Source: Ancylobacter radicis
Lineage (GTDB): Bacteria > Pseudomonadota > Alphaproteobacteria > Rhizobiales > Xanthobacteraceae
DNA: 64,000 nt
Assembly (NCBI RefSeq): GCF_018449475.1
Contig: NZ_JAHCQH010000021.1
Coordinates: 11,772-75,771 of the forward strand
Direction of reading: 5' to 3'
Part shown: piece after piece, positions 1 to 64,000 of the stretch
Position numbering within the stretch: position 1 is the first letter of the stretch
Layout of the letters: each line of letters opens with the position of its first letter
The notes under the pieces: generated by a model
What the model saw: the letters and a program-made list of their open reading frames with translations, nothing else
Databases searched by the model: none
Told to the model about the DNA's origin: nothing
Program-made: the position numbers and the translations under genes

Positions 1-2974
1 TGGAAGCGAAGCGCACATCGTTGCGCGCCAGCGTCAGATAGACATTGCTGGCATCATAGCTCAGCGAAGGCAGCAGATAGGCGTAATTGGTGGTGACGGT
101 GGCGAAGCTGCCGGTCACGCCTCCCTGCGCGGTGAGGATGGTGTAGGTGGCGAGCGGGTTGGCATAGCCGGCCTGCGCCAGCACCGCGACGGTGCCGCCC
201 GACAAAGTGGCGGTCCCGGTGGCGCTGATCAGGTCATGCGTGCCGTCGGCCCACACCTCGACCGTGTAGGTCGAGCCGGCCGCGAAGCTGACATTGCCGG
301 CGACCGTGACCGTGCCCGGCGAATAGCCGGGCGAGACGGTGCCGCCGCTCAGCACGGTGAGCCCGCCAATGGTGCCGGTGCCGCCGATCGTGCCGCCGCT
401 CTCGACGGTGAAGCTCGAGCCGGTGGTGGAGCCGGCCGCCAGCACGAGGCTGGCCTCCTCGACCGCGATCGGGCCGTCATAGCCGCCGGAGCCGGTGAAA
501 TTGACCGTGCCGCCGAGAATGGTCACCGAGCCCGACCCGGTGATGGTGCCGGGGAAGTCATAGGTGCCGGACCGGTAGAACACCAGCGCCGCATTGTTGA
601 CGATGCTACCGATCACCGAGCCCGTCGTGCCGCCATTGCCGATCTGCAGCGTGCCCGCGGAAATGGTCGTGCCGCCGGTATAGGTGCTGTCGCCGGTCAG
701 GATCAGCGTGCCCGCCCCGGTCTTCACCAGCGCGCCAGAACCGGTGATCGACCCGGCATAGGTGCCGGTAGTGGTCTGGGCGAATTCCACCGTGCCATTA
801 TTGACGATGTTGCCGGTGCCGAGGCTGGCGGTGCTGCCGATCAGCGTGCCGGCCGCGACCGTGACGCCGCCGCTGAAGCTGTTGGCGCCGGTAAGGGTGA
901 GAGTGTTGCCCGCGAGATAAAGCGCGCCATTGCCGCTGATGGTCGAGGAGAAGGTGTAGCTGGCATTGGAGAAGTTGAAGACCAGCCGACCCGTCCCGTC
1001 GCCGAACACCACGGAGGGCGCGTCGATGGTGCCGGCCAGCGCCGCCGTGGCGCCCTGCGCCGCGCCGATGTTCAGCGTGCCGGTGCTGTTGGCGCCATAG
1101 GCGATGACGACCTCGCGGGTGGTCACCGAGCCGCTGTCGGTGAGGGTCAGCTCGCCATCGCCATCGGTGCCGACGAACAGGCGCCCGGTGGTCGTGGTCC
1201 AGTTGGAGCCGGCGCCGGTGACCAGCACCTCGCCCGAGCCGCTCTCCTCATTGCCGAGATAGCTGCGATTGCTGATCACCACGCCGCCGTCGGAAATGGT
1301 CAGGTTGCCGGTGCCGAAGCGGCCGACATTGAGATCGCTGGTGTTTTCCCAGCGCGAATTGGCGCCGGTCACCGTCATCGTACCGGAGGAACCCTCGAGG
1401 TCGCCGAGCAGGCCCTGCACATCGGTGATCTTGCCGCCGTCGGAAATGGTGACCGTGCCCACCGAACCGGCGCTATGCCCGACGAAGAAGTCGCCCGAAT
1501 TGGTCCAGACCGAGCCCGCGCCGTCGATCGTGGCGGAGCTGACGGAGCCGAGCTCGGTGCCGACATAGCCGTCGACGCCGGAAAGCGAGGCGCCCAAGAG
1601 CACGGAGAGCGTGGCGTCGCCGAAATTGCCGGCATAGATGTTGGCCGTGCTGGTCCAGCTGCTGCCGGTCCCGGTGATGGTGACGGTGGCGGTGCTGGTC
1701 GCCTCATTGGCAAAGTTCGCGCCGACGCTGGTCACGTCGCCCCCGTTCGAGACGGTGATCTCGCCCGTGCCGGCGCGACCGATGAAGATGCGCCCGGTCG
1801 ATTCCAGCAGCGAGCCGCTATCCGTCACGGAGATGGTGGCGCTCGCGCCGCCCACATCGCCGGCGCTGACGCCGCTGGTGCTGACCTTGCCGCCATCCTC
1901 GATGGTCAGCGTGCCATCGCCGCCGAGATCGGAGGTGGCGCCGTCGAAGCCACCAACGCGCAGGTCGCCCGCCTCCCAGAGCGAGCCCGTCCCGGTGACC
2001 GTCGCCGAGCTGGTGCTGCCGTCGAGACGGGCGATGATGGACAGCGCGCTCGTGACCTTGCCGGCATCCTCGATGGTCAGCGTGGCATCGCCGAAATTGC
2101 CGATGAACAGGTCGCCGGTCACGGTCCAGGTGCTGTCCGTGCCACTTACCTCGACCGAGCTTCCGTCGGCGCCGACGAGATTGCCGACACCGGCGCTGCC
2201 GGTTTCCACCGTGCCGCCGCCGGAGATGGTCAGCGAGCCGACGCCACCGCCGCCGACCGTCATCAGCCCGGTATTGGTCCAGGTGGAATCGGCACTGGTG
2301 AGCGAGGCCGCGCCCTTCGAGCCGACGCCATCGGCGATGATGGCGGTGCCGCTGGTGACGGTGCCGGAGGTGACATTGAGCTCGCTGGTCGCGCTCGACA
2401 AGGCATAGCCGACGAACAGCGTGTTGGTGACGTCCAGCGCGCCGCTGTCTTCCAGCGTCACGGTGCCCGCGCCGGCGCCGCCGCCCGCGCCGATATAGAG
2501 CGTGTCCTGAATGGTGGCCTGCGCGCCGTCGCCGGTGATGGTGAGGGTGCCCGCGCCCTCATTGCCGATATAGGCCGCGCCGCTATTGGTCCAGCTGGCC
2601 TGCGACCCGGTAACGAGCAGCGATCCGAGCGAGCCTGCGGCATAGGCGACAGAGGTGGTCGTGGTGGCAAGGGTGGCGGTCGTGCCGGTACCGTCAATCG
2701 TCAGGGTGCCGGTGGTGGAGGTGACGCCGACGAACAGCGAGCCGGCCGCGGCACCCGTCGAGGAAATGATCGGGCTGTTGGGGGACGTCCCGTTGATCTG
2801 GGCGGTGTCGTCGGCATCGGGGACATGGCCGTCCCATACCCAGTTCGAATCGGTGAACCAGTCGGAACTGGTGCCGCCCTCCCAGGAAACCGAATCAGCG
2901 AAGGCAGTGCTGACGGTGGCGTTTGAGAACAACAACAGGCTGGCGGCGAAGGCCGCATGCGCAACTTTGGACAC
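1..2974 (-). CDS. Autotransporter-type surface protein, N-terminal part (3' end beyond window)
   Basis: The minus-strand frame stays open from a GTG at 2974 to the left edge, about 991 codons. I chose this start because GGGGGAG lies at 2987-2981, six bases upstream, and the frame opens with a plausible signal peptide (hydrophobic AFAASLLLF, then a likely cut after STAFA). The mature part is Gly/Ser/Thr-rich and almost free of Cys. It repeats units such as GTLTISDGGKV, GSLLESTGRIFIGRAGTG and VTGTGSSWTSTANIYAGNFG, and ends with passenger-associated repeats (GTLTLTGANSFSGGVTVAAG, GTLILTGDSTYTGGTTISAG). These patterns are known from type V secretion passengers folding as a beta-helix. The outer-membrane beta-barrel expected at the C-terminus is not in the window, so autotransport is inferred. 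The protein is probably cell-surface exposed, with a role in adhesion or biofilm only guessed. Confidence 0.88.
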   Translation of the reverse strand, partial: MSKVAHAAFAASLLLFSNATVSTAFADSVSWEGGTSSDWFTDSNWVWDGHVPDADDTAQINGTSPNSPIISSTGAAAGSLFVGVTSTTGTLTIDGTGTTATLATTTTSVAYAAGSLGSLLVTGSQASWTNSGAAYIGNEGAGTLTITGDGAQATIQDTLYIGAGGGAGAGTVTLEDSGALDVTNTLFVGYALSSATSELNVTSGTVTSGTAIIADGVGSKGAASLTSADSTWTNTGLMTVGGGGVGSLTISGGGTVETGSAGVGNLVGADGSSVEVSGTDSTWTVTGDLFIGNFGDATLTIEDAGKVTSALSIIARLDGSTSSATVTGTGSLWEAGDLRVGGFDGATSDLGGDGTLTIEDGGKVSTSGVSAGDVGGASATISVTDSGSLLESTGRIFIGRAGTGEITVSNGGDVTSVGANFANEATSTATVTITGTGSSWTSTANIYAGNFGDATLSVLLGASLSGVDGYVGTELGSVSSATIDGAGSVWTNSGDFFVGHSAGSVGTVTISDGGKITDVQGLLGDLEGSSGTMTVTGANSRWENTSDLNVGRFGTGNLTISDGGVVISNRSYLGNEESGSGEVLVTGAGSNWTTTTGRLFVGTDGDGELTLTDSGSVTTREVVIAYGANSTGTLNIGAAQGATAALAGTIDAPSVVFGDGTGRLVFNFSNASYTFSSTISGNGALYLAGNTLTLTGANSFSGGVTVAAGTLIGSTASLGTGNIVNNGTVEFAQTTTGTYAGSITGSGALVKTGAGTLILTGDSTYTGGTTISAGTLQIGNGGTTGSVIGSIVNNAALVFYRSGTYDFPGTITGSGSVTILGGTVNFTGSGGYDGPIAVEEASLVLAAGSTTGSSFTVESGGTIGGTGTIGGLTVLSGGTVSPGYSPGTVTVAGNVSFAAGSTYTVEVWADGTHDLISATGTATLSGGTVAVLAQAGYANPLATYTILTAQGGVTGSFATVTTNYAYLLPSLSYDASNVYLTLARNDVRFAS

Positions 2975-3182
2975 AGACCACTCCCCCAAGCGCTGCCTGC
3001 CTCGACGACGATTCGTGGCCGGCGACACTCCCCTTCCCATCCCTACATACCGTCTGATCTTCTACCGATAAAGAGCTACGTGCCGAAGCGTCAGCCCGGG
3101 CTCCACCGGACAGCCGCTTTCTAGCCTTTTGCGACGAGACCGACCTCACGAATGAACCAACCTCGACGATGGTCGGGAACAT
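2975..3182. other. Intergenic region between the autotransporter gene and an IS remnant
   Basis: This stretch should hold the promoter of the autotransporter gene (transcribed leftward). The ribosome binding site GGGGGAG at 2987-2981 is the only element I can point to. I see no gene in it. The left end of the neighbouring IS3 element could not be located precisely, so part of this region may belong to the element. Confidence 0.4.
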
Positions 3183-4396
3183 TCACTTGCACGCCGCCGT
3201 GGTCGTGCACGGCGACCCTGGCGGGGTGAAACCGCGGTGACGTTCCCCCCAATTTTTATTCAGCTTTGAGTTCGTTTCCGGCGGTTTTAGAGCCCGTTCG
3301 GGCAGGTGAAGCGACGGGTTCTGGCGCTGGCTTGTCACACAGCGCGGCGCCGGGGCCCGGCGCGGGGTGAAGGTCGAGGCGAAGGCCGTGGCCGTCTGCC
3401 AATCGAGCTGGGAGTACGGCCGCGCGGTGTTGTAGTCGGTGCGCCAGTTGGCCAATGCGGCCCGCGCCTGCGAGAGGGACGAGAAGAGCGTTTCGTTGAG
3501 CAGTGCGTCTCGCTGGCGGCCATTGAAGCTTTCGATGAAGCCGTTCTGCATCGGTTTGCCTGGCGCTATGTCGTGCCATTCGAAGCGGGCCTGATCCGCC
3601 CATGCGAGGATCGCTTTACTGGTGAACTCGCTCCCGTTGTCGCCGACGTTCATTTTTGGCCTGCCACGTTCGTCGATCACGCGGTCGAGTTCGCGTGCGA
3701 TCCGAAGCCCCGACAGCGAGGTATCGGCGATCAGCGCCAGGCTCTCACGCGTGCAGTCATCCACGATGGCCAGGATCCGGAAGCGGCGGCCATCCGTGAA
3801 CGGATCGGAGACAAAGTCGAGCGACCAGCGCTCGTTCGGCCCGAGCGGAATCCGCATGGGCGCTCTTGTGCCGATGGCTCGTTTGCGGCCACCGCGCCGG
3901 CGCACCACCAACTTCTCCTCACGATAGAGCCGGAAGAGCCGCTTGTGGTTCACGACGTGCCCCTCGCGCTTGAGCAGCACATGCAGGCGCCGATAGCCGA
4001 AGCGGCGGCGTTCGCGGGCGCTCGCGATCATCAGCTCCCGCAGAGCGCGGTCATCTGGGCGCGCGGATTGTTATCGGACGGTCATGCGGCAGCAACCGAT
4101 GGCTTTACACGCCTGCCGTTCGCTCATCGCGTGATGCTCCACGAGAGGCGCGACGGCTTCCGCTCGGCGGCGGGCGTCACTATTTCTTTCCCAGCAGCTC
4201 CTTCAGCACGACGTTGTAGCATCTCATCGGCCAGCATCCGCTTCAGCTTTGCGTTCTCATCCTCGAGCGTCCGCAGGCGCCTGGCTTCCGAGACATCAAT
4301 CCCGCCAAACTTCGCTTTCCACTTGTAGATGCTGGCGTCGCTTACACCGTGCTTGCGGCACAGATCGGCGACCGAGACCCCGGACTCCTGGCTCAA
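3183..4396 (-). pseudogene. Decayed IS3-family (IS407/IS2-like) transposase orfA-orfB
   Basis: Read on the minus strand, orfA residues GVSVADLCRKHGVSDASIYK and the leucine-zipper part TLEDENAKLKRML are typical of IS3-family orfA. OrfB keeps the DDE core: [18 protein letters not shown] and [18 protein letters not shown]. The copy is broken. The usual orfA N-terminus is missing before 4396. A small indel near 4215 shifts the orfA frame (the downstream frame still reads NVVLKELLGKK). OrfB has an in-frame TAA at 4073-4071, just before the surviving open frame 3183-4031 (282 codons). The last 60 or so residues of orfB do not look like the family. No clear terminal inverted repeats or target duplication were found. 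The element is most likely inactive. Confidence 0.85.
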
Positions 4397-4426
4397 GAAT
4401 AAGCAGCCAGCTGATCGTTGTCCCGC

Positions 4427-5206
4427 TTAGGCCTCGCTGCGGATTTGGCGGCGCACCTCGTCCGCCAGCGGGTGCAGCCGGTCCGGCGCCACCATCCCGA
4501 CGAGGCTGTAGCCGAGGCCGTCGTCGGCCCAGGCGAAGCCGTTGAGGGCGCCGTCGGCGTGAGGTGACATCGGCAGTGCCGGCTCGGCCTTCATCGGGCG
4601 CGCCAGCATCACGAGGCGCGTTCCGCGATCATCGTCGAACATGAACAGCGCGGCGGGACCGTGCTCGGTCGGCACCACGCGCCCGCCCATGAGCCGGTAA
4701 CCCGCCGCCGTCAGGTCCGGAATGCCGATCGGACGACCAACGCGCTTGGCGGTCCAGGCCGCGAGCACGTCGCGATCGCTGGCACGGATCTCGACCGGCC
4801 GCACCTGGTCGGGCACATAAGTCGCATAGCTCGCGGCCGCCTCGCGGGCGAGCGCCTGGACACCTTCGGAGGCCGAAGGCCCCATGCCGCGCAGCGACCA
4901 GCCGCCGACGGCGCCCACCGACAGCAGCAGCACCGCCGCCGCGGCCATCGCCCAGCGCGGCGCCTGCCGGGGAAGGCGGCGTTCCGCCATCATGCGCGAC
5001 AGGTCGAGCTCCGTCGGCACCGGCTCGTCGATCACCGGCGCGAAGGCGTCGCGCAGCATGTCGCGCTGCTCGCCATAAACCGCGATGCGTCGGCCAATGT
5101 GCGGATGTGCGTCGAGATAGGCGCTCACCTCGGCGCGGCGGTCGGGAGTGAGCGTGCCGTCGACGAAACCGTTCAGGTCGTCTTCGGTGATCGGAAGAGG
5201 GGTCAT
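4427..5206 (-). CDS. Anti-sigma factor, single membrane span
   Basis: This 259-residue protein starts at ATG 5206 and overlaps the sigma-factor stop by four bases (ATGA), implying translational coupling. The N-terminal 60 residues (ITEDDLNGFVDGTLTP...) resemble the cytosolic sigma-binding part of anti-ECF-sigma proteins, but the zinc-binding His-Cys-Cys set of the ZAS class is absent. A hydrophobic segment (WAMAAAAVLLLSVGAVGGWS) gives one membrane span, followed by a periplasmic domain of about 150 residues. From family knowledge it should hold the partner sigma factor inactive at the inner membrane until a periplasmic or redox signal arrives. A longer reading frame upstream of 5206 exists but overlaps the sigma gene and is unlikely to be used. 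The IS remnant sits just beyond its stop codon. Confidence 0.85.
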   Translation of the reverse strand: MTPLPITEDDLNGFVDGTLTPDRRAEVSAYLDAHPHIGRRIAVYGEQRDMLRDAFAPVIDEPVPTELDLSRMMAERRLPRQAPRWAMAAAAVLLLSVGAVGGWSLRGMGPSASEGVQALAREAAASYATYVPDQVRPVEIRASDRDVLAAWTAKRVGRPIGIPDLTAAGYRLMGGRVVPTEHGPAALFMFDDDRGTRLVMLARPMKAEPALPMSPHADGALNGFAWADDGLGYSLVGMVAPDRLHPLADEVRRQIRSEA

Positions 5207-5733
5207 TTCACGCTCCGGAGATGGGGCGACTGGCGGGCTGTCCGCGGCTCGGCGGACATCAGCTTCGCAAGGCGTTCGCGGGCGCGCGACAGGCGCGACA
5301 TCACCGTACCGATCGGAATGTCGAGCACGCGGGCCGCATCGGCATAAGAGAGTTCCTCGACGGTGACCAGCAGGAGAACGGTGCGCTGCTCCTCCGGCAG
5401 TTGGGCCAGCGCGTCGAGCAGGTCGCGGTGGCGCAGCCCGTCCTCCTGCCGCGCCGCCGAGGCGAGGCTCGCCGGATCGGCGTCGTCGAGCCCGATATGA
5501 ACCGGGCGCTGCGTCGTGCGGCGCAGGCGCGTCATGGCGAGATTGTGCAGGATGGTGAACATCCAGGCCCGCGAGTCGTCGCCCGGCCGCCGCTGGTGCC
5601 AGCGGCTGATGGCGCGCTCCAGACAATCCTGCACCAGGTCGTCCGCGGCCGCCCGCTCGCGCATCAGCGCGCGCGCATAACGCCGCAAGGCCGGGATCAG
5701 CGGCTCGATAAGGCGCACCATCTCGTGATTCAC
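5203..5733 (-). CDS. ECF RNA polymerase sigma factor
   Basis: A 176-residue sigma-70 family member with only regions 2 and 4. Region 2 is seen in DDLVQDCLERAISRWHQ and the DSRAWMFTILHNLAMTRLRR stretch. Region 4 is seen in LPEEQRTVLLLVTVEELSYA and IGTVMSRLSRARERL. It starts at GTG 5733 behind AGGAGA (5743-5738). The next gene, an anti-sigma factor, overlaps by four bases. The upstream neighbours encode a beta-propeller protein and a DUF305 protein. The GGAATAA-N15-GTC elements upstream of the DUF305 gene and the divergent SnoaL gene are good candidates for its target promoters (inference). A hairpin separates it from the beta-propeller gene, so it may be expressed by read-through or from a weak promoter of its own. 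Confidence 0.93.
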   Translation of the reverse strand: MNHEMVRLIEPLIPALRRYARALMRERAAADDLVQDCLERAISRWHQRRPGDDSRAWMFTILHNLAMTRLRRTTQRPVHIGLDDADPASLASAARQEDGLRHRDLLDALAQLPEEQRTVLLLVTVEELSYADAARVLDIPIGTVMSRLSRARERLAKLMSAEPRTARQSPHLRSVK

Positions 5734-5759
5734 GGCGTCTCCTTTCGAGAAGAAGCGAA

Positions 5760-5790
5760 CCTCCGCCGGGAGCTACTCTCCTGGCGGAGG
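5760..5790 (-). terminator. Strong intergenic hairpin between propeller and sigma genes
   Basis: CCTCCGCC at 5760-5767 pairs with GGCGGAGG at 5783-5790, and the stem continues inward through one G-U pair and GGAG/CTCC to a five-base loop (CTACT): 13 base pairs in all. On the minus strand it is followed by a pyrimidine-rich TTCGCTTCTTCTC rather than a pure U run. It could be a partial terminator or a stability element that lowers sigma and anti-sigma expression relative to the two genes before it. Confidence 0.55.
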
Positions 5791-5800
5791 CGGTGGTCCG

Positions 5801-7258
5801 TCAATCCAGCGTCTGGCGCTGGACGATGGCGCCGGGCTGCGCGGCCGTGCCCTCCGTGATGACGAGATAGCGGCGCTGTGCCCTGGCCTCGCTGTGCACG
5901 ATCTGGCGGATCGGTCCGGCGGCGTTGACGATCGCCGCGCCGGCGGGATTGGACATGAAGGCCGAGAGCGGCTCGACCGCGCCCTTGCCGTCGGGCTGGC
6001 TGGCCAGCGCCAATACATACGGCTTCTTCGGCGCGAGGCCGGTCACTGACGCCTGCAGGACCTGGATCAGCCCCTGGTCGAACAGCGTGACGCTGGTCGG
6101 TGCCTTGTCGGCGGCTTTGCCATCCTTGGTCAGGCTGAGATGGGCCGCCTGTCCGGCGACGCCCAGCGGCTGGAGGTTCTGGGTGCCGTCGCCCTCCGGC
6201 ACGGCGCCGGGCACATAGGTCACGGCCTGCGGCGCCTGGCCGATCGGGATGGTCGCGATCACCGTGTTGGTCAGCGTGTCGATGGCCGCGAGGGCATCGG
6301 CGTTCTCCAGCCCGATATAGATCCGTGAGCCGTCGCCCGACGGCCAGAGGCCATGCGGCAGCTTGCCGACCGGGATGGTGGCGACCTGCGAGAAGTCATC
6401 GGTGCGGAACACCTTGACCTCGTTCAATCCGCCGATGGTCACATAGGCGAAGCTGCCATTGGCATTATGGGCGAAGTTGACGTGGTTGGTGAGCGGGCCG
6501 GTGTCGATCATCGTGATCACGTCGAAAGGCGGCTGCGCGTTGAACACCTGCGTCTTGCCGATGTCCTTCAGCGTGAACCAGACCTGCTTGCCGTCCGGCG
6601 TCGCGGCGATGTCCGGGCAGAACGGGCTCGCCTGCTTCACATGGCCGACAATGGCGTGGTCGGCGACCGAGATCACCACCGTTTCCTGCATGAAGGACGA
6701 ACAGACATAGCCGTATTTGCCGTCGGGCGAGAAGATCTGCATGCCCGGCCCGTTCGGCACCTTGATGCGCGTCGTCTCCTCATAGGTCGCCGCGTCCAGC
6801 ACGGCGATATAGTCCTCGCCGCGCACCGTGACCCAGACTTCCTTGCCATCCGGCGTGAAGAACGCCTCGTGCGGCGAGCGGCCGACATAGGTGGTGTGCT
6901 TCACTTTGTTGGTCGCGGTGTCGATGAAGGTGACGGAGTTCGAGCCGATCGACACCACGGCGAGGGTCTTGCGGTCCGGCGCGAAGCCCATGCCGTGCAC
7001 CAGCACCTGCCCCTTGTAGAGCGGGCTGAAATTGACCGGCTGCGGCTCGCCCAGCCGGATGACGCCGACCAGCTTGTTGGTGGCGGGATCGGTGACGGAG
7101 ATGGTGTTGGAGAACTGCTCGGCGGCATAGACGCGGTCGCGGCCGCTCAGCGGGATGTCGGGGGCGGAGGCGGCGAACGGCGCCTGTCCGGCGAAGGCGG
7201 GCACCGCACAGGCGAGCATGACGCCCGCGAGCAGGCCGGTCAGGAGGGGGTTCTTCAT
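5801..7258 (-). CDS. Periplasmic YVTN-type beta-propeller protein
   Basis: A 485-residue protein with a Sec signal peptide (LLTGLLAGVMLACAVPAFA). At least six blades follow with the YVTN/NHL-like pattern: RVYAAEQFSNTISVTDPATN, NSVTFIDTATNKVKHTTYVG, DYIAVLDAATYEETTRIKV and ADALAAIDTLTNTVIATIPIG. Such propellers act as periplasmic binding or scaffold proteins; no enzyme motif is visible. The last 130 residues are a separate domain of unknown role. The gene lies 10 bases after the DUF305 gene and before an ECF sigma pair, which suggests a stress-induced envelope module, perhaps for metal or oxidative stress. That role is inferred from context only. Confidence 0.88.
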   Translation of the reverse strand: MKNPLLTGLLAGVMLACAVPAFAGQAPFAASAPDIPLSGRDRVYAAEQFSNTISVTDPATNKLVGVIRLGEPQPVNFSPLYKGQVLVHGMGFAPDRKTLAVVSIGSNSVTFIDTATNKVKHTTYVGRSPHEAFFTPDGKEVWVTVRGEDYIAVLDAATYEETTRIKVPNGPGMQIFSPDGKYGYVCSSFMQETVVISVADHAIVGHVKQASPFCPDIAATPDGKQVWFTLKDIGKTQVFNAQPPFDVITMIDTGPLTNHVNFAHNANGSFAYVTIGGLNEVKVFRTDDFSQVATIPVGKLPHGLWPSGDGSRIYIGLENADALAAIDTLTNTVIATIPIGQAPQAVTYVPGAVPEGDGTQNLQPLGVAGQAAHLSLTKDGKAADKAPTSVTLFDQGLIQVLQASVTGLAPKKPYVLALASQPDGKGAVEPLSAFMSNPAGAAIVNAAGPIRQIVHSEARAQRRYLVITEGTAAQPGAIVQRQTLD

Positions 7259-7268
7259 GGATGATTTC

Positions 7269-7790
7269 CTACTTCGTCGGCATCGACAGGCCGAGCACGG
7301 ACGTGCCGGCGGACAGCGCGCCGTGAGACATCGCGGTGTGAGACATCGCGGTGTGAGGCGCGGCGGAATGGTCGTGCGCCGTGCTTGCCGCCGGCTCGGT
7401 CGGGGCCGGCGCGGAGGGCGGCAGGGGCTGGCCGAGCGCGAGCCGCATGGCGGCGATCTCCTGCTGCTGCTCGATGATGATCTCCTGCGCGAGGCGGCGC
7501 AGCTGCGGGTTCTGGCCGTAGCGCAGATAGGCCACCGCCATGTCGATGGCGCCCTGATGGTGCGGGATCATCATCGCCGTGAAGTCGGCGTCGATGTCGC
7601 CGGTCGGCTTCACCTCCATGTCCGCCATCATCTTGTCCATGGCGGCGGCGTTCTCGGCGAGGAAGGGCGTTTCATCGCTGGCGGCTGCGGCGGTGCCGGC
7701 ACCGTGATCGTGGTCATGTGTTTCGGCAGCGGCGCCGGTGAGGCATGCCGCAAGCAGCACGCCGACACAGGCGAGGTGTCGCTTTCGCAT
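7269..7790 (-). CDS. DUF305 periplasmic protein
   Basis: A 173-residue secreted protein: signal peptide through about residue 22 (ACLTGAAAE), a His-rich stretch (HDHDHG), then the DUF305 core with its hallmark MIPHHQGAIDMAVAYL near residues 73-88 and a helix ending in EIIIEQQQEIAAM. The fold is a ferritin-like four-helix bundle, often found near copper or other metal-handling genes. The tail is unusual: HDHSAAPHTAMSHTAMSH, a small duplicated His/Met-rich repeat that could bind copper (inference). It is the first gene of an operon with the beta-propeller gene and is preceded by a GGAATAA-N15-GTC element. Confidence 0.9.
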   Translation of the reverse strand: MRKRHLACVGVLLAACLTGAAAETHDHDHGAGTAAAASDETPFLAENAAAMDKMMADMEVKPTGDIDADFTAMMIPHHQGAIDMAVAYLRYGQNPQLRRLAQEIIIEQQQEIAAMRLALGQPLPPSAPAPTEPAASTAHDHSAAPHTAMSHTAMSHGALSAGTSVLGLSMPTK

Positions 7791-7832
7791 GGGATTTTCT
7801 CCATCCGGCGCGATGGCGCCTTCGGGAAGTGG

Positions 7833-7857
7833 GACTCCCGGCCCGGCCGATTATTCC
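7833..7857 (-). promoter_or_regulatory. Candidate ECF promoter for the DUF305-propeller operon
   Basis: On the minus strand GGAATAA (7857-7851), fifteen bases, then GTC (7835-7833), 43 bases ahead of the DUF305 start. The same arrangement with the same spacing lies upstream of the divergent SnoaL gene. GGAA-type -35 elements are typical of ECF sigma promoters. Assignment to the sigma factor at 5203-5733 is inferred from linkage and the paired occurrence. Confidence 0.65.
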
Positions 7858-7948
7858 GGGACGACACATATTTTCTTCAAGCCCTGGCATCGGCCCGTCC
7901 GATGCACGGCCGCGCGGAAAGAAATTCAGCAATCGAAGTCCTGCGGGT

Positions 7949-7973
7949 GGAATAAATCGGTGTGGCGCGAGTC
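7949..7973 (+). promoter_or_regulatory. Candidate ECF promoter for the SnoaL-like gene
   Basis: GGAATAA at 7949-7955, fifteen bases, then GTC at 7971-7973, 35 bases before the ATG at 8009. The bases after the -35 element (ATCGG here, TCGG in the divergent copy) and the GA before GTC are also shared. Two divergent copies with identical spacing in one 220-base intergenic region make chance unlikely. Confidence 0.65.
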
Positions 7974-8008
7974 TCCGGGGTGCAGACCCCATTTGGAGAG
8001 ACACGCAC

Positions 8009-8434
8009 ATGCATCTTTCAACCTTCGCCGCCACCCTCGTCCTCGTCGCCGCTTCCGGCTCGGCCACGCTGGCGGGCCCCATCGAGACCCTTGCCAGGTC
8101 GCATATCGATGCCATCGCCAGCGGCGACCTCGCCACCGTGACTGCCGCCTACGACCCGGCGGCCACCCTGCACTGGGTCGGCGGCCCGCTCGACGGCACC
8201 TATGGCCAGCCGGAGAAAATCAAGCAGGTGTGGTCGAAGTTCTTCGCCGCCCAGGGCGCCCAGAAGGCGAGCATCGCGGCGACCACCGAGGCGGCCAACC
8301 CCAAGGGCGGCACGGTGACGGTGGATGCCACCTTCACGGGCAAGAACACCGTTAAAGTGCGCTACGTGCTGCTCTATCGCGACGGCAAGCTGGTCGACGA
8401 AATCTGGCAGGTCAATCCCGCCGCATCCTATTGA
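8009..8434 (+). CDS. Secreted SnoaL/DUF4440-like protein
   Basis: A 141-residue protein with a signal peptide (MHLSTFAATLVLVAASGSAT, cut near LAG). The mature part has the NTF2-like pattern: ARSHIDAIASGDLATVTAAY, then WVGGPLDGTYGQPEKIKQVW, and a C-terminal strand VRYVLLYRDGKLVDEIWQV. Members of this fold bind small molecules or act as isomerases; no specific function can be read here. ATG 8009 was chosen because GGAGAG lies at 7995-8000 and the signal peptide begins there. It is divergent from the DUF305 operon and appears to share its ECF-type promoter element. Confidence 0.85.
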   Translation: MHLSTFAATLVLVAASGSATLAGPIETLARSHIDAIASGDLATVTAAYDPAATLHWVGGPLDGTYGQPEKIKQVWSKFFAAQGAQKASIAATTEAANPKGGTVTVDATFTGKNTVKVRYVLLYRDGKLVDEIWQVNPAASY

Positions 8435-8520
8435 GGGATCAATAAGCATCGGCCGGCAGAGGCCGGACCTCCATCATCACCAATCTGACAGCACGGCATC
8501 GCGACGGGCGCCAAGTCGTG

Positions 8521-8646
8521 ATGCCGCGTCGTGATGCAGCCCGGGCCGATGTGTTCGATTACATCGCGCACGTCTACAGCACGGGTCGCAGGCACTCGGC
8601 CATCGGCTGCATCAGCCCGATCGAATTCGAGGAGAAGGCTGGATGA
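8521..8646 (+). pseudogene. C-terminal scrap of an IS3-family transposase
   Basis: The 41 codons from 8521 read RADVFDYIAHVYSTGRRHSA and then IGCISPIEFEEKAG before TGA. This matches the last part of IS3/IS150-type orfB proteins (FDYIE.FYN..RRHS..GY.SP.EFE). Nothing upstream continues the integrase core, so only the 3' end remains. It marks an old insertion or deletion between the sigma cluster and the sugar operon. Confidence 0.75.
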
Positions 8647-8909
8647 GGGATGAGGGATGAGGGGCAACGTCCGAACCGTCATGCCCATGAGGCCGACGAT
8701 GCGCCTGCCGGCAGGGCTTCCACGCCAGCGTCACTTTGGGCGCGGTCTCCGATGGCGCGGGTCGACGGGCCGGATATAGCGGCACGCAGGCCGGTATCGG
8801 CGAGCAAGGCCCGCAGGGCCTGATCGGCGGAAGCTGCCGCCCCTACGGCGCTGCTCCCGTGGGAGCAGCGCCGCCATGGCAATGTCGGTCGGCCGGAGGC
8901 TCGGCCGCC
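8647..8909. other. Gene-free stretch downstream of the sugar operon
   Basis: No convincing coding frame. It starts with three near-tandem copies of a GATGAGG unit (8643-8662) following the transposase scrap and contains a 12-base perfect palindrome described separately. The rest shows nothing recognisable. Confidence 0.4.
8847..8872 (-). terminator. Perfect 12-bp hairpin downstream of the sugar-binding-protein gene
   Basis: GGCGCTGCTCCC (8847-8858) and GGGAGCAGCGCC (8861-8872) are exact inverted repeats around a GT centre. The hairpin lies 37 bases past the stop of the binding-protein gene, the last gene of the leftward sugar operon. It has no U run, so it may terminate inefficiently or protect the mRNA 3' end. 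Confidence 0.5.
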
Positions 8910-9869
8910 TCAGAACGGGCTGTTGGGGAAGTAGAACGCGGCGGCGTTCTCCGGGGTGATCAGCGTCGAGCCGATGATGAAGCGGCCATAGACCGGCGTG
9001 TCGGAGACGAAGCGCAGCGCGGTGACTTCCAGCGCGGTGGAAATCTGCGCCGGCGGGTAGGAGACGTCGACCGGGACCTGCGGGTCCTTGTCCATCACCC
9101 GCTTGATGATTTCCTTCATGCCGGCGCCGCCGACGATCCACATTTCCTTCTGGCGGCCCGACTGCGCGATGGCCTCCATCACGCCGATCGCCATGTCGTC
9201 ATCCGCCGCCCAGACGGCATCGATCTTCTTGTGCTTGGACAGGTAGTCCTGCATCACGGAAAACGCCTTGTCGCGGTTCCAGTTGCCGTGCTGCATGTCG
9301 AGGATCTCGATCCCCGAGCCCTCGATCGCCTTCTGGAAGGCGTCGACGCGCTCATTGTCGAGCGTGGTCGGGATGCCGCGCAGCACCACGATCTTGGCCC
9401 CGGGCTTGAGGTTGGCGCGGAAATACTCGCCCGAGACCCGGCCGAAGGCGGTGTTGTCGCCGGCGACATAGAGGTCCTCGATGCCGGGCTGCGACAGGCC
9501 GCGATCGACCACCGTCACCCATTTGCCGGCGTCCTTCACCGCCTTGACCGGGCTGGTCAGCGGCTCGGATTCGAACGGCAGGACGACCAGCGCGTCGATA
9601 TTGCGGGTCGCCACCATGTCCTCGATGTCGTTGACCTGCTTACCGACATTGCCGGCGGTGGCGAGCACGAAATCGAGTTGCGGGTAGGTGGCCTTCAGCC
9701 GCTTGATGGTTTCCTGCGCGTGCCAGTTCAGCCCGCCCATGAAGCCATGCGTGGCCGAAGGAATCGAGACGCCGATCACCGCCTTCTTGCCCTGCGCGGA
9801 GGCCGGCACGGCGAGGCCGGTCGCGAGCGCCGCCGCGGCGGATGTGGCCAGGAATGTCCTGCGTTCCAT
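8910..9869 (-). CDS. Sugar ABC transporter, periplasmic binding protein (RbsB/XylF-like)
   Basis: A 319-residue periplasmic binding protein of the ribose/galactose cluster B type. It opens with MERRTFLATSAAAALATGL, a twin-arginine-like or Sec signal ending near ASAQ. The mature part follows with AVIGVSIPSATHGFMGGL and the later motifs DALVVLPFES and AVWAADDDMAIGVMEAIAQS. ATG 9869 is preferred over an in-frame start at 9989 because GGGAGGAAG precedes it and the longer form would run into the permease gene. It is the last gene of the operon with permease 9895-10893, ATPase 10886-12385, a GFO/IDH/MOCA dehydrogenase and a TIM-barrel isomerase. The transported sugar cannot be told from sequence; a sugar alcohol or inositol-like substrate would suit the enzymes. 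Confidence 0.92.
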   Translation of the reverse strand: MERRTFLATSAAAALATGLAVPASAQGKKAVIGVSIPSATHGFMGGLNWHAQETIKRLKATYPQLDFVLATAGNVGKQVNDIEDMVATRNIDALVVLPFESEPLTSPVKAVKDAGKWVTVVDRGLSQPGIEDLYVAGDNTAFGRVSGEYFRANLKPGAKIVVLRGIPTTLDNERVDAFQKAIEGSGIEILDMQHGNWNRDKAFSVMQDYLSKHKKIDAVWAADDDMAIGVMEAIAQSGRQKEMWIVGGAGMKEIIKRVMDKDPQVPVDVSYPPAQISTALEVTALRFVSDTPVYGRFIIGSTLITPENAAAFYFPNSPF

Positions 9870-9894
9870 GTTGCTTCCTCCCATTGCTCCGCTC

Positions 9895-10893
9895 TCAGGC
9901 GGATGATTTTCCACGCTGCAGAACCACAGCGAGAACGATGATGACGCCCTGGATCGTGCCGTTGAGATAGGGGGACACGAGGTCGGCAAGGATCAGGATG
10001 TTGTCGATCAGGCTGAGGATCAGCACACCGACCACGGTGCCCCAGACGCGGCCATAGCCGCCCTTCAGCGCGGTGCCGCCGATGATGACGGCGGCGATCG
10101 CCTCCAGCTCCCACAGCGTGCCGGTGGAGCCCGAGGCCGAGCCGAGGCGCGGCACGTACATGATGGTGGCAAGGCCGACGAGCAGGCCGAGCAGCACATA
10201 GGTCATCAGCCGGACGCCATCGACGCCCACCGCCGAATAGCGCGCCACCTTGTCGTTGGAGCCGATGGCCTCGCAGTAACGCCCGAAGCGGGTATGGCGC
10301 ATGGCGATCTGGCCGGCGATGGCCACCACGGCGAACACCAGGATCGGCCAGGCGATGCCGAACAGGCCGGAATAATATACCGGCCGGTAGAGCTGGCGCA
10401 CCGCGAAGTCGAGGCTGATCGTGCCGCCATCGGCCAGCCAGGTGATGAGCGAGCGGAAAATGCCCATCGTGCCCAGCGTCACGATGAAGGGCTCGATCCG
10501 CGCCTGGGTCACCAGCAGGCCGTTCGCCAGCCCGGCGAGCAGGCCGACGACCAGGGCGACGGCCATGCCGGCGAGGATCAGCGGCACGCCGACTCCCATG
10601 GCGGGCAGCAGCGCGTTCATGGCGAGGATCATCACGCCGGCGACGAATGCCGCCATCGAGCCGACCGACAGGTCGAGCCCGCCGGAGGTGATCACAAAGG
10701 TCATGCCGACCGCGATCATGCCGATGAAGGCGGAGCGCGCCAGCACGTTGGTGATATTGCCCTGCGACAGGAAATTGTCGTTCAGGAAGGCGCCAAGCAC
10801 GACCAGCAGGATCAACGCCAGCAGCGGACCGAGCGCGGAGAGGCCGGGCAACTGCGCGGTGCGGGCGGGCTTCTGGACGGCAGCATCAGACAT
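9895..10893 (-). CDS. Sugar ABC transporter permease (RbsC-like)
   Basis: A 332-residue inner-membrane permease of the ribose/xylose branch with about ten hydrophobic segments. The family-typical core TSGGLDLSVGSMAAFVAGVM lies near residues 70-90, and NVLARSAFIGMIAVGMTFVI precedes it. The C-terminal GTALKGGYGRVWGTVVGVLI is also diagnostic. Its start overlaps the end of the ATPase gene by eight bases. It works with the ATPase at 10886-12385 and the binding protein at 8910-9869. Confidence 0.93.
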   Translation of the reverse strand: MSDAAVQKPARTAQLPGLSALGPLLALILLVVLGAFLNDNFLSQGNITNVLARSAFIGMIAVGMTFVITSGGLDLSVGSMAAFVAGVMILAMNALLPAMGVGVPLILAGMAVALVVGLLAGLANGLLVTQARIEPFIVTLGTMGIFRSLITWLADGGTISLDFAVRQLYRPVYYSGLFGIAWPILVFAVVAIAGQIAMRHTRFGRYCEAIGSNDKVARYSAVGVDGVRLMTYVLLGLLVGLATIMYVPRLGSASGSTGTLWELEAIAAVIIGGTALKGGYGRVWGTVVGVLILSLIDNILILADLVSPYLNGTIQGVIIVLAVVLQRGKSSA

Positions 10894-12385
10894 AAGCGGG
10901 TTCCTCAGCCGTGCCCATCACCAGCCGGACGACGGCCTTTTCGCAGATGCGCTCGCCGTCAAGTTCGCCGGCGACCCGGCCCTGCCGCATCACCAGCACG
11001 CGGTCGGACAGGCCGAGGATTTCCGGCATGTCGGACGAGATGACGATGACGCTGCGGCCCTCGGCCGCCAGCGCATCGATGAAGGCGTAGATCTGGCTCT
11101 TGGTGCCGACATCGATGCCGCGTGTCGGCTCGTCGATGATCACCACCTCGGGGCTGGACAGCATGGTCTTGGCCAGCAGCAGCTTCTGCTGGTTGCCACC
11201 GGACAGGTTGCCAACCGCCATGTCGCGGCGCGGCGCGCGTATGTCGAAATCGCGGATCGCCTCCGTCAGCGCGGTCTCTTCCCGCGCGGCGGAGATGAAG
11301 GGCGAGCCGAAGCGCGGCAGGGTGGAGAGCGTCAGGTTCTCGCGCAGCGTCTTGTCGAGCAGCAGGCCGTGCTCCTTCCGGTCCTCGGTGAGATAGGCCA
11401 TGCCGTGTGCGGCGGCCTCGCGCACGCTGCGGATATGAACCGAAGCGCCATTGCGAAACACCTGCCCGGCGGCGGGGCGCAGCCCCACCAGCCCCTCGGC
11501 CAGTTCCGTGCGCCCCGAGCCGACAAGACCGGAAATGCCCAGCACCTCGCCCCGGCGCAGCGTGAAGGAGATGTCCTGAACCAGCGGGGGCACGGAGAAG
11601 CCGCGCACGTCCAGCGCGATCTCGCCCATCGGATGGCGGCGGGCGGGGTAGATGTCCTGAAGGTCGCGCCCGACCATGGCGGTCGCCATACCGTCCTCGG
11701 TCAGCTCGCCGCGCAAGGCCCGGCGCACCACGGCCCCGTCGCGCAGCACGGTGAGACGGTCGGCAAGACGGGTGACCTCTTCCAGCCGGTGCGAGGTGTA
11801 GAGGATCGCCACCCCTTGCGCGCGCAGACGGTCGATCTGGCGGAACAGCACCTCGACCTCCTTATGCGTCAGCACCGCCGAGGGCTCGTCCATGATCAGC
11901 ACGCGCGCCTTGCGCGACAATGCCTTGGCGATCTCCACCATCTGCCGGTCCGAGACGGGCAGGTCGCGGATGCGGGCGTCCGGGCTGATCGTGCTGTCGA
12001 GCTGGTCGAGCAGCGCCTGCGTGCCCGCGCGCATGGCGCGGTGGTCGAGGAACACCCGGCCGAGTTCGCGCCCCAGCCAGACATTCTCGCTGACCTTCAA
12101 ATCGGCGGCCAGGTTGAATTCCTGATGGATCACCACGACGCCCACCGCCTCGGCCTGCGCGCCGCTGGCATAGGGGACGGGCCGGCCTTCAAGGAGGACC
12201 TGCCCCGACGTAGGGGGCAGAAATCCGCCAAGAATCTTCATGATGGTCGACTTGCCGGCGCCGTTCTCGCCGATCAGCGCGTGGACCTCGCCCGGATGCA
12301 GCGCAAAGTCGATGCCGTGCAGAATCTCGATCGGACCGAAGCTCTTGCGCACCTCGCGCAGTTCCAGCATCGGGGCCGCCGCCAT
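10886..12385 (-). CDS. Sugar ABC transporter ATP-binding protein, two ABC domains (RbsA/MglA-like)
   Basis: A 499-residue protein made of two nucleotide-binding domains, as usual for sugar importers of this class. The first has Walker A GENGAGKST and Walker B VLIMDEPSAVLT, with the atypical signature LPVSDRQMVEIAKAL. The second has a degenerate Walker A (GLVGSGRTEL) but a good signature SGGNQQKLLLAK and Walker B VVIIDEPTRGID. The ATG at 12385 shares one base with the TAA of the upstream dehydrogenase (TAATG), so translation is coupled. Confidence 0.94.
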   Translation of the reverse strand: MAAAPMLELREVRKSFGPIEILHGIDFALHPGEVHALIGENGAGKSTIMKILGGFLPPTSGQVLLEGRPVPYASGAQAEAVGVVVIHQEFNLAADLKVSENVWLGRELGRVFLDHRAMRAGTQALLDQLDSTISPDARIRDLPVSDRQMVEIAKALSRKARVLIMDEPSAVLTHKEVEVLFRQIDRLRAQGVAILYTSHRLEEVTRLADRLTVLRDGAVVRRALRGELTEDGMATAMVGRDLQDIYPARRHPMGEIALDVRGFSVPPLVQDISFTLRRGEVLGISGLVGSGRTELAEGLVGLRPAAGQVFRNGASVHIRSVREAAAHGMAYLTEDRKEHGLLLDKTLRENLTLSTLPRFGSPFISAAREETALTEAIRDFDIRAPRRDMAVGNLSGGNQQKLLLAKTMLSSPEVVIIDEPTRGIDVGTKSQIYAFIDALAAEGRSVIVISSDMPEILGLSDRVLVMRQGRVAGELDGERICEKAVVRLVMGTAEEPAYV

Positions 12386-13533
12386 TACAGCGTCACCCAG
12401 GCGGCATTGGCCTGAGAGGACTGCACGCAGGCTTCCACGAAGCGCATCCCCGCCAGCCCATCCGCCAGCGTCGGGTAGGTCGTGCCGAGCGGCGGCGCCT
12501 CGCCCGCCTGATGCGCGCGGATCGCCCGCGCGGCCTCGGCATAAAGGTTGGCGAAGGCTTCCAGATAGCCTTCGGGATGGCCCGGCGGAATGCGCGACAT
12601 GCGTGCCGCCTCAGGGCCGGCGCCGGCGCCGTTGCGGGTGATCAGCCGCTTGGGCTCGCCAAACGGGGTGAACCACAGCCGGTTCGGGTCTTCCTGCGCC
12701 CACTCAAGGCCACCCTTCTCGCCATAGACACGCAGGCGCAAACCGTTCTCATTGCCCGGCGCCACCTGGCTGGCCCACAGCATGCCCTTGGCGCCACCGG
12801 CAAAGCGCAGCAGCACATGGGCGTTGTCGTCCAATGCCCGGCCCGGCACGAAGCTGGAGAGGTCGGCGGCCAGCGCCTGTGGCTCCAGCCCCGAGACGAA
12901 ACAGGCAAGGTTATAGGCATGGGTGCCGATATCGCCGGTGGCCCCGCCCGCGCCTGAGCGCGCCGGGTCGGTGCGCCATTCCGCCTGCTTGGAGCCCTTG
13001 GTCTCGGCCGCCTCGGTCAGCCATTCCTGCACATATTCCACCTGCACCAGCCGGATGGTGCCGAGGTCGCCCGCCGCGACCATGGCGCGGGCTTGGCGCA
13101 CCATGGGGTAGCCGGTGTAATTGTGGGTCAGGATGAACAGCGCCCTGGACGCGCGCGCGACCTCGGCCAGCTGGCGCGCCTCGTCCATGGTCGCGGTCAG
13201 CGGCTTGTCGCAGATGACGTGGATGCCGCGCTTGAGGAACTCGATCGCCGGGCCGGCATGCCGATGGTTCGGCGTGACGATGGCAACCGCTTCAACGCCG
13301 TCCGCGCGCGTTGCCTCCGCTTCCGCCATCGCGGTGAAGTCGTCATAGGAGCGGTCAAGGCCGAGCGCCTGCGCCGAAGCGTGGGCTTTTTCCGGCGTCG
13401 ACGACAGGGCACCGGCAACCAGCTCGAACTGCCCGTCGAGGCGGGCCGCGATGCGATGCACGCCGCCGATGAAGGCGCCCTCGCCGCCACCGACCATGCC
13501 GAGCCGGATCGGGCCGCGGATCGGCGCGCTCAT
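12385..13533 (-). CDS. GFO/IDH/MOCA-family oxidoreductase
   Basis: A 382-residue NAD(P)-dependent dehydrogenase. The Rossmann start is IRLGMVGGGEGAFIGGVHR, followed by the EKP-type motif in GIHVICDKPLTATMDEA (the Lys is catalytic in the family) and GGATGDIGTHAYNLACFVSG with the conserved GxxxDxGxH pattern. Such enzymes oxidise sugars or inositols at a secondary hydroxyl. I take ATG 13533 because it overlaps the previous stop by four bases (ATGA); a longer frame upstream would sit inside the isomerase gene. Together with the isomerase and ABC transporter it forms a sugar or polyol uptake and oxidation operon. Confidence 0.92.
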   Translation of the reverse strand: MSAPIRGPIRLGMVGGGEGAFIGGVHRIAARLDGQFELVAGALSSTPEKAHASAQALGLDRSYDDFTAMAEAEATRADGVEAVAIVTPNHRHAGPAIEFLKRGIHVICDKPLTATMDEARQLAEVARASRALFILTHNYTGYPMVRQARAMVAAGDLGTIRLVQVEYVQEWLTEAAETKGSKQAEWRTDPARSGAGGATGDIGTHAYNLACFVSGLEPQALAADLSSFVPGRALDDNAHVLLRFAGGAKGMLWASQVAPGNENGLRLRVYGEKGGLEWAQEDPNRLWFTPFGEPKRLITRNGAGAGPEAARMSRIPPGHPEGYLEAFANLYAEAARAIRAHQAGEAPPLGTTYPTLADGLAGMRFVEACVQSSQANAAWVTL

Positions 13534-14588
13534 CGGTCCAGCCCCAGCAGGCGGCGATTGGCGGCGCGGTCGGTGCCGGAGGCCGCGAAATCGTCGAATG
13601 CCTTTTCGGTGACGCGGATGATGTGGCTTTTCACGAACGCCGCACCCTCGCGCGCCCCGTCCTCGGGATGCTTGAGGCAGCATTCCCACTCGACCACCGC
13701 CCAGCCGTCGAAATCCATCGCCGCCAGCTTGGAGAAGATGGCGCCGAAATCGACCTGCCCGTCGCCGAGGCTGCGGAACCGCCCGGCGCGGTTCAGCCAG
13801 GGCTGGTAGCCGCCATAGACGCCCTTGCGGCCGGTCGGATTGAACTCGGCATCCTTGACGTGGAACATGCCGATGCGTTCGGCATAGATGTCGAGATGGT
13901 CGAGATAGTCGAGCTGCTGCAGCACATAATGCGAGGGGTCGTAGAGCATTTTCGCCCGGGGATGGTGCTCGACCCGATCGAGGAACATCTCGAACGTGTC
14001 GCCGTCGTGCAGGTCCTCGCCGGGATGGATCTCGAAACAGATGTCGACGCCGCAGTCGTCGGCATGGTCGAGGATCGGGCGCCAGCGGCGCGCGAGTTCG
14101 TCAAACGCCTCCTCGATCAAGCCGGCCGGCCGCTGCGGCCAGGGATAGACGAAGGGCCAGGCCAGCGCGCCGGAGAAGCTCACCATGGCGGTGAGGCCGA
14201 GATGCTTGGAGGCGGTGAGCGCCTTCCTGACCTGATCGACCGCCCATTCCTGCCGCACGGCAGGCTTGCCGTGAACGGCCGGCGGCGCGAAAGCGTCGAA
14301 CATCGCGTCATAGGCCGGATGCACCGCGACAAGCTGGCCCTGCAGATGGGTGGACAGCTCGGTGACCGCGACGCCATTGGCCTTGGCCTGCCCCGCCCAA
14401 TCCTCGCACCAGCCGCGCGAACCGGCGGCGGCATCGAGGTCGAGAATGCGGGGATCGTTGGTCGGCACCTGGACGCCGGCATAGCCGCAATCGGCCGCCC
14501 AGCGCGTGATGCTGTCCCAGCCATTGAAAGGCGCATCCGCGCCAATGAACTGAGCCAGGAAGAGTCCTGGCCCCTTGACGGTCCGCAT
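13530..14588 (-). CDS. Sugar phosphate isomerase/epimerase (xylose isomerase-like TIM barrel)
   Basis: A 352-residue AP-endonuclease-2-type TIM barrel. Visible family elements are GYAGVQVPTNDPRILDLD, the metal-ligand strand CGVDICFEIHPGEDLHDGDT, KMLYDPSHYVLQQLDYLDHL, RIGMFHVKDAEFNPTG and the final AVVEWECCL. Glu, Asp and His ligands for a divalent metal are present in these segments. ATG 14588 is chosen because GGGAGGAC lies seven to eight bases upstream; a TTG at 14621 is less likely. First gene of the leftward sugar operon, just after two LacI-type operators. Confidence 0.9.
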   Translation of the reverse strand: MRTVKGPGLFLAQFIGADAPFNGWDSITRWAADCGYAGVQVPTNDPRILDLDAAAGSRGWCEDWAGQAKANGVAVTELSTHLQGQLVAVHPAYDAMFDAFAPPAVHGKPAVRQEWAVDQVRKALTASKHLGLTAMVSFSGALAWPFVYPWPQRPAGLIEEAFDELARRWRPILDHADDCGVDICFEIHPGEDLHDGDTFEMFLDRVEHHPRAKMLYDPSHYVLQQLDYLDHLDIYAERIGMFHVKDAEFNPTGRKGVYGGYQPWLNRAGRFRSLGDGQVDFGAIFSKLAAMDFDGWAVVEWECCLKHPEDGAREGAAFVKSHIIRVTEKAFDDFAASGTDRAANRRLLGLDR

Positions 14589-14632
14589 GGCGTCCTCCCG
14601 GCCGGACTTTTTGCCGACCAACCGTTTGTTTT

Positions 14633-14646
14633 TGTAATCGGTTGCA
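14633..14646. promoter_or_regulatory. LacI-family operator, copy 1
   Basis: TGTAATCGGTTGCA, an imperfect palindrome with the central CG typical of LacI-family sites. It lies 45 bases upstream of the isomerase start. An identical 14-mer lies 32 bases further on, which puts both on the same face of the helix. Confidence 0.75.
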
Positions 14647-14664
14647 GGCAGCCTAACCGGCGGA

Positions 14665-14678
14665 TGTAATCGGTTGCA
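14665..14678. promoter_or_regulatory. LacI-family operator, copy 2
   Basis: Exact repeat of the operator at 14633-14646. On the minus strand it overlaps a possible -35 TTGCAA (14678-14673), with TAGGCT 18 bases downstream as a weak -10 for the sugar operon. Binding by the divergent LacI regulator here would block that promoter and may control the regulator's own gene. Confidence 0.75.
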
Positions 14679-14764
14679 AGAGGATTCGGCAGGCCGTCAT
14701 GCCGGTTCGCCAGGACGCGCCCGGGCGATTGCAATCCGCCCTGCGGCACGGCTAAGGAGAGGCC

Positions 14765-15760
14765 ATGCAGCACCAGAGGCCGAAGATTGGCGATGTGGCG
14801 CGGCTTGCCGGCGTTTCCACCGCCACGGTCAGCCGCGTCTTGTCGAACCCGCAGATCGTCAGCGCGGAAACCCGCCGGCTGGTCGAGGAGGCGATCCGCA
14901 CGACCGGCTATCGGCTCAACCAGGCCGCCCGCAACCTGCGCCACCGGCGCACCGGCAGCGTCGTCGCGCTGGTGCCGGATCTGTCGAACCCGTTCTTCTC
15001 GCAGATCCTGTCCGGCATCGCCTCGGTGCTGGCGCCGGCCGGCTATAATCTTCTGGTGTCCGACACGCGGGCGGAAGGCGGCAACTCGATCCTGCGCTAT
15101 GCCGAGCCAAGCCGGGCCGATGGGCTGATCGTGCTCGACGGATCCCTGCCCTCCGAAGGGCTGTCACCCCGCATGCCGATGGTGCTGGCCTGCGAATGGA
15201 TACCCGGCTTTGACGCGCCACGGGTGAAGATCGACAACCGGCAGGCGGCGATGATGGCCGTGAACCACCTCGCCGATCTCGGCCACCGGCGGATCGCCCA
15301 TGTCGCGGGGCCGCCCGGCAATGTACTGACCCTCGCCCGACTGGCCGGCACCGAACAGGCGCTGGCGGCGCGGGGCCTGCCCCCACCCCAGGTATTTGCC
15401 GGCGATTTCAGCCTCGCCTCGGGCCGCCGCGCCGGCGAGGAATGGCTGGCGCTGGCACCCGCCGAGCGCCCGACTGCGGTGTTTCTGGCCAGCGACGCGA
15501 TGGCCTGCGGTTTCATCGGCGAGGTCCAGCACCATGGGGTGATGGTGCCGCGCGATGTCTCGGTCATGGGGTTCGACGATATCGAGCTCGTATCGCATAT
15601 GACACCCGCGCTCTCCACCATCCGCCAGCCCCGCGAGGCCATCGGCCGCCAGGCGGCACAACGCCTGCTGGACCGGATCGCTGGAGATGACCGGGCGGAC
15701 GACACGGTGCTGCCGGTGGAGCTTGTCCTGCGGGGCAGCACGGGACCGGTTTTCAGATGA
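14765..15760 (+). CDS. LacI-family transcriptional regulator
   Basis: A 331-residue regulator with an N-terminal LacI helix-turn-helix (IGDVARLAGVSTATVSRVLS, about residues 8-27), hinge helix LNQAARNLRHRRTGSVVALV, and a periplasmic-binding-protein-like effector domain (DLSNPFFSQILSGIASVLA ... SVMGFDDIELVSHMTPALST). AAGGAG precedes the ATG by six bases. It is divergent from the sugar ABC operon and faces two identical operators, so it most likely represses that operon until the sugar or its phosphate binds. Confidence 0.94.
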   Translation: MQHQRPKIGDVARLAGVSTATVSRVLSNPQIVSAETRRLVEEAIRTTGYRLNQAARNLRHRRTGSVVALVPDLSNPFFSQILSGIASVLAPAGYNLLVSDTRAEGGNSILRYAEPSRADGLIVLDGSLPSEGLSPRMPMVLACEWIPGFDAPRVKIDNRQAAMMAVNHLADLGHRRIAHVAGPPGNVLTLARLAGTEQALAARGLPPPQVFAGDFSLASGRRAGEEWLALAPAERPTAVFLASDAMACGFIGEVQHHGVMVPRDVSVMGFDDIELVSHMTPALSTIRQPREAIGRQAAQRLLDRIAGDDRADDTVLPVELVLRGSTGPVFR

Positions 15761-15993
15761 CCGGAAGTGGGAATGGGCGACGGCCGATGTTGCTGGCCAT
15801 TCCGAAGGAGCCACATCGGACAGTAACGATGCGCGGTGACCCGGCGGCTCGCGGTCCGGCATGCCAAGGCTCTAAATTATTCTTCTAACGCATTTTCTTC
15901 ACGCGAACCGGAATCCACGCGGCTCGAGAATGCTCCAGCATGTTGACGACGTTTCTCTTGCGCGCCCGCCGCATCGGGATAATAGTTAGCAAC
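15761..15993. other. Intergenic region between lacI-type and arsR-type genes
   Basis: No coding frame with support. A-T-rich patches around 15885-15900 and 15980-15993 could carry the promoter of the following arsR-type gene, but I cannot define -35/-10 elements. Confidence 0.3.
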
Positions 15994-16335
15994 ATGGCTA
16001 AGCATGATCCCAATCTCTCGCGGCTCTTCCACGCTCTGTCCGACCCGACCCGTCGGTCGATCCTGACCCGGCTCGCAGAAGGGCCGGCGCGGGTCACGGA
16101 GCTGTCGGAACCCACCGGCCTGCGCCTGCCCACGGTGATGCGGCACCTGTCGGTGCTGGAGGAAGCGGGACTGATCGCCACCTCCAAGGATGGGCGGGTA
16201 CGCACCTGCGCCATGGTACCCGAGGCCCTGCGACCGGTCCGGACATGGCTCGACGAGCAGCGAGCCCTGTGGGACTCCCGCCTCGACCGGCTGGAGGCCT
16301 TTGCGATGAAGTCGATGAAGGAGCGCACCAAATGA
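15994..16335 (+). CDS. ArsR/SmtB-family HTH regulator
   Basis: A 113-residue winged-helix regulator: LFHALSDPTRRSILTRLAEG, then the recognition region ELSEPTGLRLPTVMRHLSVL and the wing EEAGLIATSKDGRVRTCAM. No cysteine pair for metal sensing is present, as in the ArsR branch that pairs with SRPBCC proteins. I start it at ATG 15994 (MAKHDPNLSR), since the family begins this way; an in-frame ATG at 15940 would add 18 residues. Its stop overlaps the next ATG by four bases, so the two are translationally coupled. Confidence 0.88.
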   Translation: MAKHDPNLSRLFHALSDPTRRSILTRLAEGPARVTELSEPTGLRLPTVMRHLSVLEEAGLIATSKDGRVRTCAMVPEALRPVRTWLDEQRALWDSRLDRLEAFAMKSMKERTK

Positions 16336-17252
16336 CAGCGAATTTCAATCCGGTCCGCACGCCTGCGCGCGACCCTGCGAAGGGCCATTTCGCGACCCTT
16401 ACTTTCGAGCGGGACGTGGCCGCGCCCTTGTCCGTGCTGTGGCAGGCCTGGACCGCCCCCGCCGCGCGGGAGGCATGGGCGGCTCCGACGCCCTCGACCG
16501 TCGTGGAGTTCCTGGAGGCCGACACAAGGGTGAGTGGGCGCGAGGTCTCGCTCTGCAAGGTCGAGGGCCAGCCGGATATCCGCTGCGAGTGCGGCTGGCT
16601 CGAATTGCAGCCGGCGCGGCGCAGCGTGAACTACGAGGTGGTCTCATCCGAGGGCGTGACGCAATCGGCGGCGCTGGTGACGGCCGATTTCTCCGGCATG
16701 GAGGAGCATAGCCGGCTGGTCGTCACGGTGCAGCTTTCCTCGCTGGCCGAGGATATGGAGGCCGGCTACCGGCAGGGCTTCGGCGCGGGACTGGACAATC
16801 TCGCGGGAGTGGCCCGGCGAACCATGGTGCTCCAGCGCCTGATACGGGCGCCGCGAAGCGTCGTCTGGAGCACATGGATGAATCCCGAGACGCTGCCGCA
16901 ATGGTGGGGACCGGACGGATATTCCTGCCGCACCCGGAAGATCGACCTGCGAACGGGCGGCGAATGGGTGTTCGACATGATCGGGCCCGACGGCACGATC
17001 TACCCGAACCACCATCGCTACATCGAGGTCCGTCCCGAGGAGAGGATCGGCTATGCGCTGCTCTGGGGCGAGAACGGGCCGAAGCACGCCGACGCCTGGG
17101 TCTTGCTGGAAGATCAGGACGGGGCGACCAAGGTGACGCTGGGCATGGTGTTCAGCACGGAGGCCGAGTTCCAGAATGCGAAGGGCTTCGGCGCCATCGA
17201 ACTGGGCCTGCAAACGCTGGGCAAACTGGAGCGTTTCGTCACGTCTGGCTGA
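16332..17252 (+). CDS. Tandem AHSA1/SRPBCC-domain protein
   Basis: A 306-residue protein with two copies of the AHSA1 (START-like) fold. The first, residues about 20-160, begins FERDVAAPLSVLWQAWTAP. The second, about 175-305, begins LQRLIRAPRSVVWSTWMNPE with the hallmark LPQWWGPDGYSC and GGEWVFDMIGPDGT. The fold makes a cavity for a hydrophobic ligand or unfolded protein. ArsR-AHSA1 pairs are common, usually with a single domain; the fused two-domain form is less usual. Ligand and role unknown. Starts at ATG 16332 inside the arsR stop. Confidence 0.87.
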   Translation: MTANFNPVRTPARDPAKGHFATLTFERDVAAPLSVLWQAWTAPAAREAWAAPTPSTVVEFLEADTRVSGREVSLCKVEGQPDIRCECGWLELQPARRSVNYEVVSSEGVTQSAALVTADFSGMEEHSRLVVTVQLSSLAEDMEAGYRQGFGAGLDNLAGVARRTMVLQRLIRAPRSVVWSTWMNPETLPQWWGPDGYSCRTRKIDLRTGGEWVFDMIGPDGTIYPNHHRYIEVRPEERIGYALLWGENGPKHADAWVLLEDQDGATKVTLGMVFSTEAEFQNAKGFGAIELGLQTLGKLERFVTSG

Positions 17253-17262
17253 GATGCGGTGA

Positions 17263-18010
17263 GTTCACGATCAGGCGGAAGCGGCGGCCCTGCCGATGGA
17301 CGATTGTCTCTACGCGCTCCAGGCTTCGATCCCGCATCTGACGCGCTCGGCCCTGCACCGCTGCTTCCAGCGCCACGGCATCAGCCGGCTGCCTGAGATC
17401 GGGAGCGACAAAGCGACGAAGAAGGCCTTTAAGCCCTATCCGATCGGATTCTTCCACATCGACATCGCTGAAGTGCGGACCGAGGAAGGCAAGCTTTATC
17501 TCTCCATCGCCGTTGACCGGACCTCGCAATTCGCTTTCGCCCGGCTAATGCCGAAGGCGACCACGCGTGAGGCTCGGACCTTCCTGGAGGCGTTTGGTGG
17601 TACCGATTCCCTACGAAATTCACACAGTGCTCACCGACAACGGCATCCAGTTCGCCGCCCTGCCCAGGAACCGCGAAGGGCCGACCGCCAGATTCTGCCG
17701 ACACCCCTTCGATTGCACCTGCTGGGGTCATGGCATCGAGCACCGCCTCACCAAGCCCAATCACTCATGGACCAATGGTCAGGTCGAACGGATGAACCGC
17801 ACCCTTAAGGAGGCTACCGTCTGGCGCTACCATCACGAAAGCCACCGGCAACTTCAGGATCATCTCGCCGCGTTCCTAGGCGCCTATAATTTCGCTAGGC
17901 GTCTGAAGAACTTACGCGGCCTCACGCCCTACGAGGCTGTCTGCAAGGCATAGGCAGCCGAACCCGAACGCTTCAGGCTCAATCTCGACCACTTGACCTC
18001 GGGACTGAAC
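17263..18010 (+). pseudogene. IS481-family transposase, frameshifted and truncated
   Basis: Two plus-strand frames together give an IS481-type integrase. Frame one (from about 17263, ATG 17296) reads DDCLYALQASIPHLTRSALH, AYPIGFFHIDIAEVRT-like text and REARTFLEAF, then shifts near 17595. Frame two continues YEIHTVLTDNGIQF, IEHRLTKPNHSWTNGQVERM and YNFARRLKNLRGLTPYEAVC, then meets TAG at 17951-17953 where the family has Trp, after which EPERFRLNLDHLTSGLNT is still readable. The N-terminal helix-turn-helix part is missing because a TGA lies at 17260. A dead copy. Confidence 0.88.
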
Positions 18011-18150
18011 ACCTGGCGGCACCTTTCCGTTCAGCGGATCCGGGAAATCTCAAATCTCGCTCACGAGCGTATGTCGGAATCGGTTGAGACAAGCCCGGGG
18101 ATGACGGTGTGAGAGGATCGCCAGCCGTTCCGACTATCGGAAACCGGCGC

Positions 18151-19365
18151 TCACCCCGCATACCGCCTCAGCGCCAGCACCGCGTTGAGGCCGCCAAAGG
18201 CGAAGCTGGAGGAGATCGCCGTTTCGATCGCGGCGGTGCGCGCGGCGTTCGGCACGCAGTCGAGGGCGCAGTCGGGGTCGGGCTCGTTATAGCCCATGGT
18301 GGGGGGCAGGAAGCCCTCGCGCAGCGCCAGCACGGTGGTTACGAAATCCAGCGCGCCGGAGGCGTTCATGGTGTGGCCGTATTGCGATTTCGACGAGGAT
18401 ACCGGCAGCTTCTCGAGATGCGCGCCGAACACCTGACGCAGCGCGGCGGTCTCGGTCTTGTCGTTGAGCGCCGTGGCGGTGCCGTGGGCGCTGACATAGT
18501 CGATCCGCTCGGGCGACACCCCGGCATCCTCCAGCGCGAAAGCCATGGCGGCGGCGGCGCTGTCGCGGTCAGGCGCGGTGATGTCCATGCCGTCCGCGCT
18601 CATGCCGAAGCCGATCATCTCGGCATGGATGGTGGCGCCGCGGGCGATGGCGCGGTCCATGTTTTCCAGCACCACGGCGCCGGCGCCCTCGCCGATGACG
18701 AGGCCGGCGCGGTCCTTGGAGAAGGGCCGGCAGGCTTCCGGGGCGAGCACGCGCAGCGCCTCCCAGCTTTTCAGCATCCCGTAGGTGAGCTGCGATTCGC
18801 CCCCGCCGGCCAGCGCGACGTCGAGCATCCCGCTGCGGATCATCTGGAAGGCGGTGCCGATGGAATGGGAGGCGGAGGAACAGGCCGAGGCGATGGAGAA
18901 GGCCGGGCCGTGAATGCCGAGATCCATCGTCACATGGCTCACCTGACCGCTCGGCATGGCGCGCGGCACAGTGAAGGGATGCGGGCGCGGCGCCTGCTCC
19001 AGATAGAGCTTGCGGTAGCTGTCATCGACCGCATGAAAGCCGACCGAGGCGGCGAAGATGGCGCCAACGCGGTGGCGCGCGACGCCTTCCAGCGCCGGGC
19101 CGGCATCCGCCAGCGCCTGACGCGCAGCGACCACGGCGAATTGCGCGGTGCGGTCGACAAGGCCGAGCTGGCGCGAATCGAAATGGTCTTCCGGCACGAA
19201 GCCGCGCACCTCGGCGGAGATCTTCGTCTTCATCGCGGAGACGTCGATGCCCTGGGTCGGGCCGATGCCGACCGTGCCGGCGCGCAGGCCGGCCAGATGC
19301 GCCGCCACGTCATTGCCGAGGGCGGAGAGCGAACCGAGGCCGGTAATGGCGACGCGCGCAGCCAT
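18151..19365 (-). CDS. Beta-ketoacyl-ACP synthase (KAS II / NodE-like)
   Basis: A 404-residue condensing enzyme. The catalytic triad is intact: Cys162 in SIASACSSASHSIG, His294 in VSAHGTAT and His331 in SQYGHTMNAS, with Lys326 nearby. Length and motifs fit KAS I/II enzymes, which elongate acyl-ACP with malonyl-ACP. Its ATG shares a base with the stop of a dedicated acyl carrier protein gene (TGATG). A standalone KAS/ACP pair away from fabDG recalls nodE/nodF or a specialised lipid or polyketide system; I see no other such genes nearby, so the product is unknown. Confidence 0.93.
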   Translation of the reverse strand: MAARVAITGLGSLSALGNDVAAHLAGLRAGTVGIGPTQGIDVSAMKTKISAEVRGFVPEDHFDSRQLGLVDRTAQFAVVAARQALADAGPALEGVARHRVGAIFAASVGFHAVDDSYRKLYLEQAPRPHPFTVPRAMPSGQVSHVTMDLGIHGPAFSIASACSSASHSIGTAFQMIRSGMLDVALAGGGESQLTYGMLKSWEALRVLAPEACRPFSKDRAGLVIGEGAGAVVLENMDRAIARGATIHAEMIGFGMSADGMDITAPDRDSAAAAMAFALEDAGVSPERIDYVSAHGTATALNDKTETAALRQVFGAHLEKLPVSSSKSQYGHTMNASGALDFVTTVLALREGFLPPTMGYNEPDPDCALDCVPNAARTAAIETAISSSFAFGGLNAVLALRRYAG

Positions 19366-19643
19366 CAGGCGGACGGGGCGCGGCGCGCGCTCTGGGCGGC
19401 GAGCAGTTCGGCGACATGCTCGACCAGCGTGCCGACGGTCACGTCATTGCCGCTGAGCGGCCCGTCATTGGGAATCTCGATGCCGAAGCGGGTTTCCAGC
19501 TTGAAGATGGTCTCGATCAGATCGAGCGAGGAAATGCCGAGGTCGGCGATCGGCGTGTCCGCCGTCAGGAGACTGGCATCGACGCCCACTTCGCCGGAGA
19601 TGAAGGCGACGATTTCGGCAATGGCGGGGTCGTCAGTCTGCAT
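19365..19643 (-). CDS. Acyl carrier protein
   Basis: A 92-residue ACP. The phosphopantetheine site is Ser39 in ADLGISSLDLIETIFKLE, where the usual Asp before Ser is replaced by Ser. Helix III region FGIEIPNDGP and TVGTLVEHVAELLA complete the fold. ATG 19643 (MQTDDPAIAE) is preferred to upstream starts because it gives the normal family length. Coupled to the ketosynthase gene downstream. Probably a specialised ACP, not the housekeeping AcpP, which is more acidic and sits beside fabG/fabF. Confidence 0.87.
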   Translation of the reverse strand: MQTDDPAIAEIVAFISGEVGVDASLLTADTPIADLGISSLDLIETIFKLETRFGIEIPNDGPLSGNDVTVGTLVEHVAELLAAQSARRAPSA

Positions 19644-19751
19644 CGATCTGCCCAGGTTCGAGACGTGTGGGAAACGCCACCATGGCCGGCCCGGCGTTTC
19701 TCTTTCGGTGTGGTAGCACAAACAGCGGCGGTTCCAGAACCTGCGTCAATT

Positions 19752-19769
19752 GGCCGACATATGTGTCGG
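19752..19769. promoter_or_regulatory. Palindrome upstream of the ACP-KAS pair
   Basis: GCCGACA, four bases, TGTCGGC: perfect 7-base arms, 109 bases ahead of the ACP start and 31 bases past the GH1 stop. It could be an operator for a TetR-like dimer or a weak terminator of the GH1 gene. No regulator gene adjoins it. Confidence 0.35.
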
Positions 19770-19800
19770 CTGCATGTCAGTGGCACGGCGAGCGCCGCGC

Positions 19801-21267
19801 TCACGGCACCGCGCCGGCTCCGGTGGCGTGGGCGCGCATGAGCTGGGACAGATAGAGCAGGGAGGATTTCGGCGTGCGCGCCTGCGTGTCGAAATCGACA
19901 TGGGTGACGCCGAAGCGCCGCCGCTTGCCCTCGGCCCATTCGAAATTGTCGAGCAGCGACCAGACGAAATAGCCGTTCAGCGCGCAGCCCTGGCCGATGG
20001 CGCGGGCGCAGGCGTCGAGATGGGCGCGGATATAGGCGGTGCGCTCGGGGTCCTGAACGACGCCATTCGCCGGGGCGGGGTCCTCATAGCAGGCGCCGTT
20101 CTCGGTGATGAACACCGGCGGGTTGCCATACTGGTCGCGCAGCCGGGCGAGCACCGCGACCAGTCCGTCGGCGCTGATCGGCCAGCCGAGCAAGGTGCGC
20201 GGCGTGCCGTCCGGCACCGCGCCATAGCCGGCTTGGGCCAGAAAGGCGGCGGGGTCGTGCTTGATCCAGGACGGGCCATAGTAATTCACGCCGAGGAAAT
20301 CGACGGGCACACGGATCGCCTGCATGTCGCCGGCCTGCACCAGCGGGGCGAAGCTGGATTCGAACGCTGCCGGGTAGCGGCCGAGGAACAGCGGGTCGAG
20401 ATTGATGGTGTTCCAGCAGGCGTCGAAGCGCGCGGCGGCGGCGATGTCCTGCGGCTGCTGCGAGGACGGGAAGATCGGCTGCAGCGAGAACACGGTGCCG
20501 AGCTTGAGGTCCGAGCGCATGGACCGCAACGTCGAGATGCCCACCCCCTGGGCGAGGTTCTGGTGGTGCTGGGCGCGGACATAGCTGTCCCAGCCGGTGA
20601 GGCCCGGCGCGTGATTGCCGAAGCCATGGCCGAAAATGGCGTGCACCGAGGGCTCGTTCAGCATCGCCCAAGGCTTCACCCGGTCGCCGAGGCGTTCGAC
20701 GCAGGCGCGGGCATAGTCGGCGAACCAGTTGGCGATGTCGCGATTGTGCCAGCCACCCCGGTCCTGCAATGCCTGCGGCAGATCCCAGTGATAGAGGCAC
20801 GCCATGGGCAGGATGTTGGCAGCGAGCAGCCGGTCGACCAGCCGGTCGTAGAAGTCGAGCCCCTTGGCGTTCACCGCGCCCGTGCCGTCCGGCATGACGC
20901 GCGGCCAAGCGATGGAGAAGCGATAGGCCTGGAAGCCCATTTTCCCCATCAGTTCCACATCCTCGGCATAGAGGTTGTAGTGGTTGCAGGCGACATCGCC
21001 ATTGGTGCCGTCGGCGATGCGGCCGGGCGTGTGCGAGAAGGTATCCCAGATCGAGGGCTTGCGGCCATCGGCCGTCACCGCGCCCTCGATCTGATAGGCC
21101 GAGGTCGAGGCGCCCCAGACGAAGCCGGGCGGAATGCGCGCGCCGCCGGCCGGCGCGGCGCTCTGGCCCGCGCTCTGGGCGAGGCCCGCGCGGGTCAGTG
21201 CCGGCAAGGTGGCCGTAGCGGCCGCGGTCGCGGCGGCGGAGGCGAGGAAGTCACGGCGGCGAAGCAT
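19801..21267 (-). CDS. Secreted GH1 beta-glucosidase with Tat signal
   Basis: A 488-residue glycoside hydrolase family 1 enzyme. The N-terminus LRRRDFLASAAATAAATATL is a twin-arginine-type signal, so the enzyme is probably exported folded to the periplasm. Catalytic residues are in place: acid/base Glu205 in AMLNEPSV and nucleophile Glu389 in VFITENGA. FVWGASTSAYQIEGA is the GH1 N-terminal signature, and WSLLDNFEWAEGKRRRFG the C-terminal one. ATG 21267 follows AAGGAG by nine bases; an in-frame ATG at 21294 is poorer. Likely hydrolyses beta-glucosides; neighbours include a GntP transporter and a GH5 enzyme. Confidence 0.93.
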   Translation of the reverse strand: MLRRRDFLASAAATAAATATLPALTRAGLAQSAGQSAAPAGGARIPPGFVWGASTSAYQIEGAVTADGRKPSIWDTFSHTPGRIADGTNGDVACNHYNLYAEDVELMGKMGFQAYRFSIAWPRVMPDGTGAVNAKGLDFYDRLVDRLLAANILPMACLYHWDLPQALQDRGGWHNRDIANWFADYARACVERLGDRVKPWAMLNEPSVHAIFGHGFGNHAPGLTGWDSYVRAQHHQNLAQGVGISTLRSMRSDLKLGTVFSLQPIFPSSQQPQDIAAAARFDACWNTINLDPLFLGRYPAAFESSFAPLVQAGDMQAIRVPVDFLGVNYYGPSWIKHDPAAFLAQAGYGAVPDGTPRTLLGWPISADGLVAVLARLRDQYGNPPVFITENGACYEDPAPANGVVQDPERTAYIRAHLDACARAIGQGCALNGYFVWSLLDNFEWAEGKRRRFGVTHVDFDTQARTPKSSLLYLSQLMRAHATGAGAVP

Positions 21268-21318
21268 GCGGCGTTGCTCCTTCGGGGCCATCACGGCCCA
21301 AGCGAGGCTCTGGCGAAT

Positions 21319-22647
21319 TCAGGCGGTGATGGCGCGCAGCGCCACCAGCAGCAAAGCGGCGAGGAGCCCCTGCGCCAGCGTGACCAGCGAGAAGCGCGCG
21401 ATCATGCTGCCGGCGGGAAGCCGCGCCGCCTGCCCAACCAGCCAGAAGAATCCGTCATTAATGTGCGAGGCGCCCATCGCCCCCGCACCGATGGCGAGCG
21501 CGGTGAGCGCCCGGCCCATCGGATCGCCGAGGCCGAGCGGGGCGACCAGTTCCATCATCATGCCGGCGGCGGTGATGGCGGCCACCAGCGAGGAACCCTG
21601 CAGCGTCTTCACCGTGGCGGCGAGCGCGAAGGGCAGCAGCAGCGCCAGCGCGCCGAGCGGCGCATAGGCGATGAGGCGCTCGGCGTTCATCTCCGCCATG
21701 CCGGTTTCCTGCGCGATCTTGGCGAGGCCGCCGGCGGCGCCGATGAGCAGGACGAGGCCGGCGACGCGGGTGATGGCCCGCCCGGCCCAGCCGGCCTGCG
21801 TGAGCCCGCCCGGCTCCCAGTGCCAGCTCAGCAGCAGGAGCGCGCCCGTGCCGGCGAGCAGCAGCACGACGGGACGCCCGAGGGCGATGAGGAGTTCGCG
21901 GTTCGAGCCGCCGCCCAGCGGCTCGGAGGCGATATCGCCGAGCGACTGGGTGATGAGCAGCGCGATCAGCCCGAGGCTGACCGCCCACAGCGCCAGCGCG
22001 CCGCGCCGGGGCGCGTGCATCGTGTCGCCGTCGATCAGCGGGGCGGTGTCGACCGGGTTCGGCTGGTCGCTGGTCGCGCGGGCGGACAGCATGCCGAAGG
22101 CGGCCAGCAGCAGGGCGAGCGGCAGGCCGATGGCCAGCGTCAGCCGCCAGTCGGCGCCGAGAATGGTGAAGCTCGCCAGCATGACCGGGGCGGGCACCAG
22201 CAGGCCATGGCCGGCGGAGAGCGCGAGGCCGAGCACCAGCGCCGCGCGCGGGCTGTCGCCGCCGATGCCCCGCCGCAGCGGGTCCAGCACGGCGAAGGCG
22301 GCGGCGGGCGCCGAGGCGACGCTGGCGATGAGGCCGAGCACGGCGAGGGGCAGCGAGCGCCGCCTGCGCCCGGCGGCGCCGGCCTGAAGCCGCGCGGTGG
22401 CCCCGGTCGCATCCGCGATCTCCGCCATGAAGGCGGCGCCGACCACGATCAGCCCGAGTGCGTTGAGGCTCTGCGCGAAGCCGAGGCTGAAGGCTTTCGC
22501 CACATGGCTGGTCGACATGCCCGCCGCATAGCCGAAGCCGATGGCGGTCAGCGTGAGCGCCAGGAAAGGCTGGACGCGGCCCCGCTGGGCGAGCAACGCC
22601 AGAACCAACACGGCGACGGCGAAGAAGGCGGCTTGTTGAAGCGACAT
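21319..22647 (-). CDS. GntP-family gluconate/organic acid permease
   Basis: A 442-residue membrane protein with about twelve hydrophobic segments. The family signature near the C-terminus is clear: GAGAMGASHINDGFFWLVGQ. Other GntP features are the LNALGLIVVGAAFMAEIADA segment and ALAATVKTLQGSSLVAAITA. GntP members are proton symporters for gluconate, glycerate or similar acids. It lies 51 bases upstream of the GH1 gene, same strand, so the two may be co-transcribed, linking glucoside hydrolysis with uptake of a sugar acid (inference). Confidence 0.88.
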   Translation of the reverse strand: MSLQQAAFFAVAVLVLALLAQRGRVQPFLALTLTAIGFGYAAGMSTSHVAKAFSLGFAQSLNALGLIVVGAAFMAEIADATGATARLQAGAAGRRRRSLPLAVLGLIASVASAPAAAFAVLDPLRRGIGGDSPRAALVLGLALSAGHGLLVPAPVMLASFTILGADWRLTLAIGLPLALLLAAFGMLSARATSDQPNPVDTAPLIDGDTMHAPRRGALALWAVSLGLIALLITQSLGDIASEPLGGGSNRELLIALGRPVVLLLAGTGALLLLSWHWEPGGLTQAGWAGRAITRVAGLVLLIGAAGGLAKIAQETGMAEMNAERLIAYAPLGALALLLPFALAATVKTLQGSSLVAAITAAGMMMELVAPLGLGDPMGRALTALAIGAGAMGASHINDGFFWLVGQAARLPAGSMIARFSLVTLAQGLLAALLLVALRAITA

Positions 22648-23019
22648 GAGCGGGAACAGACCGGGCAGGAGACGGCCTTTCGCTTAGCGTGGCGCGGGGC
22701 GGGTGTCCATGTGCCCTTGGATGGGGGACGGGGGAGGGGCCGGGCGTTCCGGCGCGGGTCGCGCTCTCCATCCCTCACGCCGTCATCCCCGGACTTGATC
22801 CGGGGATCCACGACTTGGGGCCGGGCGCTGCGGGGGCAAGACGTGGATGGCCGGGCTGATCCCCGGATCAAGTCCGGGGACGGCCATGACGTTGTTCATG
22901 ACGTTGTTTGGGTGGCCAGCCGGCACTCCGCTCACCGTGCCATTGCCCGCGCGCGGCGGCTTGACTAGGTTGCCGGCCATGGCGGCAGACATTGGCCGCA
23001 GGCATCGGTTTCCGCGCGC
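22648..23019. repeat. Gene-free region carrying an interspersed palindromic repeat pair
   Basis: Between the divergent GntP and GH5 genes. CCCCGGACTTGATCCGGGG at 22787-22805 recurs inverted as CCCCGGATCAAGTCCGGGG at 22861-22879, and each is itself a palindrome. This repeat type is widespread between genes in Hyphomicrobiales. It is followed by two exact tandem copies of CATGACGTTGTT (22885-22896 and 22897-22908). Promoters for both flanking genes must lie here, but I cannot mark them. Confidence 0.75.
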
Positions 23020-24363
23020 ATGGTCTCGACGACGCTTTCCCGTCTCAAAACCCGTTCCCGTTCGGGCGTTATCCTCGCTGGCCTTGCCGCCCTGCTGCTG
23101 GCTGGCGCGCCTGCGCGGGCGCAGAATGGCGCCGGGGTTGCCGCATCCCCGGCGCCCGCCGGGACGAGCACGCAGACGGTAGCCACGCCCGTCGTCGCCA
23201 CGCCCGCCGCCGGTTTCATCCGCACGGAGGGCACGCGCTTCGTGCGGCCGGACGGCTCGACCTTCCCGGTGCGCGGCATGAGCTTCGGCAACTGGCTGCT
23301 GCCCGAAGGCTACATGTTCAAGTTCAAGGTCCACCGCTCGCCGCGGGAGATCGAGGACGTGATTTCCTATCTCGCCGGGCCGGAGGAGGCCGCGCGCTTC
23401 TGGAAGGCGTTCCGCGAGGTGTACATCCAGGAGCCGGATCTTGCCTTCATGCAGGCGGCGGGCTTCACCACGGTGCGCATTCCCCTGCACTGGAAGTTCT
23501 TCCTCGACCCGGCCGACCCGTCAAAGGTCGACCCGAAGGGCGAGGGCTGGGCGCTGATCGACCGCGTGCTCGGCTGGGCGAAGGCGCATGACATCAAGGT
23601 CATTCTCGACATCCACGCCGCGCCGGGCGGGCAGACCGGGGTGAACCATGATGACGGCGTCGGCTACCCGCTGACCTTCTATGTGCCGGAGTTCCAGCGC
23701 CGCACCATCACGCTCTGGCGCGCCATCGCCGAGCGGTATCGCGATGAGACGACGGTGATGGCCTATGATCTGCTCAACGAGCCGATCTCGCCCTATCACG
23801 ACACGGATTACCTGAACCCGCGCCTTGAGCCGCTCTATCAGCGGATCGCCGCGGCCATTCGCGCGGTCGATCCCAACCACCCGATCATCCTCGCGGCGGC
23901 GCAGTGGAGCACGAATTTCGGCGTGTTTGGCCCGCCCTTCGATGACAATCTCGCCTACACCTATCACAAGTTCTGGGCGAGCCCGGAGCGGCGCGAGGTG
24001 CAGGATTATGTGAACTTCGCCAATCGCTGGGGGGTGCCGATCTTCCTCGGCGAGACCGGCGAGCTGACCGACGAGTGGAACGCCAAGTACCGGGCGATGA
24101 ATGAGCGCTTCGGCATTGGCTGGAGCTTCTGGACCTTCAAGAATCTCGATTCCCGCTCCACCGTCGTCTCCATCACCAAGCCGGAGGGCTGGGACGCCAT
24201 CGCCGCCTTCGGCTCGGCCCCGCGCGATGAGTGGGCTACCATGCCGAAGCCCTCGCGCGAGGCCGTGAAGGCGACGCTCGACGCCTATATCGAGAACGCC
24301 AAATTCGCCAACGCCACCGTCAATCGCGGCTATGTCGCCTCGCTCGGGCTTGAGGCGCCGTAA
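23020..24363 (+). CDS. Secreted GH5-family glycoside hydrolase
   Basis: A 447-residue protein with an N-terminal signal (SGVILAGLAALLLAGAPARA), an Ala/Pro/Thr-rich linker to about residue 65, and a GH5 catalytic domain. The acid/base is Glu254 in AYDLLNEPISPYH and the nucleophile Glu345 in IFLGETGELTD. Also typical are RIPLHWKFF, VILDIHAAPGGQ and WSFWTFKN. GH5 enzymes cut cellulose, mannan or beta-1,3/1,6-glucan; DIHAAPGGQ recalls the exo-glucanase branch, but the substrate is open. Neighbouring GH1 and GntP genes suggest extracellular glycan use. Confidence 0.9.
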   Translation: MVSTTLSRLKTRSRSGVILAGLAALLLAGAPARAQNGAGVAASPAPAGTSTQTVATPVVATPAAGFIRTEGTRFVRPDGSTFPVRGMSFGNWLLPEGYMFKFKVHRSPREIEDVISYLAGPEEAARFWKAFREVYIQEPDLAFMQAAGFTTVRIPLHWKFFLDPADPSKVDPKGEGWALIDRVLGWAKAHDIKVILDIHAAPGGQTGVNHDDGVGYPLTFYVPEFQRRTITLWRAIAERYRDETTVMAYDLLNEPISPYHDTDYLNPRLEPLYQRIAAAIRAVDPNHPIILAAAQWSTNFGVFGPPFDDNLAYTYHKFWASPERREVQDYVNFANRWGVPIFLGETGELTDEWNAKYRAMNERFGIGWSFWTFKNLDSRSTVVSITKPEGWDAIAAFGSAPRDEWATMPKPSREAVKATLDAYIENAKFANATVNRGYVASLGLEAP

Positions 24364-24462
24364 CCGGCGCGCGGGCACGCCGGAGGCAGCCCTTGATGGC
24401 TGGTGCGGCACCCTTCATGCTGGAGCCACGCGGTTCCGCCCTGGGCCCGCCGGGAACACGCC

Positions 24463-25098
24463 ATGCCGCGCGCTGAACTGTTTGTCGCCTTCCTTGTCAC
24501 CGCCGGCCTGTTCGCCTGCATACCCGGCCCGGCCATGCTCTATACGGCGGCGCAGACGCTGGCGCGGGGGCGGGTTTCCGGGCTGATGGCGGTGCTCGGC
24601 CTGCATCTGGGTTGCTATGTCCATGTCATCGCTGCGGCGGCCGGGCTTTCCGTGCTGTTCCACGCGGTGCCGGCGCTCTACATGGCGGTGAAGCTGGCCG
24701 GCGCGGCCTATCTGATCTGGCTCGGCGTGGCGATGCTGCGCGCCAGGGCGAAGGGGCAGGAGACCGCGCTCCCCGCCTTTGGTGCCAAGTCGGCGCGGCG
24801 GGCCTTTCTGGAGAGCGTGGCGGTGGAGGTGCTGAACCCCAAGACCGCGCTGTTCTTCGTGGCCCTGCTGCCGCAATTCATCGACCCGGCGGCGAGCCTG
24901 CCGGTCTGGGGGCAGTTCCTCATCCTCGGCACGCTGGTCAACGTGCTGTTCACCTCCGCCGACCTCGTCTGCGTGCTGATCGCCGGGGCGCTGGTCGAGC
25001 GGCTGCGCCGATCCGACCGGGCGCAGCGCCTGATGCGCCGGGCGGGCGGAGCGGTGCTGGTCGGGCTCGGCACGCATCTGGCCCTTCAGCGCAACTGA
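24463..25098 (+). CDS. LysE/RhtB-family amino acid exporter
   Basis: A 211-residue membrane protein of the LysE/Rht family with six predicted spans. Hallmarks are ACIPGPAMLYTAAQTLARGR near the N-terminus, KLAGAAYLIWLGVAMLRA, and LNPKTALFFVALLPQFIDP. These proteins export amino acids or homoserine lactones. ATG 24463 gives the normal family start (MPRAELFVAFLVTAGL); an earlier in-frame ATG at 24403 adds 20 unlikely residues. Stands 27 bases from the convergent csoR stop. Confidence 0.9.
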   Translation: MPRAELFVAFLVTAGLFACIPGPAMLYTAAQTLARGRVSGLMAVLGLHLGCYVHVIAAAAGLSVLFHAVPALYMAVKLAGAAYLIWLGVAMLRARAKGQETALPAFGAKSARRAFLESVAVEVLNPKTALFFVALLPQFIDPAASLPVWGQFLILGTLVNVLFTSADLVCVLIAGALVERLRRSDRAQRLMRRAGGAVLVGLGTHLALQRN

Positions 25099-25125
25099 AG
25101 GCGCCCGCGCCGCGCGCGCCTGACG

Positions 25126-25410
25126 TCACCCCTTCAGCTTGCCGAGCACCGCGATCAGCTCGGAAACCTTGGCGCGCTGCTGGTCGGCGTCGCCGGAGCT
25201 GATGGCGTGCTCGACGCAGTGCGCGACGTGATCGCGCAGCACCTCCTCCTCCACCTTCTTCAGCGCCGCGCGCACCGCCGCCACCTGGGTGACGATGTCG
25301 ATGCAATAGCGGTTGTCCTCGACCATGCGGGAGAGGCCGCGGACCTGGCCCTCGATCCGGCTCAGGCGTTTCAGGCAGGCGGTGCGGGTGTCGTGCTGCA
25401 TGCTTGTCAT
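25126..25410 (-). CDS. csoR: CsoR/RcnR/FrmR-family copper-sensing repressor
   Basis: A 94-residue all-helical repressor. The Cu(I) ligand set of CsoR is present: Cys36 (NRYCIDIV), His61 and Cys65 ([11 protein letters not shown]). The typical [17 protein letters not shown] opens helix 1. ATG 25410 lies directly against a palindromic operator and has no Shine-Dalgarno sequence; the message may be leaderless, or translation may begin at ATG 25401. It is divergent from a copper ATPase gene, and two matching operators lie between them. Confidence 0.9.
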
Positions 25411-25427
25411 ATACCTATACGGGGTAT
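25411..25427. promoter_or_regulatory. CsoR-type operator, copy 1
   Basis: ATACC, seven bases, GGTAT, with the GGGG tract and AT-rich flanks known from CsoR sites. It touches the first codon of the repressor gene, so binding would block the repressor's own transcription start. Confidence 0.75.
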
Positions 25428-25443
25428 ATACCGCAACTGCTGG

Positions 25444-25460
25444 ATACCCATATGGGGTAT
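25444..25460. promoter_or_regulatory. CsoR-type operator, copy 2
   Basis: A second ATACC-N7-GGTAT palindrome, 33 bases (about three helical turns) from copy 1 and 28 bases upstream of the copper ATPase start. Copper loading of CsoR should release both sites. Confidence 0.75.
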
Positions 25461-25487
25461 GTGGCAGCGCAGCAGAAGGAGGGTGTC

Positions 25488-28034
<2,547 letters not shown>

Positions 28035-28050
28035 GCCGGGTAGGGTTGTC

Positions 28051-28084
28051 GAAGCGCCTTCTCTGAGGAAGCGTCTTCTCTGAG
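28051..28084. repeat. 17-base tandem duplication
   Basis: GAAGCGCCTTCTCTGAG (28051-28067) is followed at once by GAAGCGTCTTCTCTGAG (28068-28084), one mismatch. It lies between the copper ATPase stop and the terminator of the convergent dehydrogenase gene. No function evident. Confidence 0.6.
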
Positions 28085-28103
28085 AACGTCCTATCTCCAC
28101 AAG

Positions 28104-28139
28104 AAAAACCCCGCCCCCGGATGTGCGCCGGAGGCGGGG
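28104..28139 (-). terminator. Rho-independent terminator of the D-amino-acid dehydrogenase gene
   Basis: CCCCGCC-C-CCGG (28109-28120) pairs with CCGG-A-GGCGGGG (28128-28139); read on the minus strand the stem is followed by TTTTT (28108-28104). It lies about 70 bases past the dehydrogenase stop. Confidence 0.8.
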
Positions 28140-28207
28140 TGGGAGCCGGAAGGGAACGGCTCCAATTTTCCCGGACGGTTGGAAGGCCCGGGGCGGGGTT
28201 GGTGAAC

Positions 28208-29503
28208 CTATTCGGCGGCCATGCGCAGCATCGGGGCGGGGGTCTCGATGGGCATGGCGTCGGCGACCTTGGCGGCGATGATCTCGGCGGTGGCGCAGGA
28301 CAGCGTCCAGCCGAGATGGCCATGGCCGGTGTTGTAGAACACGCCCGGCTTCTTGCCGGCGGCGACGCGCGGCATCATGTCCGGCATCATCGGGCGCAGG
28401 CCCGCCCAGGGCACGACCTTCTCGGTCGAGACGCCCGGAAACAGCTTGCGCACCCAGTCGGTCAGCGGGCGGATGCGGTCGGAGCGGATGTCGCGGTTCT
28501 CGCCGTTGAACTCGGCGGTGCCGGCGACCCGGAAGCGGTCCTTGCCGAGGCGGGAGGTGACGATCTTGGTCTTGTCGTCGAGCAGGCTGACCCACGGCGC
28601 CGCCTGCTGGCTGCGCTCATCGTCGAGCATCACCGTGATCGAGTAGCCCTTGACCGGATAGATGTTGACCCGGTCGCCGAGGCTGGCGGCGATGGCGCGC
28701 GAGCCGACGCCGGCGCACACCACCACCGCATCGAAGCTCATCACCTCGCGCTGCGGGGCGGCATCTTCCTCGTCGGGCAGCAGGGTCAGCGCGATCTCGA
28801 CGCCGGTGCCATCGGGGCCGCGGCCGGTATGGGTGATGCGCTCGACCGCCGCCTCGTTGACGAAGCGCACGCCGCGGGCGCGGCAGACTTCGGCGAGGCC
28901 GAAGGTGAATTTGTGGATGTCGCCGGTCGAATCGGAGGGGGTGTAGAAGCCGCCATAGAACTGGCCGTGCAGCGTCGGCTCGATGGCGCGGATCTCGTCC
29001 GGCGTCACCTCGCGGCGCTCCAGCCCACCCTGCGCATAGAGGCCGGAGACGAGGCGGGCATTATCCTGCGCCGCCTTGTCGCGGTAGATGTGCAGGATGC
29101 CGCGGGTCTCGTGGTTGAAGTCGATCCCCTCGCGCTTGGCGATGTCGAACATATGGTTGCGCGCCTGAATGGCGAGGCGTGTGGTCTGGACCGTGTTCGC
29201 CGTGTAGTTGGGGATGTTGGCGAGGAACTCGGCCATCCAGCTATATTTGTGCCAGGACGGCTTGGGGTTCATCAGCAGCGGCGCGTCGGGGGTGAGCATC
29301 CACTTGATGCCCTTGAGCACCGTAGACCAGGAGTTCCACACCTCGGCATTGGAGGCGGAGAGCTGGCCGCCATTGGCGAACGAGGTCTCCATCGCCGCAT
29401 AGCGGTGACGGTCGATGACGGTGACGTCATAGCCCTTCTCGGTGAGGGCGTAAGCGGTGGTGATACCGGTGATGCCGGCGCCGACAACAGCAATATGGCG
29501 CAT
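28208..29503 (-). CDS. dadA: FAD-dependent D-amino-acid dehydrogenase / glycine oxidase-like
   Basis: A 431-residue flavoprotein of the DAO family. The FAD-binding start is HIAVVGAGITGITTAYALTE; the DadA-type ETSFANGGQLSASNAEVWNS follows. The C-terminal GVFYNTGHGHLGWTLSCATA is the usual closing motif. DadA oxidatively deaminates D-amino acids (mainly D-Ala) to keto acids, passing electrons to the respiratory chain. Here the gene sits behind a tandem glycine riboswitch, so glycine is probably an inducer and maybe a substrate. ATG 29503 has GGGAG seven bases upstream. It is a single-gene unit with its own terminator; no alanine racemase gene is near. Confidence 0.9.
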   Translation of the reverse strand: MRHIAVVGAGITGITTAYALTEKGYDVTVIDRHRYAAMETSFANGGQLSASNAEVWNSWSTVLKGIKWMLTPDAPLLMNPKPSWHKYSWMAEFLANIPNYTANTVQTTRLAIQARNHMFDIAKREGIDFNHETRGILHIYRDKAAQDNARLVSGLYAQGGLERREVTPDEIRAIEPTLHGQFYGGFYTPSDSTGDIHKFTFGLAEVCRARGVRFVNEAAVERITHTGRGPDGTGVEIALTLLPDEEDAAPQREVMSFDAVVVCAGVGSRAIAASLGDRVNIYPVKGYSITVMLDDERSQQAAPWVSLLDDKTKIVTSRLGKDRFRVAGTAEFNGENRDIRSDRIRPLTDWVRKLFPGVSTEKVVPWAGLRPMMPDMMPRVAAGKKPGVFYNTGHGHLGWTLSCATAEIIAAKVADAMPIETPAPMLRMAAE

Positions 29504-29569
29504 GGGGAACTCCCGCGCTTGAGGACGACAAGGCCATGGTCGCGGCAACACCGCGTTTCCTGGCCGACT

Positions 29570-29788
29570 GTCCCCAATCTGTCGCGGTACCTGAGAGCTC
29601 GCCCCGAGACGTCCAGCATAGCCGGGCGACGCGGGCTTCCCCTTCGGTGGACGTCCTAGCGCGATGCGCCGACGCCTCTCTCCAGATCGTCCTGTCTATG
29701 CGGTCCGTGGTGCCTGAGAGTTTCCTGGGGGGTTGCTCCGTCGGCGTCGACACGTGTCCGGGAGGACTGTCGATCTCTCCCGCATAGT
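29570..29788 (-). ncRNA. Tandem glycine riboswitch
   Basis: Two glycine aptamers in series on the minus strand. Aptamer 1: P1 strand ATGCGG (29786-29781) with GGAGAG, then CCGACGGAGCAA, then CTCTCAGGCACC (29720-29709) and closing CCGCAT. Aptamer 2: CGATCTGGAGAG (about 29692-29673), CCACCGAAGGGG, CTCTCAGGTACC (29597-29586) and closing CAGATTG. GGAGAG, the CCGA-GG-GCAA core and CTCTCAGG are the known conserved blocks, and both P1 helices can pair. About 70 bases separate it from the gene start. GGGGA (29575-29571) could pair with TCCCC just before the ATG, which would suggest translational control (inference). Confidence 0.92.
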
Positions 29789-29789
29789 C

Positions 29790-29818
29790 ATTATCAGACG
29801 GTTATATGCATCGCACAA
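29790..29818 (-). promoter_or_regulatory. Probable sigma-70 promoter of the riboswitch-dadA transcript
   Basis: On the minus strand TTGTGC (29818-29813), 17 bases, GATAAT (29795-29790). Transcription would begin a few bases later, right at the first aptamer's P1 helix, which is what a riboswitch leader requires. Confidence 0.55.
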
Positions 29819-29909
29819 AAGCATGCCCGTTTCAAGGGCAGTTCGGCTGCTCACGGCAGGTTGAGGGTGCGACCTTGGGAGGGGAGGGTTGAAAATCGCG
29901 GCGCCAGCC

Positions 29910-30788
29910 TCACGCCTGCGCCGCATCCAGCCCGAGGTCGAGGATCGGCGCGGAATGGGTGATCCAGCCGACCGAGATGAGGTCCACCCCGCTCGCGGCG
30001 ATCGGCCCGACCGTTTCGGCGGAGACGCGACCCGAGGCTTCGGTGAGCGCGCGCCCGCCGACGATGCCGACCGCCTCCGTGAGCTGCTCCGGCGTCATGT
30101 TGTCGAGCAGCACCGCGTCGACGCCCTCCGCCATCGCCTCGTGAAGCTGGGCCAGCGTGTCGACCTCCACCTCGATCTTCACGAGATGGCCGGCATGGGC
30201 GCGGGCGGCGCGGATGGCGGGGATGACGCCGCCGGCCACCGCGATGTGGTTGTCCTTGATCAGCACGGCATCATCGAGCCCGAAGCGGTGGTTCGAGCCG
30301 CCGCCGGCCTTCACCGCGTGTTTTTCCAGCGCGCGCAGGCCGGGCGTGGTCTTGCGGGTGCAGACGATCCGCGCCTTGCCAAGGGACGGGGCATGCTGGC
30401 GGGCGATGGCGACGAGGCCGGCGGTCGCGGTGGCGATGCCGGACATGCGGCAGGCGATGTTCAACGCCACGCGCTCGGCGGTGAGGATGGCGCGGGCCGA
30501 CCCATCCAGCCGCAGCACCACGTCACCCGGTGCCACCGCGCTGCCGTCGCCGCGCTCGACCGTTACCGTGAGAGACGGGTCGATCAGGTTGAAGGCGATC
30601 ACCGCCGCGTCGATGCCGGCGATGACGCCGCTCTGGCGCGAGGCGATCACCGCCGTGAAGCGCGCATCGGCCGGCACCACCGCATCGGTGGTGATGTCGC
30701 CGGCGCGGCCGAGATCTTCCAGCAGCGCGGCGCGCACGATGGGTTCGACCAGCAGGCGGGGCAGGGGCGATAGGAGGGGCGTGAGCAT
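29910..30788 (-). CDS. nadC: Nicotinate-nucleotide pyrophosphorylase (quinolinate phosphoribosyltransferase)
   Basis: A 292-residue enzyme converting quinolinate and PRPP to nicotinate mononucleotide. Recognisable parts are [18 protein letters not shown] at the N-terminus, [16 protein letters not shown], the substrate-binding [20 protein letters not shown] and [10 protein letters not shown], and [11 protein letters not shown] with [10 protein letters not shown]. All basic residues expected for quinolinate binding are there. Third gene of the NAD operon, separated from nadB by 141 bases holding an interspersed repeat. Confidence 0.96.
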
Positions 30789-30810
30789 GGCGGGTATTCC
30801 TGCGAAGGCA

Positions 30811-30905
30811 ACGTCATCCTGAGGTGCGAGCGGAGCGAGCCTCGAAGGATGGGACTAAGGGACATCCTTCGAGGCCCGGCTATGCCGGGCACCTCAGGAT
30901 GACGG
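30811..30905. repeat. Interspersed inverted repeat between nadB and nadC
   Basis: CGTCATCCTGAGGTGCGAGC at the left end and its complement at the right (GCACCTCAGGATGACG), with CCTCGAAGGATG and CATCCTTCGAGG facing inside: the whole 95 bases can fold into a long cruciform. The same CCTTCGAGG ... CCTCAGGATGA module recurs near 40181 and 48860 in this window. It sits inside the NAD operon and may affect nadC mRNA. Confidence 0.8.
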
Positions 30906-30929
30906 TGCGCCGCAAAGGCGCCGGTGTTC

Positions 30930-32435
30930 TCACGCCACCCGCCGCACCTCGGCGGTGCGTGAGGCGTCCTCGAACCGCGTCTCGGAATGCCGGGCCGCTG
31001 TCGCGGGGGTGGGATGGTCGGCGCGGTAATGGCCGCCACGGCTTTCCACCCGGCGCAACGCCGCTTCCGCGACCATCAGCGCGACGAGGGAGAGGTCGTC
31101 GCCGTCACGGTCGGCGATCGTGCCGAGGCGGGCGGCGGCTTCCTCCAGCCCGGCGGCGTTGCGGATGACGCCCACTTTCAGGTCCATCAGCGCCCGGATC
31201 TCGGCGCGAGCCGGGGAGAGCGGACGCGCCGGGCCGGCGGGCGTGGGCGTGCCGGGGCGGGCATCCTCGCCGGCAATGTCGGCGGCGATCCAGCCGGCAT
31301 AGGCGAGGGCTTCCAGCAGCGAGTTGCTGGCCAGCCGATTGGCGCCATGCAGCCCCGTCGAGGCGACTTCGCCGCAGGCCCACAGGCCCGGCACGCTGGC
31401 GCGGCCGGCTTCATTCACGGCGATGCCGCCCATATGGTAATGCGCGGCCGGGCGCACCGGGATCGCCGCCGCCGCCGGGTCGAGCCCATGGGCCCGGCAC
31501 AGCGCGACCACGCCGGGAAAGCGTGCCGCGATATCTTTCAGCCGGGCGTCCAGCACGACCGACTGCCCGGTGGCGATCTCCGCGAAGATGGCCCGCGCCA
31601 CGACATCGCGCGGCGCGAGCTCCTGGCCGGGCACGTCCAGCATGAAGCGTTCGCCGCGCGCATTGAACAGCCTGGCGCCTTCCCCGCGCAGCGCCTCGGT
31701 GGCGAGCGGCATCGGGTCGGCGCCGACCGCCATCGCGGTCGGGTGAAACTGCACGAACTCCATGTCGCGCAGCACCGCGCCTGCGTGGGCGGCCAGTGCG
31801 AGGCCGGAGCCGACGGCGCCGAGCGGGTTGGTGGTCGAGCCATAGAGCCCGCCAAGCCCGCCGGTCGCCAGCACCATGGCGCGGGCGGGGAGCGCCTGCA
31901 CCCGCGCCTCGCGGTCGCGCAGCGCGACGCCGGCGACGCGGCCGGTCTCGTCCTTCAGAAGCTCACAGGCCCGCACACCCTCGATCACCGTGATGGACGG
32001 GCAGGCGCGGGCGGCGCGGGTGAGGGTTTCCAGCACCACGCGGCCGGTGCCGTCGCCTTCGGCATGAACGATGCGGCGGCGCGAATGGGCGGCCTCCAGC
32101 CCCAGCGCGAGGCTGCCATTGGGATTGCGGTCGAAGGGCGTGCCGATCTCCAGCAGCCAGTCGATGGCGGCGGGCGCGGCACCCGCGACGCGCCGCGCCA
32201 CCGGCGGCTGCGAGAGTCCGGCGCCGGCCGAGAGCGTGTCGATGGCGTGGAAATCCGGCCGGTCGTCGGCGCCGATGGCGGCGGCGATGCCGCCCTGCGC
32301 CCAGCCGGTGGCGGCCTCGGCGCCGAGCGGGGCGGCGACGACCAGCGTCACCGGCAGCGGCGCGAGGCGCAGGGCGGTGGCGAGGCCGGCGACGCCGCCG
32401 CCGACCACGACGATCGTGTCAGGCGAATGGTTCAC
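30930..32435 (-). CDS. nadB: L-aspartate oxidase
   Basis: A 501-residue FAD enzyme making iminoaspartate from L-aspartate. FAD-binding IVVVGGGVAGLATALRLAP opens it; GWAQGGIAAAIGADD, VLATGGLGGLYGSTTNPLGA, EFVQFHPTAM and HYHMGGIAVNEAGRASVPGL are characteristic, as is LHGANRLASNSLLEALAYA. It starts at GTG 32435 behind GGGAG. Second gene of the operon, 22 bases after nadA; the product goes to NadA. Confidence 0.96.
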   Translation of the reverse strand: MNHSPDTIVVVGGGVAGLATALRLAPLPVTLVVAAPLGAEAATGWAQGGIAAAIGADDRPDFHAIDTLSAGAGLSQPPVARRVAGAAPAAIDWLLEIGTPFDRNPNGSLALGLEAAHSRRRIVHAEGDGTGRVVLETLTRAARACPSITVIEGVRACELLKDETGRVAGVALRDREARVQALPARAMVLATGGLGGLYGSTTNPLGAVGSGLALAAHAGAVLRDMEFVQFHPTAMAVGADPMPLATEALRGEGARLFNARGERFMLDVPGQELAPRDVVARAIFAEIATGQSVVLDARLKDIAARFPGVVALCRAHGLDPAAAAIPVRPAAHYHMGGIAVNEAGRASVPGLWACGEVASTGLHGANRLASNSLLEALAYAGWIAADIAGEDARPGTPTPAGPARPLSPARAEIRALMDLKVGVIRNAAGLEEAAARLGTIADRDGDDLSLVALMVAEAALRRVESRGGHYRADHPTPATAARHSETRFEDASRTAEVRRVA

Positions 32436-32457
32436 GGATGGTGCTCCCGAACGGGGA

Positions 32458-33525
32458 TCAGCTGAGGGCGAGCATGCGTTCCACCGCCGCGCGGGCGCGG
32501 ACGGCGAGGGCGGGGTCGATCTCGACCTGCGGGCTCATGGTTTCCAGCGCCCGGCGGATGTTCGCCAGCGTGATGCGGCGCATGTGCGGACACAGATTGC
32601 AGGGGCGCACGAACTCGACGTCGGGATGGTTCACCGCGACATTGTCGGCCATCGAGCACTCGGTGATGAGCACCACGCGGGCCGGCTTCTCGTCGCGCAC
32701 ATAATCCGCCATGCCGGCGGTGGAGCCGGCGTAATCGGCCTCCGCGACCACTTCGGGCGGGCATTCGGGGTGGGCGAGCACGACCACGCCGGGATGGTTT
32801 TCGCGCAGATCGCGAATGTCCTGCGGGGTGAAACGCTCATGCACCTCGCAATGGCCCTTCCAGGCGATCAGCTCCAGCTCGGGCACCTGTTTCTGGACAT
32901 TCTGCGCGAGATATTCGTCGGGCAGCATGAGGATGCGGGTAACGCCCCATTCCTTCGCCACGGCGCGCACCACCTTCACGGCATTGCCGGAGGTGCAGCA
33001 ATAGTCGCTCTCGGCCTTCACCTCAGCCGAGGTGTTGACATAGGTGACGACCGGCACGCCCGGATAATGCTGGCGCAGCAGGCGGATATCGGCGGCGGTG
33101 ATGCTGTCGGCGAGCGAGCAGCCGGCGCTCATGTCCGGCATCAGCACGGTCTTGGAAGGGTTCAGCAGCTTGGCGGTCTCGGCCATGAAATGAACGCCGG
33201 CCATGACGATCACATCGGCATCGACCGTTACGGCCTCGCGGGCCAGCGCCAGGCTGTCGCCGACGATGTCGGCCACCGTGTTGAAGATTTCCGGCGCCTG
33301 ATAGTTGTGGCCGAGCACGACGGCGTTGCGCTCGCGCTTCAGCCGCTCGATGGCCTCGACCTCGCGGGCGATGAGCGGCCATTCGGCGGGGGTGATGTGC
33401 TTGGCGACACGCGCATAGAGATGGGGCAGCGGCAGGCTGACAGGTGCCCCGGCAAAGGCGGTGGCGGCGCCGGCAATGCTGTCGGCGGCGTGGTCGGCAC
33501 GGGCGGCGATGGGCATGTCCAGCAT
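32458..33525 (-). CDS. nadA: Quinolinate synthase
   Basis: A 355-residue 4Fe-4S enzyme condensing iminoaspartate with dihydroxyacetone phosphate. The three cluster cysteines are visible: DMSAGCSLADSI, the YCCTSGNAVKVV region and VRPCNLCPHMRRI. VLGHNYQAPEIFNTVADIVG and GVHFMAETAKLLNP are family marks. ATG 33525 is preferred (GGGAGGA six to seven bases upstream); an in-frame start at 33567 would lie upstream of the operator. First gene of nadABC, behind two palindromic operators. Confidence 0.95.
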   Translation of the reverse strand: MLDMPIAARADHAADSIAGAATAFAGAPVSLPLPHLYARVAKHITPAEWPLIAREVEAIERLKRERNAVVLGHNYQAPEIFNTVADIVGDSLALAREAVTVDADVIVMAGVHFMAETAKLLNPSKTVLMPDMSAGCSLADSITAADIRLLRQHYPGVPVVTYVNTSAEVKAESDYCCTSGNAVKVVRAVAKEWGVTRILMLPDEYLAQNVQKQVPELELIAWKGHCEVHERFTPQDIRDLRENHPGVVVLAHPECPPEVVAEADYAGSTAGMADYVRDEKPARVVLITECSMADNVAVNHPDVEFVRPCNLCPHMRRITLANIRRALETMSPQVEIDPALAVRARAAVERMLALS

Positions 33526-33536
33526 CGCGTCCTCCC

Positions 33537-33557
33537 TTATGCTCGTTATGAGTATAA
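33537..33557. promoter_or_regulatory. NAD-operon operator, proximal copy
   Basis: TTATGCTC, five bases, GAGTATAA: a 21-base palindrome in the nadA leader, its left arm touching the ribosome binding site. A near copy lies 61 bases away on the promoter. It resembles the sites reported for NadQ-type repressors of alphaproteobacterial nad genes; the regulator gene is not in the window. Confidence 0.7.
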
Positions 33558-33597
33558 CTCGGGCCAAACAATACCGGGCTCACGCCCGGCAGACCAC

Positions 33598-33629
33598 TTA
33601 TGCTAGAACTGAGTATAAGCCTCTGTCAA
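33598..33629 (-). promoter_or_regulatory. nadABC promoter overlapped by a second operator
   Basis: On the minus strand a perfect -35 TTGACA (33629-33624), 18 bases, and TAGCAT (33605-33600) as -10. The palindrome TTATGCTA, five bases, GAGTATAA (33598-33618) covers the -10 and most of the spacer, so a bound repressor would block RNA polymerase. Confidence 0.7.
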
Positions 33630-33729
33630 CTGTCTGTCACAAAGCTCCGCCGCGCGTCTGCGCGACGGAACCGACGGTGCTCCGCTCACGTTGAAACCGG
33701 CGACCGGTGGATCGATAGGGGGAAGCGGG

Positions 33730-34539
33730 ATGGCGCAGCGCAGCTTCTGGAAGGGCTATCTCAAGCTCTCGCTCGTCACCTGCCCGGTGACGATGATGTC
33801 CGCGACATCCGACGCCGAAAAGGTGCGCTTCCACACGCTCAACCGCGCCTCCGGCAACCGGGTCGAGGGCATCTATGTCGACGACGAGACCGGCCGGACG
33901 GTCGATGACGACGATCAGGCGCGCGGCTATGAGCGCGGGCCGGGCGAGTTCGTCATTCTGGAGGATGAGGAACTGGACGCGGTGGGGCTGGAGAGCACCC
34001 GCACCATCGACATCGAGATGTTCACCCCTGCCGACAGCGTGCAGTGGCTCTGGTACGACAAGCCGCATTTCCTCCTGCCGAACGATCCGGTCGGCGAGGA
34101 GGCCTTCGCCGTCATCCGCGAGGCGATGGCGGCGACCGGAACGGTCGGCATCGCCCGCCTCGTGCTCTATCGCCGCGAACGGCCGGTGATGCTGGAACCG
34201 CGCGGGCGCGGCATCGTGGTCTGGACCCTGCGCTATGCCGAGGAAGTGCGCCCGCCGGAGGGCTATTTCGAGGATATCGACGCGCAGCCGGAGAGCGAGC
34301 TGGTCGATCTCGTCGCCAAGCTGATCGACCGGCGCACGCGCAAATGGGAGGCGAGCCTCGTCCATGATCCGCTGCAGGACAATCTCAAGGCGCTGATCGC
34401 CAGCAAGAAGAAGCAGCGCCGCGCGCCGCGCGCCCGCAAGGGCAAGGAGGCGCCGGAGGCCCCGACCAATGTTGTCAACATCATGGACGCGCTGAAGAGG
34501 AGCCTCGCCAGCGAGAAGGGCGTCCGCCCGCGCAAATAG
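33730..34539 (+). CDS. ku: Non-homologous end-joining protein Ku (copy 1)
   Basis: A 269-residue bacterial Ku. It opens AQRSFWKGYLKLSLVTCPVT, the conserved Ku start, and includes RASGNRVEGIYVDDETGRTV and YARE-like basic segments. The C-terminus has a short Lys/Arg-rich tail (KKKQRRAPRARKGK). Ku forms a ring on broken DNA ends and recruits LigD. ATG 33730 is preceded by GGGGGAAGCGGG. It is divergent from nadA and convergent with the mgtC-ligD-ku operon holding a second Ku. Confidence 0.92.
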   Translation: MAQRSFWKGYLKLSLVTCPVTMMSATSDAEKVRFHTLNRASGNRVEGIYVDDETGRTVDDDDQARGYERGPGEFVILEDEELDAVGLESTRTIDIEMFTPADSVQWLWYDKPHFLLPNDPVGEEAFAVIREAMAATGTVGIARLVLYRRERPVMLEPRGRGIVVWTLRYAEEVRPPEGYFEDIDAQPESELVDLVAKLIDRRTRKWEASLVHDPLQDNLKALIASKKKQRRAPRARKGKEAPEAPTNVVNIMDALKRSLASEKGVRPRK

Positions 34540-34541
34540 CC

Positions 34542-35081
34542 CTATGGCGCGTCCGTGGTTTCCCGGTTTGTCGAGGGCGGGGTCGGTTTGGGCTCGGCCG
34601 GCTTCGGGTCTTCCGCCCGGGATTCGATCATCCGCTCCAGCGGCAGGACCAGAGCGAGCAGCACCAGCGTCACCACAAGGGCGAGGACGATGAGGTGCCA
34701 GGTGGCCAGCGCGCAGGCCACGCCCAGCGCCGCCGTGACCCAGACCGTGGCGGCCGTTGTCAGGCCATGGATTTCCAGATCGCGGTGATTGCGCAGGACC
34801 ACGCCGGCGCCGAGAAAGCCGATGCCGGTCATCACCCCCTGGATGATGCCCTGCACGACGCGGCTCATCGCGTCGGGGTGACCGGCCATGCCATCGACCC
34901 GGACGGCGGTCAGCGAGATCAGCGCCGCGCCCATGCAGACGAGGCCCAGCGTGCGCATGCCGGTCGGCTTGCCGCGCAGATCGCGGTTGATCCCGATCAG
35001 CATGCCGCAGGCGGCCGCCATGAGAAGGCGCAGCAGAGCCTCGATGTCCGCCGGCGGCAGGAAGGGAAAGGCGGCTGTCAT
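34542..35081 (-). CDS. MgtC/SapB-family membrane protein
   Basis: A 179-residue inner-membrane protein with about four spans. The MgtC hallmark is present: LLMAAACGMLIGINRDLRGK, PTGMRTLGLVCMGAALISL, GVMTGIGFLGAGVVLRN and LTTAATVWVTAALGVACA. The C-terminus ends in a Pro/Glu-rich tail of 25 residues. MgtC-like proteins are linked with magnesium limitation and control of the F-ATPase in pathogens, but most are uncharacterised. ATG 35081 lies four bases after the ligD stop, so it is probably transcribed with it; a link to DNA repair is not evident. Confidence 0.88.
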   Translation of the reverse strand: MTAAFPFLPPADIEALLRLLMAAACGMLIGINRDLRGKPTGMRTLGLVCMGAALISLTAVRVDGMAGHPDAMSRVVQGIIQGVMTGIGFLGAGVVLRNHRDLEIHGLTTAATVWVTAALGVACALATWHLIVLALVVTLVLLALVLPLERMIESRAEDPKPAEPKPTPPSTNRETTDAP

Positions 35082-35085
35082 GAGC

Positions 35086-37551
35086 TTAGCGCCGTCCGCG
35101 TCGGTGTTTTGGCACCTCCGGCAGCGGCGCGGCGCTGGCGCGGAAGTCGGTCCATGGGTCTCGTTCGAGATTGGCGAGCCGCGCGGGCGCGTTCTCCAGC
35201 GTGAACTGGGCGGCGCTGGCGAGAGCGTCGATCTCCTCCCATGCCACCGGCATGGCGACACCGGCGCCCGGCCGGGCGCGCGTGCCATAGGGGGCGATGG
35301 CAGTGGCGCCGCGCCCGTTGCGCAGATAGTCGATGAAGATGCGCCCCTCGCGCTTCGCCTTGGTGGCGACGGCAATGTAGCGGTCCGGCGCGTCCCCGGC
35401 CATCGCTTCCGCCAGCGATTTGGCGAAGCCCTTCACCGCATCCCAACCCGCTTCCGACTTCAGCGGGACAACGACATGCAGGCCCTTGCCGCCGGAGGTC
35501 TTCACGAAAGCGGGCAGCCCCGCCTCTTCCAGCCGGGCCCGCACATCCTTCGCGCCGGCCACCACATCCGCCCAGCCAAGGCCGGGGCCGGGATCAAGGT
35601 CGAAGATCATCGTGTCGGGCGCCTCAAGGCTCGCCAGCGGCGCGCCCCAGGGATGGATTTCAAGTGCTCCCGCTTGCACCAGCGCAATGAGGCCGTCGCG
35701 ATCCTCGATGAACAGCATCTCCTCGCCATCGCTGTCCTTGGCCAGCTTGATCGCCTTGTTCATCCCGCGCCAGCCATGTTTCTGGAAGAAGCAAGCCTTG
35801 GCGATGCCGTCCGGGCAGCGCAGCAGCGCGAGCGGGCGGGCGACGATATAGGGAGCGATGAAGCGCCAGATCTCGGCGTAGTAATCCGCAAGGCCCTGTT
35901 TGGTGATGCCGTCCTCGGGCCAGTAGATGCGCTCGGGATGGGTGAGCTTCACCGCGCTTTTGAGCGGCGCCGGGCGGGCGGCAACGGAGGTCGGAGCCGG
36001 TTCCTCGCGGATGATCTCGCTTGCGGGCTTGTCTTCGCGAATGCCGCGAAAGGCAGCGTGGCGCAGGTTCTGGTCGCCGGTCCAGCCGCGGAACTCGACC
36101 TCGGCGACGCGCTCGGGCTTCACGAAGATCACGCCGCGCCGCGCATCGGCGGAGAGCTTATCGGCGAACGGGCTGCGCGCGCGGGCGAGGGCGGAGAGGT
36201 CGCGGTAGAGATCGGCGGCGATGCGGTGGGAGAAGCCGGTACCGACCCGCCCGACATGGCGCAGCTTGCCGTCCTCATGCAGCCCCAGCACCAGCGAGCC
36301 GATGGCGTTGGCCATGGCGGTGGAGGGCACGAAGCCGGCGATGACGAATTCCTGCCGCTCGGCGCATTTCGACTTCACCCAATCCTTGCCGCGCCCGGTG
36401 CGGTAGCGCGAATCCGCGCGCTTCGACACCAGCCCCTCCAGGCTGAGGCGGCAGGCATGGCGCAGCAGGGTGGCGCCATCGACCTCGAACGGCTCGCTGA
36501 GGCGCAGCGGGGCCGGCGCGTCCTTGAACAGCGCCGCCAGCGCCGCCTTGCGGGCGAGCAGCGGCTCGCGCGTGAGGTCGCGGCCGTCGAGATGCAGCAG
36601 GTCGAAGCCGTAGAACACAAAGCGGTCACGGCGCCCTTCCGACAGGTCTTGCTGAAGCGCGGCGAAATGCGAGGCGCCCGACGGCGTCTCCACCACGAGT
36701 TCACCGTCGATCAGCGCGGTCTGAGCCGGCAAGGCGAGCAGGGCGTCGGCCAGCGCCGGGCCGAAACGCGTCGTCCAGTCGAGCCCCGAGCGGGTGAGCA
36801 GGCGCAGCTGGCCCTTCGGCCCGGCGCTGCGGTCGATGCGGGCCTGAAGCCGGTAGCCGTCGAACTTGATTTCATGGATCCAGCCCGCCCCCGCCGGGGC
36901 CTTGGCGACCAGCGTCGCCAGTTCCGGCGCGAGGAAATCGGGCAGCTTGGCGGCCCCCGTCTTCCTCCCGCCCTTATGTGCCGGGGCGCCCTCGGTGATC
37001 TCGTCCAGCGTGCGCCCGGTCTTCACCGAGTCCGGCGCTTCCTCCAGAATGTCCGGCGCGTCCTCGGTGCGGGCGGCCTCGTCCTCGGCCTTGATGAGCA
37101 GCCAGTTCTCGTTTTTCTCGCCCTTTCTCTTGGGCATGCGCACAAGATGCCAATGGCCGGAGAGCTTCTCGCCGCGCAGTTCTAAGTCGAGATGGCCCTT
37201 CTTGTAGCCCTTGCGCGGATCGCCCTTGGGCACCCAGCTCCCGCTGTCCCACAGCATCACCGTGCCGCCGCCATACTGGCCCTTGGGGATGGTGCCCTCG
37301 AAGTCGCCATAGTCGAGCGGGTGATCCTCGACATGAACCGCGAGGCGCTTTTCGCCTGGCACCAGGCTCGGCCCGCGTGTCACCGCCCAGCTTTTCAGGA
37401 CGCCGTCCATCTCCAGCCGCAGGTCATAATGCAGCCGGCGGGCGGCGTGTTTCTGGATCAGATAGGTCTGGCCGGCGCCTTTGCCCTCCGCTCCTGCCGG
37501 TTCGGCGGTGAGGGTGAAGTCGCGCTTGGCGCGGTAGGTGTCGAGGGCCAT
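35086..37551 (-). CDS. ligD: Multifunctional DNA ligase D (phosphoesterase-ligase-polymerase)
   Basis: An 821-residue LigD with domains in the order PE (about 10-150), ATP-dependent ligase (about 205-500) and polymerase/primase (about 525-805). PE: KHAARRLHYDLRLEMDG and HPLDYGDFEGTIPKGQYG. Ligase: Lys229 in HEIKFDGYRLQARID is the adenylated residue; ELVVETPSGA and EGLVSKRADSRY follow. Polymerase: HPERIYWPEDGITKQ and the metal-binding DLDPGPGLGW. It processes, fills and seals double-strand breaks with Ku. The stop of a ku gene lies six bases ahead of its start, so the two form one operon. Confidence 0.96.
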   Translation of the reverse strand: MALDTYRAKRDFTLTAEPAGAEGKGAGQTYLIQKHAARRLHYDLRLEMDGVLKSWAVTRGPSLVPGEKRLAVHVEDHPLDYGDFEGTIPKGQYGGGTVMLWDSGSWVPKGDPRKGYKKGHLDLELRGEKLSGHWHLVRMPKRKGEKNENWLLIKAEDEAARTEDAPDILEEAPDSVKTGRTLDEITEGAPAHKGGRKTGAAKLPDFLAPELATLVAKAPAGAGWIHEIKFDGYRLQARIDRSAGPKGQLRLLTRSGLDWTTRFGPALADALLALPAQTALIDGELVVETPSGASHFAALQQDLSEGRRDRFVFYGFDLLHLDGRDLTREPLLARKAALAALFKDAPAPLRLSEPFEVDGATLLRHACRLSLEGLVSKRADSRYRTGRGKDWVKSKCAERQEFVIAGFVPSTAMANAIGSLVLGLHEDGKLRHVGRVGTGFSHRIAADLYRDLSALARARSPFADKLSADARRGVIFVKPERVAEVEFRGWTGDQNLRHAAFRGIREDKPASEIIREEPAPTSVAARPAPLKSAVKLTHPERIYWPEDGITKQGLADYYAEIWRFIAPYIVARPLALLRCPDGIAKACFFQKHGWRGMNKAIKLAKDSDGEEMLFIEDRDGLIALVQAGALEIHPWGAPLASLEAPDTMIFDLDPGPGLGWADVVAGAKDVRARLEEAGLPAFVKTSGGKGLHVVVPLKSEAGWDAVKGFAKSLAEAMAGDAPDRYIAVATKAKREGRIFIDYLRNGRGATAIAPYGTRARPGAGVAMPVAWEEIDALASAAQFTLENAPARLANLERDPWTDFRASAAPLPEVPKHRRGRR

Positions 37552-37557
37552 GGCGTG

Positions 37558-38475
37558 TCAGCTCGCCTTGCGCGTGGTGGCCGAGGCGCGTCCCCGCTCC
37601 GCCGTGCCGCTTTTCGCCGGGCTTTTTGCGGCGCTTTTTCCACCGCTCTTTGCTGTCTTTCGGGTGGACTTCCTCGCGGGTGCCTTCGCCTCCGCGTCGT
37701 TGCCCATGCCGGCACTCTGGCGCAGCGCTTCCATCAGATCGACCACCTTGCCCTTCTTCGGCGCCTTGGGCGCCTTGATCGGGCGGCCCTCGATCTTGGC
37801 GCGCACCAGCTCGGCGAGCGCCGCCTCATAGGCGTCGTGGAAGGTGTCGGGCTGGAAGGTGCCGGCCTTGGTGGAGATGATGTGCCGGGCGAGTTCCAGC
37901 ATCTCGCCCTCGATCTTCACATCCTTGATATCGTTGAAGATTTCATCGGCCGAGCGCACCTCGTAATCATGGTTCAGCGTGGTGGCGATGATGCCGTCAT
38001 CATAGGCGCGGATCAGCACGGTGCGAGGGCGGCGGAAGAGGACGCCGCTGGCCAGCGCGACCACCTTGCGGCGGCGCAGGCCTTCGCGGATCACGGCGAA
38101 GGTGGCCTGCGAGGCGTCGTCGGCCGGGCGGACATAATAGGGCTTGTCGAAATAGAGGTCATCGACCTGCGCGCAGGGCAGGAAGGTGTCGATCGCCAGC
38201 GTCTTGTCGCCCTGCGGCGTCACCTCCGCGACTTCCTCCGGCTCCAGCACGATGTACTCGCCCGAGGCCACCTCATAGCCCTTCACCTGGTCCTCCCGCT
38301 CGACCGCTTCTTCGGTCTCGGGGTCGATGAAGCGGCGGCGTAACCTGTTGCCCGTCTTACGGTTTACCATGTTGAGGCTGACGCGCTCGGTGGCCGAGAC
38401 AGCGGTGTAGAGACCGACGCCGCAGACCAGTTCGTCGAGCTTCAGAAAGCCCTTCCAGGTCGCGCGCGGGCTCAT
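37558..38475 (-). CDS. ku: Non-homologous end-joining protein Ku (copy 2, with basic tail)
   Basis: A 305-residue Ku starting SPRATWKGFLKLDELVCGVG. The core includes RVSLNMVNRKTGNRLRRRF and YEVASGEYIVLEPEEV. The C-terminal 45 residues are an Ala/Lys/Ser/Arg tail (KSTRKTAKSGGKSAAKSPAK) of the kind shown to promote DNA binding and threading. Immediately upstream of ligD on the same strand. The window thus carries two Ku paralogues flanking LigD, an arrangement known in Hyphomicrobiales, where they may form a heterodimer. Confidence 0.94.
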   Translation of the reverse strand: MSPRATWKGFLKLDELVCGVGLYTAVSATERVSLNMVNRKTGNRLRRRFIDPETEEAVEREDQVKGYEVASGEYIVLEPEEVAEVTPQGDKTLAIDTFLPCAQVDDLYFDKPYYVRPADDASQATFAVIREGLRRRKVVALASGVLFRRPRTVLIRAYDDGIIATTLNHDYEVRSADEIFNDIKDVKIEGEMLELARHIISTKAGTFQPDTFHDAYEAALAELVRAKIEGRPIKAPKAPKKGKVVDLMEALRQSAGMGNDAEAKAPARKSTRKTAKSGGKSAAKSPAKSGTAERGRASATTRKAS

Positions 38476-38588
38476 CGCGCGGCTCCGGGGCGGCGTAAAT
38501 GACGGTCGGGGAGGGGCATCGGACGGCCTCCGGGGGGTGAAGCTACCCCATTAAGGCGCCACCCCGCGAAGACGTTCCATAGGCGGCC

Positions 38589-39041
38589 TCAGACGGCGCG
38601 AATATGCCGGATCAATGCCTCGACGGCGGTGGGATAACCCTCCGGGCCGAGGCCGATAATGCAGCCCATCACCGCCGCCGAGAGCGGGGAGTGATGGCGA
38701 AAAGCCTCTCTTTTGAAGACGTTGCTGACATGGACCTGAAGCGCGGGCTTTGAAACGGCGGCGAGCGCGTCGAGGATGGCGATGGAGGAATAGGACAGGC
38801 TGCCGGCATTGATGACGATGCCGTCCGCTGCCAGCCGCGCCTCCTGAATCCAGTCGACCAGCGCGCCCTCATGGTTGGACTGGCGGAAATCCACCGTTCC
38901 GCCAAGGGCTTGCGCGCGAGTGCGGCAGGTCTCGGCAATGTCCTCAAGGGTCAGCGTGCCATAGGGGCCGGTGGGGTCGAGCCCGTACAGATTGGTGTTC
39001 GGGCCGTTCAGGACGAACAGGCGGATGGGAGCTAGGCTCAT
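38589..39041 (-). CDS. Type II 3-dehydroquinate dehydratase-like enzyme
   Basis: A 150-residue dodecameric dehydratase-type protein. It has the N-terminal LFVLNGPNTNLYGLDPTGPYG (with the lid tyrosine), RQSNHEGALVDWIQEA, GIVINAGSLSYSSIAILDAL and the catalytic HVSNVFKREAFRHHS. Usual AroQ proteins read HxSNxxxREExRHxS, so Ala replaces the second acidic residue. The lid loop is altered as well. It is the last gene of a run with GST, GlcG-like, DUF1028, RidA and others, so it may act in a catabolic pathway and not in shikimate synthesis (inference). Confidence 0.85.
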   Translation of the reverse strand: MSLAPIRLFVLNGPNTNLYGLDPTGPYGTLTLEDIAETCRTRAQALGGTVDFRQSNHEGALVDWIQEARLAADGIVINAGSLSYSSIAILDALAAVSKPALQVHVSNVFKREAFRHHSPLSAAVMGCIIGLGPEGYPTAVEALIRHIRAV

Positions 39042-39068
39042 GATATCGCACGCTTTTTCAAGATAGGG

Positions 39069-39698
39069 TCAGGCCACGCGCTCGCGTGGGCGGGTGGCGG
39101 CCATGGCGGGGCGCTCGTCAAAGGCGGCGAACCATTGCGCCGCCGCCGGGCGCCCCTCGCGCCAGCCGAGATCGGCGTAGCGGAAGTCGAGATAGCCGAG
39201 CGCGCAGCCCAGCGTAATGAGGCCGATGTGGTGCACAGTCAGGCCGATCAGGCCGGTCTGTGCCATCTCCTCGATGGCGTCGAGCGCGCCGGTGACCTTG
39301 GCGAGCTGGGCCTGCGTCCAGCCGGGCCAGCGCAGCTCGGCGGGACGCATCACCGTCTCATAGCGATTGGCGATGGCGGCATCGAGCAGGCCGTCGCCGA
39401 GCGCCTGCTGGGTGAGCGCCTGCCAGCGGGCCGGGCCCGGCGCGGGGAACAGGGTGGTGTCGCCGGCGGTGGCGGCGAGGTACTCGCAGATCACCCGGCT
39501 GTCATAGAGCGTGGTGCCGTCCTCCAGCACCAGCGCCGGGATCTTGCCGAGCGGATTGGCCCCGGTTAGCGCCGGGTCGCGCTGGAGCGGGCTGGCCGGG
39601 TTGAACTCGATCTCCAGCGTGCCGGCGAGGCCGGTCTCGATGGCGACCACCATCACCTTGCGCACGAAGGGGGAGGTGGGGGCGTGGATCAGCTTCAT
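39069..39698 (-). CDS. Glutathione S-transferase family protein
   Basis: A 209-residue GST. The thioredoxin-like N-domain begins KLIHAPTSPFVRKVMVVAIE with Ser near the catalytic position, followed by NPLGKIPALVLEDGTTLYDS and RVICEYLA; the helical C-domain runs from about residue 85. Bacterial GSTs of this class serve in conjugation, isomerisation or dehalogenation of aromatics. Its start overlaps the stop of the GlcG-like gene by four bases. In this operon a role on a ring-cleavage product is possible but unproven. Confidence 0.88.
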   Translation of the reverse strand: MKLIHAPTSPFVRKVMVVAIETGLAGTLEIEFNPASPLQRDPALTGANPLGKIPALVLEDGTTLYDSRVICEYLAATAGDTTLFPAPGPARWQALTQQALGDGLLDAAIANRYETVMRPAELRWPGWTQAQLAKVTGALDAIEEMAQTGLIGLTVHHIGLITLGCALGYLDFRYADLGWREGRPAAAQWFAAFDERPAMAATRPRERVA

Positions 39699-40132
39699 GG
39701 GATCTGGTCCTGTGCGCCGATGGCGGCCAGCGCGGCGCGGGCCACCTCGACATCTTCCGCGCCCTTGCCCGAGCCGACGCCGATGCCGCCGACACAGACA
39801 CCCTCGATGATGATCGGCAGGCCGCCTTCCAGATTGGTCAGGCGCTGGCCGGCGGCGAGCGAGAGCTTGATCTCGTCGGCCGGGTTCAGCCGCGAGGTTG
39901 GCTGGCGGTGCGAGGCGGCGGTGATCGCCTTGGACAGCGAGGTCTCGCGCGAGAGCAGCTTGGCGCCGTCCATGCGCACGAAGGCGAGGAGATTGCCGCC
40001 CTCGTCGACAATGTTGATGTTCTGCGGCACGCCCATTTCGCTCGCCTTGGCGACGGCGGCGGCGAGCATGGTCAGCGCGCCCTCATGGGTGAGCTTCAGG
40101 GCCGGGCGGGTGACGGGAGAGCTGCCGGACAT
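39695..40132 (-). CDS. GlcG/HbpS-family protein
   Basis: A 145-residue protein of the GlcG/HbpS (DUF336) fold. Typical motifs are HEGALTMLAAAVAKASEMGV, INIVDEGGNLLAFVRMDGA, SLSKAITAA, and GGLPIIIEGVCVGGIGVGSG. Members bind haem or cobalamin or accompany diol and glycolate catabolism; the biochemical role is unclear. No signal peptide, so cytosolic. Coupled to the GST gene downstream. Confidence 0.87.
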   Translation of the reverse strand: MSGSSPVTRPALKLTHEGALTMLAAAVAKASEMGVPQNINIVDEGGNLLAFVRMDGAKLLSRETSLSKAITAASHRQPTSRLNPADEIKLSLAAGQRLTNLEGGLPIIIEGVCVGGIGVGSGKGAEDVEVARAALAAIGAQDQIP

Positions 40133-40180
40133 GCGGGCCTCGCGGGGGATTGGCAGGAGGGAAGTGCGGGTCGATTCTGC

Positions 40181-40275
40181 GTCCTTCGAGGCGCGCTGGC
40201 GCGCGCGCCTCAGGATGACGTGGCGTCAAGGGTCGTCATGCTGAGGAGCGGGGCGGCGCCCCGCGTCTCGAAGCA
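40181..40275. repeat. Interspersed repeat, second copy
   Basis: GTCCTTCGAGGCGCGC ... GCGCGCCTCAGGATGAC followed by CGTCATGCTGAGGAGCGGGG and CCCCGCGTCTCGAAGCAC. The first half matches the repeat at 30811 and both halves match the one at 48860. It lies between the DUF1028 and GlcG-like genes, inside an apparent operon. Confidence 0.8.
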
Positions 40276-40287
40276 CGCAGGTCCCCC

Positions 40288-40965
40288 TCACTCGTCCCCC
40301 GGCACGCCATAGGCGGGCGCGGTGGAGGGGTCGAGGGCGCGGGTGACATAGGCGTCCATCTGCGGCACCCAGAGCGCCCAGAGCGCGGCGAACTCGGCCA
40401 TCACGTCGCCGTCCGACCAGTCGATGCGCAGATCGGCCACCGGCCAGCCGACGGTGTCGACCAAGAGCATGCCGACCGAATGCACCGGGCCTTCCTCGCC
40501 GCCCGCCGCCACCGCCGCTTGCATGGCGGCGACCAGCCGGTCGCCGAGGCCGGCGTCGGGCATCGCCTCGAAGGCGGCGACCATGGCGGTGGGCACGTCC
40601 TTTGAGGCCAGTAGATTGCCCGCCGCCGCGACGTCCGCGCCAAAGGCGATGGCGTGGGTGCCGAGCGTCTTCGTGCCGGAATGGCCGGCGGCGGGGCCGT
40701 CGCGCCCGAGGATCACCACCTGCCGGTAGTCGAAAAAGTCGGAGGTCGCGCGCAGCTTTTCCAGCACCTCGGCCGCCGGAACACCCTGCGCCAGCAGGTC
40801 GAGCCCGCGCGGGCCGAGCATCGGGTCGGTGATGTTCTGCGTGGCGACCACGCCGACGCCGGCGCGGGCATGGGCGCAGCGCGCCGCCACCGCCGGGGAG
40901 GAGGAGGAGACGGCGATGCCGAACATGCCGGTGCGGGTGCAGCGGGCCGAGATGGAGAAGGTCAC
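40288..40965 (-). CDS. DUF1028 family protein (Ntn-hydrolase-like)
   Basis: A 225-residue DUF1028 protein. It begins TFSISARCTRTGMFGIAVSS and contains GVGVVATQNITDPMLGPRGL and LGTHAIAFGADVAAAGNLLA. Structures of this family show an Ntn-hydrolase fold with an N-terminal nucleophile-like residue, but no activity is firmly assigned. Members often stand beside RidA and M20 peptidase genes, as here (RidA is 13 bases upstream). A hydrolase or amidase step in the pathway is a fair guess. Confidence 0.88.
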   Translation of the reverse strand: MTFSISARCTRTGMFGIAVSSSSPAVAARCAHARAGVGVVATQNITDPMLGPRGLDLLAQGVPAAEVLEKLRATSDFFDYRQVVILGRDGPAAGHSGTKTLGTHAIAFGADVAAAGNLLASKDVPTAMVAAFEAMPDAGLGDRLVAAMQAAVAAGGEEGPVHSVGMLLVDTVGWPVADLRIDWSDGDVMAEFAALWALWVPQMDAYVTRALDPSTAPAYGVPGDE

Positions 40966-40978
40966 GCGCGCTCTCCGG

Positions 40979-41401
40979 TCAGGCGGCGTCGGGAATGACG
41001 GCGGTCACCTCGATCTCGACCAGCCATTCCGGGCGGGCGAGCGCGGGCACGACAAGGCCGGTGGAGCAGGGGAACACGCCGCCCAGCCACTTGCCCATTT
41101 CCAGATACACCGCCTCGCGGTAGCGGATGTCGGTGAGGTAAACGACGATGCGGCAGATATGGCCGAGCTCGCTGCCGGCCTCTTCCAGCAGCATCTTGAT
41201 GTTGGCCATCGCCTTCTCGGCCTGCTTGCCGGCATCGCCGATGTGGACGCTCTCGCGGGTGTCGAGGTCCTGCGCCACCTGGCCGCGCAGGAACACCATG
41301 GTGCCGCGCGCCACCACGCCCTGGCTGAGGTCGTTGTTCAGCTTCTGCTCGGGATAGGTCTGTTTGGTGTTGAACGGGCGGATGCGCGTGTGGGTCGGCA
41401 T
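40979..41401 (-). CDS. RidA/YjgF-family enamine/imine deaminase
   Basis: A 140-residue protein of the RidA family. Family marks are GTMVFLRGQVAQDLDTRESV, the trimer-interface helix GKQAEKAMANIKMLLEEAGS, and ICRIVVYLTDIRYREAVYLE. In archetypal RidA an Arg in the R-x-x-V-Y-L segment binds the substrate carboxylate, and it is present (CRIVVYL). The enzyme speeds hydrolysis of reactive imines or enamines to ketones and ammonia; RutC of the pyrimidine pathway is a relative. Lies between an M20 deacylase gene and DUF1028. Confidence 0.9.
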   Translation of the reverse strand: MPTHTRIRPFNTKQTYPEQKLNNDLSQGVVARGTMVFLRGQVAQDLDTRESVHIGDAGKQAEKAMANIKMLLEEAGSELGHICRIVVYLTDIRYREAVYLEMGKWLGGVFPCSTGLVVPALARPEWLVEIEVTAVIPDAA

Positions 41402-41440
41402 GGACGGTCACTCTTTCTGGTTCAGCGAAATCTGGCTGGT

Positions 41441-42703
41441 TCAGGCGAAAGCGGGTCGGGCGAAGTCCGAAGGGGCAAGAGGCGTGCCGAGCCGGCCGGC
41501 GAGGCGCACCATCAGGGCGCCGGCCTGCGCCAGCTCGTCGAGGCCGATCCATTCATCGGCCTTGTGGGCGCGCCCGATATCGCCCGGCCCGCACACCACG
41601 GTGGGGATTCCGGCCCGCGCATAGAGCCCGGCCTCGGTGCCGAAGGCGAGGGTGACGGGCGCGGCATTGCTTCCCGCCAGCGCCGCGACAAAGCGCACCG
41701 CGCCGCTGTCTTCGGGCGTGTCGAGGCCGGGATAGTCGCTGAGCGTGGCGATTGCGATGCCGGCCTCCGGCGCCTGCGCCAGCAGCCGGGCGCGGGCCTC
41801 GTCGATGATCAGGGCGATGCGGGCATTGAGGCTGTCGAGATCGGTGCCGGGCAAGGTGCGGGCCTCGAATTCCAACGTGGCGTGGTCCGGCACGAGATTG
41901 AGCGCGGTGCCGCCATGCAGCGAACCGACATGCACGCTGGTCCAGGGCGGATCGAAGGCCTCGTTGGTCTCGCCGCGCAGCGAGCGGCCAAGCACGCCGA
42001 GCCCGACGGTGATCTCGGCGCCGGCCTCCACCGCATTGGCGGCGCGGTGCAGCAGGGCGGAATGCCCGCCCCGCCCGGTGATGGTCAGGCGGCGGGCGAA
42101 CTTGCCCTTATGGGCGCGGGCGACCTTGAGCGCGGTCGGCTCGCCGACGATGCAGAGCGCCGGCGGCACCGGCAGGGCGGCGACCTCAGCCACCAGATCG
42201 GGCGCGCCGAGGCAGCCCAGTTCCTCGTCATAGGAGAAGCAGAGGTGAACCGGCGTGTGCGTCGCTGCCTGCTTGAACAGCGGCACATGGGCGAGCACGA
42301 CGGCGAGGAAGCCCTTCATGTCGCTGGTGCCGCGCCCATAAAGCCGGCCCTCGCGTTCGGTCAGCGTCCACGGGTCGCTCGACCAGTCCTGCCCGGCGAC
42401 CGGCACGACATCGGTATGGGCGGAGAGCGCCACGCCCGGCTGCCCCTCCGGGCCGATGGTGGCGAGGAGCGAGGCCTTGCTGCCATCCGCATTGGGGATA
42501 CGGCGGGCGGTGATGCCCTCGCGCGCCAGATAGGCTTCGATGTAGTCGACGATTGCGAGGTTGGAGCGCGCGCTCTCGGTCGGGAAGGCGATGAGATCGG
42601 CCAGAATTGCGCGCGTGCGGGCAAGCGTTGTCGTCTGCGTCGTCGTCTGCGCGGGCTGGTCCGGCTCCGCGGTGAGGATGTCGGCAACGCCCTGAATGGT
42701 CAT
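41441..42703 (-). CDS. M20 metallopeptidase, acetylornithine deacetylase (ArgE)-like
   Basis: A 420-residue M20 enzyme. Zinc-site motifs: LSAHTDVVPVAG, YGRGTSDMKGFLAVVLAHVP and CFSYDEELGCLGAPDL (catalytic Glu in DEE), with GRGGHSALLH in the dimerisation domain. It resembles ArgE, which releases acetate from N-acetylornithine, but no arg genes are near. In this operon it may remove an N-acyl or N-carbamoyl group from a catabolic intermediate. Starts four bases after the flavin reductase stop. Confidence 0.9.
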   Translation of the reverse strand: MTIQGVADILTAEPDQPAQTTTQTTTLARTRAILADLIAFPTESARSNLAIVDYIEAYLAREGITARRIPNADGSKASLLATIGPEGQPGVALSAHTDVVPVAGQDWSSDPWTLTEREGRLYGRGTSDMKGFLAVVLAHVPLFKQAATHTPVHLCFSYDEELGCLGAPDLVAEVAALPVPPALCIVGEPTALKVARAHKGKFARRLTITGRGGHSALLHRAANAVEAGAEITVGLGVLGRSLRGETNEAFDPPWTSVHVGSLHGGTALNLVPDHATLEFEARTLPGTDLDSLNARIALIIDEARARLLAQAPEAGIAIATLSDYPGLDTPEDSGAVRFVAALAGSNAAPVTLAFGTEAGLYARAGIPTVVCGPGDIGRAHKADEWIGLDELAQAGALMVRLAGRLGTPLAPSDFARPAFA

Positions 42704-42707
42704 GCGA

Positions 42708-43199
42708 TTAGGCGACCTTGAGGTGGTGATAGGCGCGGTTGGAATAGACCAGCGGGCGAGTCTCGGCGGTTTCCAGCGCCATCACCTCGCCGGCGATGAT
42801 GTGGTGCGTGCCGAAACCGAACACGCTGGCGATCCGGCAGTCGAAGCGGCAGAGCGCGCCCTTGAGCAGGGGCGCGCCGGTGGTGAGCGCGTCCCAGTCG
42901 GCAATGGCGAAACGGTCCTCGCGATATTCCGCGATCAGCCCGGCGAAGCTGTCGGCCACGCGGTGCTGGTCATGGGCGAGGATGTTGGCGGCGAACACGC
43001 CGTTCTCCAGCAAAGTGGGCAGCACCCGGCTGTCCTTGTGCAGGCAGAACAGCACGGAGGGCGGCTCCATGGACAGCGAGCACAGGCTCGACACCGTGAC
43101 GCCGCCCCGCCCGGCCGCGCCGTCGGTCGTCACCACGGTGACGCCGGAGGCGGTGCGGCCCATGGCGGTGCGGAAATGGCCGGCGTCGATCTGGCTCAT
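42708..43199 (-). CDS. Flavin reductase (HpaC/RutF-like)
   Basis: A 163-residue flavin reductase domain protein. Hallmarks: FRTAMGRTASGVTVVTTDGA, GVTVSSLCSLSMEPPSVLFC and FAANILAHDQHRVADSFAG, then THHIIAGEVMALE. It supplies reduced FAD or FMN to the monooxygenase encoded 20 bases upstream. Two ATGs are possible (43208 and 43199); I favour 43199 because AAAGGA precedes it by eight bases. The reading frame extends far upstream inside the monooxygenase gene, but that part is not coding. Confidence 0.88.
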   Translation of the reverse strand: MSQIDAGHFRTAMGRTASGVTVVTTDGAAGRGGVTVSSLCSLSMEPPSVLFCLHKDSRVLPTLLENGVFAANILAHDQHRVADSFAGLIAEYREDRFAIADWDALTTGAPLLKGALCRFDCRIASVFGFGTHHIIAGEVMALETAETRPLVYSNRAYHHLKVA

Positions 43200-43219
43200 G
43201 ATGCTCATCCTTTGCAGGG

Positions 43220-44680
43220 TTACGCCTTGATCGTCTCGCCCATCACCCGGTCCGACAGGCCGGCCGCCTTGCGCACGAAGTCGAGCGGGCCGTCGAAATC
43301 GAACGAGTTGTAGACCGCGTTCAGATGGTTGAAGTGCGGCGCCTGCGCGAACTGCACGAAGGTCAGCCGGTGGCCAGCATAGTCGGAGTTCAGGAGGTCG
43401 CGGGCGAAGGCGAGCAGCTTGCGCCGGTCCTCCGATTCCCACTGCTTGTTCAGCGAGTAGAACTTCTTCAGCCAGTGGCCCGAGCCCTCGGCCTCGAAGG
43501 CGGCGGAGTTCGGGGTGACGCAGATCTGGCCGCCGCACAGCTCGCGGGCGATGTGCATCATCGCCGGCAGATTGGCGCAGGCATGGACGCGCCCGGCATA
43601 GAGCATCGACTGGTTGGGCATCAGCAGCCCGCCGGGGCTCTTTTCCGCCAGCGTGATCGAGGCGGTGAGATGGGCGTTGATGCCCTCGCGGTAGCAGACG
43701 AGGTCGGCCAGCTTCTCGCGCACCGACTGGAGCTTTTCGAGGCCGGTCTGGCGGGCGTTCCACATCGCCGCGCCGATCATCATGTCGGCGACATAGAGCA
43801 GGCGGTGCACATAGGGGAAGGCCGAGTAGCGGTGCAGCGTGGCGCGGATGTACTGGGCCGCCTTGGTGTGGCGGTAGAAGAACACGTTCTCCCAGGGGAT
43901 CAGCACATTGTCGAAGATGACGAGGGATTCGACCTCGTCGAACTTGTTGGCGAGCGGGTAGTCCTTCGGGTTGGTGCGGCCGGCGAAGGAGGAGCGGCAG
44001 ATCTGCTTCACGCCCGGCGCGCCCATGTCGATGATGCCGCCGACCGCATAGTCGGAAAGCTGCTCGCTGGTCCACGCGCCGACGGTCGGCTTCAGGAAAG
44101 CCTGGTCTGCGTAAGCTGCGGCCGTCTCGTATTTCGCTCCCCGGATCACGATGCCCGCATCGGTCTCCTTCACGACATGCACCATCATGTCGGGGTCCTG
44201 CTCCTGGGGCGGAAGCGAGCGGTCGCCCTTGGGATCGGTATTGGCCGAAATATGGAAAATGTCGTTGTCGAAGATGTTCTGCACGTGCCGGTCGACATTG
44301 TCGGCGAAGCGCGGGTCGAACTCCGCCAGAACGTCGCGGCCGTCGATCAGCGACCAGACCTCGCCGATCGTCTCGTCGCCGACGCGTGTGACGACACCGC
44401 CAATATCCTGCATGACGGCGTCGACGGCGTCGAGCTTGTCGGTCCAGTCCTTGGTCTCGCGCGGCGGCTTGTAGAAGATGGTGTTGCGCTTGTTGTCCTC
44501 AACATAGGTGAGGCGGTCTTGATATTTGGACTCATGCGCCATGTCGTACATGCGGGCACGGACGTCGACGATCGGCTTGAACGCCGGGTGCTGGGTGACG
44601 TCCTTCACCCGTTCGCCGTCCATCCAGATTTCGCGGCCGTCCTGAAGTCCCTGCCGGTAGTCGTCGCCTGTACGGATCAT
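43220..44680 (-). CDS. Two-component flavin-dependent monooxygenase, HpaB family
   Basis: A 486-residue group D flavin monooxygenase. The acyl-CoA-dehydrogenase-like fold is seen in the N-terminal RTGDDYRQGLQDGREIWMDG and YDMAHESKYQDRLTYVEDN, and in the middle VFFYRHTKAAQYIRATLHRY. A GGQICVTPNSAAFE segment is typical of the 4-hydroxyphenylacetate 3-monooxygenase large subunit and its PvcC relatives. It uses reduced flavin from the partner at 42708-43199 and O2 to hydroxylate an aromatic ring. Genes for homoprotocatechuate cleavage (hpaD, E, F) are absent, so the substrate is probably not 4-hydroxyphenylacetate. First gene of the leftward operon, divergent from LysR. Confidence 0.9.
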   Translation of the reverse strand: MIRTGDDYRQGLQDGREIWMDGERVKDVTQHPAFKPIVDVRARMYDMAHESKYQDRLTYVEDNKRNTIFYKPPRETKDWTDKLDAVDAVMQDIGGVVTRVGDETIGEVWSLIDGRDVLAEFDPRFADNVDRHVQNIFDNDIFHISANTDPKGDRSLPPQEQDPDMMVHVVKETDAGIVIRGAKYETAAAYADQAFLKPTVGAWTSEQLSDYAVGGIIDMGAPGVKQICRSSFAGRTNPKDYPLANKFDEVESLVIFDNVLIPWENVFFYRHTKAAQYIRATLHRYSAFPYVHRLLYVADMMIGAAMWNARQTGLEKLQSVREKLADLVCYREGINAHLTASITLAEKSPGGLLMPNQSMLYAGRVHACANLPAMMHIARELCGGQICVTPNSAAFEAEGSGHWLKKFYSLNKQWESEDRRKLLAFARDLLNSDYAGHRLTFVQFAQAPHFNHLNAVYNSFDFDGPLDFVRKAAGLSDRVMGETIKA

Positions 44681-44691
44681 TTAGTGCATCC

Positions 44692-44708
44692 TTTTCCTAT
44701 GAGGAAAT
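44692..44708. promoter_or_regulatory. LysR-type operator between monooxygenase and lysR genes
   Basis: TTTTC, seven bases, GAAAT: the core is TTTCCT-ATG-AGGAAA, a perfect inverted repeat with the T-N11-A form expected for LysR regulators. It lies 12 bases from the monooxygenase start and 62 from the lysR start. Related repeats stand at 45826-45842 and 46573-46589. Confidence 0.6.
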
Positions 44709-44770
44709 ATTGCGCGGGTCCGGTGGATCGGTAAAATATTTTCATTCGTTGTTTGGCATAGAAAAATCCG

Positions 44771-45715
44771 ATGAATGTCTCACTCCGCGCCCTGCGCTAC
44801 GTCGTTGCCACCGCCGACTTCGGCAATCTCACCGAAGCGGCCAAGCACCTGAACGTGTCGCAACCCTCCATCTCCGCGGCGATTGCCCAGTTCGAGGGGG
44901 ATTGCGGCGTCCAGGTCTTTGTCCGCCACCATGCAAAAGGCGTGACGACCACCATCGCCGGCACGCGGATCATCAACGAGGCGCGGCTGCTGCTGAATCA
45001 CGCGCGCGATTTCGGGCAGAATGCCCGCGCCATGGCCGACGAGGTGCGCGGCGAGATCGCAGTGGGCTGCTTCTGGACCATCGCCACCCATTTCATGCCG
45101 AGCCTGCTCTCGCGCTTCGCCGAGACCCATCCGGGCATCACGGTGAGCCTCGACGAGGGCGACCAGCAGCAGATTCTCGAAGCCATCATCTCCGGGCGGA
45201 CCGAGCTGGCGCTGTCCTATGAGTTCGCCCGGCCCGACGAGGTGGTGGCCGAGCAGCTCGCCGAGCTGCCGCCCTATGCGGTGCTGCATCGCGACCACCC
45301 GCTGGCCCGGCGCGAGCGCATCAGCCTCGCCGACCTGCGCGACGAGCCGTTCATCCTGCTCGACCTGCCGCATTCGCGGGATTATTTCATGAGCCTGTTC
45401 CGCTCGGTCGGCATCGAGCCGCAGATCGCCTTCCGCTCCAAGGCCTATGAGCTGACGCGCGGGCTGGTCGGCCATGGGCGCGGCTACACCATCCAGAACG
45501 TGCTGCCGCGCACCCAGACCACCCATGATGGCGGGCGCGTCGCCGCCGTGCCGTTGACCGATGCGCTTGAGCCGGTGCGGGTGGTGAGCCTCAAGCTGCG
45601 CCGGCAGGCGCCGCGCCCGGCGGTGGAGGTGTTCGCCCGCCATCTCAAGGCCTGCTTCTCGCCCGGCGGCCTGTTCGAGCCCGGCACGCTCTCCCCGAAC
45701 AGCACGGTGCGGTGA
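44771..45715 (+). CDS. LysR-family transcriptional regulator
   Basis: A 314-residue LysR regulator. The winged HTH is near the N-terminus: RALRYVVATADFGNLTEAAK and LNVSQPSISAAIAQFEGDCG. The effector domain follows from about residue 90 (GEIAVGCFWTIATHFMPSLL). It is divergent from the monooxygenase operon and upstream of the hutD-like, dehydrogenase and transporter genes, so it probably controls the locus in response to the substrate. Three TTTC-N7-GAAA repeats are candidate sites. Confidence 0.94.
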   Translation: MNVSLRALRYVVATADFGNLTEAAKHLNVSQPSISAAIAQFEGDCGVQVFVRHHAKGVTTTIAGTRIINEARLLLNHARDFGQNARAMADEVRGEIAVGCFWTIATHFMPSLLSRFAETHPGITVSLDEGDQQQILEAIISGRTELALSYEFARPDEVVAEQLAELPPYAVLHRDHPLARRERISLADLRDEPFILLDLPHSRDYFMSLFRSVGIEPQIAFRSKAYELTRGLVGHGRGYTIQNVLPRTQTTHDGGRVAAVPLTDALEPVRVVSLKLRRQAPRPAVEVFARHLKACFSPGGLFEPGTLSPNSTVR

Positions 45716-45825
45716 TCTCCTCGAATAGGGATCGCCTATGCCGTGCATCGGCATTCTGTTGGTTGTGCGGGTAGTTGGCCGTTGCCGCGCCCGCCCGCGC
45801 CTCGCTAGTGTCCGCGCTCCCTGAA

Positions 45826-45842
45826 TTTTCTTGCCCGGAAAA
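45826..45842. promoter_or_regulatory. LysR-type operator upstream of the HutD-like gene
   Basis: TTTTC, seven bases, GAAAA, 39 bases before the HutD-like start. Same half-sites and spacing as the repeat in the monooxygenase/lysR intergenic region. Confidence 0.5.
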
Positions 45843-45880
45843 GGCACGGCGCGGGCCGGCCCGCCGGAGAGTGTGACGCG

Positions 45881-46471
45881 ATGAGCGGATTGAAGGTTCT
45901 CAAGATCTCCGACTACACCACCACGCCGTGGAAGAATGGCGGCGGCATAACCCAGGACGTGCTGCTGCTGCCGGACGGCGCCAGCCAGGAGAACTTCGAC
46001 ATCCGCATCAGCCTCGCCCCGATCGTCAGCGAGGGGCCGTTCTCCTCCTTTCCGGGGGTCGACCGGCACATCACCCTGCTGACGCCGGAGCGGCTGGAAC
46101 TGGTGTTCGCCCATGAGACGCGGGCGCTGAAGCGGCTTGAGCCGCTCTATTTCGACAGCGTGCAGCAGCCCTCCTCGCGCCTGCCGGACGGGGCGGTGCG
46201 GGTGCTCAATGTGATGACGCGGCGCGGGCGCTGGAACGCGCAGGTGATGCCGGCCAAGGGCGACAAGGAGCCCCTGCTGGCGGCGCCCGATGGCGGGCTG
46301 GTGGTGCTGCACGCGGTCACCGGCACATGGCAGGTCGGCCACCCGCTCGGCGCGGCGCTGGTTCATCCCGGAGAAACGCTGATCGCCCGCGAGGAGGGGA
46401 CGTTGCGGGCCAGTTGCGCGCCCAATGGCGAGGCCATCGTCGCGTTTCTCTCGCCGACGGGAAGTCGCTGA
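45881..46471 (+). CDS. HutD/Ves-family protein
   Basis: A 196-residue bicupin-like protein of the HutD family. It begins LKVLKISDYTTTPWKNGGGI, then ENFDIRISLAPIVSEGPFSS and FPGVDRHITLLTPERLELVF; the WKNGGG and SxFPGxxR patterns are diagnostic. HutD often accompanies histidine-utilisation genes and has been proposed to limit pathway flux, but no hut genes are here. ATG 45881 is preceded by GGAGAG. It may be a sensor or regulator of the nearby catabolic pathway. Confidence 0.88.
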   Translation: MSGLKVLKISDYTTTPWKNGGGITQDVLLLPDGASQENFDIRISLAPIVSEGPFSSFPGVDRHITLLTPERLELVFAHETRALKRLEPLYFDSVQQPSSRLPDGAVRVLNVMTRRGRWNAQVMPAKGDKEPLLAAPDGGLVVLHAVTGTWQVGHPLGAALVHPGETLIAREEGTLRASCAPNGEAIVAFLSPTGSR

Positions 46472-46739
46472 AGGCGTGCTGACCGCTGCGGCAGGCCGTC
46501 GAATGCTGCATCGGCTTTTGCTATCTTGAGTAACAGTTAAAAGTATTTTTCTATCCACTGATCCAAGGCGACATTTCCTCGCAGGAAAAATTTCGCAGCG
46601 AGGGATCGGGTCGGATGCAGGGTGCTTGCGCGGCGTCTTTACGAGCGACAGGATGGGCGGCGCGCTGCCTGTCCTTGCGGAAGGCCGCGTCCGGGCGCGC
46701 TGTCGGGGTCGGCGCCGCAGCCGCAGGGGCGGTGATCTC
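46472..46739. other. Intergenic leader of the dehydrogenase-transporter operon
   Basis: No gene. It is AT-rich around 46515-46555 and then carries the TTTC-N7-GAAA repeat at 46573-46589. This is where the promoter of the dehydrogenase and ABC transporter genes must be; TTGCTA and AACAGTTAAAAG around 46517-46542 could be part of it. Confidence 0.4.
46573..46589. promoter_or_regulatory. LysR-type operator upstream of the dehydrogenase-transporter operon
   Basis: ATTTC, seven bases, GAAAA, with the perfect inner repeat TTTCCT-CGC-AGGAAA that matches the site at 44693-44707 exactly in both arms. It lies 150 bases before the dehydrogenase start. Confidence 0.6.
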
Positions 46740-47675
46740 ATGAGCCGCGACGCTCTGGTCTTCTACAGCGCGGTCGACGATGCCGCGGCCTGGCGCGAGG
46801 CGCTGGCCGCCGAACTGCCCGACCTCGATTTCCGCGTCGACCCGGCGGTCGGCGACCCCGCCGATATCCGCTACGCCCTGTGCTGGAACCCGCCCAAGGG
46901 GTTCTTCTCGCGCTTTCCGAACCTGAAACTGGTCACCAATCTCGGCGCCGGCGTCGATGCGCTGGTGCGCCGCGACGACCTCGCGCCGGTGACGTTCTCG
47001 CGCCTGTCGGACCCCGGCATGGTGCAGATGATGACCTCCTATGTGGTCTTCGCCGTCACCCGCTATGCCCGCGACATCCCGGTCTTCGAGCGCGCCAAGC
47101 GTCGGGGCGAATGGGACTATGTGCATCCGCGCGCGCTGTCCGAGGTCAAGGTGGCGGTGCTCGGTCTCGGCGAACTCGGCGGGCCGGCGGCGCGCACGCT
47201 GGCGGCGATGGGCTTTACCGTGACCGGCTGGTCGCGCTCGCCCAAGGACATTCCCGGCGTCGCCTCGGAGACCGGGCGCGAGGGGCTGGAGCGCGTGCTC
47301 GCCGGCAACGAGATCATCGTCAGCCTGATCCCGCTGACGCCGGAATCGCGCGGCCTGCTCGGCGCGCGCGAATTCGCCCTTATGCAGAAGGGCACGAAGT
47401 TCGTGAACGCCTCGCGCGGGGCGGTGGTCGACGAGGCGGCGATGATCGAGGCGCTGCGTTCGGGCCAGATCGGGGAAGCCACGCTCGATGTGTTCGAGAC
47501 CGAGCCGCTGCCCAAGGGGCACCCGCTCTGGTCGCTGGAGAATGTGCTGATCACGCCGCATATGGCCAGCATCACCGTGCCGAAGCAGGCCGCGCGCGAT
47601 GTGGCGGAGAGCATTCGCCGCGTCCGGCAGGGTCTGCCGCCGCTGCACGAAGTGGATCCCGCCCGCGGCTACTGA
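46740..47675 (+). CDS. D-2-hydroxyacid dehydrogenase (glyoxylate/hydroxypyruvate reductase A-like)
   Basis: A 311-residue NAD(P)-dependent dehydrogenase. The Rossmann motif is VAVLGLGELGGPAARTLAAM; catalytic residues lie in NASRGAVVDEAAMIEAL (Arg), LDVFETEPLP (Glu) and ITPHMASIT (His). The N-terminal part (CWNPPKGFFSRFPNLKLVTN, LGAGVD) is like GhrA. It reduces a 2-keto acid or oxidises a D-2-hydroxy acid. ATG 46740 gives the family start. Upstream of the ABC transporter genes by 57 bases. Confidence 0.92.
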   Translation: MSRDALVFYSAVDDAAAWREALAAELPDLDFRVDPAVGDPADIRYALCWNPPKGFFSRFPNLKLVTNLGAGVDALVRRDDLAPVTFSRLSDPGMVQMMTSYVVFAVTRYARDIPVFERAKRRGEWDYVHPRALSEVKVAVLGLGELGGPAARTLAAMGFTVTGWSRSPKDIPGVASETGREGLERVLAGNEIIVSLIPLTPESRGLLGAREFALMQKGTKFVNASRGAVVDEAAMIEALRSGQIGEATLDVFETEPLPKGHPLWSLENVLITPHMASITVPKQAARDVAESIRRVRQGLPPLHEVDPARGY

Positions 47676-47695
47676 GCCGCCGGCAGGACCAATAT

Positions 47696-47714
47696 GGGCG
47701 GCGCAAGGCCGCCC
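47696..47714 (+). promoter_or_regulatory. Hairpin in the leader of the binding-protein gene
   Basis: GGGCGGC, five bases, GCCGCCC, 18 bases ahead of the binding-protein ATG. Such stem-loops beside binding-protein genes often stabilise that part of an ABC operon mRNA. Confidence 0.45.
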
Positions 47715-47732
47715 CAATCAAAGAGGTGGGAC

Positions 47733-48758
47733 ATGAAGAAGCTGTGCATTGCTTTGGGTGCGCTGGCCGTGATGGCCAGTGCCGGTGCGGCCTCGGCCCA
47801 GGAGAAGCTGGTCGTCAGCACCTGGGGCGGCAACTGGAAGGCCGGCGTCGAGATCATCGGCAAGGAATTCACCAAGCGGACCGGCGTCGAGGTCGAGTAC
47901 ATCACCGGCGGTACGCTGGACCGTCTGGCCAAGGCGAAGGTGGCGCGGGGCAACCCGGAATCCGACCTCGTCAACACCACCGCCCATGTCGGCTATCTCT
48001 ATTATTCCGACGGGCTGATGGAGAAGCTGGACTATTCCAAGATCCCGAACGCGGCGGATCTCTACCCGCTGGCGCGGCGCTCCGACTACACCGTGTCGGA
48101 CTATGTCTATGTCTACACCCCGGCCTTCCGCACCGATTCCATGCCGAAGGACTTCAAGATCGACAGCTGGGAAGTGCTGTGGAGCCCCGAAGTCGCCGGC
48201 AAGCTCGGCCTGCCGGATTTCGACCCCAGCCATATCATCATCGCCGCCACACGCCTCGCCGGCGTGAGCCCGGCCGAGTGGGACAAGGTGAAGCCGAAGC
48301 TGCTGGAGCTGAAGAAGAACATCAAGGCCTTCTACCAGTCGGACGCCACCAGCCAGAACCTGATGCGCACCGGCGAAACCCCGGTTCAGGTGCTGCTCAA
48401 CATCAACGGCTATCACCTCGAAAAGCTCGGCCTGCCGGTGAAGATCGAGGTGCCCAAGGAAGGCGCCGTGGTCGGCACCGATGTGTGGGGCATCAATGCC
48501 GGCTCGAAGAAGAAGGAGCTGGCGCAGCAGTTCATCAATCTGGCGCTGGAGCCGGAGATGCTGGCGCAGCTCTGCAACTTCCACAAATGCTCGCCGATGA
48601 ACCCCAAGGCCAAGCTCGACCCGGCCATCGCCAGCCTGCCCGGCATCTTCACCAGCGCCGAGCAGATCCAGAAGGAAGCGATCCTGGTCGACGACAAGAC
48701 CTATGCCACCCTGCTGCCGCAGTGGAAGGCGTGGTTCACCGAGAACATGATGCACTGA
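47733..48758 (+). CDS. ABC transporter periplasmic binding protein (PotD/family 1-like)
   Basis: A 341-residue solute-binding protein with signal peptide KKLCIALGALAVMASAGAAS cut near AQEKL. The mature start LVVSTWGGNWKAGVEIIGKE is typical of the polyamine/opine/amino acid group, as are TGVEVEYITGGTLDRLAKAK, LGLPDFDPSHIIIAATRLAG and AALEP-like FINLALEPEMLAQLCNF. AGAGGTGGG precedes ATG 47733. It delivers its ligand to the permeases at 49035-50694. The ligand is unknown; the linked enzymes suggest a nitrogen-containing aromatic or an acylated amino compound. Confidence 0.92.
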   Translation: MKKLCIALGALAVMASAGAASAQEKLVVSTWGGNWKAGVEIIGKEFTKRTGVEVEYITGGTLDRLAKAKVARGNPESDLVNTTAHVGYLYYSDGLMEKLDYSKIPNAADLYPLARRSDYTVSDYVYVYTPAFRTDSMPKDFKIDSWEVLWSPEVAGKLGLPDFDPSHIIIAATRLAGVSPAEWDKVKPKLLELKKNIKAFYQSDATSQNLMRTGETPVQVLLNINGYHLEKLGLPVKIEVPKEGAVVGTDVWGINAGSKKKELAQQFINLALEPEMLAQLCNFHKCSPMNPKAKLDPAIASLPGIFTSAEQIQKEAILVDDKTYATLLPQWKAWFTENMMH

Positions 48759-49034
48759 AGGCGGCGACCTTCCCAAGAATGCCGTCATGGTCGGGTCCGG
48801 CCCGGGCATGACGGACCAGGGGCCACCTGCGGGGGCCGTTCTCCGGCGGGCAGCGCCTGCGTCCTTCGAGGCCCGGCTGTGCCGGGCACCTCAGGATGAC
48901 GCGCGCTTGTTGATGATGGAGGCTGAAAAGCCTCTGTCATTATCGCTCATCCCTGCACCTCGTCATGCTGAGGAGCGGGGCATCGCCCCGCGTCTCGAAG
49001 CACCCACGTCAACGCGAACCACCTTTATAGACCC
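48759..49034. repeat. Interspersed repeat region between binding-protein and permease genes
   Basis: Contains GTCCTTCGAGGCCCGGC ... GCCGGGCACCTCAGGATGAC (48860-48900) and CGTCATGCTGAGGAGCGGGG ... CCCCGCGTCTCGAAGCAC (48961-49003), each half a hairpin. The same two halves occur at 40181-40275. No gene. Read-through from the binding-protein gene into the permeases must cross these structures, which may explain unequal expression. Confidence 0.8.
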
Positions 49035-49892
49035 ATGACCCAGCGCCGCCCCTTCTTCATCACCTTCCTCGCGCCCGCCGTGCTGACGGCGGTGATCCTG
49101 GTCGCGGCGATGTTCGAGGTGCTGCAATACAGCGTGCGCGCGTTCATTCCCGGCGCGCTCGACGTGGGCGGCTTCACGCTCGACAATTTCACCCGCATCA
49201 ACCGGCCGATCTACTGGTGGGTGATGCTCGACACCTTCTACATCAGCTTCCTGACGGCGATCTTCTCGCTGCTGCTGAGCTATCCGGTGGCCTTCGCGCT
49301 GGTGCGGGCGCGGCGCGACTGGGTGCGCTCGCTGCTGGTCTCGCTCTCCATCACGCCGCTGTTCACCGGCGAGATCGTGCGCACCTTCTCCTGGATGCTG
49401 ATGCTGGGCTCGGACGGCTTCATCAACTCCATGCTGCGCAAGCTGTCGCTGATCGATATGCCCTTGCAGATCATGTACACGCGCTTCGGCGTGGTGGTGG
49501 CGCTGGTGCAGTTCTCCATGCCGGTGATGATCATCCTGCTCGCTACCGCGATCAGCCATGTCGACCGTGACTGCGAGAAGGCCGCCGCCAATCTCGGCGC
49601 CAGCCCCGGCGCGGTGTTCTGGCATGTGACGCTGCCGCTCACGCTGCCGGGCATTCTCTCCGGCATCGTCGTGGTGTTCGCCTGGACCATGAGCGCCTTC
49701 TCCACCCCGCAGCTGATTGGCGGCGGCAAGGTGCTGATGATCGCCAACCTCGCTTATCTCCAGGGCTTCTCGGTGCTCAACCTGCCCTTCGCCGCGACGC
49801 TCAGCCTGATTGCGCTGGTCAGCGCGCTCGGCAGCCTCGTCCTGATGAAATCCGCCACCAGCCGCATCGAGAAGCGGCTGGCGATCGCCTGA
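49035..49892 (+). CDS. ABC transporter permease 1 (PotB-like)
   Basis: A 285-residue inner-membrane permease of the spermidine/putrescine type with six spans. The first span is FITFLAPAVLTAVILVAAMF; the cytosolic coupling motif is in the EKAAANLGASPGAVFWHVTL stretch (EAA loop), followed by LPLTLPGILSGIVVVFAWTM. Works with permease 2 (11 bases downstream) and the ATPase. Confidence 0.93.
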   Translation: MTQRRPFFITFLAPAVLTAVILVAAMFEVLQYSVRAFIPGALDVGGFTLDNFTRINRPIYWWVMLDTFYISFLTAIFSLLLSYPVAFALVRARRDWVRSLLVSLSITPLFTGEIVRTFSWMLMLGSDGFINSMLRKLSLIDMPLQIMYTRFGVVVALVQFSMPVMIILLATAISHVDRDCEKAAANLGASPGAVFWHVTLPLTLPGILSGIVVVFAWTMSAFSTPQLIGGGKVLMIANLAYLQGFSVLNLPFAATLSLIALVSALGSLVLMKSATSRIEKRLAIA

Positions 49893-49902
49893 GGAGGCCG
49901 AT

Positions 49903-50694
49903 ATGCGATCCTTCGCCTTCTGGAGCCTCGTCACGGCGATCCTCGCCTATATGACGCTGCCGACGCTGGTGGTGCTGATGACCTCGGTCAACCCGACCGA
50001 GATCCTCGCCTTCCCGTCCGAGGGCGTGTCCTTCCAGTGGTACGAGAAGGCGCTGACCTATCCCGACTTCCAGATCGCTTTCCGCAACGGGCTGATCGTC
50101 ACCGGCTTCGCCTCGACGCTGGCGCTGATCGTCGGTTCGGCCTTCGCCTGGCTGGTGCAACGCTACAGTTTCCGGGGCCGGGGGCTGCTGGAGGCGGTGC
50201 TGTGGTCGCCGCTGATCATCCCGCATTTCACGCTCGGCTTCGGCTTCCTGCTGCTCGGCGGTGCCTTCGGGCTGCAGCAGGGCTATGTGATGATCGTGCT
50301 GGCGCACATGGTGCTGGTGATGCCCTTCGTCACCCGCGCGGTCTATGTCAGCCTCGCCAATATCGACCCGAACCTCGCCCGCGCCGCCGCCAATCTCGGC
50401 GCCTCGCCGTTCCAGGTGCTGATGCGCATCGAGCTGCCGCTGGTGCTGCCGGGCATGGCGGGCGGCTGGCTGATCGCGGCGGTGCTCTCGCTCACCGAAT
50501 TCACCGCCTCCCTCTATGTGACGGGCAGCCGGACCCAGACGCTGCCGGTCGCCATGTATAATTACATCCGCGAATATGCCGACCCGACCGTGTCGGCGGT
50601 CTCGGCCATGCTGATCATCGTCACCACGCTCATCATGTTCATCGCCGACCGGGCCTTCGGCCTGCGCCGGGTGCTGGCGATCGACACCCACTGA
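49903..50694 (+). CDS. ABC transporter permease 2 (PotC-like)
   Basis: A 263-residue permease with six spans. TLPTLVVLMTSVNPTEILAF and FPSEGVSFQWYEKALTYPDF resemble the N-terminus of PotC, and the EAA loop is ARAAANLGASPFQVLMRIEL. GAGGAGG precedes ATG 49903. Second membrane subunit of the importer. Confidence 0.93.
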   Translation: MRSFAFWSLVTAILAYMTLPTLVVLMTSVNPTEILAFPSEGVSFQWYEKALTYPDFQIAFRNGLIVTGFASTLALIVGSAFAWLVQRYSFRGRGLLEAVLWSPLIIPHFTLGFGFLLLGGAFGLQQGYVMIVLAHMVLVMPFVTRAVYVSLANIDPNLARAAANLGASPFQVLMRIELPLVLPGMAGGWLIAAVLSLTEFTASLYVTGSRTQTLPVAMYNYIREYADPTVSAVSAMLIIVTTLIMFIADRAFGLRRVLAIDTH

Positions 50695-50723
50695 TCCCGT
50701 TCGACGTGCCGGAGACCTGCCTC

Positions 50724-51836
50724 ATGACGCCCCACACCCGCCCCGACAGCCCCGCCGGAGATGCCGTCGAGATCGTCCGTGTCCGCAAGGAGTTCGGCGC
50801 GGCGGTCGGCGTCGCCGATGTGTCGCTGACGGTCGGGCGCGGCGAGTTCATCACCCTGCTCGGGCCGTCCGGCTGCGGCAAGTCCACCCTGCTGGGCATG
50901 ATCGCCGGCTTCGTCACCCCGACCGCCGGCAAGATCATCGTCGACGGCGTCGATCTCACCGAGGTCGAGCCCTATCGCCGCGACATCGGCATGGTGTTCC
51001 AGAGCTACGCGCTCTTTCCGCACATGAATGTGTTCGACAACGTCGCCTTCGGCCTGAAGATGCGCAGGCTGCCCAAGGCGCAGATCGAGGCCGAGGTGCG
51101 CCGGGCGATCGAGATGATGAAGCTTACCGGCATGGAATCGCGGCGCGTGCGCCAGCTTTCCGGCGGCCAGCAGCAGCGCGTGGCGCTGGCCCGCGCCATC
51201 GTCATCCGCCCGAAGGTGCTGCTGCTCGACGAGCCGCTCTCCGCGCTCGACAAGAATCTGCGCGCGCAGATGCAGGTCGAACTGTCCGACCTGCATCGCA
51301 AGACCGGGCTGACCACCATTTTCGTCACCCATGACCAGGGCGAGGCGCTCAGCCTGTCGGATCGGATCGTGGTGATGAATCGCGGCGAGGTGCAGCAGGT
51401 GGCGACGCCGATCGAGCTGTACCGCACGCCGGCCAATGGCTTCGTCGCCTCTTTCATCGGCGAGATCAACGCGCTGCCGAAAGCGCGCTACGAGCGGGCC
51501 GGGGAGATGGCGGCGCTGGTGCTGCCGGGCGTCGGGCGGCTGACCGCGCCGGCGCGGGCGCAGTGGAGCTTCAATGACGGCGCCGAGGTGCAGGCCTTCC
51601 TGCGCCCCGAGCAGGTGCGCCCGGCCTTGCCCGGCGAGGCCGGAGCGAACCTCCTTACCGGCACGGTGGCGGCGCATATCTACCAGGGCTCGCACACCAT
51701 CACGCGGGTGGAGGTGCCGGGCATCGGTCTGGTCGAGACGCGGGTGACGGGCGCGGAGATCATCAGCGCGCACCCGGTCGGCACGCCGATCACGCTCAGC
51801 CTCGATATTGGCGAGGCGGTGCTGATCGCCGCCTGA
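50724..51836 (+). CDS. ABC transporter ATP-binding protein (PotA-like)
   Basis: A 370-residue ATPase: Walker A LLGPSGCGKSTLLGMIAG, Q-loop MVFQSYALFPHM, signature LSGGQQQRVALARAI, Walker B VLLLDEPLSALDKN and H-loop FVTHDQGEALSLS. The C-terminal 120 residues form a TOBE domain (VQAFLRPEQVRPALPGE). I start at ATG 50724 (GGAGA eight bases upstream) and not at the GTG at 50706. Last gene of the transporter operon. Confidence 0.94.
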   Translation: MTPHTRPDSPAGDAVEIVRVRKEFGAAVGVADVSLTVGRGEFITLLGPSGCGKSTLLGMIAGFVTPTAGKIIVDGVDLTEVEPYRRDIGMVFQSYALFPHMNVFDNVAFGLKMRRLPKAQIEAEVRRAIEMMKLTGMESRRVRQLSGGQQQRVALARAIVIRPKVLLLDEPLSALDKNLRAQMQVELSDLHRKTGLTTIFVTHDQGEALSLSDRIVVMNRGEVQQVATPIELYRTPANGFVASFIGEINALPKARYERAGEMAALVLPGVGRLTAPARAQWSFNDGAEVQAFLRPEQVRPALPGEAGANLLTGTVAAHIYQGSHTITRVEVPGIGLVETRVTGAEIISAHPVGTPITLSLDIGEAVLIAA

Positions 51837-51914
51837 GATCTTGTTCTGCGATGAGGCGGGGCAGGGGACCTGACGGCGCCGGGCCTCGGGCGAGAACCGC
51901 TCGGGTCAGCACGC

Positions 51915-54104
51915 TCAGGCCAGAACGCTCTCGGCGTCGGCCGGGCGGTGGAACAGGAAGCCCTGATACATGGTGGCGCCCAGCTCGCGCAGCTTGGCGA
52001 GCTGGATTTCGTCCTCGACGCCCTCGGCCACGAGTTCGAGGCCGAGCGAACTGGCGATGGAGATGGCGGCCTTCATCAGCGCCTTGTCGATGGGGTCGCG
52101 CAGTATGTCGCGCGTGACCGTCCAGTCGATCTTGATGCCGTCCACCGGCAGGCGCTTGAGCGACTCGAACGAATTGTAGCCATTGCCGAAATCGTCGAGA
52201 TAGACATGCACGCCGCGCGCCCGCAGCTCGGTGAGGAAGCTGGTGATCTCGCCGAGATCGTCGAGGCCCTCGGTCTCCGTCACCTCGATCCGCAGCGCCG
52301 CCTCGATGCCGGGATTGAGGTCCAGCATGTCCATGAAATTGCGCTGGAACGCGATATCGGCCAGCGAGTGGGCGCCGATATTCATCGAGACATATTGATT
52401 GGCCCCGCGCTGGATCAGGCGCAGCGCGTAATCCACCGCGTGGCGGCAGACCCAGGCGTCGATCCGTCCCATCAGGCCGAGGCGCTGGGCGGCGGGCAGG
52501 AATTGCGAGGGCTGGCACCAGGTGCCGGTCTCGTCCACCAGGCGGATCAGCGCCTCATAGCCGAGCACCTTTTCATCATGGCCGACGATCGCCTGCAGAT
52601 GCATGTGGAAGCGGTCGAGTTCCAGCCCGAGCTGGATACGCTCGGCCCAGCTCATGCGCTGGCGGGTGCTGTTCACCTTCGGATCGCCGAGATCGTAGAG
52701 CTGCACCCGGTCGCGGCCGGATTCCTTGGCGACATAGCAGGCGGTGTCGGCGGCGGCGAGCAGGCTTGAGACCGATTTCTGCGTCCCGTTGGCCCGCACC
52801 AGCCCGATGCTGAGCCCGAGGGTGAAGGCGCGCCCGCCGATGTGGAAAGGGTGGTTGTGCACGGCGGTGTTGATGCGGCGGGCGATGCGCAGCGCGTCGC
52901 GCTCGTCGATATCGGTCAGCATCATCGCGAATTCGTCGCCGCCGACGCGCACCAGCAGATCGTCGCCGCGCAGCTGGCCGCGCAGGAAAAACGCCACTTC
53001 CCGCAGCAATTCATCCGCCGCCGCATGGCCGACGGCGTCGTTGACGCCCTTGAAATGGTCGATGTCGATGATGCCGACCCAGATGTTGCGCGGGTCGTTG
53101 TCGCGCAGCATCTGGTCGAGCCGCTCCTCCAGCGCGAAGCGGTTCGGCAGGCCGGTGAGCATGTCGCTGCGCGCCTGAAGCGCGACCAGGCGGGCGAAAT
53201 CGGCCAGCGCCTCGGTCTGCTGGCGCAATTGCTCGCGCACGGTAATCAGCTCGTTCTCGCGCCGCTTCTGCGCGGTCAGGTCGGTCCAGATGCCGACCGT
53301 GCAGCCATTGGGGATCTGCCGGTGGCTGGCGAGCATCCAACTGCCGTCGCGCAGCGGGATCTCGGCCCGCAATTCGCGCGACTGGCGGACCTGCGCCAGC
53401 ATCTGGTCGATCGAGCCGGCCTCGGCGGCGAACAGGCCACGGGCCTGCGCCTCGCCGAGAATGTCCGACAGGCGGGCGCCCGTGGTGATCTCGATCCCGG
53501 CATTGGCGAACATGTGCTTCAGGCAGGCATTGGACAGCACGACACGCTCGTCGGGATCGAGCAGGATGAAGCCTTCATGGATGCCGTCAACGGCCTCCAG
53601 CAGCTTGGCCTCGGCCAGCTTGATGCGCGTGACATCGCTCCACAGCGAGACGATGCCCCCATCCGGCGTGCGGCATTCGCGGACCTGAACCGAGCCGCCA
53701 TCCTCCAGCGCGATCTCGAACGGCGTGCCGTCGGCCGCCGCGTGCCGGCGCATGCGCTCGGCCACATAGGATTCCGGGTCGGCCACCCGTGCCCATTCGC
53801 CGCTCGGCACCGAGGCGAGGGCAAAGAAGGTGAAGCCGTGGAGGTCGCCCAATTGTTCAAGGAAGGGAAAGAATTCCACAAAGCGGCGATTGTGGATCAC
53901 AAGGCGGTCCTGGGGGTCGAACAATGCAAAACCGTCAGCCATGGAGTCGATGGCTGCGATCACGCTGGCAAACCGGGGATCAGCCGGCTGCTGTTCTGAC
54001 GACAATTGCGAACCCGGCGGGTTCGGTTGCCCGATTTTGACCGTAACCAATTGGTCCGCCCACCCATCCGCGCGTGATCGACCTCGTGAAAGACCTTGGA
54101 GCAC
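51915..54104 (-). CDS. PAS-PAS-GGDEF-EAL cyclic-di-GMP enzyme
   Basis: A 729-residue cytosolic protein without membrane spans. Two PAS-like domains (about 45-160 and 165-285) lead to a GGDEF domain (about 320-460) with LTGLPNRFALEERL and an intact RVGGDEFAMM, and an EAL domain (about 475-720) with GYEALIRL, EVTETEG, YLDDFGNGYNSFESL, DGIKIDW, VAEGVED and MYQGFLF. Since both active sites look complete, it may make and break cyclic di-GMP depending on the PAS signal. Stand-alone gene convergent with the transporter operon. The start is uncertain by up to 60 codons; MADGFALFDPQDRLV marks the first PAS domain. Confidence 0.92.
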   Translation of the reverse strand: MLQGLSRGRSRADGWADQLVTVKIGQPNPPGSQLSSEQQPADPRFASVIAAIDSMADGFALFDPQDRLVIHNRRFVEFFPFLEQLGDLHGFTFFALASVPSGEWARVADPESYVAERMRRHAAADGTPFEIALEDGGSVQVRECRTPDGGIVSLWSDVTRIKLAEAKLLEAVDGIHEGFILLDPDERVVLSNACLKHMFANAGIEITTGARLSDILGEAQARGLFAAEAGSIDQMLAQVRQSRELRAEIPLRDGSWMLASHRQIPNGCTVGIWTDLTAQKRRENELITVREQLRQQTEALADFARLVALQARSDMLTGLPNRFALEERLDQMLRDNDPRNIWVGIIDIDHFKGVNDAVGHAAADELLREVAFFLRGQLRGDDLLVRVGGDEFAMMLTDIDERDALRIARRINTAVHNHPFHIGGRAFTLGLSIGLVRANGTQKSVSSLLAAADTACYVAKESGRDRVQLYDLGDPKVNSTRQRMSWAERIQLGLELDRFHMHLQAIVGHDEKVLGYEALIRLVDETGTWCQPSQFLPAAQRLGLMGRIDAWVCRHAVDYALRLIQRGANQYVSMNIGAHSLADIAFQRNFMDMLDLNPGIEAALRIEVTETEGLDDLGEITSFLTELRARGVHVYLDDFGNGYNSFESLKRLPVDGIKIDWTVTRDILRDPIDKALMKAAISIASSLGLELVAEGVEDEIQLAKLRELGATMYQGFLFHRPADAESVLA

Positions 54105-54263
54105 GCGCCCTGACTAAATCAGGGAGGTTGCCCGCACAACCACCCATGGTGTCATTTGATTACTAATCTCTAACGAGTGCAAGCCAGGCACATCAATCCG
54201 TTTGAATCCAAGTCATCACGGTTTACACAATATGATGTGTCGGGTAACCCCACGGCGGACGAG

Positions 54264-54416
54264 ATGACATTCTTTTGCACGCAGGCGCAACTCGCACGCT
54301 GGGCCGTGGGGCTGGGCATCGTCTTGCTGCTCGCTGCGGCGATCGGCCTTTGGGCGCGCCACGGTGCCGCCGTTTTCTTCGACATCGTGGCGGCCGGGGT
54401 GGCCTATTGTTTCTAG
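54264..54416 (+). CDS. Small single-span membrane protein (50 residues)
   Basis: From ATG 54264 the frame reads MTFFCTQAQLARWAVGLGIV, then a hydrophobic stretch LLLAAAIGLWA, and ends DIVAAGVAYCF. One membrane span is likely. An in-frame GTG at 54177 would give 79 residues. It ends 55 bases before the SCO1-family gene on the same strand, so the two may be co-transcribed. The Asp-Ile-Val-Ala-Ala-Gly C-terminus looks conserved-like, but I do not recognise a named family. Whether it is expressed is open. Confidence 0.5.
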   Translation: MTFFCTQAQLARWAVGLGIVLLLAAAIGLWARHGAAVFFDIVAAGVAYCF

Positions 54417-54471
54417 GCGCCCGCGCCGGGTCTCGGGCCGGCGTCCACTCATTTCGCAAGGGCGTCTTCCC

Positions 54472-55059
54472 ATGGCCAACCGCCGCGTTCTCATCCTCCT
54501 CTCGGCCTTCGTGATCGGCGCCGTGATCATTGTCGGCGGTGCGCTGGCGCTGCTGCCGCGCGGCCCCGTGCCGGCGAGCACGGTGGCGATCGGCGGGCCG
54601 TTCGAGCTGGTCGACCAGGATGGCCAGACGGTGACGCAGGAGACCTTCGCCGGCGAGCCGACGCTGGTGTTCTTCGGCTTCACCCATTGCCCGGACATCT
54701 GCCCGACCGCGCTGTTCGAGATGTCGCAGCTTTTCGAGGCGCTGGGGCCGGATGCGCGCAAGGTGGCCGGGCTGTTCATCACCGTCGATCCCGAGCGCGA
54801 CACGCCGGAGACGCTGAAATCCTATCTCGGCAGTTTTCACCCGAGCATTCAGGGGCTGACCGGCACGCCCGAGCAGGTGGCCGCCGTGACCAAGGCCTAC
54901 CGCGCCTATGCCAAGAAGGTGCCGACGCAGGGCGAGGACTACACGATGGACCACACCGCCATCGTCTATCTGATGGGCAAGGACGGCGAGTTCATCGCCC
55001 CGTTCAACCTGAAGCGCCCGCCGGCCGAAGCCGCGGCCGATCTGCGCCGCTATTTGTAG
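54472..55059 (+). CDS. SCO1/SenC-family copper chaperone
   Basis: A 195-residue thioredoxin-fold protein anchored by an N-terminal span (VLILLSAFVIGAVIIVGGAL). The copper site is Cys73 and Cys77 in GFTHCPDICPTAL with His161 in TMDHTAIVYL. SCO proteins deliver copper to the CuA site of cytochrome c oxidase or act as thiol reductases; no oxidase gene is close. The 3' end overlaps that of the convergent glycosyltransferase gene by 56 bases. Confidence 0.93.
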   Translation: MANRRVLILLSAFVIGAVIIVGGALALLPRGPVPASTVAIGGPFELVDQDGQTVTQETFAGEPTLVFFGFTHCPDICPTALFEMSQLFEALGPDARKVAGLFITVDPERDTPETLKSYLGSFHPSIQGLTGTPEQVAAVTKAYRAYAKKVPTQGEDYTMDHTAIVYLMGKDGEFIAPFNLKRPPAEAAADLRRYL

Positions 55060-56938
55060 CGCGCGGCGCCCGCACCAGCCGGGGCCGCCGGCGCGAGGTG
55101 CGGGCCAGGCCGTGATCGGTCTTCTCCCAATGCTGCGGGGCGACGATGAGCTGGAGCACGGCGCGCCAGGCGGCGAGCGACATCATCAGCCAATAGAGCG
55201 GCATCAGCGCGAGGGTGCGCGCCATGCCGGGAAGGCCGCGCCGCCGCATGCCGAGGCCGGTGACCAGCAGCGCGCTCGCATAGCCGACCGTCAGCACGGT
55301 GACACCGAGGCCGTCGACCAGCGCCAGCGCCGTCGAGGGCGGCGCGGGGGTGGTGGCGGTCAGGTCGCACAGCACCGCCAGCAGAAAGAACGGGTGCACG
55401 AGCGCCGCCCCGACGCCGCCGGCAAGCTGGACGAACAGCGCGAGGGCCGCGCCGGGGCCGGCCTCGCGGACGAGGCGGCGCGGCTGGCGGGCATGCACCA
55501 GCAGCGTCTGCATCCAGCCCTTGTACCAGCGCGTGCGCTGGCGCAGCCAGGCGCGGAAGCGGCGCGGGGCTTCCTCGTCGGTGGTCGAGGCGATCACCGC
55601 CATGTGCCAGCCGCGCCGCGCGAGGCGCACGCCGAGATCGGCATCCTCGGTGACATTGTGCGGGTCCCAGGCGCCGATGCTCTCCAGCGCCTCGCGCCGG
55701 AAATGGTTCGAGGTGCCACCGAGCGGGAATGGCATGCCATTGGCGCCGAGCATGGGCAGCAGAACGTCGAAATGGCCGGCATATTCCGCCGCGAACTGGC
55801 GGGTGATCCAGCCATCGTCGAGATTGTCGATGGCGAGCTGGGCCTGCACGCAGCCGAGGCGCGGGTCGCCGGTCAGCCGGAACCGCGTGCAGACCCGGCG
55901 CAATTGCAGCGGATCGGGCTGGTCCTCGGCGTCATACACGCCGATCAGGCCGCCGCGCGCGAAGGCCAGCGCCGCGTTGAGCGCCTTGGGTTTGGTGCGC
56001 GGGCCGAGATCGGGCGCGGTGATGATCTCGACATGGGCCGGCAGCTTCTGGGCGAGCAGGGCGGTGGCGGTTTCCGCGTCGTCCGGCTCGATTACCAGCA
56101 GGATCTGAAGCTTCTCGCGCGGATAGTCGATCGCCAGCAGCGCCTCGATCAGCTGCGGCACCACGCGCGCCTCGCGGTAGAGCGGGACGATCAGGCTGTA
56201 GCGGGGCAGCAGCCGGTCGGCCAGCAGCGGCGGATCGGCGGGCTCGGGCGGGGTGATCACGGCGGTGAGCCGCAGGCAGCTCCAGCCGAGCAGCACCACG
56301 CCGATGGCCAGCGCCAGCGCGACGGCGAGCGGGCCGGGCGCGCTGTGCAGCAGGAAGGGCAGCAGGGCGAGCAGCACCGCGCACAGGCCGAAGATCAGGC
56401 GCGAGGGGCCGAGCGTGCCGGCGCTGAGATCGGGACTGCGTTCGATCAGGCCGTAGGCGGCATGGCGCGCCAGTGTCGGGGCGAAGCGGCGGCGCACATA
56501 GAGGGCGAGGCGCTCCGGGGTGGTGAGCGCGATCTCCTCGCGCAGCTCGGGGCGGAGTGCCAGCCGCGCGGCGAGCGCGCGCAGCCCGTCACCGCGCGGG
56601 GCGAGGACGAGCCGTCCCTGAGTGCCGCGCATCAGCCCGGAGCGCATCAGCGCGAGAAGATCGGCATGGGGCGGGTGCGGGCCGGAACCGGAGGCGACGG
56701 TCTCCAGCCGGGTGAAGGGCAGGCCGAGCCGGCGCGCGGCGGCCTCGCCGACCGCGTCTGTGGTCACCACGCCGCTGGCGATCAGCACCTCGTCGGCGCT
56801 CACCCCGATCAGGCGCGCGCGCCTCTGGGCATAGGCGAGGTCGCCGGGCTCCAGCCGGTCGACAATGCCGGCAATCTCGACCGGCAGGTCGAGATCCGGG
56901 CCGGAATCCAGCACGCGCACTCTTGTCTGCGGTCGCAT
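55004..56938 (-). CDS. Membrane glycosyltransferase family 2 with N-terminal MshEN-like domain
   Basis: A 644-residue protein. Residues 1-170 resemble the GspE/MshE N-terminal domain (LAYAQRRARLIGVSADEVLI, then AARRLGLPFTRLET), a known cyclic-di-GMP-binding fold in some proteins. Two spans follow (LIFGLCAVLLALLPFLL, VALALAIGVVLLGWSCL), then a GT2 catalytic domain with RYSLIVPLYREARVVPQLIE, GVYDAEDQPDP (metal-binding Asp), VTEDADLGVRLARRGW and the QRTRWYKGW motif. More spans follow. It probably makes a beta-linked exopolysaccharide. ATG 56938 is assumed, with GAGG upstream. The tail overlaps the convergent SCO1 gene. Confidence 0.85.
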   Translation of the reverse strand: MRPQTRVRVLDSGPDLDLPVEIAGIVDRLEPGDLAYAQRRARLIGVSADEVLIASGVVTTDAVGEAAARRLGLPFTRLETVASGSGPHPPHADLLALMRSGLMRGTQGRLVLAPRGDGLRALAARLALRPELREEIALTTPERLALYVRRRFAPTLARHAAYGLIERSPDLSAGTLGPSRLIFGLCAVLLALLPFLLHSAPGPLAVALALAIGVVLLGWSCLRLTAVITPPEPADPPLLADRLLPRYSLIVPLYREARVVPQLIEALLAIDYPREKLQILLVIEPDDAETATALLAQKLPAHVEIITAPDLGPRTKPKALNAALAFARGGLIGVYDAEDQPDPLQLRRVCTRFRLTGDPRLGCVQAQLAIDNLDDGWITRQFAAEYAGHFDVLLPMLGANGMPFPLGGTSNHFRREALESIGAWDPHNVTEDADLGVRLARRGWHMAVIASTTDEEAPRRFRAWLRQRTRWYKGWMQTLLVHARQPRRLVREAGPGAALALFVQLAGGVGAALVHPFFLLAVLCDLTATTPAPPSTALALVDGLGVTVLTVGYASALLVTGLGMRRRGLPGMARTLALMPLYWLMMSLAAWRAVLQLIVAPQHWEKTDHGLARTSRRRPRLVRAPRATNSGADRPRLRPAGASG

Positions 56939-57057
56939 CCGGGCCTCGGGCTGGCTCAAGGGGCACTCGCCTTCGCCCGCGCGCCACGGTACAAGTCGCT
57001 GCGCGCGGGCGACACGGCAAGGCAAGGGTGAGGCCAAGTTTGAGCGGTAATTCTGTA

Positions 57058-57951
57058 ATGCGTCGATTGTCGCAGCTTTCTGCGACAGTTTTGCTGGCGC
57101 TTGGTATTTCAATACCTCAAATCGCGTATGCTCAGGCCCCAAATGCCGCTCCCCCAGGCGCCGCCTCCCCTATCACCCTGCCGAGCGTCGCGGTGCCCGG
57201 CTTCTGGGATCCGAACCGGCGCCCGGAGCGGCCCGATGTCACCCGCCTGCCGACGCAGATCCGCTTCGCCACCACGGATGACTATCCCCCGTTCAGCTTC
57301 CGCGACGAGAACGGGCGTCCGGCCGGGTTCAATGTCGATATCGCCCGCGCCATCTGCACCGAGCTGGCCATCACCTGCACGCTGGAAGTGGTGCCGTTCG
57401 ACCAGCTTGTCGCCGCGCTGGAGGAGGGCAAGGCGGATGCCGCGATCGCGGGCATCGCCGTCACCCCCGCCACCCGGCAGATGCTGGATTTCACCGACCG
57501 CTATTTCCGCTCGCCCGCCCGCTTCGTCGCACGCCGCGCCGACGGGCTGAGCGACGTGTCGCCCGATGCGGTGGCGAGCCGCAAGGTGGCGGTGGTCGGC
57601 GGCACGGCGCATGAGGCCTATCTGCGCGACTTCTTCGCCGAGGCGGCGGTGCGCTCCTTCTCCACCCCCGAGGCGGCGCGCGAGGCGTTGCAGAAGGGCG
57701 AGGTCGACCTGCTGTTCGGCGACGGCGTGCAGCTCGCGCTGTGGCTCAACGGCACGGCCTCGGCCGATTGCTGCGCCTTTGCCGGCGGGCCGTTCACCGA
57801 GAGCCTGTATTTCGGCGAGGGCATGGGCATCGCCGTGAAGCCGGGCAATGAGGCGCTGCGCCAGTCGCTGAACTACGCGCTGGCCCGGCTGTGGGAGGAG
57901 GGGGTCTATACCGACCTCTATCTGCGCTGGTTTCCGATCAGCGTTTATTGA
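57058..57951 (+). CDS. Periplasmic amino-acid-type binding protein
   Basis: A 297-residue family 3 solute-binding protein. Signal peptide LSATVLLALGISIPQIAYAQ, a Pro-rich segment to about residue 60, then IRFATTDDYPPFSFRDENGR, PAGFNVDIARAICTELAITC and GKADAAIAGIAVTPATRQML. These are typical of amino acid ABC binding proteins. No permease or ATPase gene is near, so it could serve a distant transporter or act as a sensor. It is divergent from the glycosyltransferase gene. Confidence 0.9.
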   Translation: MRRLSQLSATVLLALGISIPQIAYAQAPNAAPPGAASPITLPSVAVPGFWDPNRRPERPDVTRLPTQIRFATTDDYPPFSFRDENGRPAGFNVDIARAICTELAITCTLEVVPFDQLVAALEEGKADAAIAGIAVTPATRQMLDFTDRYFRSPARFVARRADGLSDVSPDAVASRKVAVVGGTAHEAYLRDFFAEAAVRSFSTPEAAREALQKGEVDLLFGDGVQLALWLNGTASADCCAFAGGPFTESLYFGEGMGIAVKPGNEALRQSLNYALARLWEEGVYTDLYLRWFPISVY

Positions 57952-58043
57952 CGCGGGCGGCTCCACTACCTAGAGCATGACGCGCGCGCCCGGCTTTGCC
58001 GGTTGCCGCCCCTTTTCCGAGATAAAGCCCAGGAGGGCAGACC

Positions 58044-59708
58044 ATGACGGCGACCGCTCAGGTCGAAGATGTTGCAGATGCAGCCGAACTGCGCGAGCTG
58101 GCGGAGACCGTCGGCGCATGGCCGTTCGAGGAGGCCCGCAAGATCGTCGAGCGCCTGAAGCGGAAACCCAAAGCCGAAGTCCTGTTCGAGACCGGCTACG
58201 GCCCCTCGGGCCTGCCGCATATCGGCACGTTCGGCGAAGTGGCGCGCACCACCATGGTGCGCCACGCTTTCCGCGTGCTGACCGAAGACAAGATCCCGAC
58301 GCGGCTGCTGTGCTTCTCGGACGACATGGACGGGATGCGCAAGATTCCCGAAAACGTGCCGGACCCGGCCGCGCTCAAGCCCTATCTGCAGATGCCGCTC
58401 ACCAAGGTGCCGAACCCGTTCGGCGGTGGCTTTGCGAGCTTTGGCGACCACAACAACGCGATGCTGCGGCGCTTCCTCGACACGTTCGGCTTCGATTACG
58501 AGTTTGCCAGCGCCACTGACTACTACTTCTCCGGCAAGCTGGACGCGGTCCTGCTGAAGGCGGCGGAGAAGTATGAGGCGATCATGGAGGTGATGCTGCC
58601 GACGCTGGGCGAGGAGCGGCAGGCGACCTATTCGCCCTTCCTGCCGATCTCGCCGACCTCCGGCCGTGTGCTCTATGTGCCGCTGAAGGCGGTGGATGCC
58701 AAGGCCGGCACCGTCACCTTCACCGATGAAGACGGGGAGGAGAAGACCGTCCCCGTCACCGGCGGAAATGTGAAGCTGCAGTGGAAGCCGGATTTCGGCG
58801 CCCGCTGGGCGGCGCTCGACGTCGATTTCGAGATGTTCGGCAAGGACCACCAGACCAACGCGCCGATCTATGACGCGATCTGCAACATCCTCGGCGGCGT
58901 GGCGCCCGAGCACTTCGTCTATGAGCTGTTCCTCGACGAGAACGGCCAGAAGATCTCGAAGTCCAAGGGCAATGGCATCACCATTGACGACTGGCTGACC
59001 TATGCCAGCCCGGAGAGTCTGGCGCTGTACATGTTCCAGTCGCCGCGCTCGGCCAAGAAGCTGCATTTCGACGTGATCCCGAAGGCGGTCGACGAGTATT
59101 TCAACTTCCTCGCCCGCTACCCCGCGCAGGATCTGAAGAACCGTCTGGGCAACCCGGTCTGGCACATCCACGCCGGCAACCCGCCGGTCGAGGAGCTGCC
59201 GCTGACCTTCGGCCTGATGCTGAAGCTCGCCTCCGCTTCCAATGCCGAGGACAAGGCCGTGCTGTGGCGCTTCATCGAGCGTTACGCGCCGGGCACCTCG
59301 CCGGCCACCCATCCCACGCTCGACCAGCTCGCCGGCTATGCTGTGCGCTACTTCGTCGACCGGGTGAAGCCGCGCCGGGTCTACCGTCTGCCGGACGATG
59401 TGGAAGCGAAGGCGCTTGCCGCGCTCGACGCCGCGCTGGCGCAGGTCGATGGCGAGGACCGTGACGCGATCCAGAACGCGGTGCTCGATGTCGGCCGCGC
59501 CGAGCCGCGCTATCAGGACCACAAACGCAAGAGCCCGACCGGCGGGCCGGGCGTCACCTTCGCCTGGTTCAGCGCGCTCTACGAACTGCTGCTCGGCGAG
59601 AAGGAAGGCCCGCGCTTCGGCTCCTTCGTCGCGGCCTATGGCATCCCGGAAACGCGCGCGCTGATCGCCCGCGCGCTGGCCGGGGAACTCGCCAAGGGCG
59701 CTGCCTAG
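58044..59708 (+). CDS. lysS: Lysyl-tRNA synthetase, class I
   Basis: A 554-residue class I LysRS of the archaeal/alphaproteobacterial kind. The HIGH-like motif is His59 in [14 protein letters not shown], and the KMSKS motif is KISKSKG at 303-309. Zn-binding and C-terminal helical domains follow. It charges tRNA-Lys in the cytosol, replacing the class II enzyme of most bacteria. CAGGAGGGCAG lies just before ATG 58044. A terminator follows it. Confidence 0.96.
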
Positions 59709-59732
59709 TCGTCTGCGGCTTCAGGAACGATC

Positions 59733-59760
59733 CCCGCCGGTGCAATGCCCGGCGGGTTTT
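59733..59760 (+). terminator. Rho-independent terminator after lysS
   Basis: CCCGCCGG (59733-59740), eight-base loop, CCGGCGGG (59749-59756), then TTTT. Only 22 bases before the next gene, so that gene likely relies on read-through or a promoter within lysS. Confidence 0.8.
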
Positions 59761-59781
59761 CTGTGGGCTGGGGGGCGCATC

Positions 59782-60342
59782 ATGGTGGTTTACGTCGAGG
59801 GCCGGATCGACCTGCACGTCACGGACGTCCTCCAGCTGTTCGACATGATGGACCCGTACCCGTTCCGCGAGCGCGACATCGCGGGCGAGGTCGACGAGCA
59901 CATCTATGACGAGGCCGTCGACATGCCCTCGACCGCGCCGATCGCCATCTTCATCCACATGCCGGCGGCGGCCGCCGACACGGAAGCGGCGCGGGGCCTC
60001 AGCGTCGCCTTTGCCAGCTTCTTCGCGGCGCAGGCCGAGCGTGGCTCGCGCGAGCTGTCGCAATTGCTGCGGCTCGGGCGGCAGGCGCTGGGGGTCGGTC
60101 TGGTGGTTCTGGCCTTGTGCGTCGTGATCGGGCAGGTGCTGTACAATCTTCTGTCCGGCACCACGCATATTGCGTCCTTCATCCTGGAAGGCTTCATGAT
60201 CCTTGGCTGGGTCGCGAACTGGCGGCCGATGGAAATCTTCCTCTATGACTGGTGGCCCATCGTGCAGAAGCGCAGCCTCTATCGCCGGCTGGCGGCCGCG
60301 CCGGTGACGGTGGTGCCGTATCAGGTCGCGCCGCAGGCTTGA
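59782..60342 (+). CDS. Conserved hypothetical membrane protein
   Basis: A 186-residue protein. The first 85 residues are soluble and acidic (YVEGRIDLHVTDVLQLFDMM, RERDIAGEVDEHIYDEAVDM). One or two hydrophobic segments follow (VGLVVLALCVVIGQVLY and ILEGFMILGWVANW), and then EIFLYDWWPIVQKRSLYRRL. The family is not one I can name; a similar DWWP..R motif occurs in uncharacterised alphaproteobacterial membrane proteins. Start ATG 59782 behind GGGGGGCGC. Function unknown. Confidence 0.75.
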   Translation: MVVYVEGRIDLHVTDVLQLFDMMDPYPFRERDIAGEVDEHIYDEAVDMPSTAPIAIFIHMPAAAADTEAARGLSVAFASFFAAQAERGSRELSQLLRLGRQALGVGLVVLALCVVIGQVLYNLLSGTTHIASFILEGFMILGWVANWRPMEIFLYDWWPIVQKRSLYRRLAAAPVTVVPYQVAPQA

Positions 60343-60442
60343 TGCGGGGGACTTGATATCGACGGACTTGATGTCGAGGAGCGCCGCCTCCTAGTCTGGC
60401 GTTCAAGCGGTGGAGACACGCCGCGCACACCGGGAGGACGGC

Positions 60443-60958
60443 ATGGCGCATGATCCTGACGAGCGGCACCACGATGACGGGCACCACCCGCACGATCATG
60501 CGCGCTGGAAACATGACGGCGTGCGCGTGATCAAGGGCGACCGGCTCGACCCCCAGACGGCGCAGACGCCGGGCATGTTCCGGCAGGCGGCGATCAACCT
60601 CGCCCGCGTCGGTGCGCAGAAGATCTGGGCCGGCACGGTCACCATCCAGCCCGACGCCAAGACCGGCGTGCATCACCATGGCGCGCTGGAGAGCGTGATC
60701 TATGTGGTGCGCGGCAAGGCCCGCATGCGCTGGGGCGAGCGGCTGGAATATGTCGCCGAGGCGGAAGCGGGCGACTTCATCTTCGTGCCGCCCTATGTGC
60801 CGCATCAGGAGATCAACGCCGATCCCGGCCAGCCGCTCGACTGCGTGCTGGTGCGCTCCGACAATGAGGCGGTGGTGGTGAACATCACCGATATCGACCC
60901 GGTGGAGAAGCCGGAGGCGGTGTACTGGGTCGATCCGATCCACAAGGCGCCGGAGTAA
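60443..60958 (+). CDS. Cupin-domain protein with His-rich N-terminus
   Basis: A 171-residue single cupin. The first 22 residues are His/Asp-rich (DERHHDDGHHPHDHARWKH). The metal-binding cupin motif 1 is TGVHHHGALESVIYVVRGKA and motif 2 is AGDFIFVPPYVPHQEINA. GGGAGGACGGC precedes ATG 60443. Possible roles include dioxygenase, isomerase or metal-binding sensor. The His-rich front could bind nickel or zinc (inference). Convergent with the thiamine diphosphate enzyme downstream. Confidence 0.88.
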   Translation: MAHDPDERHHDDGHHPHDHARWKHDGVRVIKGDRLDPQTAQTPGMFRQAAINLARVGAQKIWAGTVTIQPDAKTGVHHHGALESVIYVVRGKARMRWGERLEYVAEAEAGDFIFVPPYVPHQEINADPGQPLDCVLVRSDNEAVVVNITDIDPVEKPEAVYWVDPIHKAPE

Positions 60959-60974
60959 ACGCGCGCCGGTCCGG

Positions 60975-62663
60975 TCAGCTCACCGAGCGGTCCCCGAGCG
61001 ACTTCTCGCGCAGGGCTGTGAGGGTGGTGGAGGGGGTGATCGCCTCCGGGTCGAGCTTCACATGGACGATGGACGGCAGGCCGGAGGCGAAGGCGGCGTC
61101 GAGCGCCGGGACGAACCGTTCGTCGCGCTCCACCGTCACGCCGAAGCCGCCAAAGGCGCGGGCATAGGCGGCGAAATCCGGGTTCTTCAGGCTCGTGCCG
61201 AAGACCCGGGTGGGGTATTCGCGCTCCTGATGCATGCGGATGGTGCCGTACATGCCATTGTCGACGACGACCGCGACCACCGGCACGCCATATTGCACGG
61301 CCGTGGCGAACTCCTGACCGGTCATCAGGAAATCGCCGTCGCCGCACACCGCGACCACCGGGCGTTCGGGCTGCGCGCGCTTGGCGGCGATGGCAGCGGG
61401 CAGGCCGTAGCCCATCGAGCCCGAGGTCGGCGCGAGCTGCGAGCCGAAGGCGCGGAAGCGGTGGAAGCGGTGCACCCAGATGGCGAAATTGCCGGCGCCG
61501 TTGCAGATCGTCGTTTCCGGCGGCAGGGCGCGCAGATAACGCACCAGCGTCGCCATCTGTACCGGTCCGGGATTGGCCGGCGGGTCCTCGGTCCAGCCGA
61601 GATAATCCGCCCGCGCACCGGCCCGCCATTCACCCCAGACGATGGAGTTGGGCGGCTGCACCCCTTCCAGCGCGGCGGCGAAGGCGGCCGATGAGGCGTT
61701 GATCGCCAGCGTCGGCTGGTAGACGCGGCCGAGTTCGTCCGGGTCGGCATGGACATGCACCAGCGGCACGCCGGGATCGGGAATGCCCAGCAGGCTGTAT
61801 CCCTGCGAGGGGACTTCACCGAAGCGACCGCCGGCGAGGATGACGAGGTCCGCCTCCTTCAGCCGGGCGCCGAGCTTCGGGTTGAGCGAAAAGCCGATAT
61901 CGCCGGCATAGGACGCGTGGTCAGCCGGAAACAGCATCTGCCGGCGGAAGGAGACCGCGACCGGCAGGTCGAAACGCTCGGCAAAGCGCGTGACCGAGGC
62001 GATGGCCTTCGGGTTCCAGCGCGCGCCGCCGAGGATCATCAGGGGCTTTTTGGCGGCCCACAGCATCTTCTGTAGGCGCATCATGTCGGTGAGGCCCGGC
62101 CAGGTCTCGGCGGGTTCCACGGCCGGCGCATCCGGCGCCTCGGCCAGCTCGCTCAGCACGTCCTCGGGCAGGGCGATGACCACCGGGCCGGGGCGGCCCT
62201 GCATGGCGACGCGGAAGGCGCGGGCGATGATCTCGGGGATTCGGGCGGCCTCGTCGATCTCCACCGCCCATTTGGCCAGCGGGCCGAACACGGCGCGGTA
62301 ATCCACTTCCTGAAACGCCTCACGCCCGCGCATGGAGCGGGCGATCTGGCCGACGAACAGGATCATCGGCGTGGAATCCTGCTGGGCGATGTGCACGCCC
62401 GCGCTGGCATTGGTCGAGCCCGGCCCGCGCGTGACGAAACAGATGCCCGGCCGCCCGGTGAGCTTGCCCACCGCTTCCGCCATCATCGCCGCGCCGCCCT
62501 CCTGCCGGCAGATGACGAAGTCCACCTCCGTGTCGGAGAGCGCGTCGAGCACATCGAGATAGCTCTCGCCGGGCACGCCGAAGGCGCGGGTGACGCCATT
62601 GGCAATGAGCGCATCGACGAGAAGGCGGGCGCCGGTGCGGGCGGAGGCGGAGAACATGGTCAT
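60975..62663 (-). CDS. Thiamine diphosphate-dependent enzyme, acetolactate-synthase-like
   Basis: A 562-residue ThDP enzyme. N-domain: ALIANGVTRAFGVPGESYLD (conserved Glu in GVPGES), then CFVTRGPGSTNASAGVHIAQ and DSTPMILFVGQI. C-domain: the ThDP motif is VVAVCGDGDFLMTGQEFATA with VVVDNGMYGTI following. Relatives are acetolactate synthase large subunits and decarboxylases such as those for benzoylformate or sulfopyruvate. No small subunit gene is near, so a catabolic decarboxylase or carboligase is likelier than branched-chain biosynthesis. Start at ATG 62663; ATG 62657 also possible. Confidence 0.9.
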   Translation of the reverse strand: MTMFSASARTGARLLVDALIANGVTRAFGVPGESYLDVLDALSDTEVDFVICRQEGGAAMMAEAVGKLTGRPGICFVTRGPGSTNASAGVHIAQQDSTPMILFVGQIARSMRGREAFQEVDYRAVFGPLAKWAVEIDEAARIPEIIARAFRVAMQGRPGPVVIALPEDVLSELAEAPDAPAVEPAETWPGLTDMMRLQKMLWAAKKPLMILGGARWNPKAIASVTRFAERFDLPVAVSFRRQMLFPADHASYAGDIGFSLNPKLGARLKEADLVILAGGRFGEVPSQGYSLLGIPDPGVPLVHVHADPDELGRVYQPTLAINASSAAFAAALEGVQPPNSIVWGEWRAGARADYLGWTEDPPANPGPVQMATLVRYLRALPPETTICNGAGNFAIWVHRFHRFRAFGSQLAPTSGSMGYGLPAAIAAKRAQPERPVVAVCGDGDFLMTGQEFATAVQYGVPVVAVVVDNGMYGTIRMHQEREYPTRVFGTSLKNPDFAAYARAFGGFGVTVERDERFVPALDAAFASGLPSIVHVKLDPEAITPSTTLTALREKSLGDRSVS

Positions 62664-62737
62664 GGCAACACGCGGGACTCAGGGCGGCAGGATGTGCGGC
62701 ACTCTAGAGCGGGACCGGGCGGGAGGCGAGTAGGGCT

Positions 62738-63220
62738 TCAGGCGAAGCCGATCCAGCGGCCCGCGACCAGAACCGCGATCCACAGCAGCGCCGAGAGGCC
62801 GGCAGACAGGCGCACCCCTGCCGTCACCTCCCCGCCCGCCCGCGCCGTCCGCCAGGCCGGCCGGGAGTGCTGGAGGCCGGTATTTGCCAGCGCCAGAGCG
62901 AGCAGCGCGAGCTTGGCGAGGAAGGCGGGGTTGCCGAGATAGTCCGCCGGCTGGACGGTGAACAGCCAGAAGCCGGTGAGCAGGGCGAGCCCCAGCCCGC
63001 CGGCGGCGACGCGGGTGAGCAGCGGCGCCAGAACGGCGAGCGGCACGGCGCGCCACAGCCCCAGAAGCCGCGCATCCAGCGTCAGGATCGGCCCGACCAG
63101 CAGGGCGATGCCGAGGATGTGGGCGGCGTTGACCAGCAGATAGGCCACCCAAGAGGCGCGCAGCGCCCGCGCCCCCGGCCAGCCGGCGAGCGCCTCGGTG
63201 AAAGGCGTGAGAGCATCCAC
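62738..63220 (-). CDS. Small membrane protein (DUF6644-like)
   Basis: A 160-residue protein with four likely spans: RASWVAYLLVNAAHILGIAL, VPLAVLAPLLTRVAAGGLGL, LAKLALLALALANTGLQHSR and SALLWIAVLVAGRWIGF. The His in NAAHILGIAL and the GFWLFTVQPADYLGNPAFLA stretch recall the DUF2214/DUF6644 type. Linked to the next minus-strand gene (DUF6152-like) by 21 bases, a pair seen together elsewhere. Function not known, though a copper or haem role is sometimes suggested by context. Confidence 0.75.
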   Translation of the reverse strand: MDALTPFTEALAGWPGARALRASWVAYLLVNAAHILGIALLVGPILTLDARLLGLWRAVPLAVLAPLLTRVAAGGLGLALLTGFWLFTVQPADYLGNPAFLAKLALLALALANTGLQHSRPAWRTARAGGEVTAGVRLSAGLSALLWIAVLVAGRWIGFA

Positions 63221-63241
63221 CTCGTCGCGTCCCGGCGCGCG

Positions 63242-63652
63242 TCAGTTGGCGCCGATCCGCTCGGGATACATGTCGTAGTTCTTCCCCGCGATGGTGATGC
63301 GCACCGCCTTCATATGCGCCTCATCGGAGTCCCGCGAGCGGTTGCCGAGCACGGTGATGGCGTCGCCGACCTTTACCGTCTGCCCGGTGAAGCCGGAGGC
63401 GGCGGTCTGCCGGGGATTGCCGAGGTCGACCTGCCAGTCCCGGCCGTCGGCGGCGCGCACACGCAGCGTCGGATGGGGTGGGGCCATGGAGATGGCGGTG
63501 ATCGTGCCCTCCAGCGTCATCTTCTCCGATTCCGCCCAGCTCCAGCCGTGATGGGCGAGCGCGGGCGACAGAATGGGGGCGGTCAGCAGGCCGGCGACGA
63601 TCGTCGCGGACAGCAGCGGGCAGCGGGTGAACGGGTGCGCGAGGCGGGGCAT
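63242..63652 (-). CDS. Secreted DUF6152-like protein
   Basis: A 136-residue protein with a signal peptide (LSATIVAGLLTAPILSPALA) and a mature N-terminus HHGWSWAESEKMTLEGTITA, followed by PHPTLRVRAADGRDWQVDLG. The short beta-rich domain with the N-terminal His-His pair is typical of DUF6152. ATG 63652 is preferred: AGGAGA lies upstream and the signal peptide begins there. The His-His end after cleavage could bind copper like an ATCUN/His-brace site (inference). Confidence 0.78.
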   Translation of the reverse strand: MPRLAHPFTRCPLLSATIVAGLLTAPILSPALAHHGWSWAESEKMTLEGTITAISMAPPHPTLRVRAADGRDWQVDLGNPRQTAASGFTGQTVKVGDAITVLGNRSRDSDEAHMKAVRITIAGKNYDMYPERIGAN

Positions 63653-63813
63653 GGCGCGTCTCCTGTCGTTGCGGAAGCTGCGGGAGACTATGGGGCGATG
63701 CGCCTGTCGGGCGAGGGGGCGGCGCCTCACTTTTTCGCCAGAGATCCGGGCGCTCTCCTGCTGCGTAGCAATGGACCGAGCTTGGCACGTTCCATCGCTG
63801 GACAGGAGGTTCC

Positions 63814-64000
63814 ATGATGCTGAAAGCGCACTGCCTCGCAATGGCCGGGCTGCTGATCGCCGCCCCGGCGGTCGCATCCGAACTGAGCGCGGAGGATATC
63901 CGCCGCGAGATCATCGGCCGCCACATCTTCCTTGCCGCGCCGCTGGGCGGCGAGTTTCCGCTGAACTATCACCCGGACGGCAAGGTCGACGGGGATGGCG
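63814..64000 (+). CDS. Secreted protein, N-terminal part (3' end beyond window)
   Basis: From ATG 63814 (or 63817) behind ACAGGAGG the frame is open to the right edge, 62 codons. Signal peptide LAMAGLLIAAPAVAS, then ELSAEDIRREIIGRHIFLAA and PLGGEFPLNYHPDGKVDGDG. The IGRxIxL-PxGGEFPLxYxPDGxVDGxG pattern looks like a small periplasmic domain of unknown function found in Hyphomicrobiales. Divergent from the DUF6152-like gene. Confidence 0.7.
   Translation, partial: MMLKAHCLAMAGLLIAAPAVASELSAEDIRREIIGRHIFLAAPLGGEFPLNYHPDGKVDGDG

What the first reader, a model, noticed from the sequence alone, without database searches (positions are those of the whole stretch)
38589..51836. Candidate undescribed catabolic pathway: group D flavin monooxygenase with RidA, M20 deacylase, DUF1028, GlcG, GST, type II dehydratase and a dedicated PotDBCA-like importer
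Seen: one leftward run (monooxygenase, flavin reductase, M20, RidA, DUF1028, GlcG-like, GST, dehydroquinase-like) with gaps of 4-40 bases except one repeat-filled gap, divergent from LysR and a HutD-like/D-hydroxyacid dehydrogenase/ABC importer set. Known: the Rut pyrimidine pathway uses a flavin monooxygenase, flavin reductase, RidA (RutC) and a hydrolase. Inference: a parallel pathway opening a nitrogen-bearing ring or an N-acyl aromatic, ending in a 2-keto or 2-hydroxy acid. The hpaDEFGHI genes for 4-hydroxyphenylacetate are absent, so the standard annotation of the monooxygenase would mislead.
Basis: partly seen in the sequence, partly recalled or inferred. Interest (0 to 1): 0.8.

Follow-up and report, generated by a model that had tools for sequence, protein, structure and literature searches.

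The report
Imidazole-acid breakdown operon with swapped hydroxylase
The genes look like a variant of a known bacterial pathway for digesting histamine-type (imidazole) compounds, in which the usual first enzyme seems to be replaced by an unrelated one that databases probably mislabel as a 4-hydroxyphenylacetate enzyme.

Summary
The set is conserved: of 103 HpaB-type oxygenase copies with at least 6 kb of sequence on both sides (101 loci), 90 have the RidA type and 86 the DUF1028 type within 9 kb. RidA, DUF1028 and M20 match the histamine/imidazole-4-acetate operon hinFLHG of Pseudomonas in family and order. There the hinF slot holds an unrelated single-component flavoprotein (full four-gene order in 16 of 20 loci examined). 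Here an HpaB-type oxygenase with its own flavin reductase takes that slot. Best evidence is a natural swap: Pseudomonas sp. UMAB-08 keeps six neighbouring genes at 70-90% identity to a canonical-order locus, but has the HpaB-type hydroxylase. So the core pathway is known; the alternative hydroxylase, and its branch with a changed dehydroquinase-like enzyme, a hydroxyacid dehydrogenase and a PotDBCA-like importer, look new. The exact substrate is open: this genome showed no aspartate ammonia-lyase, the cluster no aminotransferase or aldehyde dehydrogenase, and some genomes carry both hydroxylases. That HinF is the other flavoprotein rests on gene order; the HinF sequence was not seen.

The parts
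38589..39041 (-). Type II dehydroquinase-like protein with the lid arginine replaced by Asp22
   Evidence: under the equivalog cut-off TIGR01088 (153 of 170 bits) but over three NCBIfam subfamily cut-offs for type II dehydroquinase (NF003805, NF003806, NF003807); alignment to the S. coelicolor enzyme; D22 in 39 of 43 cluster copies, Y27, N78, H104 and R111 in 43 of 43; a better-scoring AroQ lies elsewhere in the genome
39069..39698 (-). Glutathione S-transferase-like protein, role unknown
39695..40132 (-). GlcG/HbpS-like small protein, role unknown
   Evidence: PF03928
40288..40965 (-). DUF1028 protein, HinH-like; predicted N-terminal-threonine amide hydrolase that opens the hydroxylated ring
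   Evidence: PF06267; T2 in 114 of 116 rows and 20 of 20 chosen rows; model pLDDT 90.8; Taspase1, HslV and proteasome fold, alignments to proteasome beta subunits beginning at model residue 2 and chain residue 1; 50-60% identical to the copies of five canonical-order loci
40979..41401 (-). RidA-family protein, HinL-like, with Ser113 at the place of the usual arginine
   Evidence: PF01042; alignment to solved RidA proteins; Ser in 117 of 134 rows and Arg in none; 59-63% identical to five canonical copies
41441..42703 (-). M20 amidohydrolase (ArgE-like), HinG-like; predicted N-formyl/N-acyl amino acid deacylase
   Evidence: over the acetylornithine deacetylase cut-off TIGR01892 (390 of 298 bits); H96, D98, E160, E161, E188 and H380 in 62 of 62
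42708..43199 (-). Short-chain flavin reductase, supplies reduced flavin
   Evidence: PF01613
43220..44680 (-). HpaB-type (group D) oxygenase component, predicted ring hydroxylase in the place of HinF
   Evidence: PF11794/PF03241; E103 and S145 stand where HpaB has Tyr104 and His142, invariant in 131 of 131 relatives compared
44681..44770 (.). Divergent intergenic region, probable control region of both operons
   Evidence: coordinates, read; no site tested
44771..45715 (+). LysR regulator; nearest solved relative is a P. aeruginosa regulator (3fzv/6m5f, HinK by recall)
   Evidence: 222 bits against 94 for the next protein
45881..46471 (+). HutD-family protein, role unknown
   Evidence: PF05962
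46740..47675 (+). GhrA-like D-2-hydroxyacid dehydrogenase (HADH), substrate unknown
   Evidence: within 9 kb of the oxygenase in 39 of 47 rows of this branch
47733..48758 (+). Periplasmic binding protein of PotD type
49035..49892 (+). ABC permease, PotB-like
49903..50694 (+). ABC permease, PotC-like
50724..51836 (+). ABC ATPase, PotA-like
   Evidence: TIGR01187 367 of 356 bits

Best explanation
This is a catabolic operon for an imidazole carboxylic acid (imidazole-4-acetate or a close analogue). The predicted steps are: (1) the PotDBCA-like importer takes up the acid; (2) the HpaB-type oxygenase, fed reduced flavin by the reductase, hydroxylates the electron-rich imidazole ring to an imidazolone; (3) the DUF1028 protein, using its N-terminal threonine, opens the imidazolone amide; (4) the RidA-type protein removes ammonia from the resulting formimino/imine group; (5) the M20 enzyme removes the N-formyl group and frees the amino acid (aspartate if the substrate is imidazole-4-acetate). 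The LysR protein senses a pathway acid, as HinK does. Steps 3-5 rest on kinship and gene order shared with hinLHG; which of HinH and HinL does which part is inference. Step 2 rests on position and the natural swap in Pseudomonas. Step 1 and the roles of the DHQ2-like protein, HADH, GST, GlcG and HutD are inference or unknown. No activity was shown here.
For: HinF, HinL, HinH and HinG are listed as FAD-monooxygenase EC 1.14.13.5, enamine deaminase, amidase, and amidase (PMC6467879 Table 3, passage), and hinFLHG (PA5393-PA5390) converts imidazole-4-acetate to aspartate (PMC8231116, passages, section 20). In 20 loci from Pseudomonadota the order flavoprotein-RidA-DUF1028 was seen in 20 and flavoprotein-RidA-DUF1028-M20 in 16. 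Window RidA, DUF1028 and M20 are 59-63, 50-60 and 45-47% identical to those of five of these loci. Natural swap: L110 (Pseudomonas sp. UMAB-08) against L203 (same family, f196, as other Pseudomonas-like genomes): RidA 90, DUF1028 79, M20 70, LysR 85, aldehyde dehydrogenase 81, aminotransferase 79%, with the hydroxylase different; the L110 genome gave no match to the other flavoprotein, while another query did find its gene there. Aspartate ammonia-lyase lies by the cluster of L116, which carries the window-type accessory set, and near L121, L122 and L155. The window LysR is nearest, among solved structures, to the P. aeruginosa regulator 3fzv/6m5f. DUF1028 folds as an Ntn hydrolase. HpaB residues Tyr104 and His142 are replaced in 131 of 131.
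Against: In two searches of 387 genomes of the class with the same settings, 31 carry the HpaB type and 19 the other; 7 carry both, where independence predicts about 1.5, so the two are not simple alternatives everywhere. Loci L118, L121, L153, L154 and L158 hold both within about 9 kb, with one RidA and one DUF1028 found. The window genome's two relatives of aspartate ammonia-lyase are fumarases, and the window holds no relative of the L110 aminotransferase or aldehyde dehydrogenase in the 30 kb scanned. The window oxygenase falls in a separate 57-row clade (SH-aLRT 100, stem 0.33) tied to DHQ2-HADH, so its substrate may differ from that of L110. M20 is near only 21 of 47 copies of the window branch and 19 of 56 of the rest, and NCBI's own model would call it acetylornithine deacetylase. 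An imidazole acid does not explain DHQ2, HADH, GST or GlcG.
Confidence: 0.65

Rival explanations
1. A narrower form of the best explanation, not exclusive with it: the window branch acts on a different imidazole or imidazole-like acid than imidazole-4-acetate, for example imidazole lactate or propionate, with HADH and the DHQ2-like enzyme shaping the side chain.
For: Separate clade that holds 40 of the 43 rows with DHQ2+HADH nearby; Bradyrhizobium L046, L047 and L051 carry both oxygenase branches side by side; the window genome's aspartate ammonia-lyase relatives are fumarases.
Against: L116 combines the window-type accessory set with the other oxygenase branch and aspartate ammonia-lyase, which suggests one shared substrate.
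Confidence: 0.4
2. A pyrrole-2-carboxylate-type pathway: the oxygenase makes 5-hydroxypyrrole-2-carboxylate, DUF1028 opens the lactam, RidA removes ammonia, giving 2-oxoglutarate.
For: Pyrrole 2-carboxylate monooxygenase (EC 1.14.13.130) is listed as a group D enzyme in the review PMC6165268, Table 1, its reference being a Rhodococcus enzyme; Rhodococcus holds the reductase-oxygenase-RidA-DUF1028 set (L104, L108). The core trio would suffice chemically (inference).
Against: No step for M20, found near 21 of 47 and 19 of 56 oxygenase copies. RidA lacks the arginine that binds carboxylates in RidA proteins (PMC4433059 passages). The module shared with hinLHG points to imidazole. The sequence of the characterised enzyme was not available.
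Confidence: 0.14
3. A homarine (N-methylpicolinate) pathway, at least for the marine loci with OYE, aldehyde dehydrogenase and both flavoproteins.
For: A conserved homarine pathway was reported in 2026 (citation seen); ring opening, deformylation and reduction would fit OYE, ALDH and M20 (inference).
Against: The paper is not held, so its gene families were not compared; in the window no relative of the OYE, ALDH or second flavoprotein was found in the 30 kb scanned.
Confidence: 0.06
4. An ordinary 4-hydroxyphenylacetate or phenol hydroxylase with unrelated neighbours.
For: Automatic names in the databases.
Against: 221 of 480 bits for HpaB-1; Tyr104 and His142 replaced in 131 of 131; RidA and DUF1028 recur beside it.
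Confidence: 0.03

Closest known systems
Histamine/imidazole-4-acetate operon hinFLHG (Pseudomonas putida U, P. aeruginosa PA5393-PA5390)
   Same: RidA-type HinL, amidase HinH (DUF1028 in the loci of the same order), M20-type HinG, same neighbourhood, LysR nearest to a P. aeruginosa regulator (HinK by recall)
   Different: Hydroxylase of another family plus a flavin reductase; importer and DHQ2/HADH/GST/GlcG/HutD added; no clustered hinC, hinD or hinI relative
Group D two-component monooxygenases (HpaB, TftD, HadA, pyrrole-2-carboxylate monooxygenase)
   Same: Protein family and separate flavin reductase
   Different: Glu and Ser at two HpaB active-site places, fixed in 131 of 131; 26% identity to the other HpaB-family protein of the genome
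Rut pyrimidine pathway
   Same: Flavin monooxygenase, flavin reductase, Rid protein, hydrolase
   Different: RutA is a luciferase-like enzyme (recalled); RutC and RutF cut-offs not met; DUF1028 and M20 in place of other hydrolases
Type II dehydroquinase AroQ
   Same: Family, three subfamily cut-offs, catalytic Tyr, Asn, His and one Arg
   Different: Lid Arg replaced by Asp in 39 of 43; another AroQ present elsewhere

Membership tests
hinFLHG imidazole-acetate operon | HinL-type RidA directly beside DUF1028 (HinH) | tested here: met
   window 40288-41401; 59-63% and 50-60% identity to copies in five canonical-order loci; not compared with HinL/HinH themselves
hinFLHG imidazole-acetate operon | HinG-type M20 amidohydrolase in the operon | tested here: met
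   window 41441-42703, 45-47% identity to five such copies, six named residues kept
hinFLHG imidazole-acetate operon | HinF ortholog (single-component flavoprotein of the hinF slot) | tested here: not met
   own genome has none at E<=1e-120; best 44% with a stop codon inside; HpaB-type oxygenase instead. That this flavoprotein is HinF is inference
hinFLHG imidazole-acetate operon | HinK-type LysR regulator | tested here: inconclusive
   nearest solved relative is 3fzv/6m5f at 222 bits, but only 38-40% to the LysR of L203 and L204
hinFLHG imidazole-acetate operon | Aspartate ammonia-lyase (HinI) in the genome | tested here: not met
   two relatives at E<=1e-30, both over the fumC_II cut-off and under the aspA one
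hinFLHG imidazole-acetate operon | Growth on or turnover of imidazole-4-acetate | not testable with these tools
   experiment needed
4-hydroxyphenylacetate 3-monooxygenase HpaB | Curated score of TIGR02309/TIGR02310 | tested here: not met
   221 of 480 and 166 of 885 bits
4-hydroxyphenylacetate 3-monooxygenase HpaB | Active-site residues Arg100, Tyr104, His142 (role recalled) | tested here: not met
   Arg kept, Glu and Ser at the other two
Rut pathway | RutC and RutF curated scores | tested here: not met
   28 of 169 and 140 of 255 bits
Type II dehydroquinase | Curated scores | tested here: inconclusive
   three subfamily cut-offs passed, the equivalog TIGR01088 not
Type II dehydroquinase | Lid arginine (role recalled) | tested here: not met
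   Asp22
Ntn hydrolase (DUF1028 protein) | Fold and N-terminal nucleophile | tested here: met
Pyrrole-2-carboxylate monooxygenase | Sequence kinship to the Rhodococcus enzyme | not testable with these tools
   sequence not found

The most novel reading that the evidence does not exclude
There are two unrelated flavin hydroxylases for imidazole ring acids: the single-component HinF type and a two-component HpaB-type enzyme hidden under the label 4-hydroxyphenylacetate hydroxylase. The window branch couples the second to a changed dehydroquinase, a hydroxyacid dehydrogenase and a dedicated importer, forming a new pathway for a further imidazole compound such as imidazole lactate.
Probability: 0.4. 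Interest if true: 0.62.

Novelty: new variant of a known kind. Interest (0 to 1): 0.5.

Why it matters
A large group of database proteins is named for a phenol reaction that it probably does not do (5,362 of 7,999 scored candidates match at E<=1e-60, a capped list; how many belong to this family was not determined). The gene swap gives a testable function, points to DUF1028 as an N-terminal-threonine ring-opening hydrolase, and would extend imidazole/histamine-type catabolism by this enzyme to Alphaproteobacteria, Rhodococcus and a Bacillus plasmid. It also leaves a clean open question: what a dehydroquinase relative that has lost its lid arginine does beside an imidazole pathway.

Tried and rejected
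Rejected: Rut-like pyrimidine pathway (scores far under cut-off); 4-hydroxyphenylacetate; aminobenzoate-type routes (no ring-cleavage dioxygenase was among the recurring neighbours; Rieske-type genes lie near only 2 of 47 and 9 of 56 oxygenase copies). Held at first, then demoted: pyrrole-2-carboxylate. Could not be compared: homarine genes (paper not held).

Led nowhere: literature on DUF1028 (0 papers); the AlphaFold model of the oxygenase (pLDDT 45.3; not used); searching for the Rhodococcus pyrrole enzyme by name among homologues. Mutual exclusion of the two hydroxylases was expected and not found (7 genomes with both).

Rows dropped before counts: 137 oxygenase rows became 131 (one short, five copies of genomes fetched twice). 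In one search those copies were still in. In one search only rows with 6 kb on both sides were counted (47 of 57 in the window clade, 56 of 74 outside; 103 rows from 101 loci). The 80 loci are the best of 591; the 30 loci are the top-ranked of the 68 matching genomes, and the 20 were picked from these 30. The 70 of 137 include loci cut off at contig ends and copies. One search printed one M20 column at a wrong place (129); it is not used. Its top-five list hid one RidA row, so the column was recounted.

Papers: PMC6467879, PMC8231116 (and its section 20), PMC4433059, PMC6449761, PMC13390433, PMC2881104 and PMC8935207 were seen as passages only; of PMC6165268 the outline, section 5 part 1, section 24 and one passage; de la Torre 2018, Becker 1997 and the 2026 homarine paper were not read.


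Full report
OBSERVATION. The gene list of the finding is correct. The nearest named relatives of the oxygenase are in Ancylobacter (96% identity in A. oerskovii), so the window is from that genus or very near it. In 30 genomes of its genus (own included), 22 carry a close copy (87-100%), 3 only a 63-65% copy and 5 none at E<=1e-60. In 387 genomes of its class, 31 (own included) have a relative at E<=1e-150.

CONSERVATION. A scan of genome contigs gave 591 places, of which the best 80 loci were kept. Among the 103 copies (101 loci) with at least 6 kb on both sides, the neighbours within 9 kb were: window clade, 47 copies: LysR 43, PotA 42, DHQ2 40, RidA 39, DUF1028 39, HADH 39, flavin reductase 35, GlcG 25, M20 21, GST 19, HutD 12. 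Other clades, 56 copies: RidA 51, DUF1028 47, LysR 46, flavin reductase 21, M20 19, HADH 3, DHQ2 2. Of the 103, 83 have both RidA and DUF1028. RidA and then DUF1028 on the same strand within 6 kb downstream was seen for 70 of 137 oxygenase genes, cut-off contigs and copies included. So oxygenase + RidA + DUF1028 is the core; the DHQ2-HADH-PotDBCA set is the mark of the window clade (57 rows, SH-aLRT 100, stem 0.33, with 40 of the 43 DHQ2+HADH rows).

THE KEY LINK. Literature passages on histamine catabolism list HinF as FAD-monooxygenase EC 1.14.13.5, HinL as enamine deaminase, HinH as amidase, HinG as amidase EC 3.5.1.8 and HinI as aspartate ammonia-lyase (PMC6467879 Table 3), and say that HinFLHG converts imidazole-4-acetate to aspartic acid under the LysR regulator HinK, with PA5393 to PA5390 in P. 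aeruginosa (PMC8231116, passages, section 20). The original paper (de la Torre 2018) was not read.

WHICH ENZYME IS HINF. A flavoprotein of TIGR04046-like, FMO-type kind was seen beside RidA and DUF1028 in Pseudohalocynthiibacter. In 396 genomes of the phylum, 68 had a match at E<=1e-60. Of the 30 top-ranked loci, 29 had RidA and DUF1028 next to it. Of 20 longer stretches picked from these, 20 had flavoprotein-RidA-DUF1028 and 16 the full flavoprotein-RidA-DUF1028-M20 order on one strand. Seven of the 20 lie in one family (f196), and all seven show the full order; five of the seven were also in a marker search and match the marker gene of Pseudomonas sp. UMAB-08 at 85-91%, which makes f196 the Pseudomonas family. 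This is the hinFLHG order. Reported HinF coverage of 92-94% against Brevibacterium fits this flavoprotein, whose ends do not align in more distant relatives, better than the HpaB type, which aligns over 97% between Pseudomonas and Rhodococcus at 76% identity. The two families show no significant similarity. The HinF sequence itself was not available, so this assignment is inference.

THE NATURAL SWAP. Locus L110 (Pseudomonas sp. UMAB-08) has oxygenase-RidA-DUF1028-M20, then LysR on the other strand, an aldehyde dehydrogenase and a class III aminotransferase. The hydroxylase differs. The L110 genome gave no match to the FMO-like protein, while another query found its aspartate ammonia-lyase there (689 bits over the 681 cut-off). 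Its LysR matches the P. aeruginosa structures 3fzv and 6m5f at 585 bits. That these are HinK is recalled; passages of PMC2881104 only say that 3fzv is a putative LysR factor of P. aeruginosa. On a Bacillus badius plasmid the HpaB-type set (reductase, oxygenase, FAD synthetase, RidA, DUF1028) lies with an amino acid permease, an aminotransferase and an aldehyde dehydrogenase, though without M20 in the stretch shown.

MECHANISM. The window oxygenase keeps Arg99 but has Glu103 and Ser145 where HpaB has Tyr104 and His142 (that these are phenol-site residues is recalled). Both are fixed in 131 of 131. DUF1028 was modelled with pLDDT 90.8. Its best matches after the DUF1028 structure 2imh are Taspase1, HslV and proteasome subunits, with alignments to proteasome subunits that begin at model residue 2 and chain residue 1. 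Thr2 stands in 114 of 116 rows. So DUF1028 is probably an N-terminal-threonine amide hydrolase. The RidA-type protein has Ser at the place of the arginine said to be essential for hydrolysing imines (PMC4433059 passages; alignment). Of 134 rows, 117 have Ser there and none has Arg; the same paper says that about 10% of RidA proteins have Ser. Its substrate is therefore perhaps not a plain 2-imino acid. Six M20 residues are intact in 62 of 62.

UNEXPLAINED ADDITIONS. The dehydroquinase-like protein lost the lid arginine (Asp in 39 of 43) but passes three subfamily cut-offs for the family; the genome has another, better-scoring AroQ (196 bits). In many loci it lies next to HADH; in Ancylobacter the two lie at the two ends of the cluster. 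A role on the side chain of the acid is possible but unproven. The Aminobacter plasmid L116 has the window-type importer, HADH, HutD, GlcG, GST and DHQ2 together with aspartate ammonia-lyase and an oxygenase of the other branch, which argues that the accessory set also serves an aspartate-forming pathway.

RESULTS AGAINST. Seven of 387 genomes have both hydroxylases (expected about 1.5 if independent; five of the seven are one genus). Five clusters hold both (L118, L121, L153, L154, L158). M20 is missing within 9 kb of more than half of the oxygenase copies. The window genome's aspartate ammonia-lyase relatives are fumarases. The exact substrate is therefore not settled.

VERDICT. A known kind of pathway core with a non-homologous hydroxylase in the first slot and an unexplained accessory set. 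Searches for prior mention in the held library: DUF1028, pyrrole-2-carboxylate monooxygenase, Rid clustering, homarine, histamine hin genes, imidazoleacetate monooxygenase and PA5393. In the listings and passages that I saw, no paper describes the HpaB-type hydroxylase in this setting; most of the listed papers were not opened, and subscription papers were not searched.

Noticed in passing
window 40133-40287 and 48857-48868: The gap between DUF1028 and GlcG holds an imperfect inverted repeat (19-nt arms); a 12-base piece of one arm recurs exactly at 48857, just after the binding-protein gene. Three places with at most one mismatch against 0.68 expected; 3 of 100 shuffles do as well. Perhaps an intergenic repeat element.
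   Followed up: partly
window 33730, 35086-37551 and 37558-38475: A LigD-like and a Ku-like gene lie directly downstream of the DHQ2-like gene, and a second Ku-like match starts near 33730; names are by my own reading, not scanned against a library.
   Followed up: no
L046, L047, L051: Bradyrhizobium loci carry two HpaB-type oxygenases (64-65% and 78-80% to the window) in one cluster, one with RidA-DUF1028, the other with DHQ2-HADH-PotDBCA.
   Followed up: partly
L086 9182-14483: Tandem oxygenase-RidA-DUF1028-oxygenase-RidA arrangement, the second pair at 59% and 36% identity to the window.
   Followed up: no
L116, L117, L119, L120, L122, L155: A FAD synthetase-like gene travels with the HpaB-type cluster in these loci, which hints at FAD as the flavin.
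   Followed up: partly
L115 14552-15226: The DUF1028 gene is annotated as fimbrial assembly protein FimA in Rhizobium sp. ACO-34A, a misleading name.
   Followed up: no
L082: A metagenome bin labelled Bordetella parapertussis carries a window-clade cluster; the label is doubtful.
   Followed up: no
L101 5494-6459, L131: An arginase-family gene sits beside the oxygenase in these loci, perhaps an alternative formimino hydrolase.
   Followed up: no
G000:C7:704714-705523: A second HpaB-family protein in the window genome, 26% identical to the window's, context not studied.
   Followed up: no
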